Part shown: in pieces, positions 1 through 64,000 of the stretch
How the letters are laid out: each line of letters starts with the position of its first letter
How positions within the stretch are numbered: the stretch's first letter is position 1
Assembly: GCF_964275005.1 (NCBI RefSeq)
Contig: NC_092685.1
Location: forward strand, 29,720,682-29,784,681
DNA: 64,000 nt
Reading direction: 5' to 3'
DNA from: Diadema setosum
Taxonomy: Eukaryota > Echinodermata > Echinoidea > Diadematoida > Diadematidae
Notes under the pieces: generated by a model
What the model was told of the DNA's origin: nothing
Database searches by the model: none
Seen by the model: only the letters and a program-made list of their open reading frames with translations
Program-made: the position numbers and the translations under genes

Positions 1-356
1 TACGTCGGTTAGCGGAAGAACTTCATTCCTGCAGTCAAGATCGGATGCAGCTTGCAGATCCGTTGCAGGCGAAAGTCTCGTCACAAGGCTAAGTTTTGAC
101 TGATTGTGAAAAAATGAACCTCTACATAATTGCAATCAGATGAATCGCCCTGTCATTCTTCAGTAGATGAATGCATAACACACTTTTTTTCACAAATTAG
201 ACTTGAATAAAAAAAAAATGCAATGTTTATTTCTCGTCGATTGATGCCATCACTGTTTTATTAGTCTCCGTTGCGTCAAATGCTTGATTAGCAACACACA
301 AAATGTTTTGTACTAGTTTTTACTATACACATACCTTCACGTCTTCTCATCAACAG
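1..356 (+). other. Intron 2 tail of gene A
   Basis: No coding exon is recognised here. The stretch ends in a pyrimidine-containing tract and an AG at 355-356, directly before the reading frame shared with genes B and C, so I read it as the 3' end of the intron before gene A's last exon. Exons 1 and 2 of gene A would lie left of the window. Confidence 0.5.
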
Positions 357-1556
357 CCTCCAGATGTCGTTCAACAAGACCTTGCGCGTCTCTGGGAATG
401 CGACGGCATTATTATAGGCCATCTCAACTGCCAATCTCTGCCTCCAAAAATTGACGAACTTCGGTTGCTGCTATTCAGGACTAACGTAGACATAATGACG
501 CTAAGTGAGACGTGGCTAAGGAACGGCAACAGGGAGGCAGACTTCGAGGTGGCTGGTTACGAAATAATCGAGCGGCGAGATGGGAAGCCCAACTCAGAAA
601 ACCGTCCACGTGGAGGGGTCATGGTGTACGTCAAGGCAGAGTTGGCAGAGAGATGCAAGTGCCTGAACTGTGACCCTAGCCTTGAGATGGTATGTGTTGA
701 ATTAGACCTTGGTCAACCTGCGAAGCAGACCGCCGCCAAAGGCAGAGCCTCAGCAGCAGCAGCGGCAGGCGCAGCTGCGAGGCACACTGATAAGTGTGAG
801 CAACGCAAGGCACTTCGAATCCTCGACGTTTACGTCCCCCCTGGAACACGCGACCAGATTGCGGCTTTCGAGAAGTTAGTAAGTAACATTCACGAGCTAA
901 AAGCCCACGAGAAATGTGGACTCTTGAACAAGCGAGACGCATCCGCAGATGTTGTGAAGAGAAAGGGGACAAAGTCTGCTGCCAGCAAAGATGCTGGCGG
1001 TACTACCAAAGACAGCAGTGCTTCCACCAAGGGAAAAACATGCCGATGTAAGACAAACTATGTTGTACTCGGAGATTTCAATTTCGACATGAAGCTTGCC
1101 GACGCAGCAGCGGCGCAAAGATCCACAGTAGAATCAAAACTACGAACTCTAAAAGGGATGGAGGAAAGCTGTCAGCTAAAGCAGCTGATCAAGGATCCAA
1201 CTAGAACGGAACGCAGAAGATATTCAAGTAAGGGAGAGGACAATGTGACTGAAAGCATCATCGACTTGATTTACACCGACAACCATACCAAAGTCAAGTC
1301 GGGCGTCGTTCGTGTTTCCCTCAGCGATCATTTCATGGTGTATTGCTCGCTGACTGTCCCTAAGAGGAACTGTACAGGTGGGGCACCCGTCGGGAATCGG
1401 GATCAAGAAGCTCTCCGGAAATTTTCTTCCCAGTATCCAAGATCCAAGATCAACAAAAATGTCTTTCAGTTGATTAAAGATCGCGACTTGGCCCACGCGA
1501 ACAAACAATGGGACGAGTATGATAGACTACGTCATGAGGTAAAGAGGTTGACCTGA
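357..1556 (+). CDS. Gene A, exon 3: LINE-type EEP endonuclease domain (terminal exon)
   Basis: This exon encodes 399 residues ending in TGA and belongs to the endonuclease/exonuclease/phosphatase (EEP) superfamily, closest to endonucleases of CR1/L2-type LINEs. All the expected motifs are visible in order: HLNCQS (metal-binding Asn), SETWL (catalytic Glu), RGGVMVYV, a DVYVPPGT strand, GDFN, IDLIYTD and SDH near the end. Two basic, Ala/Ser/Lys/Gly-rich spacers interrupt the domain, one after the RGGV strand and one before GDFN; LINE endonucleases normally lack them. The frame stops where a LINE would continue to its reverse transcriptase. The start is the 3' splice site CAG|CCTCC, shared with genes B (16303) and C (39243). 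A Met at 303 lies in the same frame, but the homology begins only at the splice site. Activity on DNA is inferred from the motifs. Confidence 0.75.
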   Translation, partial: PPDVVQQDLARLWECDGIIIGHLNCQSLPPKIDELRLLLFRTNVDIMTLSETWLRNGNREADFEVAGYEIIERRDGKPNSENRPRGGVMVYVKAELAERCKCLNCDPSLEMVCVELDLGQPAKQTAAKGRASAAAAAGAAARHTDKCEQRKALRILDVYVPPGTRDQIAAFEKLVSNIHELKAHEKCGLLNKRDASADVVKRKGTKSAASKDAGGTTKDSSASTKGKTCRCKTNYVVLGDFNFDMKLADAAAAQRSTVESKLRTLKGMEESCQLKQLIKDPTRTERRRYSSKGEDNVTESIIDLIYTDNHTKVKSGVVRVSLSDHFMVYCSLTVPKRNCTGGAPVGNRDQEALRKFSSQYPRSKINKNVFQLIKDRDLAHANKQWDEYDRLRHEVKRLT

Positions 1557-1927
1557 GTGATCATCAAGCTGGAAAGAGTCAAGTAGTAATAGAACTCTCC
1601 TTAGAGATAGCGCTAGGTCATCGCTTATTTGGTGGACAATCATAAGAATAACGTTGCCATCCCCTCGTCATTCGAATCTTTTAATTAGATCATCTCAAAG
1701 TTGTTTAGATTCCATATTATTTACTGAAACATGCTCCACTCGAATTGTCCTTTTTTGTCATTGTGATAAACATGATCAATAGACCTTAGTAAAGCATAAT
1801 TATGTTCCTGTATTCGTTTTGAAGTGAGAGTTACACAGGCCTAAATGTTATTTCTCCCATGTTGGGTGTGTTGCAGAAACGTCTAGTCTTCAAAGTCAGT
1901 GTGTACAAGAAGAGCCACGAGTCCATT

Positions 1928-2087
1928 AGTCATACAGCCCACGAGTCATACAGCACATGATTTCGACACTGGCCAAATAAGGCCCATGAGTTCGACATTA
2001 CAACACGGGGCTTATTGTGTCGGTCTCGTAGGCTTTGTTTGCCGAGTTTCGAACTCATGGGATGTATGATTCGTGGGCTGTATGACT
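1928..2087. repeat. Foldback repeat (about 160 bp)
   Basis: Arms of about 40 bp starting GTCATACAGCCCACGA are repeated in inverted orientation with a few mismatches, so the stretch would fold into a hairpin. It looks like a small foldback MITE. No target duplication is evident. Confidence 0.6.
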
Positions 2088-2204
2088 CATGGGCTATATG
2101 ACACATGGTGAGTGTCACATGGTGAGTGTCACATGAAATTCGTGAATTTAAAACATGTACTTTCAAGTTTATATGTGTCATAAGCTACTACAAACCTGAA
2201 AGCT

Positions 2205-2960
2205 GACTCTTAAGATCTAGCATTACAAGAACATTCAGTACATATTCACAGTGTGTTGACAAATCAAACGGGTTGTTTGCTGTATTATCCTACCTCTACG
2301 AGTACTATAAGAGTGGGTACAACGTGATACTCTTTATTCCAAAAGTTCGTTTATCCGAAAAAGAACAAAAAAGTGTTCGTTAATTCGTACATTCGTTGCG
2401 TTATTCCGAAGGTTCGTTATTTTGAAAATTCGTAATTCCGAAAATGAAATAGGGTTGATTATTCCCAAGCTTCGTTGATCCGAAAATGAAAGGAAGGTAC
2501 GTACTGACGAACCTTCGGAATTACAAACGTTAGGCCTATTTCAATTTTTAAAACAAACTTTCGGAATAACGAACCTTCTTTCATTTTTGGATCAACGAAT
2601 CTTTGGTATATCAAACTGTAACCATGAGAGTTAAGTGTATCTGCACTGCCTGAAGTATGCGAATAGTCTTCCTCTCACGGGTTGCCTACAAATCTGTAAA
2701 ACAGTAAGTTATGCGAATTTCGGTACGTGTCTACTCGCCAAAACTTAGAAGCAAATCATTCACTGCTTGGTATTTACGTGCGAATGACATAACTTTATCA
2801 TGTGAGAAAATAGTTCATGTTGAGCAAGGTTGTCTGCTCCCTATAACGCGTTGCAATACAGCACGACTCGAAAGCAATAGGGGTATAATGTCCGTGCACA
2901 TCCCTTCAAGGATGGAACAGCGCATTAGGCTATTACGGGCGACAGGTGAAATACATATCA
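2205..2960 (+). repeat. Paralogous flank downstream of gene A (matches 21015-21460)
   Basis: Interrupted similarity to 21015-21460 is visible through shared blocks around AAGATCTAGCAT, CTACGAGTACT, GTGTATCTGCACT and CAAATCAT. It lies about 0.65 kb after gene A's stop, while its match lies 3.5 kb after gene B's. The duplication that made genes A and B therefore carried 3' flank as well. The foldback at 2326-2612 interrupts this copy only. Confidence 0.6.
2326..2612. repeat. Foldback element built from TTCGTTATTCCGAA units
   Basis: The left and right halves are inverted copies: GATAC...TTCG and GTTGATCCGAAAATGAAAGG on the left, CTTTCATTTTTGGATCAAC and GGTATATC on the right. The subrepeat TTCGTTATTCCGAAGGTTCG recurs in both directions. 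The paralogous flank near 21125 lacks the insert, so this is a true insertion. Confidence 0.65.
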
Positions 2961-3935
2961 CTGTGGGTAAAAGTTCACCTCTGCTTGAAAAAAACAACAA
3001 CAACATTAACAATACCAATACAAACAACGTGAAGGTGATTCAAGAGCTTAGGACAAGCTGCAATTTAAAGGAAAGAGTGCAGTGTTATCTGTCTTTTGCT
3101 TATTTTACTGTTTATACTTTGCTACAGTGTCATCATGGTCATGGTGCTTTTATTGTTGCAGGAGAAAAGAAACATCTCAGGTCTATTTTTTTTTTTTTTC
3201 GTGTGGTATTCAGGTTTATTTGCATAACAATGATCCCGTCATCTCAAAGTTTTATTTTGACCAGTTGACATTAATTCTGCTTTTATTTTGTTTGTTGATT
3301 TCGTTCTTGTATTCATGCTTACTATATGTCATATATACTTTGTTTGTTTACGACTACCAATGTGTGTGGAATGTCTTTTAAATGTACGGCGAAAAAAAAT
3401 ATCCCTTTGAAAATCAAGCCTTCATGGTCAGAAGGCACTTCTGTGAAATGGTGAGACATGAGACCCAGCTAGCAACGTTCAGGACAGGTTGTTTTTTAAT
3501 TGTTGTAAATTACGGAGGACGATGTTGATTTAGGGAGATTTAAGAGATTGATGAAGCAGAAATATTGATCCGGAAGTGATGTGGTGGACTGATCCTAAAG
3601 GAATTAAGCTTTCGAGAACCAAAAGGTTTAGTGTAGAAAATGTATACTATACGTTGTATATAATCACATATTTGTATTACATATTAAGATTGATTACTTT
3701 TCGCGAGGATAATCAATGAAATTGAGGTGAAGAGAAAGAAAAGTCAATTGGACTTTCGCCTTTTGCGTTCTATCACGCTATTGATAATTTCTATACTTGC
3801 GAAGTGGAGCATCACGTCTGAGTTCAAAAGAAATGTACAAATCATCGCCCATCATTAAAAAGTCACAGGATGCACCTTAATAGAGGTTAATCACAATTGA
3901 ATTGTATTCCCGATATGCAGCTCCTTACATACATG

Positions 3936-4629
3936 AATAAGCCAGTCGTAATTAGCCCATTTAGAACACAGGAGCCTATATACAAGTGCATTTGGACAGA
4001 ATGTCCTTTTTGTTTTTGTCAGTTTGATAGGCACTGTGACTTCACTCGTTTTTAAAGCGACATAGCCCAGTTCCGCCGGCCCTGTGTATAACCTTGCCCG
4101 ACGTAACATGCTATATTCAAACAAAGAATTAACCTGTGTAGACCAGGTGACTAGATGGCTCATCAATTTACGCTCGGGGACGCGTCCATTTCATCGTGTT
4201 GCATTGGATGCATTAACAAACCTTCTCTTAGAATTTGAATATAAGTTGTTTATTTTATTTCATATTGTTTGTTTGTTGTACATTGTTCCCTCTATGCATA
4301 AGTACTAGCTTCTGTGGAGACAGTGCTAATGAATCATTATTATTATCATTGTCATTGTTATTATTATTATCATCATCACTGTTATTATCAAGATTGTAAA
4401 ATACTAGTCTTTAGTGAACACTTATTGCTCACAGCTTGGACGCGCAGGTAAGCTCCAAGGATTACGTCATAGATGATAATTACATCGCAGATGCTTATCT
4501 CAGCGAATTTGAAAATCAACATGCCTCATATCACAAAATACTTTTTTTTTCTGCTCATGCGCAGAGTGTATATACTAGTATAAGAACAGAGAGGTGAGAC
4601 AAAAACCTCCCAGATACGAACTGGCTTAT
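3936..4629 (-). mobile_element. MITE family AATAAGCCAG, older interrupted copy
   Basis: It begins with AATAAGCCAGTC and ends with GAACTGGCTTAT, the terminal inverted repeats of the two copies at 4743 and 5191. Internal blocks also match, for example the one around CAAACAAAGAATTAACC and the one around CATCGCAGATGCTTATCTCAG. It is interrupted by about 190 bp, including an ATT-rich microsatellite near 4333-4395, and is the most diverged of the three. Confidence 0.6.
4333..4395. repeat. ATT/ATC microsatellite
   Basis: An imperfect run of ATT, ATC and GTT triplets lies inside the interrupted MITE copy. Confidence 0.7.
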
Positions 4630-4742
4630 ATAGCTAACTTTTACAGTACTATGTTCTCATAGGAAAGAGAATATCATTCCATTCACAGGGTTTTTGTACG
4701 TGTCGCGTGAATTTATGAACAAGTATATACCGTACACATGCT

Positions 4743-5188
4743 AATAAGCCAGTCCGGAGTTCCACTTTGCGCATGAGCAGAAACTAGGTCATTCGGACCA
4801 ACAGGCATGTTGGTTTTTAAATTTACTGGGATAAGCATCTGTGATGTAATGATTATCCATGTAATCCTTATAAATACTGCTTGCCAGCACATCCACCTGA
4901 CAGCAAAAGTGGTATTTGGCAATATCAATAGAAAGAGATTGTCAATACATCCAATGCAAAATAATGAAATGGATGCTTTCTCAAGTGTGAATTGACAGAT
5001 CATTCTGCTCATCTGGTCTACGCAAGTTTATTCTTTGTTTGAACAGGATTGGTGAATCCCATAAATTGTTACGTAAAGCTTATGCATTATGTCGCTCTGA
5101 AAACGAGTGAAGTGCTCCTAACCAACTGAGAAAAAAGAAAGGTCATTCGTACCAATGTGCCCATGAGCTAACTCCGAACTGGCTTATT
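4743..5188 (+). mobile_element. MITE family AATAAGCCAG, copy 2
   Basis: This 446-bp unit is bounded by AATAAGCCAGTCCGG and CCGAACTGGCTTATT, inverted repeats of each other. It has no coding capacity. Its mirror copy follows directly after a two-base GC spacer, giving a palindrome of about 0.9 kb. Confidence 0.7.
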
Positions 5189-5190
5189 GC

Positions 5191-5638
5191 AATAAGCCAG
5201 TTCGGGATTAGCTCATGGGCACATCGGTACAAATGATCTTTCTTCTTTCTCAGTTGATTAGGCACTCCATGAGTTTTCAAGCGAGAGAAGGTATTTCAGC
5301 TTACCCGACGTAACAATTTATGGAATTCATCAGTCATGTTCAAACAAAGAATGAACTTGCGTAGACCAGGTGACCAGAATGATAGATCAATCAGCCCTTT
5401 GGAAAGCGTCCATTTCATTATTTTGCATTGAATGTATTAACAATCTTTTTCTATTGATATTGTCAAATACCGCTTTTGCTGTCAGGTGGATGTGCTGGCA
5501 AGCACCACTCATAATGATCATTTGAATAATCATTACATCACAGATGCTTATCTCAGTGAATAAAAAACCAACATGCTCTGCCGGTACCGATGACCTTTTT
5601 CTGCTCATGCTCAAAGTGGAACCCCGAACTGGCTTATT
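5191..5638 (-). mobile_element. MITE family AATAAGCCAG, copy 3 (inverted)
   Basis: This 448-bp reverse-complement copy of the unit at 4743-5188 has the same terminal repeats and matching internal blocks, including GGTGGATGTGCTGGCAAGCA and the cluster of A-rich decamers. The two units have diverged by substitutions and small gaps, so the palindrome is imperfect. Confidence 0.7.
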
Positions 5639-5639
5639 G

Positions 5640-6339
5640 TGTCACGCAGAGGTAGATATTTCTTTTAAATGGAGGTAGATATCACTTGGGGTCAGTGGAA
5701 TCAAGACAATATGGATGCTAAAGTTAATAGTGATTCTAACATTATGTTAAGAGTTAGTTTCAATTTGCTTTGCTGATATGCAGTGGTATTGAACAGAGAA
5801 TTGTTGGTGTTTACCAGGGGTGATGTTTTTTTGACATGCATGAACGTGCAAATGAATAGGCAGATATTCCACATGTTTTCCTTTTGAATATGGGGCTATG
5901 TTTTTGCATGGTGAAAAGGGACAGGTTGGTTTTCAACACCTGTGAATGTTCACACAGGTTGGTTTATTCATGACTGGGTTGCAAAAGTGTATATCATACA
6001 TGTATGTGCATGTGTGTGTATGGATATGGATGTGTGATTATATATTGTTTATACACACATGTATGCATAATATATACATGTTTATGACATATGGTAGTTT
6101 TGTTTGAAGTATTTTCAGGGTTCCCTCGGCCCGAGATGCATGACAGACATGAATATGTTGGCACGAGGCATACGCGGGCTACAGAAGTGTATTAGTATTA
6201 GAAAACAGTGTGTACATGCTAATTGTAATTGTTTCACGCAGAGGTGCCACCCTTTCGTGGCATCTCGGTTTGCAAACATTTTTCTAAGTACTCTGGGGGT
6301 AGGTATTCCCATGGAGCTTCTTTTTGGATTTATTTTATT
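5640..6339. other. Stretch without a recognised gene
   Basis: AT-rich DNA with TG/CA-rich patches (for example 5995-6085). I see no gene or clear repeat. The true 5' end of the following LINE may lie in its last 200 bases. Confidence 0.5.
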
Positions 6340-9300
6340 TTTAATTGTTATTGAGGGGTCGCGTAACATTTATTTCGATGAATTGTCGTGGCCTAGCGAA
6401 TAGCCAAAAAAGTATGATGTTTGTTGTATTCAAGACACTCATTTTATACCGAGCACTGAGGCAGAAATCCGTAAGGAATGGAAAGGTGAATGTTTTCTTT
6501 CATGTAATACCTCAAATTCAAGAGGTGTCGCCATATCATTTAAAGACACAATCCCAGTAAAAGTTAATAGAGTTCAGATAGATAAAACAGGAAATTTTGT
6601 GATATTAGATTTGAAATTATATGAATATAATCTGACATTTATATCTTTATATGGTCCGAATACTGATAAACCTGATTTTTTTTGTTGATCTTCAAAAGAT
6701 TATATTAGAATTCGAAAACCCACATACTATCCTTTGTGGTGATTGGAACTTAGTTCAGGATACAACCCTCGATACATATAATTATGTACATGTAAATAAC
6801 CCTAGGGCCAAAAAACAATTAGACACAATGAAAAATGATTTAAGTTTATGTGATCCACGGAGAATATGTAATCCGGATGAAAGATGTTATACGTGGCGGC
6901 AACAAAATCCCTTTAAGCAAAGTAGATTAGACTTTTTTTTCAATATCCTCCGAATTGCTCTCTTTAGTTTGTAACACTGATATTTCTTCAGGTTACCGTA
7001 CTGATCATGCTAAAGTTTCTCTCGGTTTAAATCTTAATGAGTTTAAACGGGGACCAGGGTTTTGGAAATCTAATAATATTTTATTGAAAGATGAAATATA
7101 TGTTCAGAAAATTAAACAAATTATAAAAGATACAATTATATTTTATGCAAAGGGAAATGTCCAGTTTGATTACAATGACAACGTAATTGGTGAATGTCAG
7201 CTGACTGCTAATAATCAGTTATTTTTTGAAACTTTAATGATGATGATACGTGGGGAAACTATTTCTTACGCTTCTTATGTTAAGCAAAATATTAACAGAG
7301 AAAAGGAATTGGAGAAAAATATAGAAGATTTAGAAGAAAAATTATTATTGTGTAATGATAAAAGTGAAATATTAGATGAAATGAATAAACAGAAAGAAGA
7401 ATTTGAAATATTACGCTCAAAAGAAAATGAAAGAATCGCAATGAGAAGCAGGATTAAGTGGATGGAATTAGGAGAGAAGCCCTCAAAGTATTTCTTAACC
7501 TTGGAAAAACAGAACAATGTTAATAGACAAATTCGTCAGCTCTTTTGTGAAAATGATATTATTATGAATCAGTGATATATACAGAAAGAAGTGTTTCAGT
7601 TTTATTCCTGTTTTTATGAAGAAAAAGAAACCACAGATGTAGATTTAGACTTATTATTGTCATCTTCTGACATACCAAAATTATCACAACAAATGTCGTT
7701 ATCATTAGAAGGTCCCTTAAATGAAGAAGAGGTATACTCTGTGTTAAAAAATATGAAATGTAATAAATCTCCCGGATTAGACGGTTTTACCGTGGAGTTT
7801 TATCGTGTTTTTTGGAAGGAAATTAAATCTTTTTTGTTAAATTCCTTAAATTATGCTTATTTTTCAGGACAAATGTCGGCAGCACAAAAAATGGGAGTAA
7901 TCACATTAATTCCAAAAGCAAATCAACCCCGACAGTTTCTAAGGAATTGGCGTCCAATTTCTTTATTGAATGTTAAACTGGCATCTGGTTGTATAGCAAA
8001 CAGATTTAAGAAATTTTTATCATATTTGATACATGGAAATCAAACCGGATTTTTGGAAGGTCGATACATTGGTGAAAATATTCGTTTACTGTATGATATA
8101 TTTTTATATACAGAGTTACATGATATACCAGGTTTGTTACTTTTAATTGACTTCGAAAAGGCTTTTGATTCTGTGTCTCATAAGTTTCTTTTTTTCATAA
8201 GTTTTTAGATTTTTTTAACTTCTGCCAATCTATGAAAAAATGGGTTCAGTTGTTTTACAACAATGCTACTTCCAGTGTTTTAGTGAACGGTTATTTTACA
8301 GATAGATTCAAAATAGAACAGGGCTGTCGACAAGGGGATCCCTTGTCACCCTACCTTTTTCTGTTGGTCAGTGAAATTCTTGGAATTATGATTAGGCACA
8401 AGAATTCTGTGGTTGGGTTGCAAATTAATGAAAAAAAAATTTAAAGTATTACAATACGCAGATGACACACTTTTAACACTCAAAGGATCAGATCAAGATC
8501 TAAAAGATGCTCTTGAGATTTTTGATACTTTTGCTAATATATCGAATTTAAGAATTAACCCCAGAAAGACTAAAATAATATGGATAGGAAAGAATCGGAA
8601 TTGTAGAATTAAATTATTGGAAGATTGTAATTTTGACTGGATTTTTCAGGGTAGGTACTTTAGGTACCTGGGAATAGAATTTTCAGTTAAATTATATGAA
8701 ATGGTTGAACAAAATTATTGTGAAAAAATGTAAGATATTACAAATACAATGACCTCCTGGTCTAAACGATCACTTACTGTTTTAGGAAGAATTACTGTAG
8801 TTAAATCATTATTGATGTCAAAATTAAATTATTTGTTGTTATCACTTCCTGAACCAAATTTTAAAACATTAACAGATATAAATCGTTGTTTTTATTCGTT
8901 TATATGGGAAAATAAACCCGATAAAATAAATAGAAATCAAATGTGCCAGTTATATTGTCATGGTGGTACTAAAAAGATTGATATTTTCATACATGCTAAA
9001 TCTCTTAAAATATCCTGGATCAGAAGGTTTATTTGTGATCCGCAGACTGAAAATTACACGTTCCACATGTTCTGTTCTTTCTTGCCCCAACCAGTATCGT
9101 TTCATTTATTTATGGGGTCATTGTACTACAAAAAACTTGCCAATGTAATGCCTAATGATTTTTGGAAAGAGGTACTTTTGGCTTTTTCAGAATTTCTACA
9201 AATCAATACACATGATAATTTGCAAGCCAGCCTCTTTGGAATAATCCTTTGATTAAAATGAAATTTAACACTGTATATTTTAAGTCTTGGTGTAAAAAAG

Positions 9301-10355
9301 GTGTACGTTTTATAAATGACTTGTTAGATAATGATGGAAAATTTCTTTCATATTTTGAATTTCAGAGGAAGTTTGGTATGCAAACTAACTTTCTTCAGCA
9401 CGGTGGATTGTGTAATTCTATCCAATCATTTGCAAAAAAACTGCATGTCGAAAATAACAGACCCTTTTATTCCTCATGGTTTAAATGTAATACTGAAACA
9501 TAAGAAAGGTTGTTCTGATATTTATCAAACGTTGTTAAGACACACGTCAAAACATTGTAACAGTTTTGTTAAGTGGAGTAGTATATTGGATCTTGATGAT
9601 GAAACATGGTCTTTATACTGTTTAATTCCTTTTCAATCAACTATTGATATTAATATGAGGTGGTTTCAATTTAAGATTCTCAATAGAATATTATACATGA
9701 AACACGCTCTTTTAGAATTTGGTTTTGTAACAGATAAAAAGTGTACGTTTTGTAATGACAGTGAGGAAACCATAATGCATATATTCTGTTCATGTCCTTA
9801 TTCAAATAATATATGGAATAAGTTTGAGCGATGGTTACTTTTGAAGATAGATAAACAAATTGTATTTACAAACCAACATAAGCTATTCGGATTTTATGGT
9901 CTCAACAACAGTGCATTAAACTGTATGATGATTGTTGTAAGAAGAGAAATTTTTTCAGCGAAATTAAAAAAAAAAAAACCTGTTCCGTCATTCGAACATA
10001 TAATGTCTGAGATAAAATGTTATTTTGAGATGGAAAAATGTATAAGTCAAATGAATAATAGAGAACAAAACTTTGTGAAAAAATGGGCTTTATTTATTAA
10101 GTGCTTTTGAATGTTTAATTAAAAATACATGATATTCATAGTGTTTTCAGGGTTATTTCTGCCAATAAAATAAAAAAATTATATAAGTTATATGTTGTAA
10201 AAAAAAGTTAAAGAAATTGTGTTATTATATGTACAAGTGCAGTAGGCCACTGCTTGTCGATAACCAAATTATTATTCTGTTTTGTATTTCAAAAAAATAT
10301 TTGTAAATGTGACTTTCTGAATATGTGTATGAATAAAACACCCTGTGGAAGGGAA
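6340..10355 (+). mobile_element. Tx1-like (L1 group) LINE, 5'-truncated and decayed
   Basis: A non-LTR retrotransposon on the plus strand. The endonuclease, reverse transcriptase and Cys-containing C-terminal region of ORF2 lie in order, followed by a 3' UTR with AATAAA near 10333 and an A-rich end. No ORF1 is seen upstream of the endonuclease, so it looks 5'-truncated. I cannot identify a target-site duplication. Its A+T content is higher than that of the neighbouring EEP exons. Confidence 0.85.
6345..10110 (+). pseudogene. Tx1-like LINE ORF2 (endonuclease-reverse transcriptase), broken
   Basis: The endonuclease starts near 6360 with ISMNCRGL, followed by QDTHF, LYGPN and GDWN. The reverse transcriptase spans about 7730-8600, with KSPGLDGF, LIPKA, NWRPISLL, GFLEGR, LIDFEKAFDSV, GCRQGDPLSPYLF and the catalytic QYADD. 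The C-terminal region carries a CxxC...HxxxxC motif near 9745-9800. The frame is broken repeatedly: shifts in homopolymer runs near 6680, 6935, 8190 and 8440, another near 9240, and in-frame stops at about 7573 and 8731. A deletion near 6410 removes part of the endonuclease. The Tx1 assignment rests on the GDWN, FEKAFD and QYADD motifs and the C-terminal Cys motif. It cannot make a working protein. Confidence 0.85.
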
Positions 10356-10359
10356 AAAA

Positions 10360-11039
10360 ACCGTACGCGGATTAGATGTAGCCGTAGGAAAATTTTCTTG
10401 CTAAGCTATTAAAGTATCAGTGCAGTGATCTGTTCAGTTCAACAGTAATAATATTCTTACGTCGAAGTTGAGAAAATTCTTGAATGATACATACGTACTG
10501 CTGCGAATTTCCCTGGATGCTTAAACGTGTGTGAATGTCAAAACATTTTTGTTAAGCAAACAATGGATCTTTGTGTTCCCGATATTCAACTTCATAATTA
10601 TGCATAAACGGCTTTCTTCTGTAAATTGATATCTTTTATCTTTCACAGAATATCACCGTAGAGTGATTCGATGTGAAATAGTGGAGGAATCAGAGTGTGC
10701 AGATGCGGCCGTTTTGATCATGCCATAATTTCAGTGAAGTGTTTCAACACAGTTCAATTTTCAGCATTTCTTTCGCTCCTGTATTGCATCATTAAGTTCA
10801 TGTGAAGTCAATGCTTTTGATAAATTTATTTGAACCAGTGAAAAGGATGATTTTAATAAAGAGCATGTTGAAAAAAAAAATGTTTCCTTTAGCTGTAATA
10901 TTGTGATATCTTATTTGATTTTTTCAATTCATTTCTTCAACTGCAATATCATGACGTTCATCAGAAGAAAATGTAAATTGGAAAAAAAATTAAAGCTGAA
11001 ATTACAAAGTGTTTCTGTTTTTCTTGAAGACATGAAACA
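10360..11039. other. Stretch without a recognised gene
   Basis: AT-rich DNA between the LINE and the TTAA element. I see no open frame with protein-like features and no repeat structure. Confidence 0.5.
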
Positions 11040-11867
11040 TTAAAAGGATCGTATTGTTTTGGTTAAGACCTAACATCGGGTTACTAACACTTTTGGGTGA
11101 GAGAATGAGAACCACTTATGAAATGTGAAAGAGCATGTAATTCCAAGAGGAATTCAAAGTTAATTTGATGAAAATTAGTTTTGAAATGGCTGAGATACCC
11201 AAAACAGAGAATAAAAAGGTGGGACCCATCTTTTATTATATACGATCGCTTTGTTTTGTATACTTTGTTTTTGGATGTTTCGGCCATTCCAAAACCGATT
11301 TTCGTCAAATAAACTTTGAATTCCTTTTAAAATGGTATGCTTTGTAGTATTTCATCAGTGGTTTCTTGGTTTCTCACAAAAGGTTAAAAGTCAAATTCTC
11401 ATCTCCACCAATACTATACCATTCCTTCAATTTAGGTAGTCACAGTCGTAGGCCTTTACAAGGTCATGCGGTGATGCTTAAAAAGTAACAGTATATTTTT
11501 GGTTGAGTTAGGGGGTTCAGATTTTAATTTTTTGCTATCGATAATTAGAAATCACTTCTAAAACATTAAAAAGCATACAATTTCAACGTTCATTTGATGA
11601 AAATCCTCTTTGAAATAGATGAGATTGAAAAAAGTAAAACAAAGTGTACCTTACAAAAGGTGGGTAGCACCTTTTATTAGGACATCTTTGTTTTTGGATA
11701 TCTTAACCGTTTTAGAACTGATTTTCATCAAAAAAAACAACAACAAAAACGTTGAATTCCTCGTACAATAGTATTCTTTGTCTGCTCTTTCATATTTTAT
11801 AAGATGTTTTTTCATTATCTTAAAAATCTGAAGCTCCATCTCAACCAAAACTATACCATCCCTTTAA
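11040..11867. mobile_element. TTAA-flanked foldback element, double unit
   Basis: TTAA occurs at both ends (11040-11043 and 11864-11867). The terminal inverted repeats read TTAAAAGGATCGTATTGTTT and, from the right end, TTAAAGGGATGGTATAGTTT. Inside are two successive hairpin-forming modules (about 11096-11383 and 11540-11810) that resemble each other. No transposase frame is present. The TTAA target fits piggyBac-like or Kolobok-like non-autonomous elements; the superfamily is inference. Confidence 0.65.
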
Positions 11868-12510
11868 CTCCAAGTTTTCTATTCCTAAACGTATTCGGAA
11901 ATTGGCTTCTAGAGTTTGCATCTTCTTCTCCCTTTCAGTTTTCCTTGCCAATTCCGATTTTTATCAACTGCTGCATCGCTGTTTGTGTGATTTTGCTTGA
12001 TTTATCAAAGCCTACGTGATCCGATGAAAAGACGCATGTGATTTAACGGGATGAAGTGTTTTATTCCACTACAAACTATCTACGCTACAACAAGAATGAC
12101 GTGCCGGCGTAGGATCTAACATTAGTGTTTAAAAAAAACTTTCAGCAAATGTTGACAGTCGGTTTACACATCAAAAGGAATGGGTTGTGTACATATTAAA
12201 GTACAGCCATAAGTAGGCTTATCACATAGAAAAGTAATACATTGTATACACCATCTGATACAAAACGGATATCCAAGGATTGCATGCATATCCCGCCGCT
12301 TTTCACTCCTCAACGATTATAGTCAAACATGGTGTAACAAAATACTCTTCACAGGGGAGAGGTCCCTCCGATTGCTAACTCTGGTAAACCCTGTAACGCA
12401 GTGGTATGGTCATGATTCATGAACATACAACGTCATATCAACAATGCTAGCCCAGAGTACAACAACACACGCGAGCGTATACATTGTGCACAACTCGCAG
12501 AACTACAAAT
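11868..12510. other. 5' flank of gene B
   Basis: No repeat recognised. The last 100 bases before the gene B start are richer in GC than the flanks. I do not see a convincing TATA box at a suitable distance. Confidence 0.35.
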
Positions 12511-12640
12511 ATGCCGAGATCACAGAATAGTGGATTTTGGAGCGTGAAATCTGGAATTTTTCTTCTCCCTCCGTCGTATCGCAATGGCGACACGTACCCG
12601 AACGAGAAGAAGCGCACTGAATTGGAAAGAAAACGATATG
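12511..12640 (+). CDS. Gene B, exon 1: N-terminal domain
   Basis: It encodes 43 residues plus one base (phase 1). The start ATG at 12511 aligns with the ATG of gene C exon 1 (26442). The exon ends in ATATG|GTAAGT, a strong donor. Conserved with gene C: Trp-Thr/Ser-Val-Lys near the start, FLLP, GD-YP and a final Tyr-Gly. The family is not recognised. It joins in frame to exon 2 at 15309. Confidence 0.65.
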
Positions 12641-13065
12641 GTAAGTTAAAAACATGCCCACTTGAGTGCAATTATTGTTGTTGATTTAAAGAAAAAAGGA
12701 AGAGAGAGAGTACAATTGATTTATTAAAAAAAAATATGTTGATTCATGAAAATATCATTGTTTCAGTCATGATCATTCTTGTGTTTCACTTTGCATCTCC
12801 CTTCCCCTCTCTCTTTCATGAGGCACCCATGAAGTACAAACTTATTTACATCGTTTCTGATATAGTTACATGTATTTGAAAATGTATTAGTACCTTTACG
12901 ACATACCTACACAGACTTCTGACATGGCTGCATTATTTGTAAGTGCGACTGGCATTTCCCTGAGAAGTGAGCAGAAAGGAGGTACACGGAGTATAGCTCC
13001 GCGGTGATAGCAAAATCGCGATTGCGCTGTCCTACGGTGCATGGGGATTCCCCGCTCAGGACACA

Positions 13066-13077
13066 CAAAGAGAGAGG

Positions 13078-13108
<31 letters not shown>

Positions 13109-13146
13109 GGAGAGGGGGGGGGGGGGCGGAGAAGGGGGGGGGGGAG
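13066..13146. repeat. GA microsatellite followed by G runs (intron 1 of gene B)
   Basis: A run of AG dinucleotides passes into several long G runs. It is simple sequence with potential to form G-quadruplexes. Proline/serine-rich frames on the other strand are artefacts of this composition. Confidence 0.8.
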
Positions 13147-13509
13147 GGACACGTAACCTGCTGTCCCGCATCCAATAAGAAAAGAAATACTTGAAAATGT
13201 GTATCATTAATGACTCATTTGAGATTCGTTGTGTTCCTTTGCAGTTTGGATACACCAATAAATGATCCTGAGGATTAAACAAACTATAGACCTATGTTCC
13301 CCCCCCCAAAAAAAAAAGAAAATTACTGGAGTAGATAGCAACATTGCAGTTGCATGATTATTTGAATAGATTTGATTTGTGTGTCATAACAGAATCAGGG
13401 TACCGACAATTCCACAGTGTAGAAACCGCACCGATAAGAGTTGTGAATGATATTGCATGTTGTTTCTCTTGACAAGGGTGAGGTTATACTGGTGCTGCTA
13501 GATTAATTC

Positions 13510-13675
13510 TCAGTCTTTGACATCACAAATCAGTGTCCCCCAAGGATTTGTACTGGGTCCAGTCTTCTCGTCTTTGCACACTTCTGCTTTCTAAACTTTA
13601 ATAGATTTACTTGGTGTTCTAAAGATGCTTTGTGCTGATGTTGCCAGTTGTATCTAGCTTTTAAGAAATCTGAAG
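13510..13675 (+). mobile_element. CR1-type LINE scrap (reverse transcriptase)
   Basis: Translation gives a decayed S-VPQG-VLGPV motif, then LLGVLK and CADVASC, matching the palm region of CR1-clade reverse transcriptases. It lies in intron 1 of gene B, about 0.9 kb before a second scrap from the C-terminal end of such an element. Confidence 0.55.
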
Positions 13676-14544
13676 TATTGAATGTATGCCTCCAGATTGT
13701 ATCAGTGGCGGATCCAGAGAAGGGCGCATCGGGCGCGCGCCCCCTCTAACAATTTGTTGTTAAAACAAAAGAAATAATAAAAAAAAAAGAGATGAAACCG
13801 GAAAGTGGCACCAGAAATATTGTTTGCGCTCCCTCCCCCTTTACAGAATTACTGGATCTGCCCCGTGTATCCTATATCAAAGCGATAAAGCGACGAAATA
13901 ATAGTAATACATTCAATGGACAAAGGTTGAATAGTGCCAAAACAAAAATTTTCCACATTTTTTCGGGCAGTGGAGTCCATACAAGTCTTTTGGTTTCGAT
14001 GGTAAGGGCCTTGTGAACATCGTTTACACGTGGTATGATGAACAACCAAATACAATCATATGAACTACCAACCTATGTGCCGTGTAATTTGTAGGAAATA
14101 ATTGTCACTATTTTGTATTCAACATTCTTGTTGATTCTTCTTTTAAAAAATCCTATGATTTATACAAAAGAAAAATGTACTTGTATATTACGTTTGTCAT
14201 GAAATTGTAGAAATAGATAGATGTCAAATATCAAATATCAAACCTTGCCTGGCACGGCACCACTATGTACGTTTGATTGTTAAATTTAGAACTGAAATTG
14301 ACATTCATGGCTGACCAGCTGACCGGGGCCATCTGAGAACAAAGGACACAACTCAATGCAAAATAATATGTTTTTATTGCCTCTTTAACTTTTTACTCTA
14401 GAACTCATCCCATGTTTTGAGATGCTGCCTTTTCTCCAATAACATAATCTTAACAAGTAGGGTATCATTTTAAAGAGAATTGAATAATCTTTCTGATATC
14501 GCCAATTATGCATCGATATTTACTAAGACAATGGAGAAATAAGA

Positions 14545-15000
14545 CATTGTTCGATCTATCTTGGAATACGGTCAGGCTGTATGGTCACCATTCAAACTAG
14601 ATGAGCAAAGGCGAATCGGAAGTGTTCAATGAAGGGCCACTAAAATGATCCCAGGAATTAGGCATTTGTCGTACTCTTGTAGTTTGCGTCACCTATCCCT
14701 ACCATCTCTCAGTTACAGGCAAAAAAAGAGGGGACATGATTGATGTGTACAAATATTTGCATGGTCATTATCACACTAAGTTTGACATGTTGAGTCGTAA
14801 CAGTGGTGTGAGAACTCGTGGTCACTCAATGAAGCTTGGAAAACGGTATGCTAGATTGGATGTGAGGAAGTACTTCTTTTTTTTTTTTTTGCAAACATAG
14901 TGGTCGATATGTAGAATTCTTTTCCAGAAGATGTGGTCTCGGCGTGCTCTTTTTAATGCTTTTAAGAATAAGCTGGAGGAGCATTGAAGAATTGTGGTTT
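14545..15000 (+). mobile_element. CR1-type LINE scrap (C-terminal part of ORF2)
   Basis: Translation shows RSILEYGQAVWSP, RRIGSVQ, RATKMIPG, LRHLSLPSL and MIDVYKYLHG. These are hallmarks of the region after the reverse transcriptase in CR1/L2 elements. It contains stops and frameshifts. It may be the same dead element as 13510-13675, split by later insertion. Confidence 0.7.
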
Positions 15001-15308
15001 TGATTACTATATAGTGACTATACTACGTAGATAGTCCTTGGTCTCAAGCAGTTTTCACCCCTCCCTGCCATGTGTAGGGTTCATAGATTTTTTGACTTTT
15101 AAGATACATGTTTGAATGAGGTTAGCCCAGGCTATATTAATTGGAAGGATCAAGAGCAGCCGAGGATACAATCCTGACCGATGAACAGGCTCTGACCTTC
15201 AGCATCGTTGCGGAAAAGTAAAGAAAAGTAGATAATTGATCAAACTCAGATTTCCAAACTCAGGCATGTCAGGGTTTACATAATATAATATACTTTTACT
15301 GTTTGTAG

Positions 15309-15541
15309 GAACTTGCTCCTTGAAAAACGGACTTGACCGCACCTGGACGTGTGAAGAATTGGAGGAGAATATCATCACCAAATACTCACGACATGCCGAT
15401 ATCCTACGAGTCACCGGGGTCCTCTTCGCCAAGCTAGAATCGAGTTCCAAACAAATCAGCGTGCATCGCTTCCTGCCTCTTCAGACCGTGGCCGAACTTG
15501 AGGCCATGCATGGTAGCGGCGTCTTGGTACTGCTGTTCAGG
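15309..15541 (+). CDS. Gene B, exon 2: conserved N-terminal domain
   Basis: The acceptor TGTAG is followed by GA, which completes the Gly codon begun in exon 1. The exon then encodes 77 residues and ends TTCAGG|GTAGGT in phase 0. Compared with gene C exon 2 (27378-27613) the conserved positions are DRTW, a run of acidic and hydrophobic positions, HAD-LR, G-LFAKL, HRFLP/HQFLP, QTV, MHG and a hydrophobic LLF/ILF end. Alternating hydrophobic strands around one helix would suit a small alpha/beta, perhaps ubiquitin-like, fold, but that is a guess. Neighbouring intron sequence is not conserved between B and C while the exon is, which argues that it is coding. Confidence 0.7.
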
Positions 15542-15669
15542 GTAGGTCACCCCTTGGGCCTTCATCACCCAAATCGCCTGCAAGCGGGGTAATACTATGC
15601 ATTTCATTCTACGTAAAAGTAGCCTTACTTTTTTTTTCAAGGGTTATTCAAATTGTGTACAGTTCTGAT

Positions 15670-18330
15670 GTTTGTGTTCTGCGCTCTTTATATGTGTGTG
15701 TGTGTGTTTGTATGTTTTGGAAGGTGTATGTATGTCTGTGTGACTTTTGAAGTCCGATGCTTTCTTCTCCGGGAGAGGTCAGTTTTCATCTAAAACAAAC
15801 CCAGTGCAGAAGATGAAATTCTATTCATTGGGGAGTGGCATCAGAGAAAATCACGAACATTATTTGCAAAGATACTTGGTCTATTTTAACCGTAACCTCA
15901 CCAGTAATATTTCTTTATGCCAACAAACTTTTTGTGTTTTCTGATCGTTGATTCATTGGCTATTCATTTCCTAAACCATTGTTTCCTTTAGATTCACCGG
16001 TATCCTCATCACAGCCACATAGGTCTGCTTTACAAAAAAAAAAAAAAAAAAAAAAAGGTGGATAATTCCAGATTGTTTGATTCATTTGGTGCTTCGCAAA
16101 CATCGAATCTTATAATCCAAGAATGGATGAAAGCAAAAAACAAGAATTTTGAGGACGAATGTTAATTCTGAATAAAAGTAAATATATTTGACTATGGTTG
16201 TGCTTATTCTCGTTCTCTGGCTACTGCAATGTCATTATATACCTAAAAACCACACACAAGCTCATGTTAACACTCAAATCATGTACTCCTTATGATCAAC
16301 AGCCTCCAGATGTCGTTCAACAAGACTTAGCACGTCTCTGGGAGTGTGACGGGATGACTATAGGCCATCTCAACTGCCAATCTCTACCTCCAAAAATCGA
16401 CGAACTTCGATTGCTGCTATTCAGGACAAACGTAGATGTGATGACGCTAAGCGAGACGTGGCTAAAGAGAAGCATCAAGAATGATAGTCTTGCCGTGGCT
16501 GGTTACAGGATAGTCGCGAGGCGAGATGGACCCGAAAAGTCGATGTATACCCAGCACCCTCGAGGAGGAGTTATGGTGTACGTCAAGGAGGAGTTAGAAG
16601 AGAGAGGCATTCATGCTCGCGAGTACGTGTATGACACCAGCCTGGAAGTGGTATGTGTCGAATTAGATTTTGATCAACCGATGAAGCACAGAAAAAGTAC
16701 CAAAGAGAGTGGACAAACCACCTGCAAAGGCAGAGGCAGAGCGTCAGCAGCAGGCGCAGCTGCAAAGCAACCTGAACGATGCCAACAGCGGAACGTACTT
16801 CGAATTCTTGACGTTTACATCCCTCCTGGCACACGTGACCAGATTTCGGCTCTCCAGAAGTTACACAGTGACATTAGTGATTTAAAAGAACAAGCACAGT
16901 GCAGGCCATTACGTGAGCAAGGCACCCCTGAAAATGTTCAGGAAGACAAGGGGACAAAATGTCGCTCAAGCAAAGGAGCTGGCGGTACCACCAAAGGCAG
17001 AGGTAGTTCTTCCAAAGGACAAAAATGTCGATGTAAGACACAATATGTCATACTAGGAGATTTCAATTGTAACATCCAGGATGCTGACGCGGCCGCAGAG
17101 CAGAGATCCACTGTAGAAGCAAAACTACGAACTCTCAAAGAGATAGAAGACAGCTGTCATCTCAAGCAGCTGATCAAGGATCCAACGAGAACGGCGCGTA
17201 GAAAATATGAAAGCAAGGGAAAAGTAAACGTGAGTGAAACCACCATCGACTTGATCTACACCGACGGCAATGCCAAAGTCAGGTCCGGCGTCATCCGGGT
17301 CTCCTTGAGCGATCATTTCATGGTGTACTGCTCTGTGACTGTTCCTGGGGGCAAAAAGAAAAATGTTTGCAAAGACAAGAAATTTACAGGGAATCGGGAC
17401 CAAGAAGCTCTCCGGAAATTTTCCTCCCAGTATCCAAGATCCAAGATCAACAAGAACGTCTTTCATTTGATGAAAAATCGTGACTTGGCGCACGCGAACG
17501 GCGAATGGGACGACTATGATAGACTGCGTCATGAGGTCAAGAGGTTAACCTGAGGGATCTCTTCAGTTTTCTGGCGATTTTTCTTCGTTAGGACAAGCAG
17601 TGGTGTAACCTCTCTGTCATTGGCACATGTAGTCGTCCCTTATTTGAATTTCGTACAAGATGGTAGTGTTCAGTTTGCCGTAAATCCAATCGAATTGTAA
17701 ATGACTTGCACCTCAAAAATCGTTGAAAAACGGCATTAAGGTCTTTTTTTTTTGGGGGGGGGGATGAGTTGAAAGATTATGACCAATTTATTTGACCCTA
17801 CTACGGTCTTTTCACTGCCATGATGACACTTCATACTGGGCCAACTTATGACTGTGTTTCGTGCTTGAATGTGACGTAAGACTCAGAAGTTCTTGAGAAA
17901 TATATTCTGCAAAGGTATCATAAACGATGCGTTCCTATAAATCCATGTAACTATGTATGAAAAAGTGAAAGGTATTGACGTTCACCTGCAACGGTATAGT
18001 TGCTTTGTACCAGAGAGGTGGGTTCCGCGCGTTCTCTTCCCACCTCCCTGTTTGTACCCACCATTGATCGCACTGTGCTGGCTCCAGGCTTAAATTGAAA
18101 CCATCGCAAGTACTATACGGGGAAAGCTACTGCTTGAACTCTCATACATTCTAGTCACACGAACGTTCGAATATTGTTCTTTTTTTAATCACCACTCTAT
18201 CTTTAACTCACCTTAGCATTATTGTAGCCAAATCTTGATAACGGGGAATTTCCAGTTTGTTTGTTTATTTGTTTGTTCGCTTGTTTGTTGCTGTTGTCGT
18301 CGTCTTTTTTTTAACAGAGGTTTTTATATT
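15670..18330 (+). repeat. Paralogous block around gene B exon 3 (matches 38620-44400)
   Basis: About 2.6 kb, running from the TG-rich stretch in intron 2 through the EEP exon to about 0.78 kb past the stop, matches the region around gene C exon 3. Similarity is clear in the non-coding parts as well. The gene C version carries two insertions absent here: a TTAA MITE and a 2.9-kb element. This copy therefore gives the empty sites. Confidence 0.8.
16303..17553 (+). CDS. Gene B, exon 3: LINE-type EEP endonuclease domain (terminal exon)
   Basis: It encodes 416 residues; with exons 1 and 2 the predicted protein has 537. In that numbering the EEP motifs are Asn145 in HLNCQS, Glu172 in SETWL, GDFN around Asp374 and Asp458-His459 in SDH, so the metal-binding and catalytic set looks complete. 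Two Lys/Ser/Gly/Ala-rich spacers (after FDQP, and between LREQ and GDFN) enlarge the domain beyond the usual 220-240 residues of LINE endonucleases. A conserved tail (NRDQEALRKFSS, YDRLRHEVKRLT) ends at the stop. There is no reverse transcriptase. The acceptor AG at 16301-16302 is in phase 0, matching exon 2. A CR1/L2-type LINE origin is inferred from motif order; the cellular role is unknown, possibly DNA or RNA cleavage directed by the N-terminal domain. Confidence 0.8.
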   Translation, partial: PPDVVQQDLARLWECDGMTIGHLNCQSLPPKIDELRLLLFRTNVDVMTLSETWLKRSIKNDSLAVAGYRIVARRDGPEKSMYTQHPRGGVMVYVKEELEERGIHAREYVYDTSLEVVCVELDFDQPMKHRKSTKESGQTTCKGRGRASAAGAAAKQPERCQQRNVLRILDVYIPPGTRDQISALQKLHSDISDLKEQAQCRPLREQGTPENVQEDKGTKCRSSKGAGGTTKGRGSSSKGQKCRCKTQYVILGDFNCNIQDADAAAEQRSTVEAKLRTLKEIEDSCHLKQLIKDPTRTARRKYESKGKVNVSETTIDLIYTDGNAKVRSGVIRVSLSDHFMVYCSVTVPGGKKKNVCKDKKFTGNRDQEALRKFSSQYPRSKINKNVFHLMKNRDLAHANGEWDDYDRLRHEVKRLT

Positions 18331-18469
18331 ACTGCACCTCTGCAACCTGTCCGCCAGCTGCTGTAATATGTTTCTACCGTAATCATGTTTCTTTAATCTG
18401 TGCACTATTTATACAGACAGTAGAGTCCTCATGTGTCTCGATTGCATAACCTTTACAATCTTGTTGTCA

Positions 18470-18607
18470 TTAAATATATTATATAAATACATGTATAAAA
18501 AGATAATATATACATATACATGTATGTATATATATGTACATATATGTATATAAATTTGTAATCTATATATACATAAAAGAAGAGAGAGAGAAAGAAAGAA
18601 AGAAAGA
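18470..18607. repeat. TA/TACA and GAAA microsatellites
   Basis: TATA/TACATA-rich DNA is followed by GAGA and GAAA runs. It is simple sequence in the 3' flank of gene B. Confidence 0.75.
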
Positions 18608-19286
18608 GCTCGACGCTCACTTTTTTTCTCTGGACCATTCGGACCGCTAAATTTTTTAGATCTGAGATCTTGGTGACCCGGAAAATAAATTTAGTGGCCC
18701 GAAATAAACGTAAGTAGAACAATCCATTTTGAATCTTACGTGCCCGATCGGGTCACCAAAAGAGAGTCTGTTTGGAGTTTTGGTGGTCCGACATCAATTC
18801 TGAGTGGCCCCGGGCCACCGAACCACCACTAATGAGTCCTATTAGTATGTTTTAAGTATATGGTCTTAACGCATATCGACTATCTCTGCACACGACATTT
18901 CGTCGAGATGAGTTCATATTCTAATCATGTTATGTTAGTAGGCATGGTTAGATATTACAATTTGTTTTAGCTAACATGCTCTCATGCTGAATTTCCATTT
19001 ATGATACTTTTGGAATTGTCTTTGATTTTTTTTTGTTGGTTATTTTGAGAAAGCCAATAAGAACAAGTATATGGTTCCTTTTAAAGTCCAATAAAATGAA
19101 ATGGGAAAAAGAGCTCCATTGTGACCTAACGTACATATCGCAACAAAAGCATTCTTGTGTCGTCTGGAGTACTTTGATTCTTGATACTCTGCCTGTAATA
19201 TATACTTGCTATAGAATATTTTCACCTTTTTCACGTACACTAAATGACTTAATTGGTTGCCTCACCCAGTTGCCAGGTAAAGGAAT

Positions 19287-19530
19287 CCATCGTTTAGTAC
19301 AGTTTTGGGTCGGCGGAACGGGAGGGGGGGGGGGGACTCCACTTTCGCTGTTCCGTTCTTTTTCGTTGCATTAAATATGTACATGTTAATGTTTTTTTAA
19401 GTTTTTATTATTTTGTTGTAGCTAAGCATATCGACAGTTCAATTATTTTGTTTATTTCTGTATGAAAAAAAAGAGGCCCCAAACACTCAGCTTTGCTTAC
19501 TGGGACCCTTCTGCATGTTAATTTTTTTTG
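19287..19530 (+). repeat. Dispersed repeat, copy 1
   Basis: It matches 20241-20495: an ATCCATCGTTTAGTACAG head, a G run, CCACTTTCGCTGTTCC, GTAGCTAAGCATATC and an end around AACACTCAGCTTTGCTTACT. It has no coding capacity. It could be the 3' end of a LINE or part of a non-autonomous element. Confidence 0.65.
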
Positions 19531-19886
19531 TAATATTCTTTGTATTTCTCTGTATTTTGTTATGATGATTTAATACATACTTTCATGCGCAAAGTTAGTC
19601 ATGATGTTGCCGACTTTTTCACGAACAAATCAAATATCAAAATAAAGATAAAAAGTTTGCTGACCAGCTTAGTCTGCAAAATATGTTCGATACAGCATGT
19701 TAAACCTTTAGCCGATCAACAACCATAAAAATTTGTCGATTTCCTCAAAATGTTTTTTAGGACGTCACTCTGACAACCAAGTGTCAACCAGCGCTTTCAG
19801 AGGTGGTCGGTGACCGGTCTTCGCTTTTGTAGTGTTGTATGTGTGACATATTTTGAAGTTAAACACATAAACACATGCCCTCAAAA

Positions 19887-19887
<1 letters not shown>

Positions 19888-19934
<47 letters not shown>

Positions 19935-19954
19935 TAGTAGTAGTAGTAGTAGTA
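19888..19954. repeat. TAG triplet microsatellite
   Basis: About 22 near-perfect AGT/TAG repeats, resuming for a short distance after the MITE at 20145. The MITE therefore inserted into the array. Confidence 0.9.
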
Positions 19955-20144
19955 CACTCTAAAAACACAAATGTTGAATTAGCATTTAAAATGGCCGAGG
20001 AGTGACAACATTTTCAAAGTGTTGGTTTTCCTGCTAGATTCAACATTTAAAATGTTATTTTAAAAGTTGGATGCAACACTTCAAAAAATGCTGTCACTCC
20101 TCGGCCCTTTTAAATGTCAATTCAACATTTGCATTTTTAGAGTG
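19955..20144. mobile_element. MITE with CACTCTAAAAA termini
   Basis: A 190-bp element with long, imperfect inverted arms. The left begins CACTCTAAAAACACAAATG and the right ends CATTTGCATTTTTAGAGTG; the inner arms carry GGCCGAGGAGTGACA and its complement. It sits in a TAG microsatellite, so the target duplication cannot be read. Confidence 0.8.
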
Positions 20145-20240
20145 TAGTAGTAGTTGTAGTAGTAGTAGAGAGTCATACAGCAGAGTAAAACTAACAGAAC
20201 ACTGTAGAAGTTCCGTCAAATCGGCATAAAATATCACATC

Positions 20241-20495
20241 CATCGTTTAGTACAGCTTCGGGCCGGCGGGACGGGGGGGGGGGGGGGGGTTCCACTTTCG
20301 CTGTTCCGTTCTTTTTCGTTGCATTAATGTGTACATGTTAATGGTTTTTGTTGGGTTTTTGTTTGGAAAAAGTTTTTATTATTTTGTTGTAGCTAAGCAT
20401 ATCAACAGTTCAATTATTTTGTTTATCTCTGTATCAAAAAAGGAGGCCCTAAACACTCAGCTTTGCTTACTGGGACCTTCCTGCCTGGTATTTTT
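20241..20495 (+). repeat. Dispersed repeat, copy 2
   Basis: Second copy of the repeat at 19287-19530, in the same orientation and about 0.95 kb away, with a longer G run and a small TTTTGTTGGGTTTTTG insertion. Confidence 0.65.
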
Positions 20496-21014
20496 TTTTT
20501 TTTTTTTGGTCATTAAAACGGCATAAAACATCACATTTTTGGAATCTTAGAACATGTATATTGTTACACGATATGCTGATATTGTTGGTAAGCACTAGAG
20601 ATATGCTGATTAAATTAGATGAATCCTGCTAATGCATCGCTTCACAAGTCTCCGTTATTGTGTGTATACATGTGAACTAATTACTCGGTAAAAAATGGGC
20701 CAGTTATATAACAACTGAAATGCATTCTTCCCCCATTGTTAGGTTGTGATGCATTGTTTTTAATGATTTCCTTTTTGATTTGTGTGTAATTAAGTCAATT
20801 AAAGACCTTTGCGAATATAACATCGTCATCCGTCATCTCATCTAATTTGCATGGAAGGTTGCGACTGATATTATTTCGTGTAAAGTGAATTATTAATATT
20901 CATATGGTGTTTAAACATTTCATTATTCTGTTAAATTTTTGTTTTTGCTGGGTTTTTTTTTCTGGTCTTCAAAGCCAATCTCCATGTGACATAACCTCCT
21001 ACAAAACCTCTGCA

Positions 21015-21460
21015 AAATTACCTAAAGATCTAGCATGACTGTTTCAAAAGCATTTAGTACATATTCAAAGTCTGTTGAAATCAAAGTGGTTGGTTGCTTT
21101 ATTACCCTACTTCTACGAGTACTGTAAGAGCTTCGTGTATCTGCACTACCTGTACTGTGCGAATAGTTGTCCTCTTCTGTATGATACGTTGCTTACAAAC
21201 CCTAGAACAGTATGACATGCAAATTTCAGCACACATGTACAGGGCAAACTGTTGTTCAAGCAAATCATCCACCGCTTTTGATAATATTCGTCACACGTCA
21301 CATAACAAAACTTTGTCATGAGAGCGAATTGTGCGTATATTTGCAGGTAATGTTCTTTCCTTGAAGAAAGAACGCCTCCAAAGCAATAATGATGTGGTTA
21401 CTGCCCATGTGTCACGTCCTTTAAGGGTAGAATGCATCAGGATAATTGGACAACAGTTAA
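21015..21460 (+). repeat. Paralogous flank downstream of gene B (matches 2205-2960)
   Basis: It shares ordered blocks with the 3' flank of gene A. It lacks the TTCG foldback found there and ends where a CR1 fragment begins. Confidence 0.6.
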
Positions 21461-21462
21461 AA

Positions 21463-22165
21463 AAAAATGCAATATCAATTTAGATTCCGCAAAAAAACAT
21501 TGCACAACACAATATGCAATATTATCTTTCACTGAAAAAGTATCGCGGGCCATTGATAAGTTTCAGCATACAGGAATTTTCCTGTGCCTTCCCAAGGCCT
21601 TCGACACCATTTTCCACGACATTTTTTTTTTTTTTTTTATCAACTTGACCATTATGGTATACATGGGAAGGCCTTGGAGTGGTTCAGAAACTATTTGAAG
21701 GACAGAAAGCAATTTGTTTTTTAAACGATGAAAAATCTTCTTTTTGTCCAGTTGATTGTTGGGTTCCTCAAGGAAGTATGGAGCCGTTACTTTTTATTAT
21801 ATGACTGATTTTCCAAATTCTTCAAATGTCCTCACCTTTATATCATTTGCAGATGATTAATCTTTTCTTTTCCCATTCAAATCATAATACAATAGTTGAT
21901 AATAATAATGTAGAATTGAATAAGATAATGCAATGGTTAAGAGCAAATAGATTATCGCTTAATTTGCAGAAAACAAATGTGATGCTATTCAGTAATACCA
22001 CTGATAAATTGCCACATGATATAATCTTTGAAAATGAAGTGATTAAACAGGTTTATTCTGTTAAATTTCTTGGTTTAACTGCAGATAGTAAGCTTTCTTG
22101 GAAACAACATAAGGTTGCATATGTCGTATAATTTCCAGTAATATAGGTGTAATTAATAAAGTAAA
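21463..22165 (+). mobile_element. CR1-type LINE fragment, plus strand, 5'-truncated
   Basis: The reverse transcriptase from the FRFRKKH motif onward is visible: KAFDT, a decayed VPQGS motif, FADD near 21850, LSLNLQKTNVMLFS, and KFLGLTADSKLSW. It is broken by frameshifts, including one in a T run at about 21621. The start coincides with the end of the paralogous flank, as expected for a 5'-truncated insertion. The 3' end runs into the SINE array. Confidence 0.75.
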
Positions 22166-22170
22166 GTTTT

Positions 22171-22438
22171 CATTGCAACTGATTGACAAGTTGCCCTACA
22201 TCGACGTAAATAAGCACTGAATTGATCAGTGTTTTAGTAGTAGCCATGATAAAAAATCATGGGCGTACATACTCGAGCAGGATTCGAACCTACGACCTCC
22301 TGATCACCGGACAGGCGTCATCTCCACTAGACCACCGAGCTTTCGCCCGACAGCAAGTGTCGGTTCTAATCCTTATAGCATGCAGCGGGTACTGCTTTGT
22401 TATTCAAATTCATGAATTTCTTCCGTCGAGATGTTTTT
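22171..22438 (-). mobile_element. tRNA-derived SINE, unit 1
   Basis: On the minus strand the sequence reads GGTGGTCTAGTGGAG (A box) and GGTTCGAATCC (B box) in a tRNA-like frame, followed by a tail carrying TTTTTTATCATGG. The anticodon-loop region resembles tRNA-Asp, but the stem is degenerate. It is a 268-bp unit repeated in tandem. Open frames across it on the plus strand are artefacts. Confidence 0.8.
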
Positions 22439-22706
22439 CATTGCAACTGATTGACAAATTGCCCTACATCGACGTAAATAAGCACTGAATTGATCAGTGT
22501 TTTAGTAGTAGCCATGATAAAAAATCATGGGCGTACATACTCGAGCAGGATTCGAACCTACGACCTCCTGATCACCGGACAGGCGTCATCTCCACTAGAC
22601 CACCGAGCTTTCGCCCGACAGCAAGTGTCGGTTCTAATCCTTATAGCATGCAGCGGGTACTGCTTTGTTATTCAAATTCATGAATTTCTTCCGTCGAGAT
22701 GTTTTT
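22439..22706 (-). mobile_element. tRNA-derived SINE, unit 2 (tandem)
   Basis: A near-identical 268-bp copy directly abutting unit 1; I see one difference (AAATTG for AAGTTG near 22456). Such head-to-tail identity suggests recent unequal exchange rather than independent insertion. Confidence 0.8.
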
Positions 22707-22716
22707 CATTGCAACT

Positions 22717-22773
22717 GTAAGGATTAGAACCGACACTTGCTGTCGGGCGAAAGTTTGGTGGTCTAGTGGAGAT
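22717..22773 (+). mobile_element. SINE head fragment, inverted
   Basis: The first 57 bases of the same SINE (from TAAGGATTAGAACC to the A box) lie in the opposite orientation and abut the minus-strand LINE. This marks a rearrangement junction. Confidence 0.7.
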
Positions 22774-24739
22774 ATGAATATATTCATTTAAATCCAGTAA
22801 TACAGTTGTTGTTGAATGCATTGGGCGAAATCCAGATTGACAATCACTTAATAAGTTATTTGAAATGAAGTAATCATACACTTGCTCATATACAGCTTTC
22901 TCAAAAATTTTCATGACGTGACATATAACAGAAATGGGTCGATAATTGCTAACATTGTCCTTATTTCCACTCTTGAATACAGGTGTAACTTTAGCCTTTT
23001 TCCAACCAGAAGGTATAATTGATGAATGAAGTGACAAATTAAACAAATAAGTAAGCGGTTCGGAGATAAAGGACGAAGCAATCTTTAAAAGATACGGGTG
23101 TAGGTTGTCAAGACCACATGATTTACCACTGTCAAGTTTAAGCAATTCCCTTTGTACAAATTCACATGAAACATCCGAGAAAATAAAAGACTTATTAATA
23201 AAAGGGGTTTGGTGAGACGAGTCTATCCGAGCACTTTTAACCCCGTGGGTAAAAAAGCAATTGAATTCGTTTGCGATTTCAGAAGCATCAGCAGTAACAA
23301 CTCCACCGTTACGTAATTCGACGCAGTGACTCTTTTTGTTACCGGTCAACCTTTTCAAATTCTTCCATGTGTTACGGGGATCGTTGGCATGATCAGTAAA
23401 TTCTTTAGTGAAATAATTTCTTTTCAAATATTTATTCAAATTATTGACTTTATTTCGTACTTTCTGATATTCAGTCCAATAAGAATCAAGGTGTGTTTCA
23501 TCAAACTTCTTCTTCATATAATCACGTTGACGTGCTAATGCAATGTACTCCTCATTTATCCAGGGTGCTCTTCCCGACCTTTTCCTAACAGAAACAACAG
23601 GTGCATGTTTATCACACAATGCCGTAAATTTTTGCAAAAAAATACTCCAAGCGGATTCTATATCATTATTTTCGTAAACATTTTCCCAGCACGTATCTTC
23701 ACAATCTCTCAAAAAAATGATCTGTACAAAAATTTCGAAATGATCGACACTTACTAACGAACGGCTTTTACGAACTATTGAATCTTTCAGATTTACATAT
23801 ACAAGAGAATGATCACTTATTCCAATCAATATAACACCTTTTCTGATAAAACGCTTACATTTAGGTAATATAATCAAATCAATACATGTTCTGCTATTTG
23901 GTGTAATTCTAGTGGGTACATTAATTACTTGATCCAATTGAAATAATGTACATAATTCATTAATATTCTGACTCAGTCTACTTTTCACCAACATATTGCA
24001 ATTAAAATCTCCCAAAATCACTATATTATTTGATATCAAATTAACTTCATCAATATTCCTCTCCAATTCTGCAAAAAAAGTCAGCTGGAGAATTCGGAGC
24101 CCGGTAAAGGACACAGATAAATAAAGAACTTGCATTTTTTATTTGTAATTCTATCCAAAGAAGTTCAAGTCCGTCACTTTCAAAGTCTAATCTGCGTACA
24201 TATGACAGGGAGGATTTGATGTAGCAACAAACACCTCCACCTTGGGAATTTCTATCTCTCCTCTCTATTTCATAGCCATCAACAGACAGATCAATACATA
24301 CATCATTATCTAACCACGTTTCAGAAATTGTAAATACATCAAATGGATTTGACATGAGATACTGACAAATGTCGTCGACTTTACCCCTTAAACTTCGAAC
24401 ATTAAGATGAGAAATATTGAGACCATTATTACATCCAAATATGTTTTCTTCAGTATGATAATTGTGAGGTGGGGACGAGTTTACTGTGGCCCGAATTGAC
24501 TCAGTCTGTTTCTCATGAGATACATTGAAAAAAGGTAATTCCTGAAAAATACAAAGTGAACAAATCCAATCCTTCTCACTTTGAAAGGTTTTGAGTGATA
24601 CTCCACACTTCACATGACACCAGTGCAAGCATTTAACGCAAAGAATACTATTTTGATTATTTGTAACTGATTTTTTACATATGATACATGGGTATATGTG
24701 ACTAGAACGAAGGTTCGAATTCAAAGGTTCAACAGTCAT
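22774..24739 (-). pseudogene. CR1-type LINE ORF2 (PHD finger, endonuclease, partial reverse transcriptase)
   Basis: Read on the minus strand from 24739. An N-terminal PHD-type finger (CIICKK...CVKC-HWCH-KC...CSLC) is followed by an EEP endonuclease with HLNVRSLR, SETWLD, RRDRNSQGGGVCCY, YRAPN, GDFN, IDLI and SDH. A linker (RAPWINEEY, NDPRNTWKNLK) and the reverse transcriptase N-terminal part (GKSCGLDN, VTPVFKSG, NYRPISVI, SGFRPMHSTT) come next. It has one frameshift, in an A run near 24080. The reading stops before the catalytic YADD, at the SINE junction, so the 3' half is missing. Unlike the stand-alone EEP genes, this endonuclease lacks basic spacers and runs on into a reverse transcriptase. 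Confidence 0.85.
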
Positions 24740-24782
24740 ATTGTATGATGAGACGAGGTGTAGTTTAACTTGGTTTGATTTC

Positions 24783-25363
24783 TCACTTACGCTTGCTTCT
24801 CACTCCTTCGGTTTGGTCCAGTTTCTCGATGTCAGCAAAGGACGCGATTGGCACTTTCTTGTTGTCGTGTGTGAGAACTGTTATGCGACCGTCCGATGTC
24901 CACACTTTCTTGACTCTCTCGTGCTCGCGGAGTTCAGCAACGGTACGTTGGCGCGTCGATGTCAGGTCTTCATGGACGTAGATGTTCGATCCTTTGAAGT
25001 CCGCTCGTTTTCTGTAGATGGCCATCCTCTTGTTGTAACTCGTGAACTTCATGATGATCGGGCGCGTTTTCGCTCCATCCCAGTCTCTTGGCGTGACTCG
25101 ATGACTGCGGTCGATGTGAAGGGGGTGATGTCGATGTGGAGCTTTTCTCGCACTTTGTCAACAATCAGCTGATCGGTGTTTTCGTCCTTCAGCTCCGTGA
25201 TGCCATGGAAACGTAGACAGTTCCGGCGAGTGTATTGTTCCTGTTCTTCACAGATTTGTTCCAGACGATCGACTTTTCCCTGAAGCCGGTTGACAGTCTC
25301 GGTCAGTGACGCAACCTGCTGTTTTTGTTGATGAAGGTCAAGTTCAATGGCTTTGTAGACATC
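24783..25363 (-). pseudogene. LINE ORF1 (coiled coil plus RRM-like), 5'-truncated
   Basis: Minus strand, upstream of the ORF2 above. It shows a heptad-like stretch with QQVASLTETVNRLQG, then EEQEQYTRRNCLRFHGI, the RRM entry typical of L1-type ORF1 proteins, then NIYVHEDLTSTRQ and VWTSDGRITV. A frameshift in a C run near 25122 separates the two halves. The element stops at 25363, where duplicated host sequence begins. Confidence 0.75.
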
Positions 25364-26131
25364 CTATGACGAGCATCGTTACGATATGAGCGTGCAGAAC
25401 AAAGAAAAGTATCAATATGCTGTACAATCATAGTCGTCGCACTCGTTACGCGGGAGTATTTTAGTAGGTGTAAAATATGGCGTCAAAGAGCACAGGCGTT
25501 TGGACAGTTAAAAAAAGTTTTCCTCCTCCCATCTGAGTTTAAGAAGGGGGATGTATATCCACGAAGTGAGCAGGAAAAATCAAACTAAAAGCAAGAGGAT
25601 ATGGTATGTTTCTAACTGTATTTGTGTCTCACACATGTAGAACGGAATATTACCTGTTGATCTATAACTTGCGCGTGTGACGCCATTGGATATGATATCC
25701 CTCCATTTTGTTTTTTCCAGTTCATTCTATTCAACCGTTCATCAAGTTACAATGTGATTATCTGCGGATTTCTTTTTTTAACTTGCACGTGTGACGTCAT
25801 TGAATGTGATATCGTTCCAGTATATTTTCTTCAGTTTGTTTTATTCATCTTTTCATGTAATTATAATGTATAGCTGTTGAATGATTGTATAAGCTTGAAC
25901 CATCGTTCAAGTATGCACATGAGAAGATAGTATCGTGTATATGTTATGAGAAAGGGTTGCATTTCTCAGAATAATGCTGACACGTCAAAAGTGTAAAGTA
26001 GCTCTCGATATATGTCTATTTGTCACTTGGAAGGGTAGTTCCTTATCTTTTCTCCCTCTAGTTATTGGCATACCTTAATCCCAACCAGACCTGCACAGGC
26101 CAGATAATAACAACGAATTTTGAATTAATAG
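25364..26131 (+). repeat. Duplicated 0.77-kb block, copy 1
   Basis: It matches 26331-27106 almost base for base, from TATGACGAGCATCG to AATAGAGCTA. It contains a broken copy of gene C exon 1 and part of intron 1. The left edge is the LINE ORF1 end; the right edge passes into telomere-like repeats. Confidence 0.85.
25477..25603 (+). pseudogene. Broken duplicate of gene C exon 1
   Basis: Nearly identical to the exon at 26442-26568 and of the same length (127 bases), with the same donor. One extra A in an A run near 25512 and one fewer near 25577 shift the frame between them, giving an early stop. It cannot encode the N-terminal domain; it could still act as an alternative first exon or promoter. 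Confidence 0.8.
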
Positions 26132-26216
26132 AGCTAACCCTAACCATCAAACCCTAACCCTAACCCTAACCCTAACCCCAACCCTAACCCTAACCCTAAC
26201 CATAAACCCTAACCCA
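26132..26216. repeat. Interstitial telomere-like repeats
   Basis: About a dozen CCCTAA units, some imperfect, lie exactly between the two copies of the duplicated block. TTAGGG is the usual animal telomere repeat, except in groups such as arthropods. Confidence 0.9.
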
Positions 26217-26330
26217 ACGTTTTTCCCATAGGTTTAACACGCGCCATGCTCCAATCTGTGCCGTCTTTGAAAAAAACGCGTCCGGGACCGACAATGCAGT
26301 TCGCGTATACAATGTACAATCTATCTGTCT

Positions 26331-27106
26331 ATGACGAGCATCGTTACGATATGAGCGTGCAGAACAAAGAAAAGTATCAATATGCTGTACAATCATAGTC
26401 GTCGCACTCGTTACACGGGAGTATTTTAGTAGGTGTAAAATATGGCGTCAAAGAGCACAGGCGTTTGGACAGTTAAAAAAGTTTTCCTCCTCCCATCTGA
26501 GTTTAAGAAGGGGGATGTATATCCACGAAGTGAGCAGGAAAAAATCAAACTAAAAGCAACAGGATATGGTATGTTTCTAACTGTATTTGTGTCTCACACA
26601 TGTAGAACGGAATATTACCTGTTGATTTATAACTTGCGCGTGTGACGCCATTGGATATGATATCCCTCCATTTTGTTTTTTTCCAGTTCATTCTATTCAA
26701 CCGTTCATCAAGTTACAATGTGATTATCTGCGGATTTTTTTTTTTAACTTGCACGTGTGACGTCATTGAATGTGATATCGTTCCAGTATATTTTCTTCAG
26801 TTTGTTTTATTCATCTTTTCATGTAATTATAATGTATAGCTGTTGAATGATTGTATAAGCTTGAACCATCGTTCAAGTATGCACATGAGAAGATACCATC
26901 GTGTATATGTTACATGAGAAAGGGTTGTATTTCTCAGAATAATGCTGACACGTCAAAAGTGTAAAGTAGCTCTCGATATATGTCTATTTGTCACTTGGAA
27001 GGGTAGTTCCTTATCTTTTCTCCCTCTAGTTATTGGCATACCTTAATCCCAACCAGACCTGCACAGGCCAGATAATAACAACGAATTTTGAATTAATAGA
27101 GCTAAT
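26331..27106 (+). repeat. Duplicated 0.77-kb block, copy 2
   Basis: Second copy of 25364-26131. It holds the intact exon 1 of gene C and part of intron 1, with a handful of substitutions and short indels relative to copy 1. Confidence 0.85.
26442..26568 (+). CDS. Gene C, exon 1: N-terminal domain
   Basis: It encodes 42 residues plus one base, in phase 1 like gene B exon 1. It starts at the ATG following AAAAT and ends ATATG|GTATGT. Shared with gene B: Trp-Thr-Val-Lys, FLLP, KKGDVYP against RNGDTYP, and the final Tyr-Gly. The upstream 110 bases (26217-26330) are present only before this intact copy and are a candidate promoter segment. Confidence 0.65.
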
Positions 27107-27377
27107 CGTTATGTGTAAAATTCTTTTGTAGCACAGAAGTGAAAAGTACAAAATTTAGAAAACACAGTTAATGTTAACCTGATTCTTTGTAAAGTTTCAA
27201 TCTCTTTTTTTTTTCAACAAAGTAGGCCCCCCTACTTAATGGAAAGTTATGTGGCTTTTATATTCTACAAAACTGACATTGCTTTGATTACACGCTCCTT
27301 TGATTTTTATTCATTTTACTGCATTTTTTTTTTAGTAGGAATAACAAATTTTGATAAATTGTATGTCATTTGTGTAG

Positions 27378-27613
27378 GATTAAGTGACTCCGAGAATAGA
27401 TTCGACCGTACCTGGAAACGTGCACAAATGGAGGACAAGATCCTTCAAATGTATCCTCAACATGCAGACCGTCTCCGACACAACGGAATCCTGTTTGCCA
27501 AACTAGACAAAAATGCACACCGGATACACGTTCATCAGTTCTTGCCCTCCCAAACTGTGAACGACCTTAAGGTCATGCACGGGCGCGCCGCCATCTTGGT
27601 GATTCTGTTCAAG
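27378..27613 (+). CDS. Gene C, exon 2: conserved N-terminal domain
   Basis: The acceptor TGTGTAG is followed by GA, completing the Gly codon from exon 1. The exon encodes 78 residues and ends TTCAAG|GTACTG in phase 0. It aligns with gene B exon 2 over its whole length with conserved FDRTW, HADRLR, GILFAKL, HVHQFLP, QTV and MHG; the family is unrecognised. The next compatible phase-0 acceptors are the 22-residue cassette exons from 34644 on, or the EEP exon at 39243. Confidence 0.7.
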
Positions 27614-27644
27614 GTACTGTATTAATGAAAAAACAGTCGCTATA

Positions 27645-28070
27645 GGACTCACACGGGTAAATATTTTCCCATAGAGACGTGTGTTGAAATTCAAATTTCA
27701 AAAATTCTGTAAAAAAGCTGGGTGAATTATTGTCTACAAAGTACTGTAAAAGGCTTCTATTTATCAAAGAGATTAACTGTATGTATTTGGAACTATTTCA
27801 GTGGTAGCCAAAACAAATAAATGCATTGAAATACCACAATCATTTAAATTGTGTGAAAATGACTACTTTATTATTCATGAATTCAACAACTCTGTGCTAA
27901 AGATCGAGTACCCAAAGAACATAAGAAAATAAAGTGTATTTAAGCAGAGTTAAAGGGGGGGGGGGAGGAGAGAGAGGGGGCGGAGGGAGGGATTTGACAG
28001 AATAGATAAACCAGCAGAGCTTGTATGAGATGAATACTTTCCATTACTGTGTGCATTACATCCATACTCT
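27645..28070 (+). repeat. Direct repeat pair, copy 1
   Basis: It matches 30498-30910. Shared blocks include GGTAAATATTTTCCCATAG, GTAGCCAAAACAAA, ATTATTCATGAATTCAAC, a purine/G-rich run and CCAGCAGAGCTTGTATG. The CACACGGGTAAATATT block lies at the start here but at the end of copy 2, as if cut from a longer tandem array. Confidence 0.65.
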
Positions 28071-28305
28071 ATATAGTAGAGGTCACAGTTCTTAATTGAT
28101 TTTTAAAAATCATAAGACATGTGCTTTTGATGATATTTAACCCTTTATCATAAAAGATTTTGCACATTGAAGGGTTTAAAGCTTCTCAAAGGGACACTTT
28201 TGAAAATGATGCACATTGGAGTTTTTTTCAAAAATAAATGTTGCAGTGTTTATTAGTTCTGTTACACCCGTCCCGATGTGGCAAGGGGTGTTTAAAAACT
28301 GTGTA

Positions 28306-28361
28306 CTGAAGGAAAGGAAAAATGCCACGTCTAGTCACAATGGATGCAGGGATGAAAGTGT
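28306..28361 (+). repeat. 56-bp direct repeat, left
   Basis: Identical to 30188-30243. The two bracket 1.83 kb of otherwise different DNA. Confidence 0.8.
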
Positions 28362-30187
28362 CTCTTTATTCTGGTATGAATCATACCGAGTTTCAATGAT
28401 CATATTAATCACAATCAAAATAATTATCAAACACTTCTTCTCATCAACACAATGTGAATGACACATGCCAGTTTGCTGATATGAATGCGTAATTCTTCAT
28501 CAGTGTAATTGATAATTTACCTTGCTCAATATGATGCCTTTTTGTACCTCAAAGAGTCTCTAAAATCAAAGGTTAATTATAACACTTACTCATAACAATC
28601 ACTCTTATTATTCCTCTGTAGTAAGCATGATTAACTGTAAGATTCTCCTTTAATAAAGCAATCTATAGCTTTACCTTTACCAGTCATTTAAAATGTTAAT
28701 GATTTAATCAAATAAATGCAACTGCCTATCATTTGATTAATCTCCGTTTGTATCGATGAACTGAAACACAAATGATTAAATAAACCTTAACCTGGAATGC
28801 ATTCACTTCTTTGGCAAGAATTGTTTTAAAAGCAAGAAGGAAAACCGGTAGTCTTAATACACTGCAAAACAAATCTAACTTCTTTCGTTTTCCTTTATTT
28901 CTCTAAAAGCCAGGTTTTCTCTCTCTTTCCTGCTCGTTTCTGTATTTTATTCTTCTCATATAAAACCAAACGCTTCTGTAAAATCTTTTACAACATAAAC
29001 TTTAACAACATTTGAGCTGATCCCTGTCGTCAGGCAAAAGCGAAAGTATTTCAAGAATTTCTCGACAGTCGTTCTGAACACCAAACTTTGGGGACGATCC
29101 CTGAATAATTCCTTTTTAATTTATTTATGCCAAAGTGAAAAACTGGCCAAAAGTGAGGAACTGAGGAGCTGGGAAAGTGAGAAAGACACTGACCACAACT
29201 ATAAACACTCCGTCCAGAGAGCTAGTGGTCAGCGCTCTGGCCGATAAGTAGTCTAGCTTCTGGACTCTTTTTACTCGTAGCCGTGATTGTACGCGACAAG
29301 CCGTATGAGGGCGTGACAACCGAGGATTGCGATACGCCGAGAACTGCGATACCCGAGAAACAATAGTTGGGCGCGCAGTCTCTCGATTATCGCAATCAGA
29401 AAATTTGCGCCCTCTCTTGGTCGCACCAAGGAAAAGGGGACGGAGCCCAGACTAGCCGATAAGGTGCGGAGGTTGCTGTGACTCATCCAAACTGTGTTCA
29501 CACAGACCCTCCGTCTCTATCTCTATTCTACATGTATCTACAAATAAATGTACTTCATTATCATCCGTCACTGTTTCTATTCTGTACAATGCTACACTAC
29601 TACTCCACAATCATCATACCAAGTATCCACGTAATTACAATTAGTACCCTTGTTAAGGCATTCAGGTTTTCAGTCAGAATAACATATATATCAGTCATTT
29701 TACACTCAATCCCAAGAGAGCCGTATCAATAATAAGGTCAGTGGACTCTGGTGCGACGCACCACCTAGGAGAGTGTTTACACTCACCATTCTACTCTGCT
29801 TTCTACACGGGATGGCACAGCCTATGGCTTGTTCACACTCGCACTAGCGGAACTTAATCCGAAACTAAATCAGCTTAAGTAGCAATTTTACATCTTTCAT
29901 AATGAATACTGTTAAATCACTACAGAAATCTAATAATGACACAAGCACTAATACTCATATGGTCACTAGCACATCATAAACAAGCAAACAAGCAATCATA
30001 TCTGGCATTAAACAATAATTCAATAACTTCACTGAGAACATCATCTTTGGTCTTAATTCCTCTTTTACTGAAGGAGGAACAATGTAGTTCAACTACAAAA
30101 CACTAAACATCATAGAATTCAACAAATTTACCAGTCAGAAAGAATGATTTAGAATAATTGAACGGAAGTAGAAGTAAGATATCTTAC
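28362..30187. other. DNA bracketed by 56-bp direct repeats
   Basis: The outer edges carry short palindromes (GGTATGAATCATACC on the left, GTAAGATATCTTAC on the right). The middle (29210-29470) is GC-richer. No intact gene is recognised; a possible retropepsin-like motif lies at 29741-29863. It could be an unclassified insertion. Confidence 0.4.
29741..29863 (+). mobile_element. Possible retropepsin-like fossil fragment
   Basis: One short frame contains VDSGATHHL, the DSGA-type active-site pattern of retrotransposon proteases, most like Ty1/copia. Nothing else of such an element is recognised nearby, so at most a fragment is present. Chance is possible. Confidence 0.3.
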
Positions 30188-30243
30188 CTGAAGGAAAGGA
30201 AAAATGCCACGTCTAGTCACAATGGATGCAGGGATGAAAGTGT
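30188..30243 (+). repeat. 56-bp direct repeat, right
   Basis: Identical to 28306-28361. Confidence 0.8.
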
Positions 30244-30497
30244 GGAGCTCAAAACCACATCCATCGTGATGAAGGCATTTTTCTTAGAATTTGAAGAGAC
30301 TAGGTAAACTCCACTCTGATTTCAGGGGTGGGTGAAATAAACTAGTGAGGGTAAATTTCCCTATTTATACCAATGCATATATCTAGAAACTTCCAAAGAA
30401 TTTAGGGGGGTCTATTTTCTTGGGGCCTTTACAGTTCTTTAGATGAATATATAGATACATGCAGTTATCCTTGCATAGGGAGGTATCATCATCACCT

Positions 30498-30910
30498 TAT
30501 TGTCTAAAAAGTACTGCAAAAGACTTTGATTTATCAAACAAATTAACTATATCGTATTTTGAACCGTTTAAGTAGTAGCCAAAACAAAGAAATACATTAA
30601 AATACGAAAATCATTCAAAGTTGTGTGATAATGACTATTTAATTATTCATGAATTCAACTACTTTGTACTAAGATTTTTAATACCACAAGAACATAATAA
30701 GAAAACAAAGTGTAGTTAAGTAGAGTTAGGGGGAGGGGGAGGGAGGGATTTGACAGAATGTATCAACATAAACCAGCAGAGCTTGTATGGGATGAATACT
30801 TTCCATTGACTTGTGTGCATTACATGCATACTCCAAAGGGCTCACACGGGTAAATATTTCCCCATAGGGACGTGTGTTAAAATTCAAAAAATTCTGTAAA
30901 ATAGCTGGGA
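30498..30910 (+). repeat. Direct repeat pair, copy 2
   Basis: Diverged second copy of 27645-28070, 2.85 kb away in the same orientation, with block order permuted at one end. Confidence 0.65.
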
Positions 30911-33746
30911 GAAATGAGGTGTTTCATCTTCACTAACCTGAAAAAGTGAAATACATGTATATCCTTTTATCCAACAAATTTCCAAGGGGGGTTCTTCAGC
31001 TAAAACTGTGTCCAAGGGTTCGCAAAGCCAGACTACAAGTTCTTTTGTGTGCGTGTGTGAATGCGTATGCCTCATGTTACCATCGATATTCATGAAAAGT
31101 GTATACTTCCAATGATTAACTTGTACGGTACATGTAGTTTTGTAAGCTATGTATTGATGTATTGTAGTAATGTAACGTGAGTAAGTGAGGGGACTGCACT
31201 ATACAAGTTCGCTCTTTAGTAGCCCCTGAATTTTTATTTCTACCAAGTCCTTTATGAAACAAGATGTATTATACTGTTACAAGATTATGTTATCATTTTG
31301 ACGTTTGTATTACCTTTGTATATTGATTGAAAATTGAAATAAAAACATGAATGGATGAATGAATGAATATCTGCAGCTATTCAGTTTTTTTTGCCAAACT
31401 GCATTTACTGATTTTTAGTCATTTTTTTCTTCATTTATTTTTGTATCTTTGGTACGATTTTGTGAAGCGGTTAGCTATACATTCCATTATACAATGTATT
31501 TACAGATGTGAGCCCTCTATATAACGCACGTGCAGTTCAGTCAAAGCAGGGCCCCGTTTTATCGTAAGTCAAAAATGATTATGAAGTCCAAGAAAGCAAA
31601 TTGAAACACTAGCTTGATAACACAGAGCCCAGTTTTAAAAATACAGTATGTCACTATAGCCTGTACTTTGTACGCAGGCATACACGTGCATGTTCATTGT
31701 GAGCTAGGAACAGACCAAACTAGAAAGTAATAAAGAGGCTACCCCCATTTTGTTATACTCCTAGCATCGGACAGAGCCAAGAAGATGATGTTATATTAAA
31801 CCACTCCTGTGCTGCTCCATGGCCTTTCATCATGCCATAGGACTGTAGTTAGTTGGTTTCAGTCTAACCATGCAAACCTTTACAGTTAACTTTATAGCAA
31901 CAGTATGTGCACGTTGTGTTAATCAATGATACTGCATCTGCCCTCATAATATTCCAACAGATGAGGTTCTTCTGGGCAGAGAGATGTCTCACCTCTCTGG
32001 TCATGGTTCCATTATGGTGCCATGTGTTTCTTTATGGTACGACTCGATTAGAGGATGCAATAGAAAATTGTGAGGCATGAGTAAATGTAATTTAGGCTGA
32101 TGATACTCGGTGTATTTTTACACTGCTAAAAAGTGTCAATTTACTGCTATAGACAAAAGTAATTGCAGAGAATAAACTTCTATAAATCCGAGATTTGTCA
32201 TTACAAAGCAACCTAAATTAAATTTCTAAAAAAAAAAAAAAAAAAAAAAACTCAAAAAACTGAAGTCTTGCATTTGACAAGTCTTCGACGTCTCTGTCAT
32301 GTTAACCCTTATGGAACAAACACAAGGTTACACGATGTAGTTTATGTGAAAATGTCGAAATTTTTACATGATTGTGATACCTGTAAATTTCCAAGGCATA
32401 TGACTGTAATTTCTCAAGGGTAATCTTAGCATGTAAACTACCATCAATGAAAGCTTTCAATCGGCAGCCCTGAGTCTACACATGATTCGAAATGAAATTT
32501 CTGGATAGTACAACTACAGAGAAAGTGGTGCATTCAAATTTGTTTAATTACTTAGATATTCCAAGAATAATCTGTTCATAGAAGTTTCAGAGTCTTAAAG
32601 AAACGGCACGAGAGTCAAGCTTGAAGGATTGTATATAACACGCAAACACAGTTTCAATACACAACAGGCAGTATGTTGATTCAACAAGTAAGCAGGAGAC
32701 AGTTATGTACGACTACAGACACAGAGCAACTTGAGCAGAGAAAGCGGTGCGTTCATTTATGTATAGTACTAAGATAAGAATAATTGTCTGCTCAGAGGAT
32801 TTTTTTTTTTTTGATAATTGATAATATATATAATAATGATGTCTTATTTACCCAGGGTAGCCTCTTCAGTGTTGCCACTGCTCTACCAGAGGACCCTACT
32901 ATAGTGTATTACCCTAGCGTTGCCAGGTACCCATTTATACACCTGGGTCGAGAGGGACATAGTGGGTAAAAACATATTTGTCCAAGGACTCCGAGCGGAA
33001 GTCGGGAGTCTTATCCACTATGCCAGTGTTCTCATATACTGTTAAGATTACTATACTTAGTAATATTCTTGGTTATATGCACGCGAATAGAGACTGGTGT
33101 TATGGTAGCATAAATTGCGATTCTAAGAAATGATCACTATTATTGTTAATAAAAAAATCAAACATAAATTTCCTTCATGTTGTCTTCACTGTTGTACTAT
33201 TGTGACATCACGAATTATTTCCTTCATATTGAATGATGTCAGCAGGTGGATTTATCAAAAACATTTAGAATATCAACAGATTGTCCAAAACGTCATGGAT
33301 GAGCACAGTTATTATTATCATTATTTTTTTTTTTTAATGGAAGCTGAATCCGCCTACCTTATTATTTTTAATGAATTCACTGTTAAATTGAGTTTCAGGG
33401 TATTTTGTTCATTTGCATTTATTCTGCTCCTTGAGAAAAAAAAAAGATAAGATGATATTCTCTTAAAGAATTAAACAAAACAAAACAAAATTGCAAAGGA
33501 TCAAAAGAAGAGAATAATCTCATGTGATACTACAGCATGATTATCATAAAACATTTACCGTTGTATAAAACATAAAATGCAGTACATTTAATCGAACAAA
33601 GAAGCCAGAGACTGTCAGCATTCACATACCTGCCTTGACTGGGTTGACGGCCTCATTAGGAATTCATTTAAATTCTTTGTTGTTTTATTTTCTTACTAAC
33701 TTGTGCAATTGTAACTCGAATGAAAGCAAATATCTCAGTTTCTTCC
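30911..33746. other. Intron 2 of gene C, mostly unrecognised
   Basis: AT-rich DNA with a poly-A run near 32228. A decayed member of the cassette-exon repeat lies near 31740-32100. No other gene is seen. Confidence 0.5.
31775..31830 (+). pseudogene. Decayed cassette exon of gene C
   Basis: It follows GCATCGGACAG, the acceptor context of the good cassettes, and starts AGCCAAGAAGATGATG where they read AGTCCAGGAGACAGTG. The GCTGCTCCAT block is kept, but there is no usable donor. Flanking similarity (GAGGATG...GAGGCATGAGTAAA) shows it is an old repeat unit. Confidence 0.5.
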
Positions 33747-34053
33747 TTAAACCCAATGCCCACTGTGCGACCTGAGCCTGTGAGCTGGTGGCGAGCTGGT
33801 GCAAGCTTTATGGGGCGCCAAGTGTCGCATGGCCTATTTCGTTACGAAATCAGTCATTTTGTCAACGAAATGGTTAACGAAATAATCATTTTGTTAACGA
33901 AATGACTATATCGTTACGAAATGACAACACCTCGTTACTAAAATGACTGATTTCGTAATGAAATAGGTCATGCGACACTTGGCGCCCCATAAAGCTAGCA
34001 CCAGCTCGCCACCAGCTCCCGGGCTCAGTTCGCACAGTAGGCATTGGGCTTAA
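33747..34053. mobile_element. TTAA-flanked foldback MITE
   Basis: TTAA lies at both ends. Long inverted repeats begin ACCCAATGCCCACTGTGCGA on the left and, from the right, GCCCAATGCCTACTGTGCGA. The centre is made of TTTCGTTA/TAACGAAA palindromes. About 299 bp between the target copies, with no coding capacity. Confidence 0.8.
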
Positions 34054-34643
34054 CCTGCTGTTTCAACATTCAGACATACCTGCTCACATTACTGTTTTCT
34101 CCCAAATAATTTACGTCCTCTACTTAACAGTCTAGATAAGAATATTTTCTGTATAGAACAACTCCAGAGAAAATGACACATGTATTTATCAGGCGTATAA
34201 AATTGTGGTCCGTTCACATGATTCTATGAAGTTATAACCCAAATAATTTGCTTTATTTTCCTTTGTATTCCTGTTTCCCCTGAGCAATTTCGCTATGGTA
34301 ACATTGCAGTAATTTTCCTTGATAATCACAGTACACACGATAAGACTTATATTGATGACATTGTGTAAATTTTCAACTCTGGGTTTTCACAGGATTTGAA
34401 AAATTATTAATTTTCTACCTAGAACAACTCCAGAGAAAATGACGAATGCATTTTTTTTTCTAGGCAGTCATTGTGGTCTGCTAATAGGATGATTTCTTCT
34501 TTCCAGAAGTATACAGGACAATAAACCAAGTATTTACCTTCCTTTGCTCTCTATAACTGTTTGACTGGGCAATAACATTTTGGTCCACTTTGCCCTGTCA
34601 TGATTGCTCTAATGACTATGATTATATTCCTCGCATCGAACAG

Positions 34644-34709
34644 AGTCCAGGAGACAGTGCTGCTAATGTTGCAAGTTACCCTTCTGCTGCTCCATCGTCT
34701 CTAGCTGAG
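34644..34709 (+). CDS. Gene C cassette exon 1 (22 residues)
   Basis: Exactly 66 bases between the acceptor CATCGAACAG and the donor GAG|GTAAGG. It starts and ends in phase 0, so it fits between exon 2 and the EEP exon without breaking the frame. It encodes a Ser/Pro/Ala-rich linker: SPGDSAANVASY, then PSAAPSSLAE. No fold is expected; it may lengthen the spacer between the N-terminal and EEP domains. Use in transcripts is untested. Confidence 0.55.
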
Positions 34710-35408
34710 GTAAGGAATTGTTGGCACTGTATTTTTTTTTTTTGGTTTCATTCTTACTTTAGTATCTGTCTTAAAAAGTATGTTAATCAGTAGTACTGCA
34801 TTTGTCCCTTATGTTTTAACAGAAAGGGTTCATCACTGTTCAGTTGAGTTTTTTAATGATTGTATGCGGCTCCACTGGAGGATGTTTAGAGAAGTGTGGC
34901 ATGAGTAAATTGTGATGTTCTGATGATACCCAGATTTTTGTTTCACTATCAGAAGTACCAGTTATGCTACATTGAGTCCTCAAATTGAATCAAGCTTGTA
35001 TAAAATTCAAGATTGGTCTTTGAAAAATAGCATAAAATGAAATTGAGGGAAAACTGAAGTTTATCAAGAAAGATTGCGGCAATTGTTCGTGATAATCATA
35101 GTACACATGTGAAAATGTTTATTAATGACATAATATGCAAATCTTCAACCTAGGTTTTCAAAAGATTTATAAAATCTTCAATTTTCTGGATAGAATAATT
35201 CCAGAGAAAATGATGCATTCATTCATTTTAAGCAGTCATATAGTATTGTCGTCTGCTTATAGGATTTCAGGAAGTAGAACAATAAACCTTTATTATTTTA
35301 CTTTGTATTCCTGTGATAATTAATTGGCTGGGCAATTATACATTTTGGTCCACTTTGTCCTGGCATTGTTTTAATGATTACACCCTGTATGTTTCTCGCA
35401 TCGGACAG

Positions 35409-35474
35409 AGGCCAGGAGACAGTGCTGGTAATGTTGCAAGTCACCCTTCTGCTGCTCCATCGTCTGTAGCCGAG
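35409..35474 (+). CDS. Gene C cassette exon 2 (22 residues)
   Basis: 66 bases in phase 0 after CATCGGACAG, with the donor GAG|GTATGG. It encodes RPGDSAGNVASH followed by PSAAPSSVAE. It opens the first unit of the 1036-bp tandem repeat. Confidence 0.55.
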
Positions 35475-36444
35475 GTATGGGATTGTTGGTACTCAATTTT
35501 TTGTCGGTTTCATTCTTACTTTAGTAACCGTCTTCAAAATGTGTTAATCAATAGTGTTGCACCTGTCCCATCTGTCCCATATGTTTTAACAGAAGGGGTT
35601 CATCAGATTTCATGGGAACATTGAGATTCTTAGTATCCGCCTCCACTGGAGGATGTTTAGAGAAATGTGGCATAGGTAAAGTAATGATACCGGCATTCTG
35701 ATGTTACCCACATTTTTGTTTCACAATATATCAGAAGTACCAATTATGCTAAATTGATAGCTCAGGTTGAATCAAGTTTGCATAAAATTCAAGATGGGTT
35801 GTTGAAAAACAGCATAAAATGAAATTGTGGGAAAACTGAAGTTTATCAGGTAAGATTGGGGCAATTTTTTGTGGATATCAGAGTGCATGTGTGAAAACGT
35901 ATTTTAATGGTATGTGTGATTCTTCAAACCTGGGCTTTTACAGAATTTGAACAATTATCTTTTCTTTTCGGAGGGAAAAACTCCAGAAAAAATGACTAAT
36001 GTATTCATATTTAGGCAGCCATTTAATATTGTGGTCCGTTCATAAGATTTCCTGAATTCATGAGCCAAATATTTTACTTTGCTTAGATTCCTGTTACTGC
36101 GGGGCAATATCGTTTTGGTATTCGATTGCGGTAACTTTCAGTGATAATCATAGTGCACATGAGGAAACTTACATTATATTGTATAAACCTTCAACCCTAG
36201 GTTTTCACAAGATCTGGATAGAACACTCCCAGAGAAAATGATACATGTATTTATTTTTAGGCATTCAAATACAAGGTAGTATGTGGTCTGCTCAAGGGAT
36301 CCCTAGAAGTAGAAAAAGAAAAAGAAGATTTGCCTTCCTTCATTTCGCATTCCTGTTTTGGCTTGGCAATTGTAATTTTGGTCCACTTTACCCCTGCATT
36401 GCCGTAATTACTATACCCTGTATTATATTCTTCGCATCGAACAG

Positions 36445-36510
36445 AGTCCAGGAGACAGTGCTGGTAATGATGCAAGTTACCCTTCTGCTGATCCATCGTC
36501 TGTAGCCGAG
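36445..36510 (+). CDS. Gene C cassette exon 3 (22 residues)
   Basis: 66 bases in phase 0, with the same splice signals as cassette 2. It encodes SPGDSAGNDASY followed by PSADPSSVAE; two substitutions to Asp distinguish it from cassette 1. It is identical to cassettes 4 and 5. Confidence 0.55.
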
Positions 36511-37480
36511 GTATGGGATTGTTGGTACTCAATTTTTTGTCGGTTTCATTTCTACTTTAGTAACCGTCTTCAAAATGTGTTAATCAATAGTGTTGCACCT
36601 GTCCCATCTGTCCCATATGTTTTAACAGAAGAGGTTCATCAGATTTCATGGGAACATTGAGATTCTTAGTATCCGCCTCCACTGGAGGATGTTTAGAGAA
36701 ATGTGGCATAGGTAAAGTAATGATACCGGCATTCTGATGTTACCCACATTTTTGTTTCTCAATATATCAGAAGTACCAATTATGCTAAATTGATAGCTCA
36801 GGTTGAATCAAGTTTGCATAAAATTCAAGATGGGTTGTTGAAAAACAGCATAAAATGAAATTGTGGGAAAACTGAAGTTTATCAGGTAAGATTGGGGCAA
36901 TTTTTTGTGGATATCAGAGTGCATGTGTGAAAACGTATTTTAATGGTATGTGTGATTCTTCAAACCTGGGCTTTTACAGAATTTGAACAATTATCTTTTC
37001 TTTTCGGAGGGAAAAACTCCAGAAAAAATGACTAATGTATTCATATTTAGGCAGCCATTTAATATTGTGGTCCGTTCATAAGATTTCCTGAATTCATGAG
37101 CCAAATATTTTACTTTGCTTAGATTCCTGTTACTGCGGGGCAATATCGTTTTGGTATTCGATTGCGGTAACTTTCAGTGATAATCATAGTGCACATGAGG
37201 AAACTTACATTATATTGTATAAACCTTCAACCCTAGGTTTTCACAAGATCTGGATAGAACACTCCCAGAGAAAATGATACATGTATTTATTTTTAGGCAT
37301 TCAAATACAAGGTAGTATGTGGTCTGCTCAAGGGATCCCTAGAAGTAGAAAAAGAAAAAGAAGATTTGCCTTCCTTCATTTCGCATTCCTGTTTTGGCTT
37401 GGCAATTGTAATTTTGGTCCACTTTACCCCTGCATTGCCGTAATTACTATACCCTGTATTATATTCTTCGCATCGAACAG

Positions 37481-37546
37481 AGTCCAGGAGACAGTGCTGG
37501 TAATGATGCAAGTTACCCTTCTGCTGATCCATCGTCTGTAGCCGAG
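37481..37546 (+). CDS. Gene C cassette exon 4 (22 residues)
   Basis: Identical to cassette 3, exactly 1036 bases further on. Phase 0 at both ends. Confidence 0.55.
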
Positions 37547-38516
37547 GTATGGGATTGTTGGTACTCAATTTTTTGTCGGTTTCATTTCTACTTTAGTAAC
37601 CGTCTTCAAAATGTGTTAATCAATAGTGTTGCACCTGTCCCATCTGTCCCATATGTTTTAACAGAAGAGGTTCATCAGATTTCATGGGAACATTGAGATT
37701 CTTAGTATCCGCCTCCACTGGAGGATGTTTAGAGAAATGTGGCATAGGTAAAGTAATGATACCGGCATTCTGATGTTACCCACATTTTTGTTTCTCAATA
37801 TATCAGAAGTACCAATTATGCTAAATTGATAGCTCAGGTTGAATCAAGTTTGCATAAAATTCAAGATGGGTTGTTGAAAAACAGCATAAAATGAAATTGT
37901 GGGAAAACTGAAGTTTATCAGGTAAGATTGGGGCAATTTTTTGTGGATATCAGAGTGCATGTGTGAAAACGTATTTTAATGGTATGTGTGATTCTTCAAA
38001 CCTGGGCTTTTACAGAATTTGAACAATTATCTTTTCTTTTCGGAGGGAAAAACTCCAGAAAAAATGACTAATGTATTCATATTTAGGCAGCCATTTAATA
38101 TTGTGGTCCGTTCATAAGATTTCCTGAATTCATGAGCCAAATATTTTACTTTGCTTAGATTCCTGTTACTGCGGGGCAATATCGTTTTGGTATTCGATTG
38201 CGGTAACTTTCAGTGATAATCATAGTGCACATGAGGAAACTTACATTATATTGTATAAACCTTCAACCCTAGGTTTTCACAAGATCTGGATAGAACACTC
38301 CCAGAGAAAATGATACATGTATTTATTTTTAGGCATTCAAATACAAGGTAGTATGTGGTCTGCTCAAGGGATCCCTAGAAGTAGAAAAAGAAAAAGAAGA
38401 TTTGCCTTCCTTCATTTCGCATTCCTGTTTTGGCTTGGCAATTGTAATTTTGGTCCACTTTACCCCTGCATTGCCGTAATTACTATACCCTGTATTATAT
38501 TCTTCGCATCGAACAG

Positions 38517-38582
38517 AGTCCAGGAGACAGTGCTGGTAATGATGCAAGTTACCCTTCTGCTGATCCATCGTCTGTAGCCGAG
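38517..38582 (+). CDS. Gene C cassette exon 5 (22 residues)
   Basis: Identical to cassettes 3 and 4, with the donor GAG|GTATGG. It is the last copy: the tandem repeat ends about 50 bases later, at the start of the block shared with gene B. Confidence 0.55.
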
Positions 38583-39242
38583 GTATGGGATTGTTGGCAC
38601 TCCATTTTTTGTCGGTTTCATTCTTACTGTGTTGCACTCTTTATGTGTGTGTGTGTGTGTGTGTGTGAGTGTATGAGTGAGTGTGTGTCTGTGTGTGTCT
38701 GTGTGACTTTTAACGTCCGATGCTTTCTTGTCCGTGAGAGGTCAGTTTTCACCTAAAACAAACACAGTGCCGAGGATGAAATATTATTCATTGGGGAGTG
38801 GCATCAAAGAAAACCACGAACATTATTTGCAAAGATACTTAGTCTATTTTAACCTTAACCTCACCAGTAATGTCTCTTTATGCCAACAAATGTTTTGTGT
38901 TTTCTAATTGTCAATTCATTGGGTATACTTTTCCCAAACCATTGTTTCCTTTAGATTCACGGGTATCCTCATCAAAGCTATGTAGGTCTGCTTTACAAAA
39001 AAGCGATGTGGTGGCTGATTCCAGGCTGTTTGATTCATTAATTGTTGCTTCGCACACATCGAATCTTATATAATTCAAAGATGAATGAACGAAAAACAAG
39101 ATTTTTGAGGACGTAAATATCATATTTTGCTGTGGTTGTGCTTATTCTGGTTCTCTGGCTACTGCAATGTCATATTATATATCTACAAACCACACACAAG
39201 CTTATGTAAACACTCAAGTCATGTACTCCTTATGATCAACAG

Positions 39243-40430
39243 CCTCCAGATGTCGTTCAACAAGACCTAACACATCTCTGGGAGCGCGACGGCATTACTA
39301 TAGGCCATCTCAACTGCCAATCTCTGCCCCCCAAAATCGACGAGCTTCGATTGCTGCTATTCAGGACAAACGTAGATGTGATGACGCTAAGCGAGACGTG
39401 GCTAAAGAGAAGCATCAAGAATGATAGTCTTGCCGTGGCTGGTTACAGGATAGTCGCGAGGCGAGATGGACCCAAAAAGTCGATGTACAGCCAGCGCCCT
39501 CGAGGAGGAGTTATGGTGTACGTCAAGGAGGAGTTAGACGAGAGAGGCATTCATGCTCGCGGGTACGTGTATGACACTAGCCTGGAGGTGGTATATGTCG
39601 AATTAGATTTTGATCAACCGACGAAGCACAGAAAAAGTACCAAAGAGAGTGAACAAAACACCTGCAAAGGCAGAGGCAGACCTTCAGCAGCAGACGCAGC
39701 TGCAAAGCAACCTGAAAGATGCCAACAACGGACCGTACTTCGAGTTCTTGACGTTTACATCCCTCCTGGAACACGTGACCAGATTTCGGCTCTCCAGAAG
39801 TTACGCAGTGACATTAGTGATTTGAAAGAACAAGAACAGTGTAGGCCAATACGTGATCATAGCACCCTCGCAGATGTTCCAGAAGACAGGAGGACAAAAT
39901 GTCGATGTAAGACACATCATGTCATAATAGGAGACTTCAATTGCAACATCCAGGATGCTGACGCGGCCGCGGAGCAGAGATCCACTGTAGAAGCAAAACT
40001 GCGAACTCTCAAAGAGATAGAAGACAGCTGTCATCTCAAGCAGCTGATCAAGGATCCAACGAGAACGGCGCGTAGAAAATATGAAAGCAAGGGAAAAGAA
40101 AAGGTGAGTGAAACCACCATCGACTTGATCTACACCGACGGCAATGCCAAAGTCGGGTCCGGCGTCATCCGGGTCTCCTTGAGCGATCATTTCATGGTGT
40201 ACTGCTCTGTGACTGTTCCTGGGGGCAATATGAAAAATGTTTGCAAAGACAAGAAATTCACAGGGAATCGGGACCAAGAAGCTCTCCGGAAATTTTCCTC
40301 CCAGTATCCAAGATCCAAGATCAACAAGAACGTCTTTCATTTGATGAAAAATCGTGACTTGGCGCACGCGAACAGCGAATGGGACGACTATGATAGACTG
40401 CGTCATAAGGTCAAAAGGTTAAAGGCATAA
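39243..40430 (+). CDS. Gene C, exon 3: LINE-type EEP endonuclease domain (terminal exon)
   Basis: It encodes 395 residues after the phase-0 acceptor AG at 39241-39242. It is very close to gene B exon 3 and keeps HLNCQS, SETWL, RGGVMVYV, DVYIPPGT, GDFN, IDLIYTD and SDH. The second basic spacer before GDFN is about 20 residues shorter than in gene B. An in-frame TAA upstream of the acceptor, where gene B reads TTA, rules out translation from the upstream Met seen in gene B. The last codons are altered by a MITE insertion: RLT-stop became RLKA-stop, with the stop supplied by the MITE. Exons 1 and 2 with this exon give 516 residues, plus 22 per cassette used. Confidence 0.8.
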   Translation, partial: PPDVVQQDLTHLWERDGITIGHLNCQSLPPKIDELRLLLFRTNVDVMTLSETWLKRSIKNDSLAVAGYRIVARRDGPKKSMYSQRPRGGVMVYVKEELDERGIHARGYVYDTSLEVVYVELDFDQPTKHRKSTKESEQNTCKGRGRPSAADAAAKQPERCQQRTVLRVLDVYIPPGTRDQISALQKLRSDISDLKEQEQCRPIRDHSTLADVPEDRRTKCRCKTHHVIIGDFNCNIQDADAAAEQRSTVEAKLRTLKEIEDSCHLKQLIKDPTRTARRKYESKGKEKVSETTIDLIYTDGNAKVGSGVIRVSLSDHFMVYCSVTVPGGNMKNVCKDKKFTGNRDQEALRKFSSQYPRSKINKNVFHLMKNRDLAHANSEWDDYDRLRHKVKRLKA

Positions 40431-40771
40431 TTTACCATTTGCAGATGAAAGCATTAGTGCTTTAAAATAGTTCTAAAATGTGAGTTAGGGATAGAAACAA
40501 CCACTGTCGAAATTTGAATCCGTATAATCGATGTTAAGTGTTGTTAAATACACAAAATGTGAACAATAGTTATAATAAAAATGTTTCCAGACTAAACCGT
40601 ATACAGTTACGGTTTATTGAGAAAAACCCTGATATCTCCTTATATTTTAGGTTTTATTGCAAATATTTCATATGGTAGGATGTTTTATGATACAACAGAC
40701 CTACACATATGCATCAAATGTGATATCTGGAACATTTTTGAAATCACTGCTCCCAAAGGTAAACTGGACCT
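40423..40771. mobile_element. TTAA MITE inserted in the last codons of gene C
   Basis: A 349-bp insert flanked by TTAA (40419-40422 and 40772-40775). Imperfect terminal inverted repeats: AGGCATAATTTACCATTTGC on the left, AGGTCCAGTTTACCTTTGGG from the right. Gene B has the uninterrupted site AGGTTAACCTGAGG, so insertion and target duplication are directly shown. Confidence 0.9.
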
Positions 40772-41361
40772 TTAACCTGAGGGATCTCTTCAGTTTTCTG
40801 GCGATTTTTCTTCGTTATGACAAGCAGTTATAGAACATCTCGTAACTATGTCATTGGCACATGCAGTCGTCCCTTATTTGAATTTCGTACGAGATGGTTG
40901 TGTTCAGTTTGCCGTAAATCCAATCGAATTGTAAATGACTTCACCTAAAAAATCGTTGAAAAAAACGGCAGAAAGGTCTTTTTTTTTGGGGGGGGGATGA
41001 GTTGAGAGATTATGACCAATTTGTTTGACCCTGTTACGGTCTTTTCACTGCCATGATGACACTTCATACTAGGCTAACTTATTTATTACTTTTTATCATA
41101 GCGGACTGTGTTTCGTGCTTGAATGTGACGTAAGATTCAGAATTTCTAGAGAAATATCTTCTGCAAAGGTATCATTAAACAATGCGTTCCTATAAATCCA
41201 TGTAACCATGTATGAAAAATCAAAGGTATTAATGTACACCTGCAAAGGTAAAGTTGCTGTGTCCCCACCATTGATTGCACAGTGCTGGCTCTAGGCTTAA
41301 ATTGAAGCCATCGCAAGTGCTATACAGGGAAAGCTCCTGCTCGAACTCTCATACTAGTATA

Positions 41362-41525
41362 CAAATATACCAGGCCTGAGAGGCTCTGGTTGAAACTATG
41401 CGCATGAGGTGACTTCAGTAGCACTATTTTCTGAGGGGCGCAGCCCCGAAGAAAATAGTGCTACTGAAGTCACCGAAGGCACATAGTTTCAACCGGTGCC
41501 TCGAAAAAATGGCCGGGTATATTTG
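41362..41525. repeat. Long hairpin
   Basis: Arms of about 75 bases: CAAATATACCAGGCC, GGTTGAAACTATG and GTGACTTCAGTAGCACTATT on the left are mirrored on the right around a GGGGCGCAGCCCC centre. Confidence 0.8.
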
Positions 41526-43881
41526 TTTTATATCCCTCCCAATGAATTTAAGAGTATTCGACTGCTGGTATTCTGTAATTTACCCCCTCTTTTAGGGAAT
41601 CTTGCTTTACTCTATTCAAGAAGATTGACAAGTCATTCACGCTCGGGAAAGCAGTTCAGCAGGAGGGCAGCGCGTACGCGTACTATGAAGAGACAACTGC
41701 GCGCTCAGCCGCTAAAGTGTATAGTAAGGGTACTAGGTCTCGCGCAGGGACTTAATGATCGCGCATAGCGTAACTGCGTATAGCAAGCAATATTACGCGT
41801 AGGACTAAGCGCAAAATTTGCCGATACGCCCATGGAATAAAAATACCTGACAACCGCTAAACATGAGAAGAAAGCAGGTAAGAAATTTTGATTTCAAACA
41901 AATTTTGCACCCAATTTCCAATTTTTTGGAACAAATTTTTCACTAAATTTCCAATTTTTTACCTTATAATTTACCTACCTTAGCTTAAAATCTTTTCTTA
42001 AGGATGTTGTAGCCTAGACGTGTCGTCTCGCTTGTCTCGTTCGTATGATCGTAGCCGACAGAATTCGTAATTTGTTCGATCGATCGTTGATAATATTCTA
42101 CGAAAGCCGAAGCACGCTACAGCCGCAGAGAGGGGCAGACACTTTCACGCATGAAACTACATAGGGCAGCTGCGCGATCTTTACATACCCCGAGAAGGTG
42201 AACGCATAAAAAAATGTCCGACATACAAACGGCGACAGCGCACTACTCCGTCATCGTATCATCAGGAGATTCTGGGAGGTGATTTTTCTGTATTTTCGTG
42301 ATATTCATTGAGAAATTCAGGTACGATTATGGAATAACTTCTATTATAAGAGCATTTCAAATTTTCGTGCGCGATATCTAGACCCCTCAACCATACTCGG
42401 TGCCGGTGCATTGCTGTACAACGTACACTGTACTAGTACTGGTAAACATGCGCAAACTGCAAACTCACTACGCGCTTCATACATATCCCTTCTCTCTCTC
42501 TCGTCATATTTTCCTTTCTTTGTTTTTTTTTTTTTTGTTTTTTTTACCATATATTGTGTATATATTGTATATTTCTGTACATTTTTTTTTCTTTTCATCA
42601 ATCGCATTTCATTCTTATTTTGTTTGTTATAGTTGTTTTGTACACTTTTCAGAGTTATTTGCAATTATTATTTATTGATATTATAATGTGCTATATGTTT
42701 TTTATTGGACTCCGATACCCAGAGTTTGGGTTGTGAGTAAATAAACTTTCAACTTTCAACTTTCATGCAATACGCCTACTAGTATCCGATCTGTCAACAA
42801 GTACGTTGGTGCAGTGATGTGCGTGCTCGCTCGAGCTGATCAACGATGTGACTGTGAGCTGCAGTTGATTGTGTTTTCTGTCGTCTTTCTAGCTGTCTGT
42901 ACATGAATATTATATGGACTATCATTTCCTGTTAAAAATGCAAGTATACATTGTAAATTTGGGTAGCATTCAGTAACAGCGAGTCTAAGGTTAGATTAGG
43001 CACTGATGGAAGAGTGCCACTGTTCGTGTGATTCGTGTTCTAACGTAAACAGTTAACATTAGACTCTAACTCGTTAGACACTCTAAAAAATAATTATTAG
43101 GATGAGATTACGGCCACTATAAGGGTATAGGCCTACTGTTAAACAGGTAGAACTAACGTTTATAGGCTTAACTAGATCTAACTTGCGCTAACGTTAGAAA
43201 TAATGGCATAAGCAGGCCTTCTATCTAGCAGTTACTGCAGTTTGTCAACATCTTTTGGGTGGGTCGCTCGCGGTTAGTGAACTGCGAGACCAACTTTCAA
43301 ACGGCGAAGCATGAACTCCCCAAAATTAGACCGTCCTACAATGGGATATAGGCATAGACACTACCTCAAATTTAGCATACCGTAGTTAGGGGATCACACT
43401 TTCTCATTATACATTGCACCAAATCCTTTGAACGATCTTCTGTGGGCATATATCTCTACGAGTCACGACATGAATCTTCAAAACCAGGGCCAAATGAGGA
43501 CGTCGAAGAGCCCTAGCTTGCTTATTGTTGTTGTCTAATTATAGATCTACGATATCGCCTACTCTGTTGTTTAACGTAATACAAAACTGAATGCCATGAT
43601 CACCTTTTTAGGTAGAATGAGGGCTTTATAAGAGTCTCGAGTCTCCGAGTCTCTAACGATACACGAGTGTATGCGTGCCTTGTGGTTCTCGCGAAGTGAA
43701 GGCGCCGCGATACCCATTCATTTGTACATGAAATCTCTCGCGAAGCGAAGGTGCTGCGATACCCATTCATTTACACGTGAAATATTTCGCGTCGCGACGC
43801 GAAGCAAAAAAGGCGCGAAAATCACCAGCGTGGTATTGACCGATTCGGGTTCGTTGAGGGCAGCAGACATTTTACGGCACA

Positions 43882-44120
43882 GGGCGCAGCCATAGTGGGT
43901 GTATCAGCCGACCCCCCCTGCTCTCCCCCACCCCCGGGCAACATGTTTATCACGCACTTGTAACAAAGGTTCGCGCACTAAGCAAGCATTCGCGCACTCA
44001 GTACGAGACGCCTATTGGCTAAAGCAGTTTTTCATTCTGCGCGCGTGCTAATGTAGGGAGAGGGGTGGGGGAGTGCGGAGGGGGGGGGGGTCGGCTGATA
44101 CACCCACTATGGCTGCGCCC
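43882..44120. mobile_element. GGGCGCAGCC MITE (239 bp)
   Basis: Terminal inverted repeats of about 35 bases, GGGCGCAGCCATAGTGGGTG on the left and its exact complement on the right, continue into C runs on the left and G runs on the right. No target duplication is evident. Confidence 0.8.
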
Positions 44121-44779
44121 ATGCCAAAAATACACATAGCGCGTCACAGAATCGGTCAATAGTTTTTACCATTTTCCCTAGGGAGAATAGTCATACGCGT
44201 ATTTGTATGGTAGAATTATGTTTTGTTGTTTACAGTGCTCTCGACCAATCAGAGGACGAGAAGCAATTTGTGAGGGATATAATGCTTTCTAATCACTACT
44301 AACGTTCGAACTGTTCTTTTATTAACTCGCCTTAGCGTTATTTTAGCCAAATCATCATAGCGGAGAATTGTGAGTTTGTTTACAGTACTTCACCTCAGCA
44401 ACATCATCTTTCATTGTAACATCGTGCAATTCAGTCACCGACTGCAATACAATTGAAATTAAACCTTTATTGCTTGCTTGATTGATTGATTGATGGATTG
44501 ATTGATTGATGGATTAATTCTCTTTTCACGCTTCACGTCTACAGTACTTACTCGATATACTTCTGACCATGCTGGTCGCTGTCCCTGTTGCATTTGCTTG
44601 TCTCTCCAATTCTCATGTCAGTCTCAATTGTCTCATATTGTCCTATTGTAATGTATGTCAGTCTTGTTCAAAATTTCTTTGCGACAAGTAAAACCGTTAA
44701 CGACAATGGAAACTGTTTGCGAATTTGATTGCAATTGTTTACGAATTTGATTACAACTGTTTACGAAACCTGACGAAAC

Positions 44780-44876
44780 CTAAAATTCCCTATAGAATTC
44801 GATACGCTCGCAAACATTCGTTGCTCGGTGTGATACCCTTAACGAACCTTGAAATTCCCTAGAATTCGCTACGCTC
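44780..44876. repeat. Short tandem repeat at the LTR insertion site
   Basis: The stretch GAATTCGATACGCTCGCAAA with ATTCGTTGCTCGGT is followed about 70 bases later by a second unit starting GAATTCGCTACGCTC. The second unit is cut by the LTR element and resumes at 52478 with GCAAACATTCGCAGCTCGGT. Confidence 0.7.
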
Positions 44877-45054
44877 CGCCAGTGTGTTATACTGCCCTCT
44901 TACGGGCAGTGTTTGAGATGTATGTTATATTGTTGTTGTACAACCTTCACCCCTTTCGGCCGGCAGTTTGTGTTGCGTGAGCGTAATAAAGTTTGCTTAA
45001 ACCTTAACTATTGTGACTGGTTATCCATCCCCGAACGATGTTCTTTTAATGGCG
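44877..45054 (+). repeat. 5' LTR (178 bp)
   Basis: It differs from the 3' LTR at 52300-52477 at two positions. It begins CGCCAGTGTG and ends TTAATGGCG, and contains an ACTGCCC/GGGCAGT hairpin near the start and an AATAAA signal near 44986. A tRNA primer-site-like TGGTGGCAGC follows at once. Confidence 0.85.
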
Positions 45055-45298
45055 TGGTGGCAGCTACATGGGATAAAGTACCCTGCTCTTCCCTCATTAC
45101 CGATGGATTTTATGCATGATATGGCAGCCAGTTGGTCGGCAAAAACGTGTCGTGATAGGTAGTTATGGTTTGCTCGCATCTGCTGTAGTCCCATACGTAG
45201 CCCTTGAATGGCTGTTCCCTGTCCCCTTTTGAGGCAACGACCTCGCACCCAGGCCCGAGAGAGAGGCCGCCCCTACCAGTATTGTAACCAGAAGTACA

Positions 45299-46540
45299 AT
45301 GTACCAGGTACCTTACCGTGTTTATGATTCTGAGCCAATTCAAATCAAAAGAAATGAAAGCAGAAATGAATGGATGACCGAAGATGATTATGTCGGTCTT
45401 GATTATGATGATTTCTGTGACGATTATGATGATGAAAGTTATGACAGTTGTGATGAGCCCTTCGGGGACCCAAACCAACCTCGTCCCCATGATGATAGAG
45501 TATTGCATGCTACTCGGTATGATGCAGTCGGTCCCAGTACATGTAGCAGTAGACATCCTGTCCCTATGTGTATGAGTAGTTTTAGTGAGTCCAGTCATTC
45601 TACCGTTAGACATAAAGTTCACAGTTGCCCAATATGTCTCGTTGCCAATCGTCCGAACCAGCATCACATCAGTGATTGCTCATTCCTGCCAGAGCATGAA
45701 AGAGATATCATTACGTGTGCTCGCCAAGCGGCTTCCATCCTTGGCTACTCTGATTCCCTGTGTCCATATGACAATCATCTGGATGATTATGATGAGCTAG
45801 AGTCAGAATGTGATTTCTCCGAAGTTGATGAATGTTGTGATGATCGTAATGACAGTGCTTTGGCTACAGATATTGTCTGCTTGTCTACTAGAGTATGTGT
45901 TGCTGATCCAGACAGTAGTCTTGGAGATGCAAAGGGTATGTCAGATTTAGACTGGCCAATAGGGGTTCACGACAATTCCTTTTGCTATGATAGTGGCTCA
46001 TCGGAGTCGGATGAATTCCACTTCCGGGTTGACCAGTTGCCACAGTCTCCAGTAGCTAGTCCCTCAGTGTTGCCTGAAAAGGCTTGTATGTCTCCCTACA
46101 TTGACCTTGACCATGGTCAGCAGACTATCCGCGTTACTCTTGCCAGTGGTTCGCCACAGAACTTCATTGGCTATTCAGTGTTCAAGAGTCTCGGAGGTGT
46201 TTTTTCGGACTCTTCTGAGGCTTATCCAGTTGATCATCCTTCACCGTATGCAGTTGTAGGAGGGACGTGCCTCACACTTACCAGAGATGGAAAGACATTT
46301 CTCTTTGAAGGGTTAGTTGTTGACTCTCCGGATGTTATAATTGAGGCAGGCATTCCGTTCATAGTGTTGCACGACATTACCATCCGTCCCGCAAAGCGCA
46401 GTATCACAATTGGTGATGGACCTTCATACACCTATGGTCCTGATCCTACACCAGAGGTAGATATTCGTCTTTCCCGCACACCTCCGATGTCTCTCAGCCT
46501 CCCCGGTACAACTCGCCTTCATCTATCTCTGATGATGTGA
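45299..46540 (+). mobile_element. Gag/protease region of the Ty3/gypsy element
   Basis: A long frame of 413 codons. A Cys/His cluster (CPICL...HHISDC) followed by FLPEHER matches the zinc-knuckle region of invertebrate gypsy elements. Downstream, VTLASGSPQNFIG lies in the place of the retropepsin segment, and GLVVD, AGIPF and RPAKRSITIGD match the conserved flank after that protease. The N-terminal part is very acidic. Confidence 0.7.
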
Positions 46541-47169
46541 CCGCACCTTCACCAGCCAGCAACGGTCACCACCAAGGCATAGGCCTACACCCTCATTCCC
46601 AGGATGCTGAGGCTGCACGTCAGTGTCTAGCTCAGTCGGAGCTAGCCATCATTCCTACCCCTGAGATGAATCGCACCATCCCTGATGTCACCGATGATGA
46701 TTCCTCTGGTCCCCTAACCACACCTCGTCATCGCTCGGGCCTGCCAGCATGCCAGCCATCTTCAGATGTCAACCAGTGTCCCTCACCCACTGATGAGCTT
46801 CCTGTGGATGTTCTCAATATCAGTGTTAGCAGCATCAGCACTCCTTATCGACGCAGTGGCCCCCCAGACCATCCCTGCACTATCGAAATCAACGACCCTC
46901 CTGGGCGCCCCTCAGATGCATCCAGAGGGCCCCATGCCTTCACCAGTACCTCCACTCCTGGAGATACATCTCACGTTCCACGGTGTGAGAAGAGTACTGC
47001 TCCTCGTGTTCAGCTCTGCACATTTGTGATGTCTCCAACCCCAGACATTGCTCCTACTCCTCGACCAGGTCACTCCACGGGCTTGCATGTAGGACCCCCT
47101 CCTGGCCGTCCTCCAGACATTGACTGTATATTCAGAAGCTCCCTGATAACTAATAACCCCTATTTTTGA
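46541..47169 (+). mobile_element. Pro/Ser/Thr-rich region of the LTR element
   Basis: Directly follows the Gag/protease frame. Rich in Pro, Ser, Thr and Asp, with no recognised domain. It may be a linker region or drifting sequence. Confidence 0.4.
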
Positions 47170-48695
47170 CCTCAGCTACTGGATGTTCCTGGACTCTGAC
47201 TTGTGAACTGAATTGTGTGCCACATGCCTGTTTCATTTTTATAAGTTTGTTAAGCTAATATATTTGTGTAAACATATAATAGGATAAATGGATTGTTGTT
47301 GATTAAATAATGTAGGATTTTTAAGGTTATCGGTTATTTTTTATCATTACGTATAATGTATATGTAAAATATTAGTGCTTTGAAGTGAGAAAAAAAAAGT
47401 GCGATGTATAAGTTTGTGATCTGTTATGTTTTATTTGTAAGGTAATATTGTAAACTTTAGTTGATAATTATGTTAGTTATATTGGATTTTTTTTTTTTTT
47501 TTACAATGAGTGAAGTTTGTGTGAATTGTGTATAGTTCTGCAACTTTTGATATTTTGGCACTCTGAGATTTAAAACTTGAGAGGTTCATTTTTTGTTTGT
47601 TTGTTTTTGTGATTGTATGAAATCTATGCACAGCATGCATTTTTTTTTTTTTTTTGAGCATACGTGTACTATATTACAAAGTTGTTAAAGACACCCAGTC
47701 GCGAGGATACATGGACATATTTCAGCCGCGGGCGGCAGCACGTAAACTCGCTTCCGAAGTTGCTACGAAGCGAAATTGTGTGCGTGCGCAAGACATCCCT
47801 AAAGCAATGTATCGCGCTATAGTATCTCGATTGCTCGCTTGATTGATCTGAGCGCGGGACAGTACGTTTTGTGTAATGTGAATTGAATGTATGGTATACT
47901 GTATGTACTGTGTGAGTTGATGTTCGCATGAGCTAGCTAGCTGCCTATACTTCGTACGACTACGCCTTCTGTTCATCGCATCGTCGATTGTCGTCACTCG
48001 TCAACTATACTGTAATCTATTAATCGTCAGTGATCAGACTAGTGAGTGCAGACCACATTATAGATAGGGTGGCCATCATGGACGATGACACATCGTCATG
48101 GGTAGCGGATATTACCGCCGAGTTGTCTATTTTGAACGCGGACGATTGGGTCGGAGACCCTGTATCATGTATGGTAGCCCTACTACATATCGACCACCCT
48201 TATTGAAACCGACCGCGTATAATTCGCGCACTAAACACTTAGTACGCACTTCTCTGCGCGCAAAGCACATAAAAATGGATTGGCTTTGAATGTAGATGAG
48301 GATGGTGTGGGAAAATGCGATAATTCGCTGTTCATTAATGGTTTTAATCAAGGACAAAATTTCGAATGAATATTTTCACCGAATCGTAATGACAGCACAG
48401 TGTAATGTCTATGGAAGTGTCTAAAAGGCTTCTATTTAAAAGCTTCGTACAACACGGTGTTCAATACAACTCGGTTTGCGTGCATTGTCAATGCAAAAAC
48501 AGCGGTCGATCCTAATAACGTGATTTACCGCGGGGAGCTGAAACGAGGCCACGCAAGTTCGTCGGCGATATTTTTGCACTGAAACTTCGAATCAAAAAGG
48601 GAACAACGGCATTTGATAGAGCTGGATTTTCTCAGTCAAGTTTTTTTACGTGAACTTCAGTGTTAAATATTCTTATCAAGCAAATAAACATTAGG

Positions 48696-48852
48696 CGGTC
48701 GATTAGTAGTAGGTCCAACCATACTTGCCCTGGCGTGTGTAAATTCAGGACGGGGAAGCGACTGTGCCCGTGCAGGGCCAACGGCCACAGTTGCACTGCA
48801 CAGTGTACCTGTGGCCATGGTAGAAGGGGGCCGTGCACCAACCGACATACCG
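48696..48852 (+). CDS. Cys-rich reading frame, possible exon
   Basis: About 45 residues with CPGVCKFRTGKRLCPC, SCTAQCTCGHGRRGPC and TNR. This regular Cys pattern recalls CXC-type metal-binding motifs. A possible donor (TCG|GTAAAT) follows at 48866. The frame is not linked to other exons with confidence. It could be a captured host exon, part of a nested transposon, or non-coding. Confidence 0.35.
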
Positions 48853-49126
48853 TTTCATCATCTTCGGTAAATATGTCTAAAATCTATATCTAATCAATAG
48901 TAGGGCCTAAACTAGAATCTATTCTTAGATCTATCATCTAACCTAAGTTCCCCTGTTTAACGTTAGAGTTCTACCAGATCTATTGGGTTAGACTACATGT
49001 ATGATGGAGCTTGCGATAGATCTATTCGATTATTTAAAATTTATTTGCAAATCCTAAATCATATTCTTGGCCACTTGGGGAATTTGCATAATATGATTGA
49101 TATGTAACACTTCTCATTTAATGGGA

Positions 49127-49199
49127 CTAATGACATTTGCTACCTACTGCTGGGTCAGTTTTTAAGAAGCGATAAACTGACCCAGCAAATGTCATTTCG
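49127..49199. repeat. Short hairpin
   Basis: ATGACATTTGCT...GGGTCAGTTT is mirrored by AAACTGACCCAGCAAATGTC, with a 9-base asymmetry in the left arm. Confidence 0.6.
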
Positions 49200-49399
49200 A
49201 TTACGGCGTTATCATAATTTGACATAAATGAGAACTTAGAGAAGTTTTTCGCGGAATTATACATAGAAAAATAGGCCTACTTGTCGATCAAACGCAAAGC
49301 CAAAGGCCCTAAAGTTACGGATACTACCAGTGATAGATTAGAAAAAGTCATTCCACTTCAATCATTGAAGCATGTAGGTCTAATAGACTTCAACGTTAC

Positions 49400-49726
49400 T
49401 TACACATCATCTGGATCTGGATTCCTTGAAGTTGTTGACTTGGCCAGCTGGGGTTGCTTGATTGGCGTAAGCCGTGGCATTACAATTCCACCGTGCATGC
49501 CATAATACGAATTTGCATATTCTAAATTCCTGCAAAACTGTTCATGCAACTCCAGCAAGTGGAAAGCAAATTTTTCATCGGCACGCTGAAGCTTCCCCCT
49601 CTGCCACTGGTCTCTTTGTACTTGTCCTAAGCATGCTAAGAACACGTCTCTCTGAGTTCTCCACTCGTCGATAGCGTCAAACAAGTAGATACGTTTCCTC
49701 GAGTTGGACGGCTGTTTGATCTCCAT
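49400..49726 (-). CDS. Unrecognised 108-residue frame inside the LTR element
   Basis: Minus strand, with an ATG at 49726. The first part looks protein-like: charged, with LFDAIDEWRTQRDVFLAC and KFAFHLLELHEQF suggesting amphipathic helices. No family is recognised. The GC-richer stretch at 50160-50400 could be its promoter side. It may be the first exon of a gene carried by a nested element, or chance. Confidence 0.3.
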   Translation of the reverse strand: MEIKQPSNSRKRIYLFDAIDEWRTQRDVFLACLGQVQRDQWQRGKLQRADEKFAFHLLELHEQFCRNLEYANSYYGMHGGIVMPRLTPIKQPQLAKSTTSRNPDPDDV

Positions 49727-52299
49727 TGTGAGGTTTCATTACTAAACCAAAGCCAAGGCTAAGCCGAAACAGTACAGCACTTTTTATTGTAAACAGTACA
49801 CGCATACCACACACATTATTGATATTGACATACCGGTACCGACGACTTTATATCAACTTTGTTATGTTACGATCCGGCCCAACGTACTGTACGTATAACA
49901 CAGCTGACGCAGCAGACTACAATGTATATTGCACGATGAGATCAAAACAACCTGCCATATGGCCATATGCATTGCAACTTGCTATACATGAAGCTTAGAG
50001 TTTTAATATTTCTTCATCAAAGCATATTCATAAATACCAAATATTAAACAAAATAATATATGAATAATTTGAAATATTGTTATATAATATTTTCAGACAT
50101 TTTGAAATACTATTGCTTAGATTGCTGAAATTGGCACCATAGTTCAAATAAACAGAGACTGGAGCCAGATACGTACGTACGTACACCACACAGCTCTACT
50201 GTTGTGTCGCCGCGACCGGTAGGAGAGATTTTCATGCGCATGGCTGGTTGTGCGGTTTTGTGCGTGCACCCATTCGGCCCCATTCGGTAGGTATTCGGGC
50301 GTCCATGTTGAAATTACAGTGGACGGCTCGCACGGCTTTCGTGCCCCACTGGTTTTTCGCTGGTGCGCTGCGTAGCGTCGTGTTCGGCATTCGGTACATA
50401 CGGGGGTACTATAACGGGGGGAGCAGCTTGTCGTGCTTTTCTACTGAGCTGCGAATCGCCTGCGACGACTGTATGCCTTTAATATTTTTGTTCTGGTCTA
50501 AAGTGTTTTGCATTGATTCTGATTCATGTAATGTACGAAAACAGTGCATGTACAGCTGTATATTATTGGATGCAAGTACATGTTGTAGTACATACATCAT
50601 GTAAGCAGAAAGTTGACTTGCACATAGCAACTTGTGCAAATCTGAATAACATGTACTGTATACCGTTTTATGTGTGTAGCATACACATGATGGTTTTGAC
50701 AGCAACTCAAGTATAAGTCAGCATTTTTATGTTTGTGTTTTTGCCTTTCAGTTTGCCCAGTGTGTGTGATTCTTTGAGTCATTTCCTATGTCTTATGTCA
50801 AATACATATTGCACACATTTAGGAGAGGTGAGATTTTTACATACGTATGTATGATGTTCGTTTGATTTTTTTGTTGTTGTTGCACATGCAAGGGTAGAAT
50901 ATCAGTAACAGGTTTATTGATGAAGAAAAGATAAATGTACGTATGATGATAATTTGTCATTATATGATATGTATGGTAACACATTGTACATGGCATATAC
51001 AATGTAGTTTTGATGGACCTCATGTAGCTCATTCTTCCCCTTTTTGATATGTAAGAACCATATGTCAGGTCATATTGTATGGAATGACGTCAATGTCGGA
51101 GTCCGTTTTTGATACACTTGAAGGACAAAATATGTTTCGGAAGTTTGAGTATGTTTTTAAAAGTGTAATACACCGTACAGGTGTATTTGATCTCTGCGTT
51201 TTTCTGATACAAATGTATATTGTAATTTGTTTTTATATACAGTACATCTTTTACTGGATGTATCGTTGTCAGTTGTTTCGTTTGGTATATGCCAAAGGGT
51301 TGTAGTAATAACTCACATGATATGTTAATGATGACATTAAGGTTTTGATATTGCTACATCAGATGGGTGGCTATTTTCAGCGGCTTTCATTCACATGCGT
51401 GTCTTACTCATACCGATTTGAATACATGTATCAGGCACTATTATGAACACACCACATTGTTGTTTTCAATGCCACGTTGCTTTCATTTGATTTATCTAGG
51501 CATTTTTGTGTTTACGCTTTTACAGCCTATGATGATGTTTATTTGGTTCTAATGTAACAACATTGTGTGTGGTGTGTATGTGCTTTAAGACTGTAGAGGA
51601 AAGACAGCTATAGTGTAGTGTTTATGTACACTCGTTCCAAATCCCAGCTTATGTAGAAGAAAAGTGATTACAGCTGTATGTGGTGTGTTTAACAGTGTTG
51701 TAACAAAAGAGTGAATGAGAGTGGGGAGACCATGGTACTTGTACGTAGGCCTACAGTAGTAGTGTTTCATACTGTGAGAAAAGGTAGAAAGTGAGGTAGC
51801 TACATGTGTTTGTATGATATTTGATAGTTGACATTGTGAAATATTTTCTGTTTCATTTACACCGTAAAGTAGTTTGTTTTATTAAGTGTTGTTTTATGAT
51901 TGGTAGAAGACGTTGTACAGGGTATGTATGAGGTTATACATGTATAGCATAGGTTATTGGTATTTTTGTATGGGCATGATTCTGATTGTTGATCCAGTGA
52001 GTAAGTACTGTATGATAGCAGTGCTTATCATAGTGTAATGTTGGTGTTTCATATTAGTTGGGTGTCAGTCAGTCCATACAAGTTTCTAGAGACCGTGTCT
52101 ATATGGGGATAATGTTTGTATTAATGTTATCAAATCATTGAGTGTTCGTAATGTGGTCTAGCTATCCACATCATTAGTCAGAAGTTTGATTGGTTTAATT
52201 CCACACACATTCTTGGCATATTGAATGTGCATGATTATTCCATAGCCAAGGGTTTCCCATTGTGTTATGTAGAAGAAGACAGAAAGAAGAAAGTGATCG

Positions 52300-52477
52300 C
52301 GCCAGTGTGTTATACTGCCCTCTTACGGGCAGTGTTTGAGATGTATGTTATATTGTTGTTGTACAACCTTCGCCCCTTTCGGCCGGCAGTTTGTGTTGCG
52401 TGAGCATAATAAAGTTTGCTTAAACCTTAACTATTGTGACTGGTTATCCATCCCCGAACGATGTTCTTTTAATGGCG
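52300..52477 (+). repeat. 3' LTR (178 bp)
   Basis: Pairs with the 5' LTR, with two differences in 178 positions. It is preceded by a purine-rich tract and followed by GCTC-containing flank. Confidence 0.85.
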
Positions 52478-53970
52478 CTCGCAAACATTCGCAGCTCGGT
52501 AAGAATACCCCCTTGAGTGAGCATCCGAACATATCATTGTTCTGTTGTTCTTCTTCAGAGGGACCCACACATTATAAACGGGTTTTTTTTTTTTTGCATA
52601 TTCTATTACACAGCCTATACTACCTGCCAAGTTTGTAAACAACAACCAAAAAAAAAAAATCATCAAGCAGTTTAAATAGTCTCAGTCTTTGTCTTTCATG
52701 ACCTCAGCGATGTAGGTTCCCCACTTCACACAATCTTAATCATCCACCATGAATGTTACGGACTTAAGATTGATTTCAATGGATTTTGTGCTATTTAACT
52801 GTTATAGTCTTTATTATACTGAACTGACAATTCATGCATGTGTTACTTTACATTGTCATGGATGTATAGTGCAAATACAGCGCTGTATAATTTGTGTAGA
52901 AACTTAATAAAAATAACGAAATAAAATGAAATGAAATGTTTTGTGTATCCTGTAGAGACCAGTGTCCATCCTCAATATGATTATGTTTTTCTTGGTCCCC
53001 CTCTTGTTGCATCTCCCTCTATATACTTGCATAAATACATGGGCGGGCTTCCATTAAAAGCGTGGTGCGCGTTTGACTATAATAATCATAATGATATTCC
53101 ATCACCCGCCAAGTTTGGTATAAATATTATTTGACCAACCATTTAAGAAGAAGATGAAAGGATGAAAATTAGCCAATGATTTGGTGCTTGCCCTATGCGG
53201 GCCACCACCGAGTCTGCTATACACAAAATTGAAAGTGTACAGGGTCAACGGCGTAAATCCATACTGAGGAGTGGGGGGGGGGGGGGGATGGTCACCATCA
53301 CCACGATTACAAGCCCATAACCGGACCGGCGCAGCCTTTTTTTTTTTTTTGGTTGGGGGGGGGGGGGGGGTGGGGGAGAAGCTTTGTGCCCCCCTCCCCC
53401 CCCCCCACACACACACACACTTTACAGGGATCGGATGCCCCACTCTTTTGCATGAAATATAAAGTGGGAGAAAAGTGGCAGCAACAACATAAAGACTTTT
53501 TGTTCTTGTTGCTTTTTTTTTTTTTTTTTTTTGCTTGTCAGACGACTTTCGGCGGAAAACCAGACCTTAAAAGTATGAAAACATTTTTTTTTTGAAATAT
53601 CTGTGAGAGGGAGCGGAACGACTAAACGGGGGAAGGGTGTGTATGGGGGGGGGGGGTATCCCTCTCCCACACGAGGAAGATTTTGCATTTTCAGACCTGA
53701 AATTCAGCGATCTGGTGCTCACTTGTGGTGAAAATTTTCTTTTCTTTTCTTTAAAAAAACAATAAGAAAATGAAATATTCACAATATATTATTGAATGAC
53801 AAAATCGTGGTATTTCAGCTCTTGCTGTGCGACATCACTGTGAAGGCCTACTAAATAATGGGGCCTATCATCGGCGTAGACAGGATTTGATCTTAGGAGG
53901 AGCGGTTATGTGAGGGAACGAATCAAGCGAGGGGGGAGGGTATGGTAGGGGGGTTTCCCCCTCCTAGGGT
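52478..53970. other. Stretch without a recognised gene, with long G and C runs
   Basis: Poly-T, poly-G and poly-C tracts are frequent (53270-53286, 53331-53370, 53388-53420, 53512-53532, 53645-53656). Open frames here are low-complexity artefacts. Confidence 0.6.
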
Positions 53971-53974
53971 GAAA

Positions 53975-55905
53975 TCTCTTTGCGTTGAAAATTTTGACAT
54001 TTTTCAGTCCAAAAACTGCCGTTTGTAGCTATATTCTTCGCTTTGGAAATTAAGGGGGGCACACCAGGCGCAACTGCTGTCAATCACAGGCAGCAACATC
54101 AGGAGAATGGCATAGCGATTAAATGCGAGCGAGCGGAGCGAGCGAGCATGAAAATTTTAACATTTTACAGTCTAAAAACTGCCGTTTGTAGCTATACTTT
54201 TTCGCTTTGGAAATTAAGGGGGGCCGCATCAGGCGCAACTGCTGGCAATTACTGGCAGCAACATCAGGAGAATGGCATAGCAGTTAAATGCGAGCGAGCG
54301 GGGCGAGCGAGCTTGAAAATTTTGACACTTTACAGTCCAAAGACTGCCGTTTGTGGCTGTATTTTTTCGCTTTGGAAATTATGGGGGCACACCGGGCGCA
54401 ACTGCCGGCAATCGGGCAGCAACATCAGAATGGCATAACGATTAAATGCGAGCGAGCGAAGCAAGTGAGCTTGAAAATTTTGATATTTTACTGTCCCACA
54501 TGTCCTTTGTGGCTGTACTAGTATTTTTTCCCTTTGGAAAGTAAGGGGGCGCACCGGGCGAAAACTGCTGGCAATTACTGGCAGCAACATCAGGAGAATG
54601 GCATAATGATTAAATGCGAGCGAGCGAAGCGAATGAGCTTGAATTTTTTGAAATTTCCCAGTCCCAAAAACTGTCGTTTGTGGCTGTATTTTTTCGCTTT
54701 GGAAATTAAGGGGGCGCACCGGGAAAAACTGTTGGCAATTACTGGCAGCAACATCAGGAGAATGGCATAATGATTAAATGCGAGCGAGCGAAGCGAGTGA
54801 GCTTCAAAATTTTGACATTAGACAGTCCAAAAACTGCCGTTTGTAGCTATATTTTTCGCTTTGGAAATTAAGGGGGCGCACCGGGTGAAAACTGCTGGCA
54901 ATTACTGGCAGCAACATCAGGAGAATGGAATAATAATTAAATGCGAGCGAGCTTCAAAAGTTTGACATTTTACAATCCCCAAACTACCGTTTGTAGCTAT
55001 ATTTTTCGCTTTGGAAATTATGGGGGGCGCACCTGCTCACAATCACTGGCAGCAACATCAGGAGAATGGCATAGCGATTAAATGCGAGCGAGCGGAGCGA
55101 GCGAGCTTGAAAATTTTGACATTTTACAGTCTAAACACTGCCGTTTGTAGCTATACTTTTTCGCTTTGGAAATTTAGGGGGCACACCGAGTGCAACTGCC
55201 GGCAGTTACTGGCAGCAACATCAGGAGAATGGCATAGCGGTTAAATGCGAGCAAGCGGAGCGAGCGAGCTTGAAAATTTTGACATTTTACAGTCCAAAGA
55301 CTGCCGTTGGTGGCTGTATTTTTTCGCTTTGGAAATTAAGGGGGCACACCGGGCGCAACTGCCGGCAATTACTGGCAGCAACATCAGGAGAATGGCATAC
55401 TGATTAAATGATAGCGAGCGAAGCGAGTGAGCTTGAAAATTTTGACATTTTCCAGTCCCCCAAACTGTCGTTTGTGGCTGTATTTTTTTCGCTTTGGAAA
55501 TTAAGGGGGCGCACCGGGCAAAAACTGTTGGCAATTACTGGCAGCAACATCAGGAGAATGGCATAATGATTAAATGCGAGCGAGCGAAGCGAGCGAGCTT
55601 CAAAAATTTGACATTTTACAGTCCCCAAACTGCCGTTTGTAGCTATATTTTTCGCTTTGGAAATTAAGGGGGCGCACCTGCTCACAATCACTGGCAGCAA
55701 CATCAGGAGAATGGCATAGCGATTGAATGCGAGCGAGCTTGAAAATTTTGACATTTTACAGTCTAAAAACTGCCGTTTGTAGCTATACTTTTTCGCTTTG
55801 GAAACTTAGGGGGCACACCGAGTGCAACTGCCGGCAATTACTGGCAGCAACATCAGGAGAATGGCATAGCGGTTAAATGCGAGCGAGCTTGAAAATTTTG
55901 ACATT
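53975..55905. repeat. 150-bp minisatellite, about 13 units
   Basis: Tandem units contain CTGCCGTTTGTAGCTATA, TTCGCTTTGGAAATTA, a GGGGGCGCACCGGG stretch, CAGCAACATCAGGAGAATGG and TAAATGCGAGCGAGC. Units vary by substitution and by length, since some lack part of the GCGAGC tract. All long frames on either strand come from the repetition. Confidence 0.9.
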
Positions 55906-56039
55906 TCGTCGGCGACCATCCGAACCGTCGTATATGTCAAAATTCGGTAAATTTTTCGAATTTCAGATTTTGCCGTTTTAAGATAGCCCAGCACACACTC
56001 TTTCTACTCACAAAATTTTGAAACCGGATTTTGTGTTTT

Positions 56040-56232
56040 TAACAGAGAAATTTGATATACGTCATTTTGCCTGAACGCGAATTGGCTGAAGGCGTTCATC
56101 CGAACCGACGTATCGCTATACGTCGGTTCGGGTGGGCGCGAATCTTCGAGTCGCGTTCAGAGAAGGTGTCGTATCGCCAAAACTGGCAGAAGCAGACGAT
56201 CGTAGCGCCAACCGGACCCTCCCCAGGACCGG
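56040..56232 (+). promoter_or_regulatory. GC-richer segment upstream of gene D, possible promoter or 5' UTR exon
   Basis: Its composition contrasts with the AT-rich surroundings. It ends in CCAGGACCG|GTGAGT, a good donor. An acceptor-like TTTAGTCTAG at 56457-56466 precedes the gene D start codon, so an untranslated first exon spliced to 56467 is possible. Confidence 0.35.
56100..56131. repeat. Perfect 14-bp inverted repeat with a 4-base loop
   Basis: CCGAACCGACGTAT and its exact complement around CGCT. A related CATCCGAACCGTCGTAT lies at about 55917. It may be a palindromic binding site or the remnant of a foldback element. Confidence 0.75.
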
Positions 56233-56483
56233 TGAGTTTTATAATGTGTAGCTATGAAATCATGCAATTTCAAATAAAATGAACAGACCCAAGCAAGTTC
56301 TATCCGTAAGATTGTCACTTGTCAAGATAAATACGCAGATTGTCGTGGGTTTTCCAAAATATTTCGTTTTGTTGTTAGGTGTAGTCCTGTGTATAGATAA
56401 ATATGTGGGTACAAAGGGATACTCTATAATAGTAGGGTTTAAATCATTCATAGACCCTTTAGTCTAGAAAAACAACGTTCACA

Positions 56484-56577
56484 ATGTTCTCGTTGAGTTG
56501 GCTTTATGTGCTTATGGTCCATATATGGACCTCATACGTAGTGGGTGTGGACAGTGCCAAACTGTTAACACTTCAGG
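56484..56577 (+). CDS. Gene D, exon 1: signal-peptide-like start
   Basis: 31 codons plus one base, ending CAGG|GTGAGT in phase 1. It starts MFSLSWLYVLMVHIW and continues hydrophobic to a small-residue site (VDSA), as expected for a signal peptide or membrane anchor. The phase matches the next exon at 57500. The start Met is the first ATG after an acceptor-like TCTAG. Confidence 0.5.
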
Positions 56578-57499
56578 GTGAGTTGTTTGGGAATCAACCA
56601 TAAAAAGTACGAGATTGCTAACGTTAGACGAGTCTAACAAGTTAGTCACAGCCAACAATTTAGAGCCGCTAATCGCTGGTTCATCATTGAGTATAGGGCC
56701 CTAGAATTCTGATGATAGGTTCTATACTTACTTACATATATATCTATGGCCGATTGAGCCCCAAGCTTGCAAACACACACAAAGAAAACACCCAAATCTG
56801 AGTGTAATGTATCTCATGTGAATTTGCCAATTGATGTACATTTGTAAGCCAAGGATCTAGTAGAAGGGCCTATACTGGCTATAGTAAAAATGAATGATTT
56901 TACCAACGTCTGTAAATTTATCTGATACTAGTATTCCTAGGACTCAAGGAGTAGGATTAAATTATGCTGGTCCATAAATACATGTGTGTTGTTCAGAGAT
57001 CTAGCCAACTGCAAATGCTTTGTACGGTACCGGTACTGAGTACAGTACCTGGGTATGTTTTTATCGCATGCATTTTTGTGTCGCTGTGAGTGCCAAGTCT
57101 CCATAATATTGAAATCACTGCAATGAAGGCTTTAGTGTGTTAACAGGCCAGAGGGCAGTACTTGAGTAAGCCCCTCCTGTGAATCTAATAGTAATACGCT
57201 GATGTTCCACTATGATTAAAATATATAAATTGAGGTCTAAATGCAATGTTCCACTTGTCAGATCTAGCCTAGCTAGGCTATAGGTGCTCACACATTCTAG
57301 AGAGTAGTTTTGCAGTACCATAAGCACAGGGAATCTTCGCCCTCTATCTGTTTATAATATGAGTTGAATTGTGTTTTTGCATTTTTATGATCAATGTATA
57401 AATAGACCACTAGATAGGCTTGAGGTGAAACATTTCTGCTAAAATTAAACATTTTTTTAATACACTTGTAGTGAATGTTTCTGTTTTTGTTTGTTACAG

Positions 57500-57796
57500 G
57501 TCTTTGTCCTCAGGGAAACCAACAGATATTGAAGTCCTTTGGGACAAAGATGGGTACGAGGAATACTGTAGCTGTTGATCAGCTGAAATTCAGGAAGGGC
57601 AGCTTCCCACGACTTGGAGTTCGTGTGTCAATGCGATGGCACAGGAAACTGTGGGAATGCACAGTTACTGCTGTGTATGGGGGAGAGAATTCTGAAAGCA
57701 GTAGCGATGATGGAAACACAAGCACCGCAGACAGCAGTGACGAAGATGATACTTCTGATTATGACGATGATGACAACATTTACCTGGCGAAATTAG
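57500..57796 (+). CDS. Gene D, exon 2: basic then acidic region
   Basis: 297 bases in phase 1 at both ends, between TTGTTACAG and GTAAGA. It encodes GLCPQGNQQ, a basic stretch (KFRKGSFPRLGVRVSMRWHRKLWECTV in parts) and then a Ser/Asp-rich acidic tail (SESSSDDG, SDEDDTSDYDDDD). No family is recognised. The acidic tail is unusual for a secreted protein and could bind cations or basic partners. The C-terminal AKL joins to Val-Gly-Ile in exon 3. Confidence 0.6.
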
Positions 57797-58630
57797 GTAA
57801 GATTGAGCGCACTCAAATGAATACATACTTGTAGTAAAAAGTATGGACAGTATACAGTGTGTGTGTTTATTCAATGCCTAGATAACCTCATAACTGTGCT
57901 GCAATGTTAGAAGTAGCTTACTCCATACTGCATGAATGCATTTAAGTAGTGCCTGGTATATTAGGTTTTCATGGTGTCAACTCATATACAGCACAACCTG
58001 GTATACCATGTTTTCAAAATAAAGACATGAGCGTGTACTTGTGTAGCCTTAATTCATGTTTATTAGTGTTATGCCTGAAAAAAAAATAAAACTTTAATGA
58101 ACAGATTAGACCTTCTATCAGTATCTTTTCTTTTTCTGTGTCACATCTGCTTGTATTTTGTGTTAGTTACTTTTTCCAATTTCGTAATGCCCTTGTATTG
58201 CTGCAAAACTGAAAATCTATGTGTGTAGCCAGCAAGGCTGAGTTTAAAAAATGTTGACTTGCTGACCCCATTCGGGTGCCCTATAGTAACAAAAGAGTTT
58301 GTAAGCCTATTAGCAAATGCTATTTTTGTGCCTAACTTCCAATGATGTTTTTGTATTCTTCATAAGCACATGCAATTGACTGTGGAAAGAGGATGCATGT
58401 ACCGCTTGACTGCTTTTGCATTTAATGCAGATCACCAGTCTATCCGATCTCTGCTGATGGGCAAAAATAAAACTCTTGTTTGTGGACATTCACATAGGTC
58501 TATCTGAAAAATGTGTTAATAAAAGGTTAATCTTAATTTAAAAAAAAAAATAAATTCAACTTATTAAAAAATATGATATTAACAGTGAAAAATATATGCA
58601 CTATGTATATTTTATTTTCCTCATTTACAG

Positions 58631-58747
58631 TTGGCATCAAAAAGGACATCAGCTGCATTCCAGAGATACCAAAGCTAGTATTGAACAGTGAAGGAGCACC
58701 GTTAGATCCATCCCAGCAGAATGTCAGCTCTGACCAACTTCTCAATG
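58631..58747 (+). CDS. Gene D repeat exon 1 (39 residues, type A)
   Basis: 117 bases, phase 1 at both ends, acceptor TTTACAG, donor ATG|GTGAGT. It encodes VGIKKDISCIPEIP, a hydrophobic stretch, and DPSQQNVSSDQLL near the end. One Cys. Intact, and joins exon 2 in frame. Confidence 0.6.
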
Positions 58748-59201
58748 GTGAGTGTTTGTAAAGCCTTAATCTTGTTCAGAAACCCAAGCAGATATGGTTG
58801 AATCAATCTTGTTGTAATATCAATTAGTAATCCCGATTAAATTATGCTATTGCTGTCATAATAGCAAATAAAAAGAATGACAGCAACTATACACCAGCAA
58901 AGAATGTAGCATCCTGGCTACCATGTACCAGTATTTTTTGCAGTTGTCAGGGGTGGGTCAAGGAATTCTGTAAATTGGGGGGTGGGGACCACACACACAT
59001 CTCCAGTTTTTCTCTGTTTATTTTTTGTTATAAAAAAGGGCATCTTAAACCCCATGTGTCCTTGCGCAGATCCACCGTGGGTTGTAATCTGGATTACAAA
59101 GAAATGATAAAGTCAATCTTTCAATAAACATGATTTTACAAAAATGTAACATCTATGCACCATATGTATTTTCTTTTTCTTTTTGTTTTCTTCATTTCCA
59201 G

Positions 59202-59313
59202 TTGGCATCACCAAGGACATGTACTGCATTCACGAGACCAATACCAGAATTGAACAACGAAGCACCATCAGATCCATCCCAGCAAAATGTCAGCTCTGAC
59301 CAACTTCTCACTA
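59202..59313 (+). pseudogene. Gene D repeat exon 2, frame-broken
   Basis: It has good splice signals (TTCCAG and GTGAGT) but is 112 bases long, not a multiple of three. In the phase set by exon 1 it loses the DPSQQNVSS frame and meets a TGA. It is either skipped, or it ends the protein early as an alternative terminus. Confidence 0.55.
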
Positions 59314-60058
59314 GTGAGTGTTTGTAAAGTCTTAATCTTGTTGGGAAACCCAACCAGATATTGCTGCATTAATCTTGATGGAATATCCATTAGTAGTTGA
59401 GATTAATGATGCTATTGCTGTCTTATGCACTTTAATAGCAATTAAAAAGGATGACGTAAACTACACACAAGCAAAGAATGTAGTATCCTGGCAACGATGT
59501 ACCAGTGTTTTTTGCAGTTGTCAGGGGTGGGTCCGGGAATTCTGTGAAGTTGGGGGGGGGGGGGGGACCACACGCATGTCCTCCAGTTTTTCTATTAATT
59601 TTTATTTCTTTTGTTTTAAAAAAAAAAGACAAAATAAAGGGTATCTTACACCCGATGTGCCCCACATGAATTAACCACTGGTTGCAATCTGGATGACATG
59701 TTATCCTTCTTGTCATATTGTAACAAATGGCTAACACACAACTGGAGAATTAGCTTGTCTGGCAATTGTACCTGGACCTTCCAAGCAGAGTGATAATCTA
59801 TGAGCAATTCTCAAATGAGGATGCATGTACCGTTTGACTGCTTTCGCATTAATGCAGATCCCCAGTCTGTCCGATCTCTGCTGATGGGCAAAAAACCCTC
59901 TTGTTTGTGGACATTTAAATAGGGCTTTCTGAAAATTGTGGTATTAAAAGGTTAATCTTAATATTTAAAAAAAAAGATGAATTCATTCTTTAAAAAAAAT
60001 CTGATAGAAACAATAAAATAGACATGGGCTATGTATATTTTGTTTTCCTCATTTACAG

Positions 60059-60175
60059 TTGGCATCAAAAAAGACATCAGCTGCCTTCCTGAGATACCAG
60101 TGCTAGTATTGAACAATGAAGGAGCACCGTCAGATTCATCCCAGCAGAATGTCAGCTCTGACTAACTTCTCACTG
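60059..60175 (+). pseudogene. Gene D repeat exon 3, in-frame stop
   Basis: 117 bases, phase 1, type A, close to the exon at 58631. TAA replaces CAA in the SSDQLL motif at 60163-60165, so inclusion would truncate the protein ten bases before the donor. Confidence 0.6.
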
Positions 60176-60657
60176 GTGAGTGTAGTACAGCCTTAACCTT
60201 GTTGGGAAACCCAACCAGATATTGCTGAATCAATCTTGTTGGAATATCAATTAGTAATCCGGATTAAATGATGCTATTGTTGCCATATAATAGCAAATAA
60301 AAAGAATAACATCAACTATACACAAGCATAGAATGTAGCATCCTGGCTACCATGTACCAGTATTTTTGGCAGTTGTCAGGGGTGGGTGCAGGAATTCTGC
60401 AAATTGCGGGGGGGGGGGGGGGGGGGGGACCACACGCACATCCTCCAGTTTTTCTCTGTTAATTTTTTTTTTTTTTTAAAGGGCATCTTAAACCCCATGT
60501 GTCCCCACATGGATCCACCATGGGTTGTAATCTGGATGACATTTTGTCCTTTGAAAGAAATGATAAAATCAATCTTTCAATAGATATGATTTTTAAAAAA
60601 TGGAATAGCTATGAACCGTTTGTATTTTGTTTTTCTTTTTGTTTTCTTCATTTCCAG

Positions 60658-60771
60658 TTGGCATCACCAAGGACATGGACTGCATTCACGAGATACAAAT
60701 ACCAGAATTGAACAACGAAGCACCATCAGACCCATCCCAGCAAAATGTCAGCTCTGACCAACTTCTCACTG
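60658..60771 (+). CDS. Gene D repeat exon 4 (38 residues, type B)
   Basis: 114 bases, phase 1 at both ends, acceptor TTTCCAG, donor CTG|GTGAGT. It encodes VGITKDMDCIHEIQIPEL, then DPSQQNVSSDQLLTG. Intact. Confidence 0.6.
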
Positions 60772-61520
60772 GTGAGTATTTGTAAAGCCTTAATCTCGTT
60801 GGAAAACCCAAACAAATATTGCTGCATTAATCTTTTTGGAATATCCATTAGTAATTACGATTAAATGATGCTATTGCTGTCTTATACACTTTAATAGCAA
60901 TTAAAAAGGATGACATAAACTACACACAAGCAAAGAATGTAGCATCCTGGCTACCATGTACCAGTGTTTTTTGCAGTTGTCAGGGGTGGGTCCAGGAATT
61001 CTGTGAAAGTTGGGGGGGGGACAAGCATGTCCTCCAGTTTTTCTGTTTATTTTTTTTTGTTTAAAAAAAGACAAAAATAAAGGGTATCTCACACCCGATG
61101 TGCCCCACATGAATTAACCACTTGTTGCAATCTGGATGACATGTTATCCTTCTTGTCATATTGTAGCAAACAAGATTAATGATATGGCTAACACACAACT
61201 GGAGAATGTAGCTTGTCTGGCAATTGTACCTGGACCTTCCAAGCAGAGTGATAATTATGAGCAATTCTCAAATGAGGATGTGTGTACCGTTTGACTGCTT
61301 TCGCATTAATGCAGATCGCCAGTCTGTCCGATCTCTGCTGATGGGCAAAAAAACTCTTGTTTGTGGACATTTCCAAAGGGCTATCTGAAAATTGTGCTAT
61401 TAAAAGGTTAATCTTAGTCAAAGAAATTATAAAGTCAATCTTTCAATAAAAATGATGGAAACAAATGAAATGTTTGTGCACCATGTGTATTTGTTTTTCT
61501 TTTTGTTTTCTTCATTTCCA

Positions 61521-61635
61521 TTGGCATCACCAAGGACATGGACTGCATTCAAGAGATACCAATGCCAGTATTGAACAATGAAGCACTGTCATATCCATCC
61601 CGCAGAATGTCAGCTCTGACCAACTTCTCACTGGA
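61521..61635 (+). pseudogene. Gene D repeat exon 5, splice sites lost
   Basis: Recognisable by similarity, but the acceptor AG is missing (TTCCATTGG for TTCCAGTTGG), the donor is changed (CTGGAGAGTG), and internal bases are lost. Probably intron now. Confidence 0.65.
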
Positions 61636-62134
61636 GAGTGTTTGTAAAGCACTTAATCTAATTGGGAAACCCAGCCAGATATTGCTGACTCAATATTGTT
61701 GGATTAAGCATTAGTAACCCGGATTAAATGATGCTATTGCTGTCATACACTACGAACAAATAAAAAGAATGACATCAACTACATGTATACACAAGCATAG
61801 AATGTAGCATCCTGGCTAATATGTACCATTATTTTTTTTTTTTTTTGCAGTTGTCAGGGTGGGTCCAGGAAGTGTGTGTGTGTGTGTGTGGAGGGGGGGG
61901 GGAACCACACGCACGTCCTCCAGTTTTTTTTTCTGTTGATTTTTTGTTAAAAAAAAACAAAACGATAAGGGCATCTTACCCCCCATATGTCCACACATGG
62001 ATCCACCACGAGTTGTAATCTGGATGACATATTGTCCTTTCAAAGAATGATAAATTCAGTCGTTTAATAAACATGATAATACAAATGTAATATTTATGCA
62101 CCATGTGTTTTCTTTTTGTTTTCTTCATTTCCAG

Positions 62135-62333
62135 TTGGCATCACCAAGGACATGGACTGCAATCAAGAGATACCAATACACACTTTGTACCAGAATTGAA
62201 CAGTGAAGCACCATCAGATCCATCCCAGCAAAATGTCAGCTCTGACCAACTTCTCACTAATTATTGCTTGCCAATGGTGCCTACAGTTGTTTGTGCATGC
62301 AAAAGCAATTTAGTCTATGCATTCAAATTTTGA
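62135..62333 (+). CDS. Gene D repeat exon 6, likely terminal exon
   Basis: Acceptor TTTCCAG, then VGITKDMDC as in type B; an 11-base difference after IPI shifts the phase-1 frame to a TGA at 62198. In another frame, EAPSDPSQQNVSSDQLL continues 27 residues past the usual donor, which is missing here, to a TGA at 62331. Either stop makes this the last exon; which one is used depends on the splicing before it. Confidence 0.45.
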
Positions 62334-62335
62334 TG

Positions 62336-64000
62336 ATTTATCACTCAGCACTATCTCCCCACCACAATTCGCCATGTTATGATTTGTCTATTCTATAGCT
62401 ATTAATATCTATGATATCGTAATAAGCTTTGATATTTCTTTAACAATAATTGTCATATTTTTTTCATGTGAAAGATTTACATGTAACAGCTTTATTCCTC
62501 CTTCCAAATGTGACTTGATTTCTGTAGGACCATTGCGTAGATATTACTGTTATATCGAAATGAAAGTACAATCACAAACATGCACATAATAACAACTCAT
62601 ATCATACTGATTTTTTTTTAACCCTAAGACCTGAGTTATCAGAGATTCACTAATATTAGGAGGAAGTTGGCCCTCTGCTTTAAGCCATTTCCATCTAATG
62701 AATGTTTCAGAATGTATTTCAATATAAACTGTATTGTGTACAATTTTCTCATGTTAAAATCAGTTTAACAATTAATTTAGATCAATATTTATTTTACCAA
62801 AGACATCTTGATTTGTACATTTAAAAATTTTCGAGGAAATGTAACCATTGCATTAAAGGACATGTTCATTATCAATGAATTTAAATCAATATTTATTTTA
62901 CAGTACCACAGACATCTTGATCATTCTGTAAATGTAAAAGTTTTTAATGAAATTTGACCATTGTATTTAAAGGACATGTTCATTCCTTTTCTTTTCTTTT
63001 TGGATGTGAGATATTGATTGATTTTGAAATAAATATTGCTGCATTTTAATGCAGCCTTGTGTCAAGACTCACTTTCTTTGTTTTTTTTTCTCTTCTATGT
63101 ATTGGGATCTCATATCATGAGGAAATCATAATATTATGCACACTAAAATGTCAGCATATTAATTGGAAGTGAAATGATATTCATAGTACTACATGTACTT
63201 GAATATCATTTAAGTCTGTAGGGGTCTGTAGGACAATACACCTTTATCATTTGTGTGAACAAGTACAATCCATGTTTGTGTGTGTAGATGTTTCTGTGTA
63301 GAAAATTAATTTGCATCTGTTTCAGAGTCCTGAACGTATATTATATACAGTGTATTAAAAAAAAAAACAATATGAGACAGACGTGTGGCTAAGTAAATTT
63401 TTTGCTTGTTATTTCTGATGAGCAAGCTGATAATTGAGTTTTACCCAACAGAATGATCATGAATTATGTCTGCCATGCATGTGGTCTCGATTAAAGCTGT
63501 TAAAGAAAATCTTTATTTATGGGGTTCAAATGTACAGTATCCATCATGGCAGCTTAGAAAGAATGAAAGTTAGGTCATTACAGTCATGATTGCGACATGA
63601 ATTATCACAAAGAATAGCAAGGCTTGGATGTGTGATTTTGGTTTTTGTTTGTAGTATTGGAGAGTAGGAGAGAGGGTTAAAGCGTGGCAAGGGAAAGAGA
63701 AGAGGTGGAGGAGAGCAATGAGAAGATGAAATGAGAGGAAAAAGAAGAGGCAGGCTGCAATGAAAAAGCAATAATTTCATAAGCTCCACCTCTTTCACAA
63801 TACATGTATAACCACTTTTTGCCTGATACAAATTAGATACAAACTGATCAAAGATAATGTGTCCTAAACATGGAGTGGGTTTTTTGATTGTTTGTTTGTT
63901 TGTTTTTTACATCAAAGGAACACTCGTCTGATGCCTGAAGCGTAATTCATGTGAAAAAAACAAAAAACAAACAAACAATCTGCAGAGGAACCTCCCCCTT
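62336..64000. other. 3' flank of gene D, no further gene recognised
   Basis: AT-rich. AATAAA signals occur, for example near 63029. A diverged tandem duplication lies at 62782-62990 (TCAATATTTATTTTAC, GACATCTTGAT, AAAGGACATGTTCATT twice). Confidence 0.5.
62782..62990 (+). repeat. Diverged 100-bp tandem duplication
   Basis: Two units share TCAATATTTATTTTAC, GACATCTTGAT and AAAGGACATGTTCATT in the same order. Confidence 0.7.

Follow-up and report, generated by a model that had tools for sequence, protein, structure and literature searches.

A 64,000-nucleotide stretch of the Diadema setosum genome (here called the window) contains three exons coding for a LINE-type APE/EEP endonuclease, which raises the question of whether they are remains of transposable elements or the last exons of host genes. 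A match to bindin, too, indicates a sea-urchin source.

Exon structure of the array and the N-terminal domain

Exon prediction by comparison revealed three neighbouring genes on the + strand, A, B, and C, each composed of an exon 1 ending in phase 1, an exon 2 ending in phase 0, and an endonuclease exon that carries the stop. The predicted exons 1 and 2 of gene A (+ strand) sit just left of the window, at positions 3961-4090 and 7961-8193 of locus L014 (window -6039 to -5910 and -2039 to -1807), and its last exon lies inside (357-1556, +; 399 aa, TGA stop). In gene B, exon 1 (12511-12640, +) supplies the start ATG and 43 codons plus 1 nt ahead of a GTAAGT donor, exon 2 (15309-15541, +) codes for the N-terminal domain between an AG acceptor and a GTAGGT donor and ends in phase 0, and the last exon (16303-17553, +) codes for 416 aa of endonuclease followed by TGA. 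The corresponding + strand exons of gene C are located at 26442-26568 (start ATG, 42 codons plus 1 nt), 27378-27613 (N-terminal domain, phase 0 end), and 39243-40430 (endonuclease, 395 aa, TAA stop).

Splice sites and phases agree between the genes in sequence comparison. By eye, in four alignments, the edges of A/B similarity coincided with the predicted splice sites; in exon 1, which has 61% amino acid identity between A and B, similarity was confined to the exon. The initial annotation had stated that the phase 1 and phase 0 exons of B and C join in frame to an EEP domain and stop, and that the EEP exon occurs three times behind a common acceptor. Both statements held: the predicted joined frames are open (537 aa plus stop in gene B; exons 1 and 2 of gene C in frame with its EEP exon), gene A gives a frame of 520 aa plus stop, and the acceptor TCAACAG/CCTCCAGATG (slash at the splice junction) is common to A, B, and C. 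As judged from these comparisons, the three-gene, three-exon array is confirmed as real, and its exons would be spliced together in vivo.

The N-terminal domain had been described as new, which is correct in a limited sense: no Pfam family scored above cut-off (stray matches at E 0.036-0.33 were judged to be chance), and gene B exon 2 had three matches in the 913-Mb genome, all in the array, with gene C exon 2 returning the same three places at E<=10. In viral contigs, 0 of 64 pattern matches to the domain were confirmed. The fold looked for was beta-beta-alpha-beta-beta-(helix)-beta (beta-grasp/ubiquitin-like); exon 2 alone was modelled as helix-helix-strand-strand-helix-strand (pLDDT 73.6). 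Foldseek yielded 162 matches to this model at E<=10, and among the 50 listed many were of ubiquitin, RA, FERM, or RAWUL type (best E 1.0, none at 0.001; query-normalised TM 0.17-0.52). These matches hint weakly that the domain may have a beta-grasp/ubiquitin-like fold.

Relation of the endonuclease exon to LINEs

Pfam PF03372 scored above cut-off in all three genes, and PF14529 did so in A and B, with gene C just below (26.5 versus 27.4 bits). Residues N24, E51, Y172, D253, N255, D316, S336, D337, and H338 (numbering of the gene B exon) were invariant in the three genes and 9 LINE rows. Retention of the Asn, Glu, Asp/Asn, and Asp-His motifs was thus borne out, the catalytic residues being identical across A, B, and C and common to the genome's own LINEs. 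As the initial annotation had noted, the frame ends ahead of any reverse transcriptase (RT): all three frames stop past the start of the linker with no RT in frame. The tail past the EEP domain resembles LINE linker (13.5 bits in A, 13.1 in C, and 11.3 in B; E 0.007-0.035), and 1 of 2000 shuffles of the gene B tail scored above the real one; this likeness is suggestive.

A model of the EEP domain, of middling quality (mean pLDDT 68), had LINE-1 endonuclease or ORF2p at Foldseek ranks 1-11 (E 1.1e-11 to 1.5e-9; query-normalised TM 0.42-0.49), in a search that leans to LINEs because 9 of the 12 rows of the model's alignment are LINEs. By sequence, the gene B EEP exon matched no solved structure at E<=0.1, and a three-gene EEP profile run against solved structures (E<=10) found no EEP structure and a single unrelated match (E 0.48). 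In a phylogeny of the EEP domain, built with 17 LINE rows hand-picked from 31 LINE loci (L001-L008 and L024-L046; the rest were near-copies or broken) and without cellular EEP, the genes formed a clade (100/99) placed among the nearest LINEs. The stem of this clade is long (1.08), which may reflect a long-branch join, and no single LINE was resolved as its sister.

When the EEP exon was compared with the 913-Mb genome (best 100 of 1022 candidates scored), it matched the three array genes, one frameshifted relic, and then 104 rows at <=47% identity; 5 of 5 LINE frames scanned from these rows carry endonuclease plus RT. Within the same best 100 of 1022, the exon therefore forms three tandem copies and one relic, not a dispersed multicopy family, and no RT-bearing repeat family carrying the array's EEP frame, the alternative raised in the initial annotation, was seen genome-wide. 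The relic, at C1:42.149 Mb, was rejected as a fourth gene, being a partial copy with frameshifts and stops. It is nearest to gene A (80% identity, 997 bp), and gene B, 76% identical to gene A, stays open whereas the relic at 80% is broken. In the 50 kb surrounding the relic, no match to five N-terminal-domain exon peptides fell below E 0.12. With the RT-side pieces of 23 LINE frames, no match was obtained behind gene C as far as the end of the window, nor within 10 kb behind the relic. For A and B, the only matches behind the genes were other LINEs at 6.6-10.1 kb (+ strand) and 22.7-24 kb (- strand), plus short pieces about 3.9-5 kb behind gene B; RT fragments from other LINEs do occur some 3.9-6 kb behind these two genes.

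Purifying selection and competing readings

Exons 2 and 3 are under purifying selection. In comparisons between paralogues of one genome (NG86), dN/dS was 0.36 (A-B), 0.40 (A-C), and 0.465 (B-C) for the EEP exon and 0.24, 0.27, and 0.29 in the three pairwise comparisons of exon 2, all below 1. The synonymous excess in the EEP exon gave p=2e-13 (A-B), 2e-10 (A-C), and 0.005 (B-C) in Fisher tests on rounded counts. In neutral simulations with substitutions only, 0 of 5000 copies of the gene B frame stayed open at A/B divergence and 267 of 5000 at B-C divergence; the B-C comparison alone is weak evidence for selection. Gap lengths divisible by three between EEP exons were dropped as evidence, because codon alignment forces them.

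With its catalytic site intact and apparently selected, the endonuclease has therefore probably been adopted by the host as a protein of its own. We assign a probability of about 0.73 to the reading that the array is a captured LINE endonuclease retained as a host gene and probably catalytic. The LINE-like sequence, tree, fold, early stops, kept exon structure, dN/dS of 0.24-0.47 (exons 2 and 3), and catalytic residues all support the earlier suggestion that a LINE endonuclease was captured and is under selection. Selection by itself does not establish catalysis, and it could retain the EEP fold for binding, not cutting. A domesticated non-catalytic protein, keeping the fold for nucleic-acid or partner binding, would suit the two long basic, low-confidence loops (gene B residues about 126-160 and 202-239), which are absent from the LINE rows and suggest nucleic-acid binding; we nevertheless consider it fairly improbable, as these loops differ among the genes and one is largely deleted in gene C, whereas A, B, and C have the same catalytic motifs. 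It is very unlikely that the exons are fossil LINE fragments with chance open frames and no functional gene. Many transposable-element pieces do lie in the region, and a decayed copy exists, but dN/dS is well under 1, none of the neutral copies was open at A-B divergence, similarity is bounded by splice sites, and the EEP exon is not dispersed (best 100 of 1022 candidates).

The EEP domain of TDP2 follows a ubiquitin-related (UBA-like) N-terminal domain, an arrangement that the array may resemble; one fold is common to all EEP enzymes, many cellular EEPs are in the Foldseek list, and the tree covers the array genes and LINEs. Even so, derivation of the exon from a cellular EEP enzyme of TDP2, APEX, or nocturnin type is barely credible, given that the genome matches opened were LINEs with RT (5 of 5 scanned), that the best solved-structure matches were to LINE-1 (with a LINE-leaning alignment), and that the tail resembles LINE linker. 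Two adjacent genes, with N-terminal exons unspliced to the endonuclease exon at least in gene C with its 11.6-kb gap, might be proposed from the in-frame ATG upstream of the acceptor in the endonuclease exons of A and B and from the far greater B/C divergence in exon 2 (dS 1.35) than in the endonuclease exon (dS 0.095). However, the two upstream ATGs do not align, gene C carries a stop directly upstream, A, B, and C have the same phase and acceptor, A/B similarity drops upstream of the acceptor, and the unequal divergence would arise because the B/C endonuclease block was copied; we regard this arrangement as highly unlikely.

Proposed origin and known counterparts

For the preferred reading of a captured, host-retained endonuclease, we propose that an APE-type endonuclease domain and the start of the following linker came from a LINE whose broad group, which we take to be CR1/L2-like, still has members in the genome. 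The captured domain would have become the terminal exon of a host gene, with exons 1 and 2 coding for the small N-terminal domain; tandem duplication would then have given A, B, and C, and between B and C the endonuclease block would later have been copied or homogenised. The proteins would most likely cut DNA as Mg2+-dependent phosphodiesterases (nicking endonucleases) and would have lost the role of priming reverse transcription, and the N-terminal domain, tentatively beta-grasp/ubiquitin-like, would set partner, location, or control. A further reading, conceivable but doubtful, makes the proteins a controlled host nuclease of a sea-urchin lineage: a tandem family, its linker variable in gene C, whose ubiquitin-like domain is coupled to a working APE-type nicking enzyme and which serves programmed DNA nicking or acts against mobile DNA. 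The defence role mentioned in the initial annotation is possible, with support limited to the nuclease-like domain.

The array combines, at low copy number, an endonuclease of LINE origin with a host-type N-terminal region, the fusion being by predicted splicing. Titles by Iwashita (2003, 2006, 2009) cited in PMC7284322 describe an RTE-1 endonuclease domain in the ruminant bucentaur paralogue bcntp97 (p97Bcnt), and an excerpt of PMC4161310 (2014) cites the bucentaur exon as a coding exaptation. As far as these titles and this excerpt go, bcntp97 resembles the array in that a LINE endonuclease was recruited as a host coding exon following tandem gene duplication (PMC7284322, PMC4161310). The same excerpt names L1TD1 as the only gene described to have arisen de novo from a non-LTR element, and by its account host genes with a LINE endonuclease seem rare (PMC4161310). 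Unlike bcntp97, the predicted array protein consists of the small N-terminal domain and a complete endonuclease and nothing else; the two also differ in host gene and N-terminal domain, LINE type (RTE versus CR1/L2-like here), and phylum. L1TD1 is likewise a LINE-made host gene, but comes from ORF1, lacks an endonuclease, and belongs to mammals. Human LINE-1 endonuclease (ORF2p) shares the fold (Foldseek rank 1); compared with the LINE ORF2p endonuclease, the array genes have two long inserted basic loops and three exons, with no RT in frame, and number three copies plus a relic. TDP2 shares an EEP fold match, but the array EEP is LINE-like and its N-terminal domain bears only a weak resemblance to a ubiquitin-like beta-grasp, against a UBA-like domain in TDP2. 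If the preferred reading is true, this invertebrate case with intact catalytic residues and purifying selection would suggest that a host can domesticate a LINE endonuclease as a protein of its own; the array also offers a defined protein for studying the cutting specificity of such a domain and the means by which random genome nicking is prevented.

Peculiarities of gene C

A common stop position in all three EEP exons, as first described, was not found: A and B end in KRLT-TGA, and gene C receives its last two residues and TAA from a 349-bp insertion (40423-40771, no strand assigned) with imperfect ~14-bp inverted ends and, by eye, TTAA at 40419-40422 and 40772-40775. Sequence matching the gene B 3' flank resumes 3' of the insertion, which is presumably a piggyBac-type MITE. 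Gene C may further contain up to five additional 66-nt exons (phase 0/0, + strand) between exon 2 and the EEP exon. The candidates are located at 34644-34709 (AG..GT borders), 35409-35474 (within a 1036-bp tandem repeat), 36445-36510, 37481-37546, and 38517-38582. Neither gene A nor gene B showed a counterpart in its last intron, where the best alignments agreed at 28 and 30 of the 66 positions. These linker exons may be incidental, because the 1036-bp repeat, from position 66 of its unit onwards, is similar to a dispersed repeat, and the match takes in the last ~22 nt of the exon. A ~966-bp tandem duplication has also left a broken, frameshifted duplicate of gene C exon 1 at 25477-25603 (+ strand; end approximate).

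Structure of genes A, B and C

Genes A, B and C lie in tandem on the forward strand. In each, exons 1 and 2 encode a small N-terminal domain (N-domain) and exon 3 an APE-type endonuclease (EEP) domain. In gene A, exons 1 and 2 are located just left of the window (positions 3961-4090 and 7961-8193 of fetched locus L014) and the endonuclease exon at 357-1556. The three exons span 12511-12640, 15309-15541 and 16303-17553 in gene B, and 26442-26568, 27378-27613 and 39243-40430 in gene C. Exon 1 ended in phase 1 and exon 2 in phase 0 in all three genes. The predicted joined frames of A (520 aa) and B (537 aa) have a single terminal stop, and that of C is open with or without five candidate 66-nt linker exons between exon 2 and the endonuclease exon.

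Comparison of genes A and B established the gene structure. As judged by eye from alignments, similarity started at the start codon and broke at the donor in exon 1, started at the acceptor and dropped past the donor in exon 2, and dropped upstream of the acceptor and past the stop in exon 3. Similarity bounded in this way by predicted splice sites, start and stop is expected of real exons and not of a copied LINE fragment. The initial annotation had placed the stop at the same position in all three endonuclease exons, which held for A and B (both ending in KRLT-TGA), but not for C. There, a 349-bp element with TTAA at both sides breaks the frame just before the KRLT-TGA-type stop, so that the last two residues and a TAA stem from this element; B-like 3' flank resumes beyond it.

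In the last intron of gene C, an exon-like open stretch of 66 nt in phase 0 (SPGDSAGNDASYPSADPSSVAE type) occurs five times between 34623 and 38628, mostly within ∼1036-bp tandem repeats, and the repeat unit carrying them overlaps a dispersed genome repeat.

Copy number and relationship to LINEs

The genes are of low copy number in the genome searched (912.68 Mb, 102 contigs; the window is C1:29720682-29784681). Bindin, the sperm protein of echinoids, had a Pfam match in this genome (E 2.9e-54, with one in-frame stop) and in 0 of 14 control genomes, which indicates a sea urchin. Exon 2 of gene B had three matches, every one within the array, and gene C exon 2 found the identical three places at E<=10. 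For the endonuclease exon, 1022 candidates were obtained, of which the best 100 were scored and yielded 111 rows: four were B, A and C (C split in two pieces), and three were a relic, a decayed copy of this exon (C1:42149124-42150089). The relic was closest to A (80% nucleotide identity across 997 bp) and frameshifted; a search of 50 kb of surrounding sequence gave no N-domain. It lies (L049:3497-4540) close to a spectrin-repeat-like coding stretch on the minus strand that, by eye, resembles dystrophin/utrophin.

The remaining 104 rows, from which 23 loci (L024-L046) were fetched, had identities of at most 47%. Among the best 100 of 1022 candidates, no repeat family combining this EEP frame with a reverse transcriptase (RT) was seen. 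All five LINE frames scanned with Pfam encoded endonuclease and RT, and three of them had a PHD-finger match below cut-off. Using RT-side pieces of 23 LINE frames, tblastn detected no RT behind gene C or within 10 kb downstream of the relic. The matches behind A and B were to two other LINEs, both of which carry an endonuclease piece of their own, and to short RT-side fragments ∼3.9-5 kb behind B.

Phylogeny was one line of evidence for a relationship to LINEs. A maximum-likelihood tree of 20 rows (the three genes and genome LINEs) grouped A, B and C in a single clade (support, 100/99) nested among the nearest genome LINEs and apart from L001, L002, L003, L004 and L007, rows from the best PF14529 matches. 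The stem of this clade was long (1.08 changes per column), with an ambiguous sister LINE and a long-branch warning from the program. In alignments with LINE frames, the endonuclease exon has retained the residues preceding the first motif (PPDVVQQDLARL versus DDPVQIELNRL in the LINE L035) and a tail resembling the LINE linker, with ∼40 fewer residues in between (46 versus 86-91). Against a profile of seven LINE linkers, the tails of A, C and B scored 13.5, 13.1 and 11.3 bits; 1 of 2000 shuffles of the B tail scored above B, and none of 2000 above A or C. This likeness is suggestive of LINE origin, not strong.

An AlphaFold2 model of the endonuclease exon adopted the EEP fold (mean pLDDT, 68; pTM, 0.72); two basic loops, unstructured in the model, have no counterpart in LINE rows. 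Foldseek ranks 1 to 11 were LINE-1 endonuclease or ORF2p, a ranking to be read with caution because 9 of the 12 rows given to AlphaFold2 were LINEs; AP endonucleases, DNase1L3, TDP2 and nocturnin followed. The active site is intact: nine catalytic-type positions, as assigned from their roles in LINE-1, were identical across all 12 rows (three genes and nine LINEs). Tree, Foldseek ranking, LINE-like tail and frames that end without an RT of their own support the proposal of a captured LINE endonuclease.

Selection, N-domain and history of the genes

Selection on the paralogues was established using Nei-Gojobori dN/dS, which was not near 1. Values for A-B, A-C and B-C were 0.36, 0.40 and 0.465 in the endonuclease exon and 0.24, 0.27 and 0.29 in exon 2; exon 1 gave 0.50 for A-B (43 codons). 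Synonymous excess was significant in the endonuclease exon (p=2e-13, 2e-10 and 0.005, respectively) and in exon 2 of A-B (p=5e-6). In substitution-only simulations, 0/5000 neutral copies were still open at A-B divergence versus 267/5000 at B-C divergence, so the A-B comparison bears the weight.

Gene C has an old exon 2 (dS of 1.35 against B and 1.52 against A), whereas its endonuclease exon is close to B (dS, 0.095). B and C differed by 5.3% in this exon, 13.4% in the preceding intron and 9.6% in the 3' flank. Since B/C similarity reaches into intron and 3' flank, the endonuclease block has probably passed from one gene to the other, by copying or conversion, after the genes had separated.

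The N-domain had been called new. In favor of this, no Pfam family scored above cut-off and exon 2 had genome matches only in the array. Exon 2 alone (three rows; pLDDT, 73.6) was modeled as helix-helix-strand-strand-helix-strand, and many of the 50 Foldseek matches listed were of ubiquitin, RA, FERM or RAWUL type, but the best E was 1.0. If exon 1 contributes a strand (GIFLLPP), the fold may be a beta-grasp, which we regard as a lead only.

Precedent and neighboring elements

The protein would be spliced in vivo and would cut DNA using a metal ion, like LINE endonucleases; priming of reverse transcription would be impossible for it. A defense role for the three genes would be a guess. LINE-endonuclease host genes are a known kind: a ruminant bucentaur paralogue, likewise a host gene with a LINE endonuclease exon, reportedly gained an RTE endonuclease exon following tandem duplication (work cited in PMC7284322 and PMC6794283; PMC4161310). 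The sea urchin case appears to be new: titles and abstract openings in the open-access literature searched yielded no LINE-endonuclease gene in sea urchins or other echinoderms, and passages of PMC5753468 and PMC13228809 describe none.

Several other elements occur in the window. Between A and B lies a broken LINE (6636-10110) with an endonuclease-like piece (by eye) and RT pieces (tblastn). A decayed minus-strand LINE of a family other than that of genes A, B and C (22678-25363) has PHD-like, endonuclease and RT matches, all below cut-off; upstream of it, a frame with a coiled coil looks ORF1-like by eye. An open frame of 435 aa (45233-46540), which had no Pfam match, includes a retropepsin-like stretch (by eye) and is probably what remains of an LTR retroelement. 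At 53985-55976, a ∼163-bp repeat is present in about ten tandem copies, and repeats of ∼570-600 and ∼860 bp alternate at 58594-62270, with open-frame fragments.
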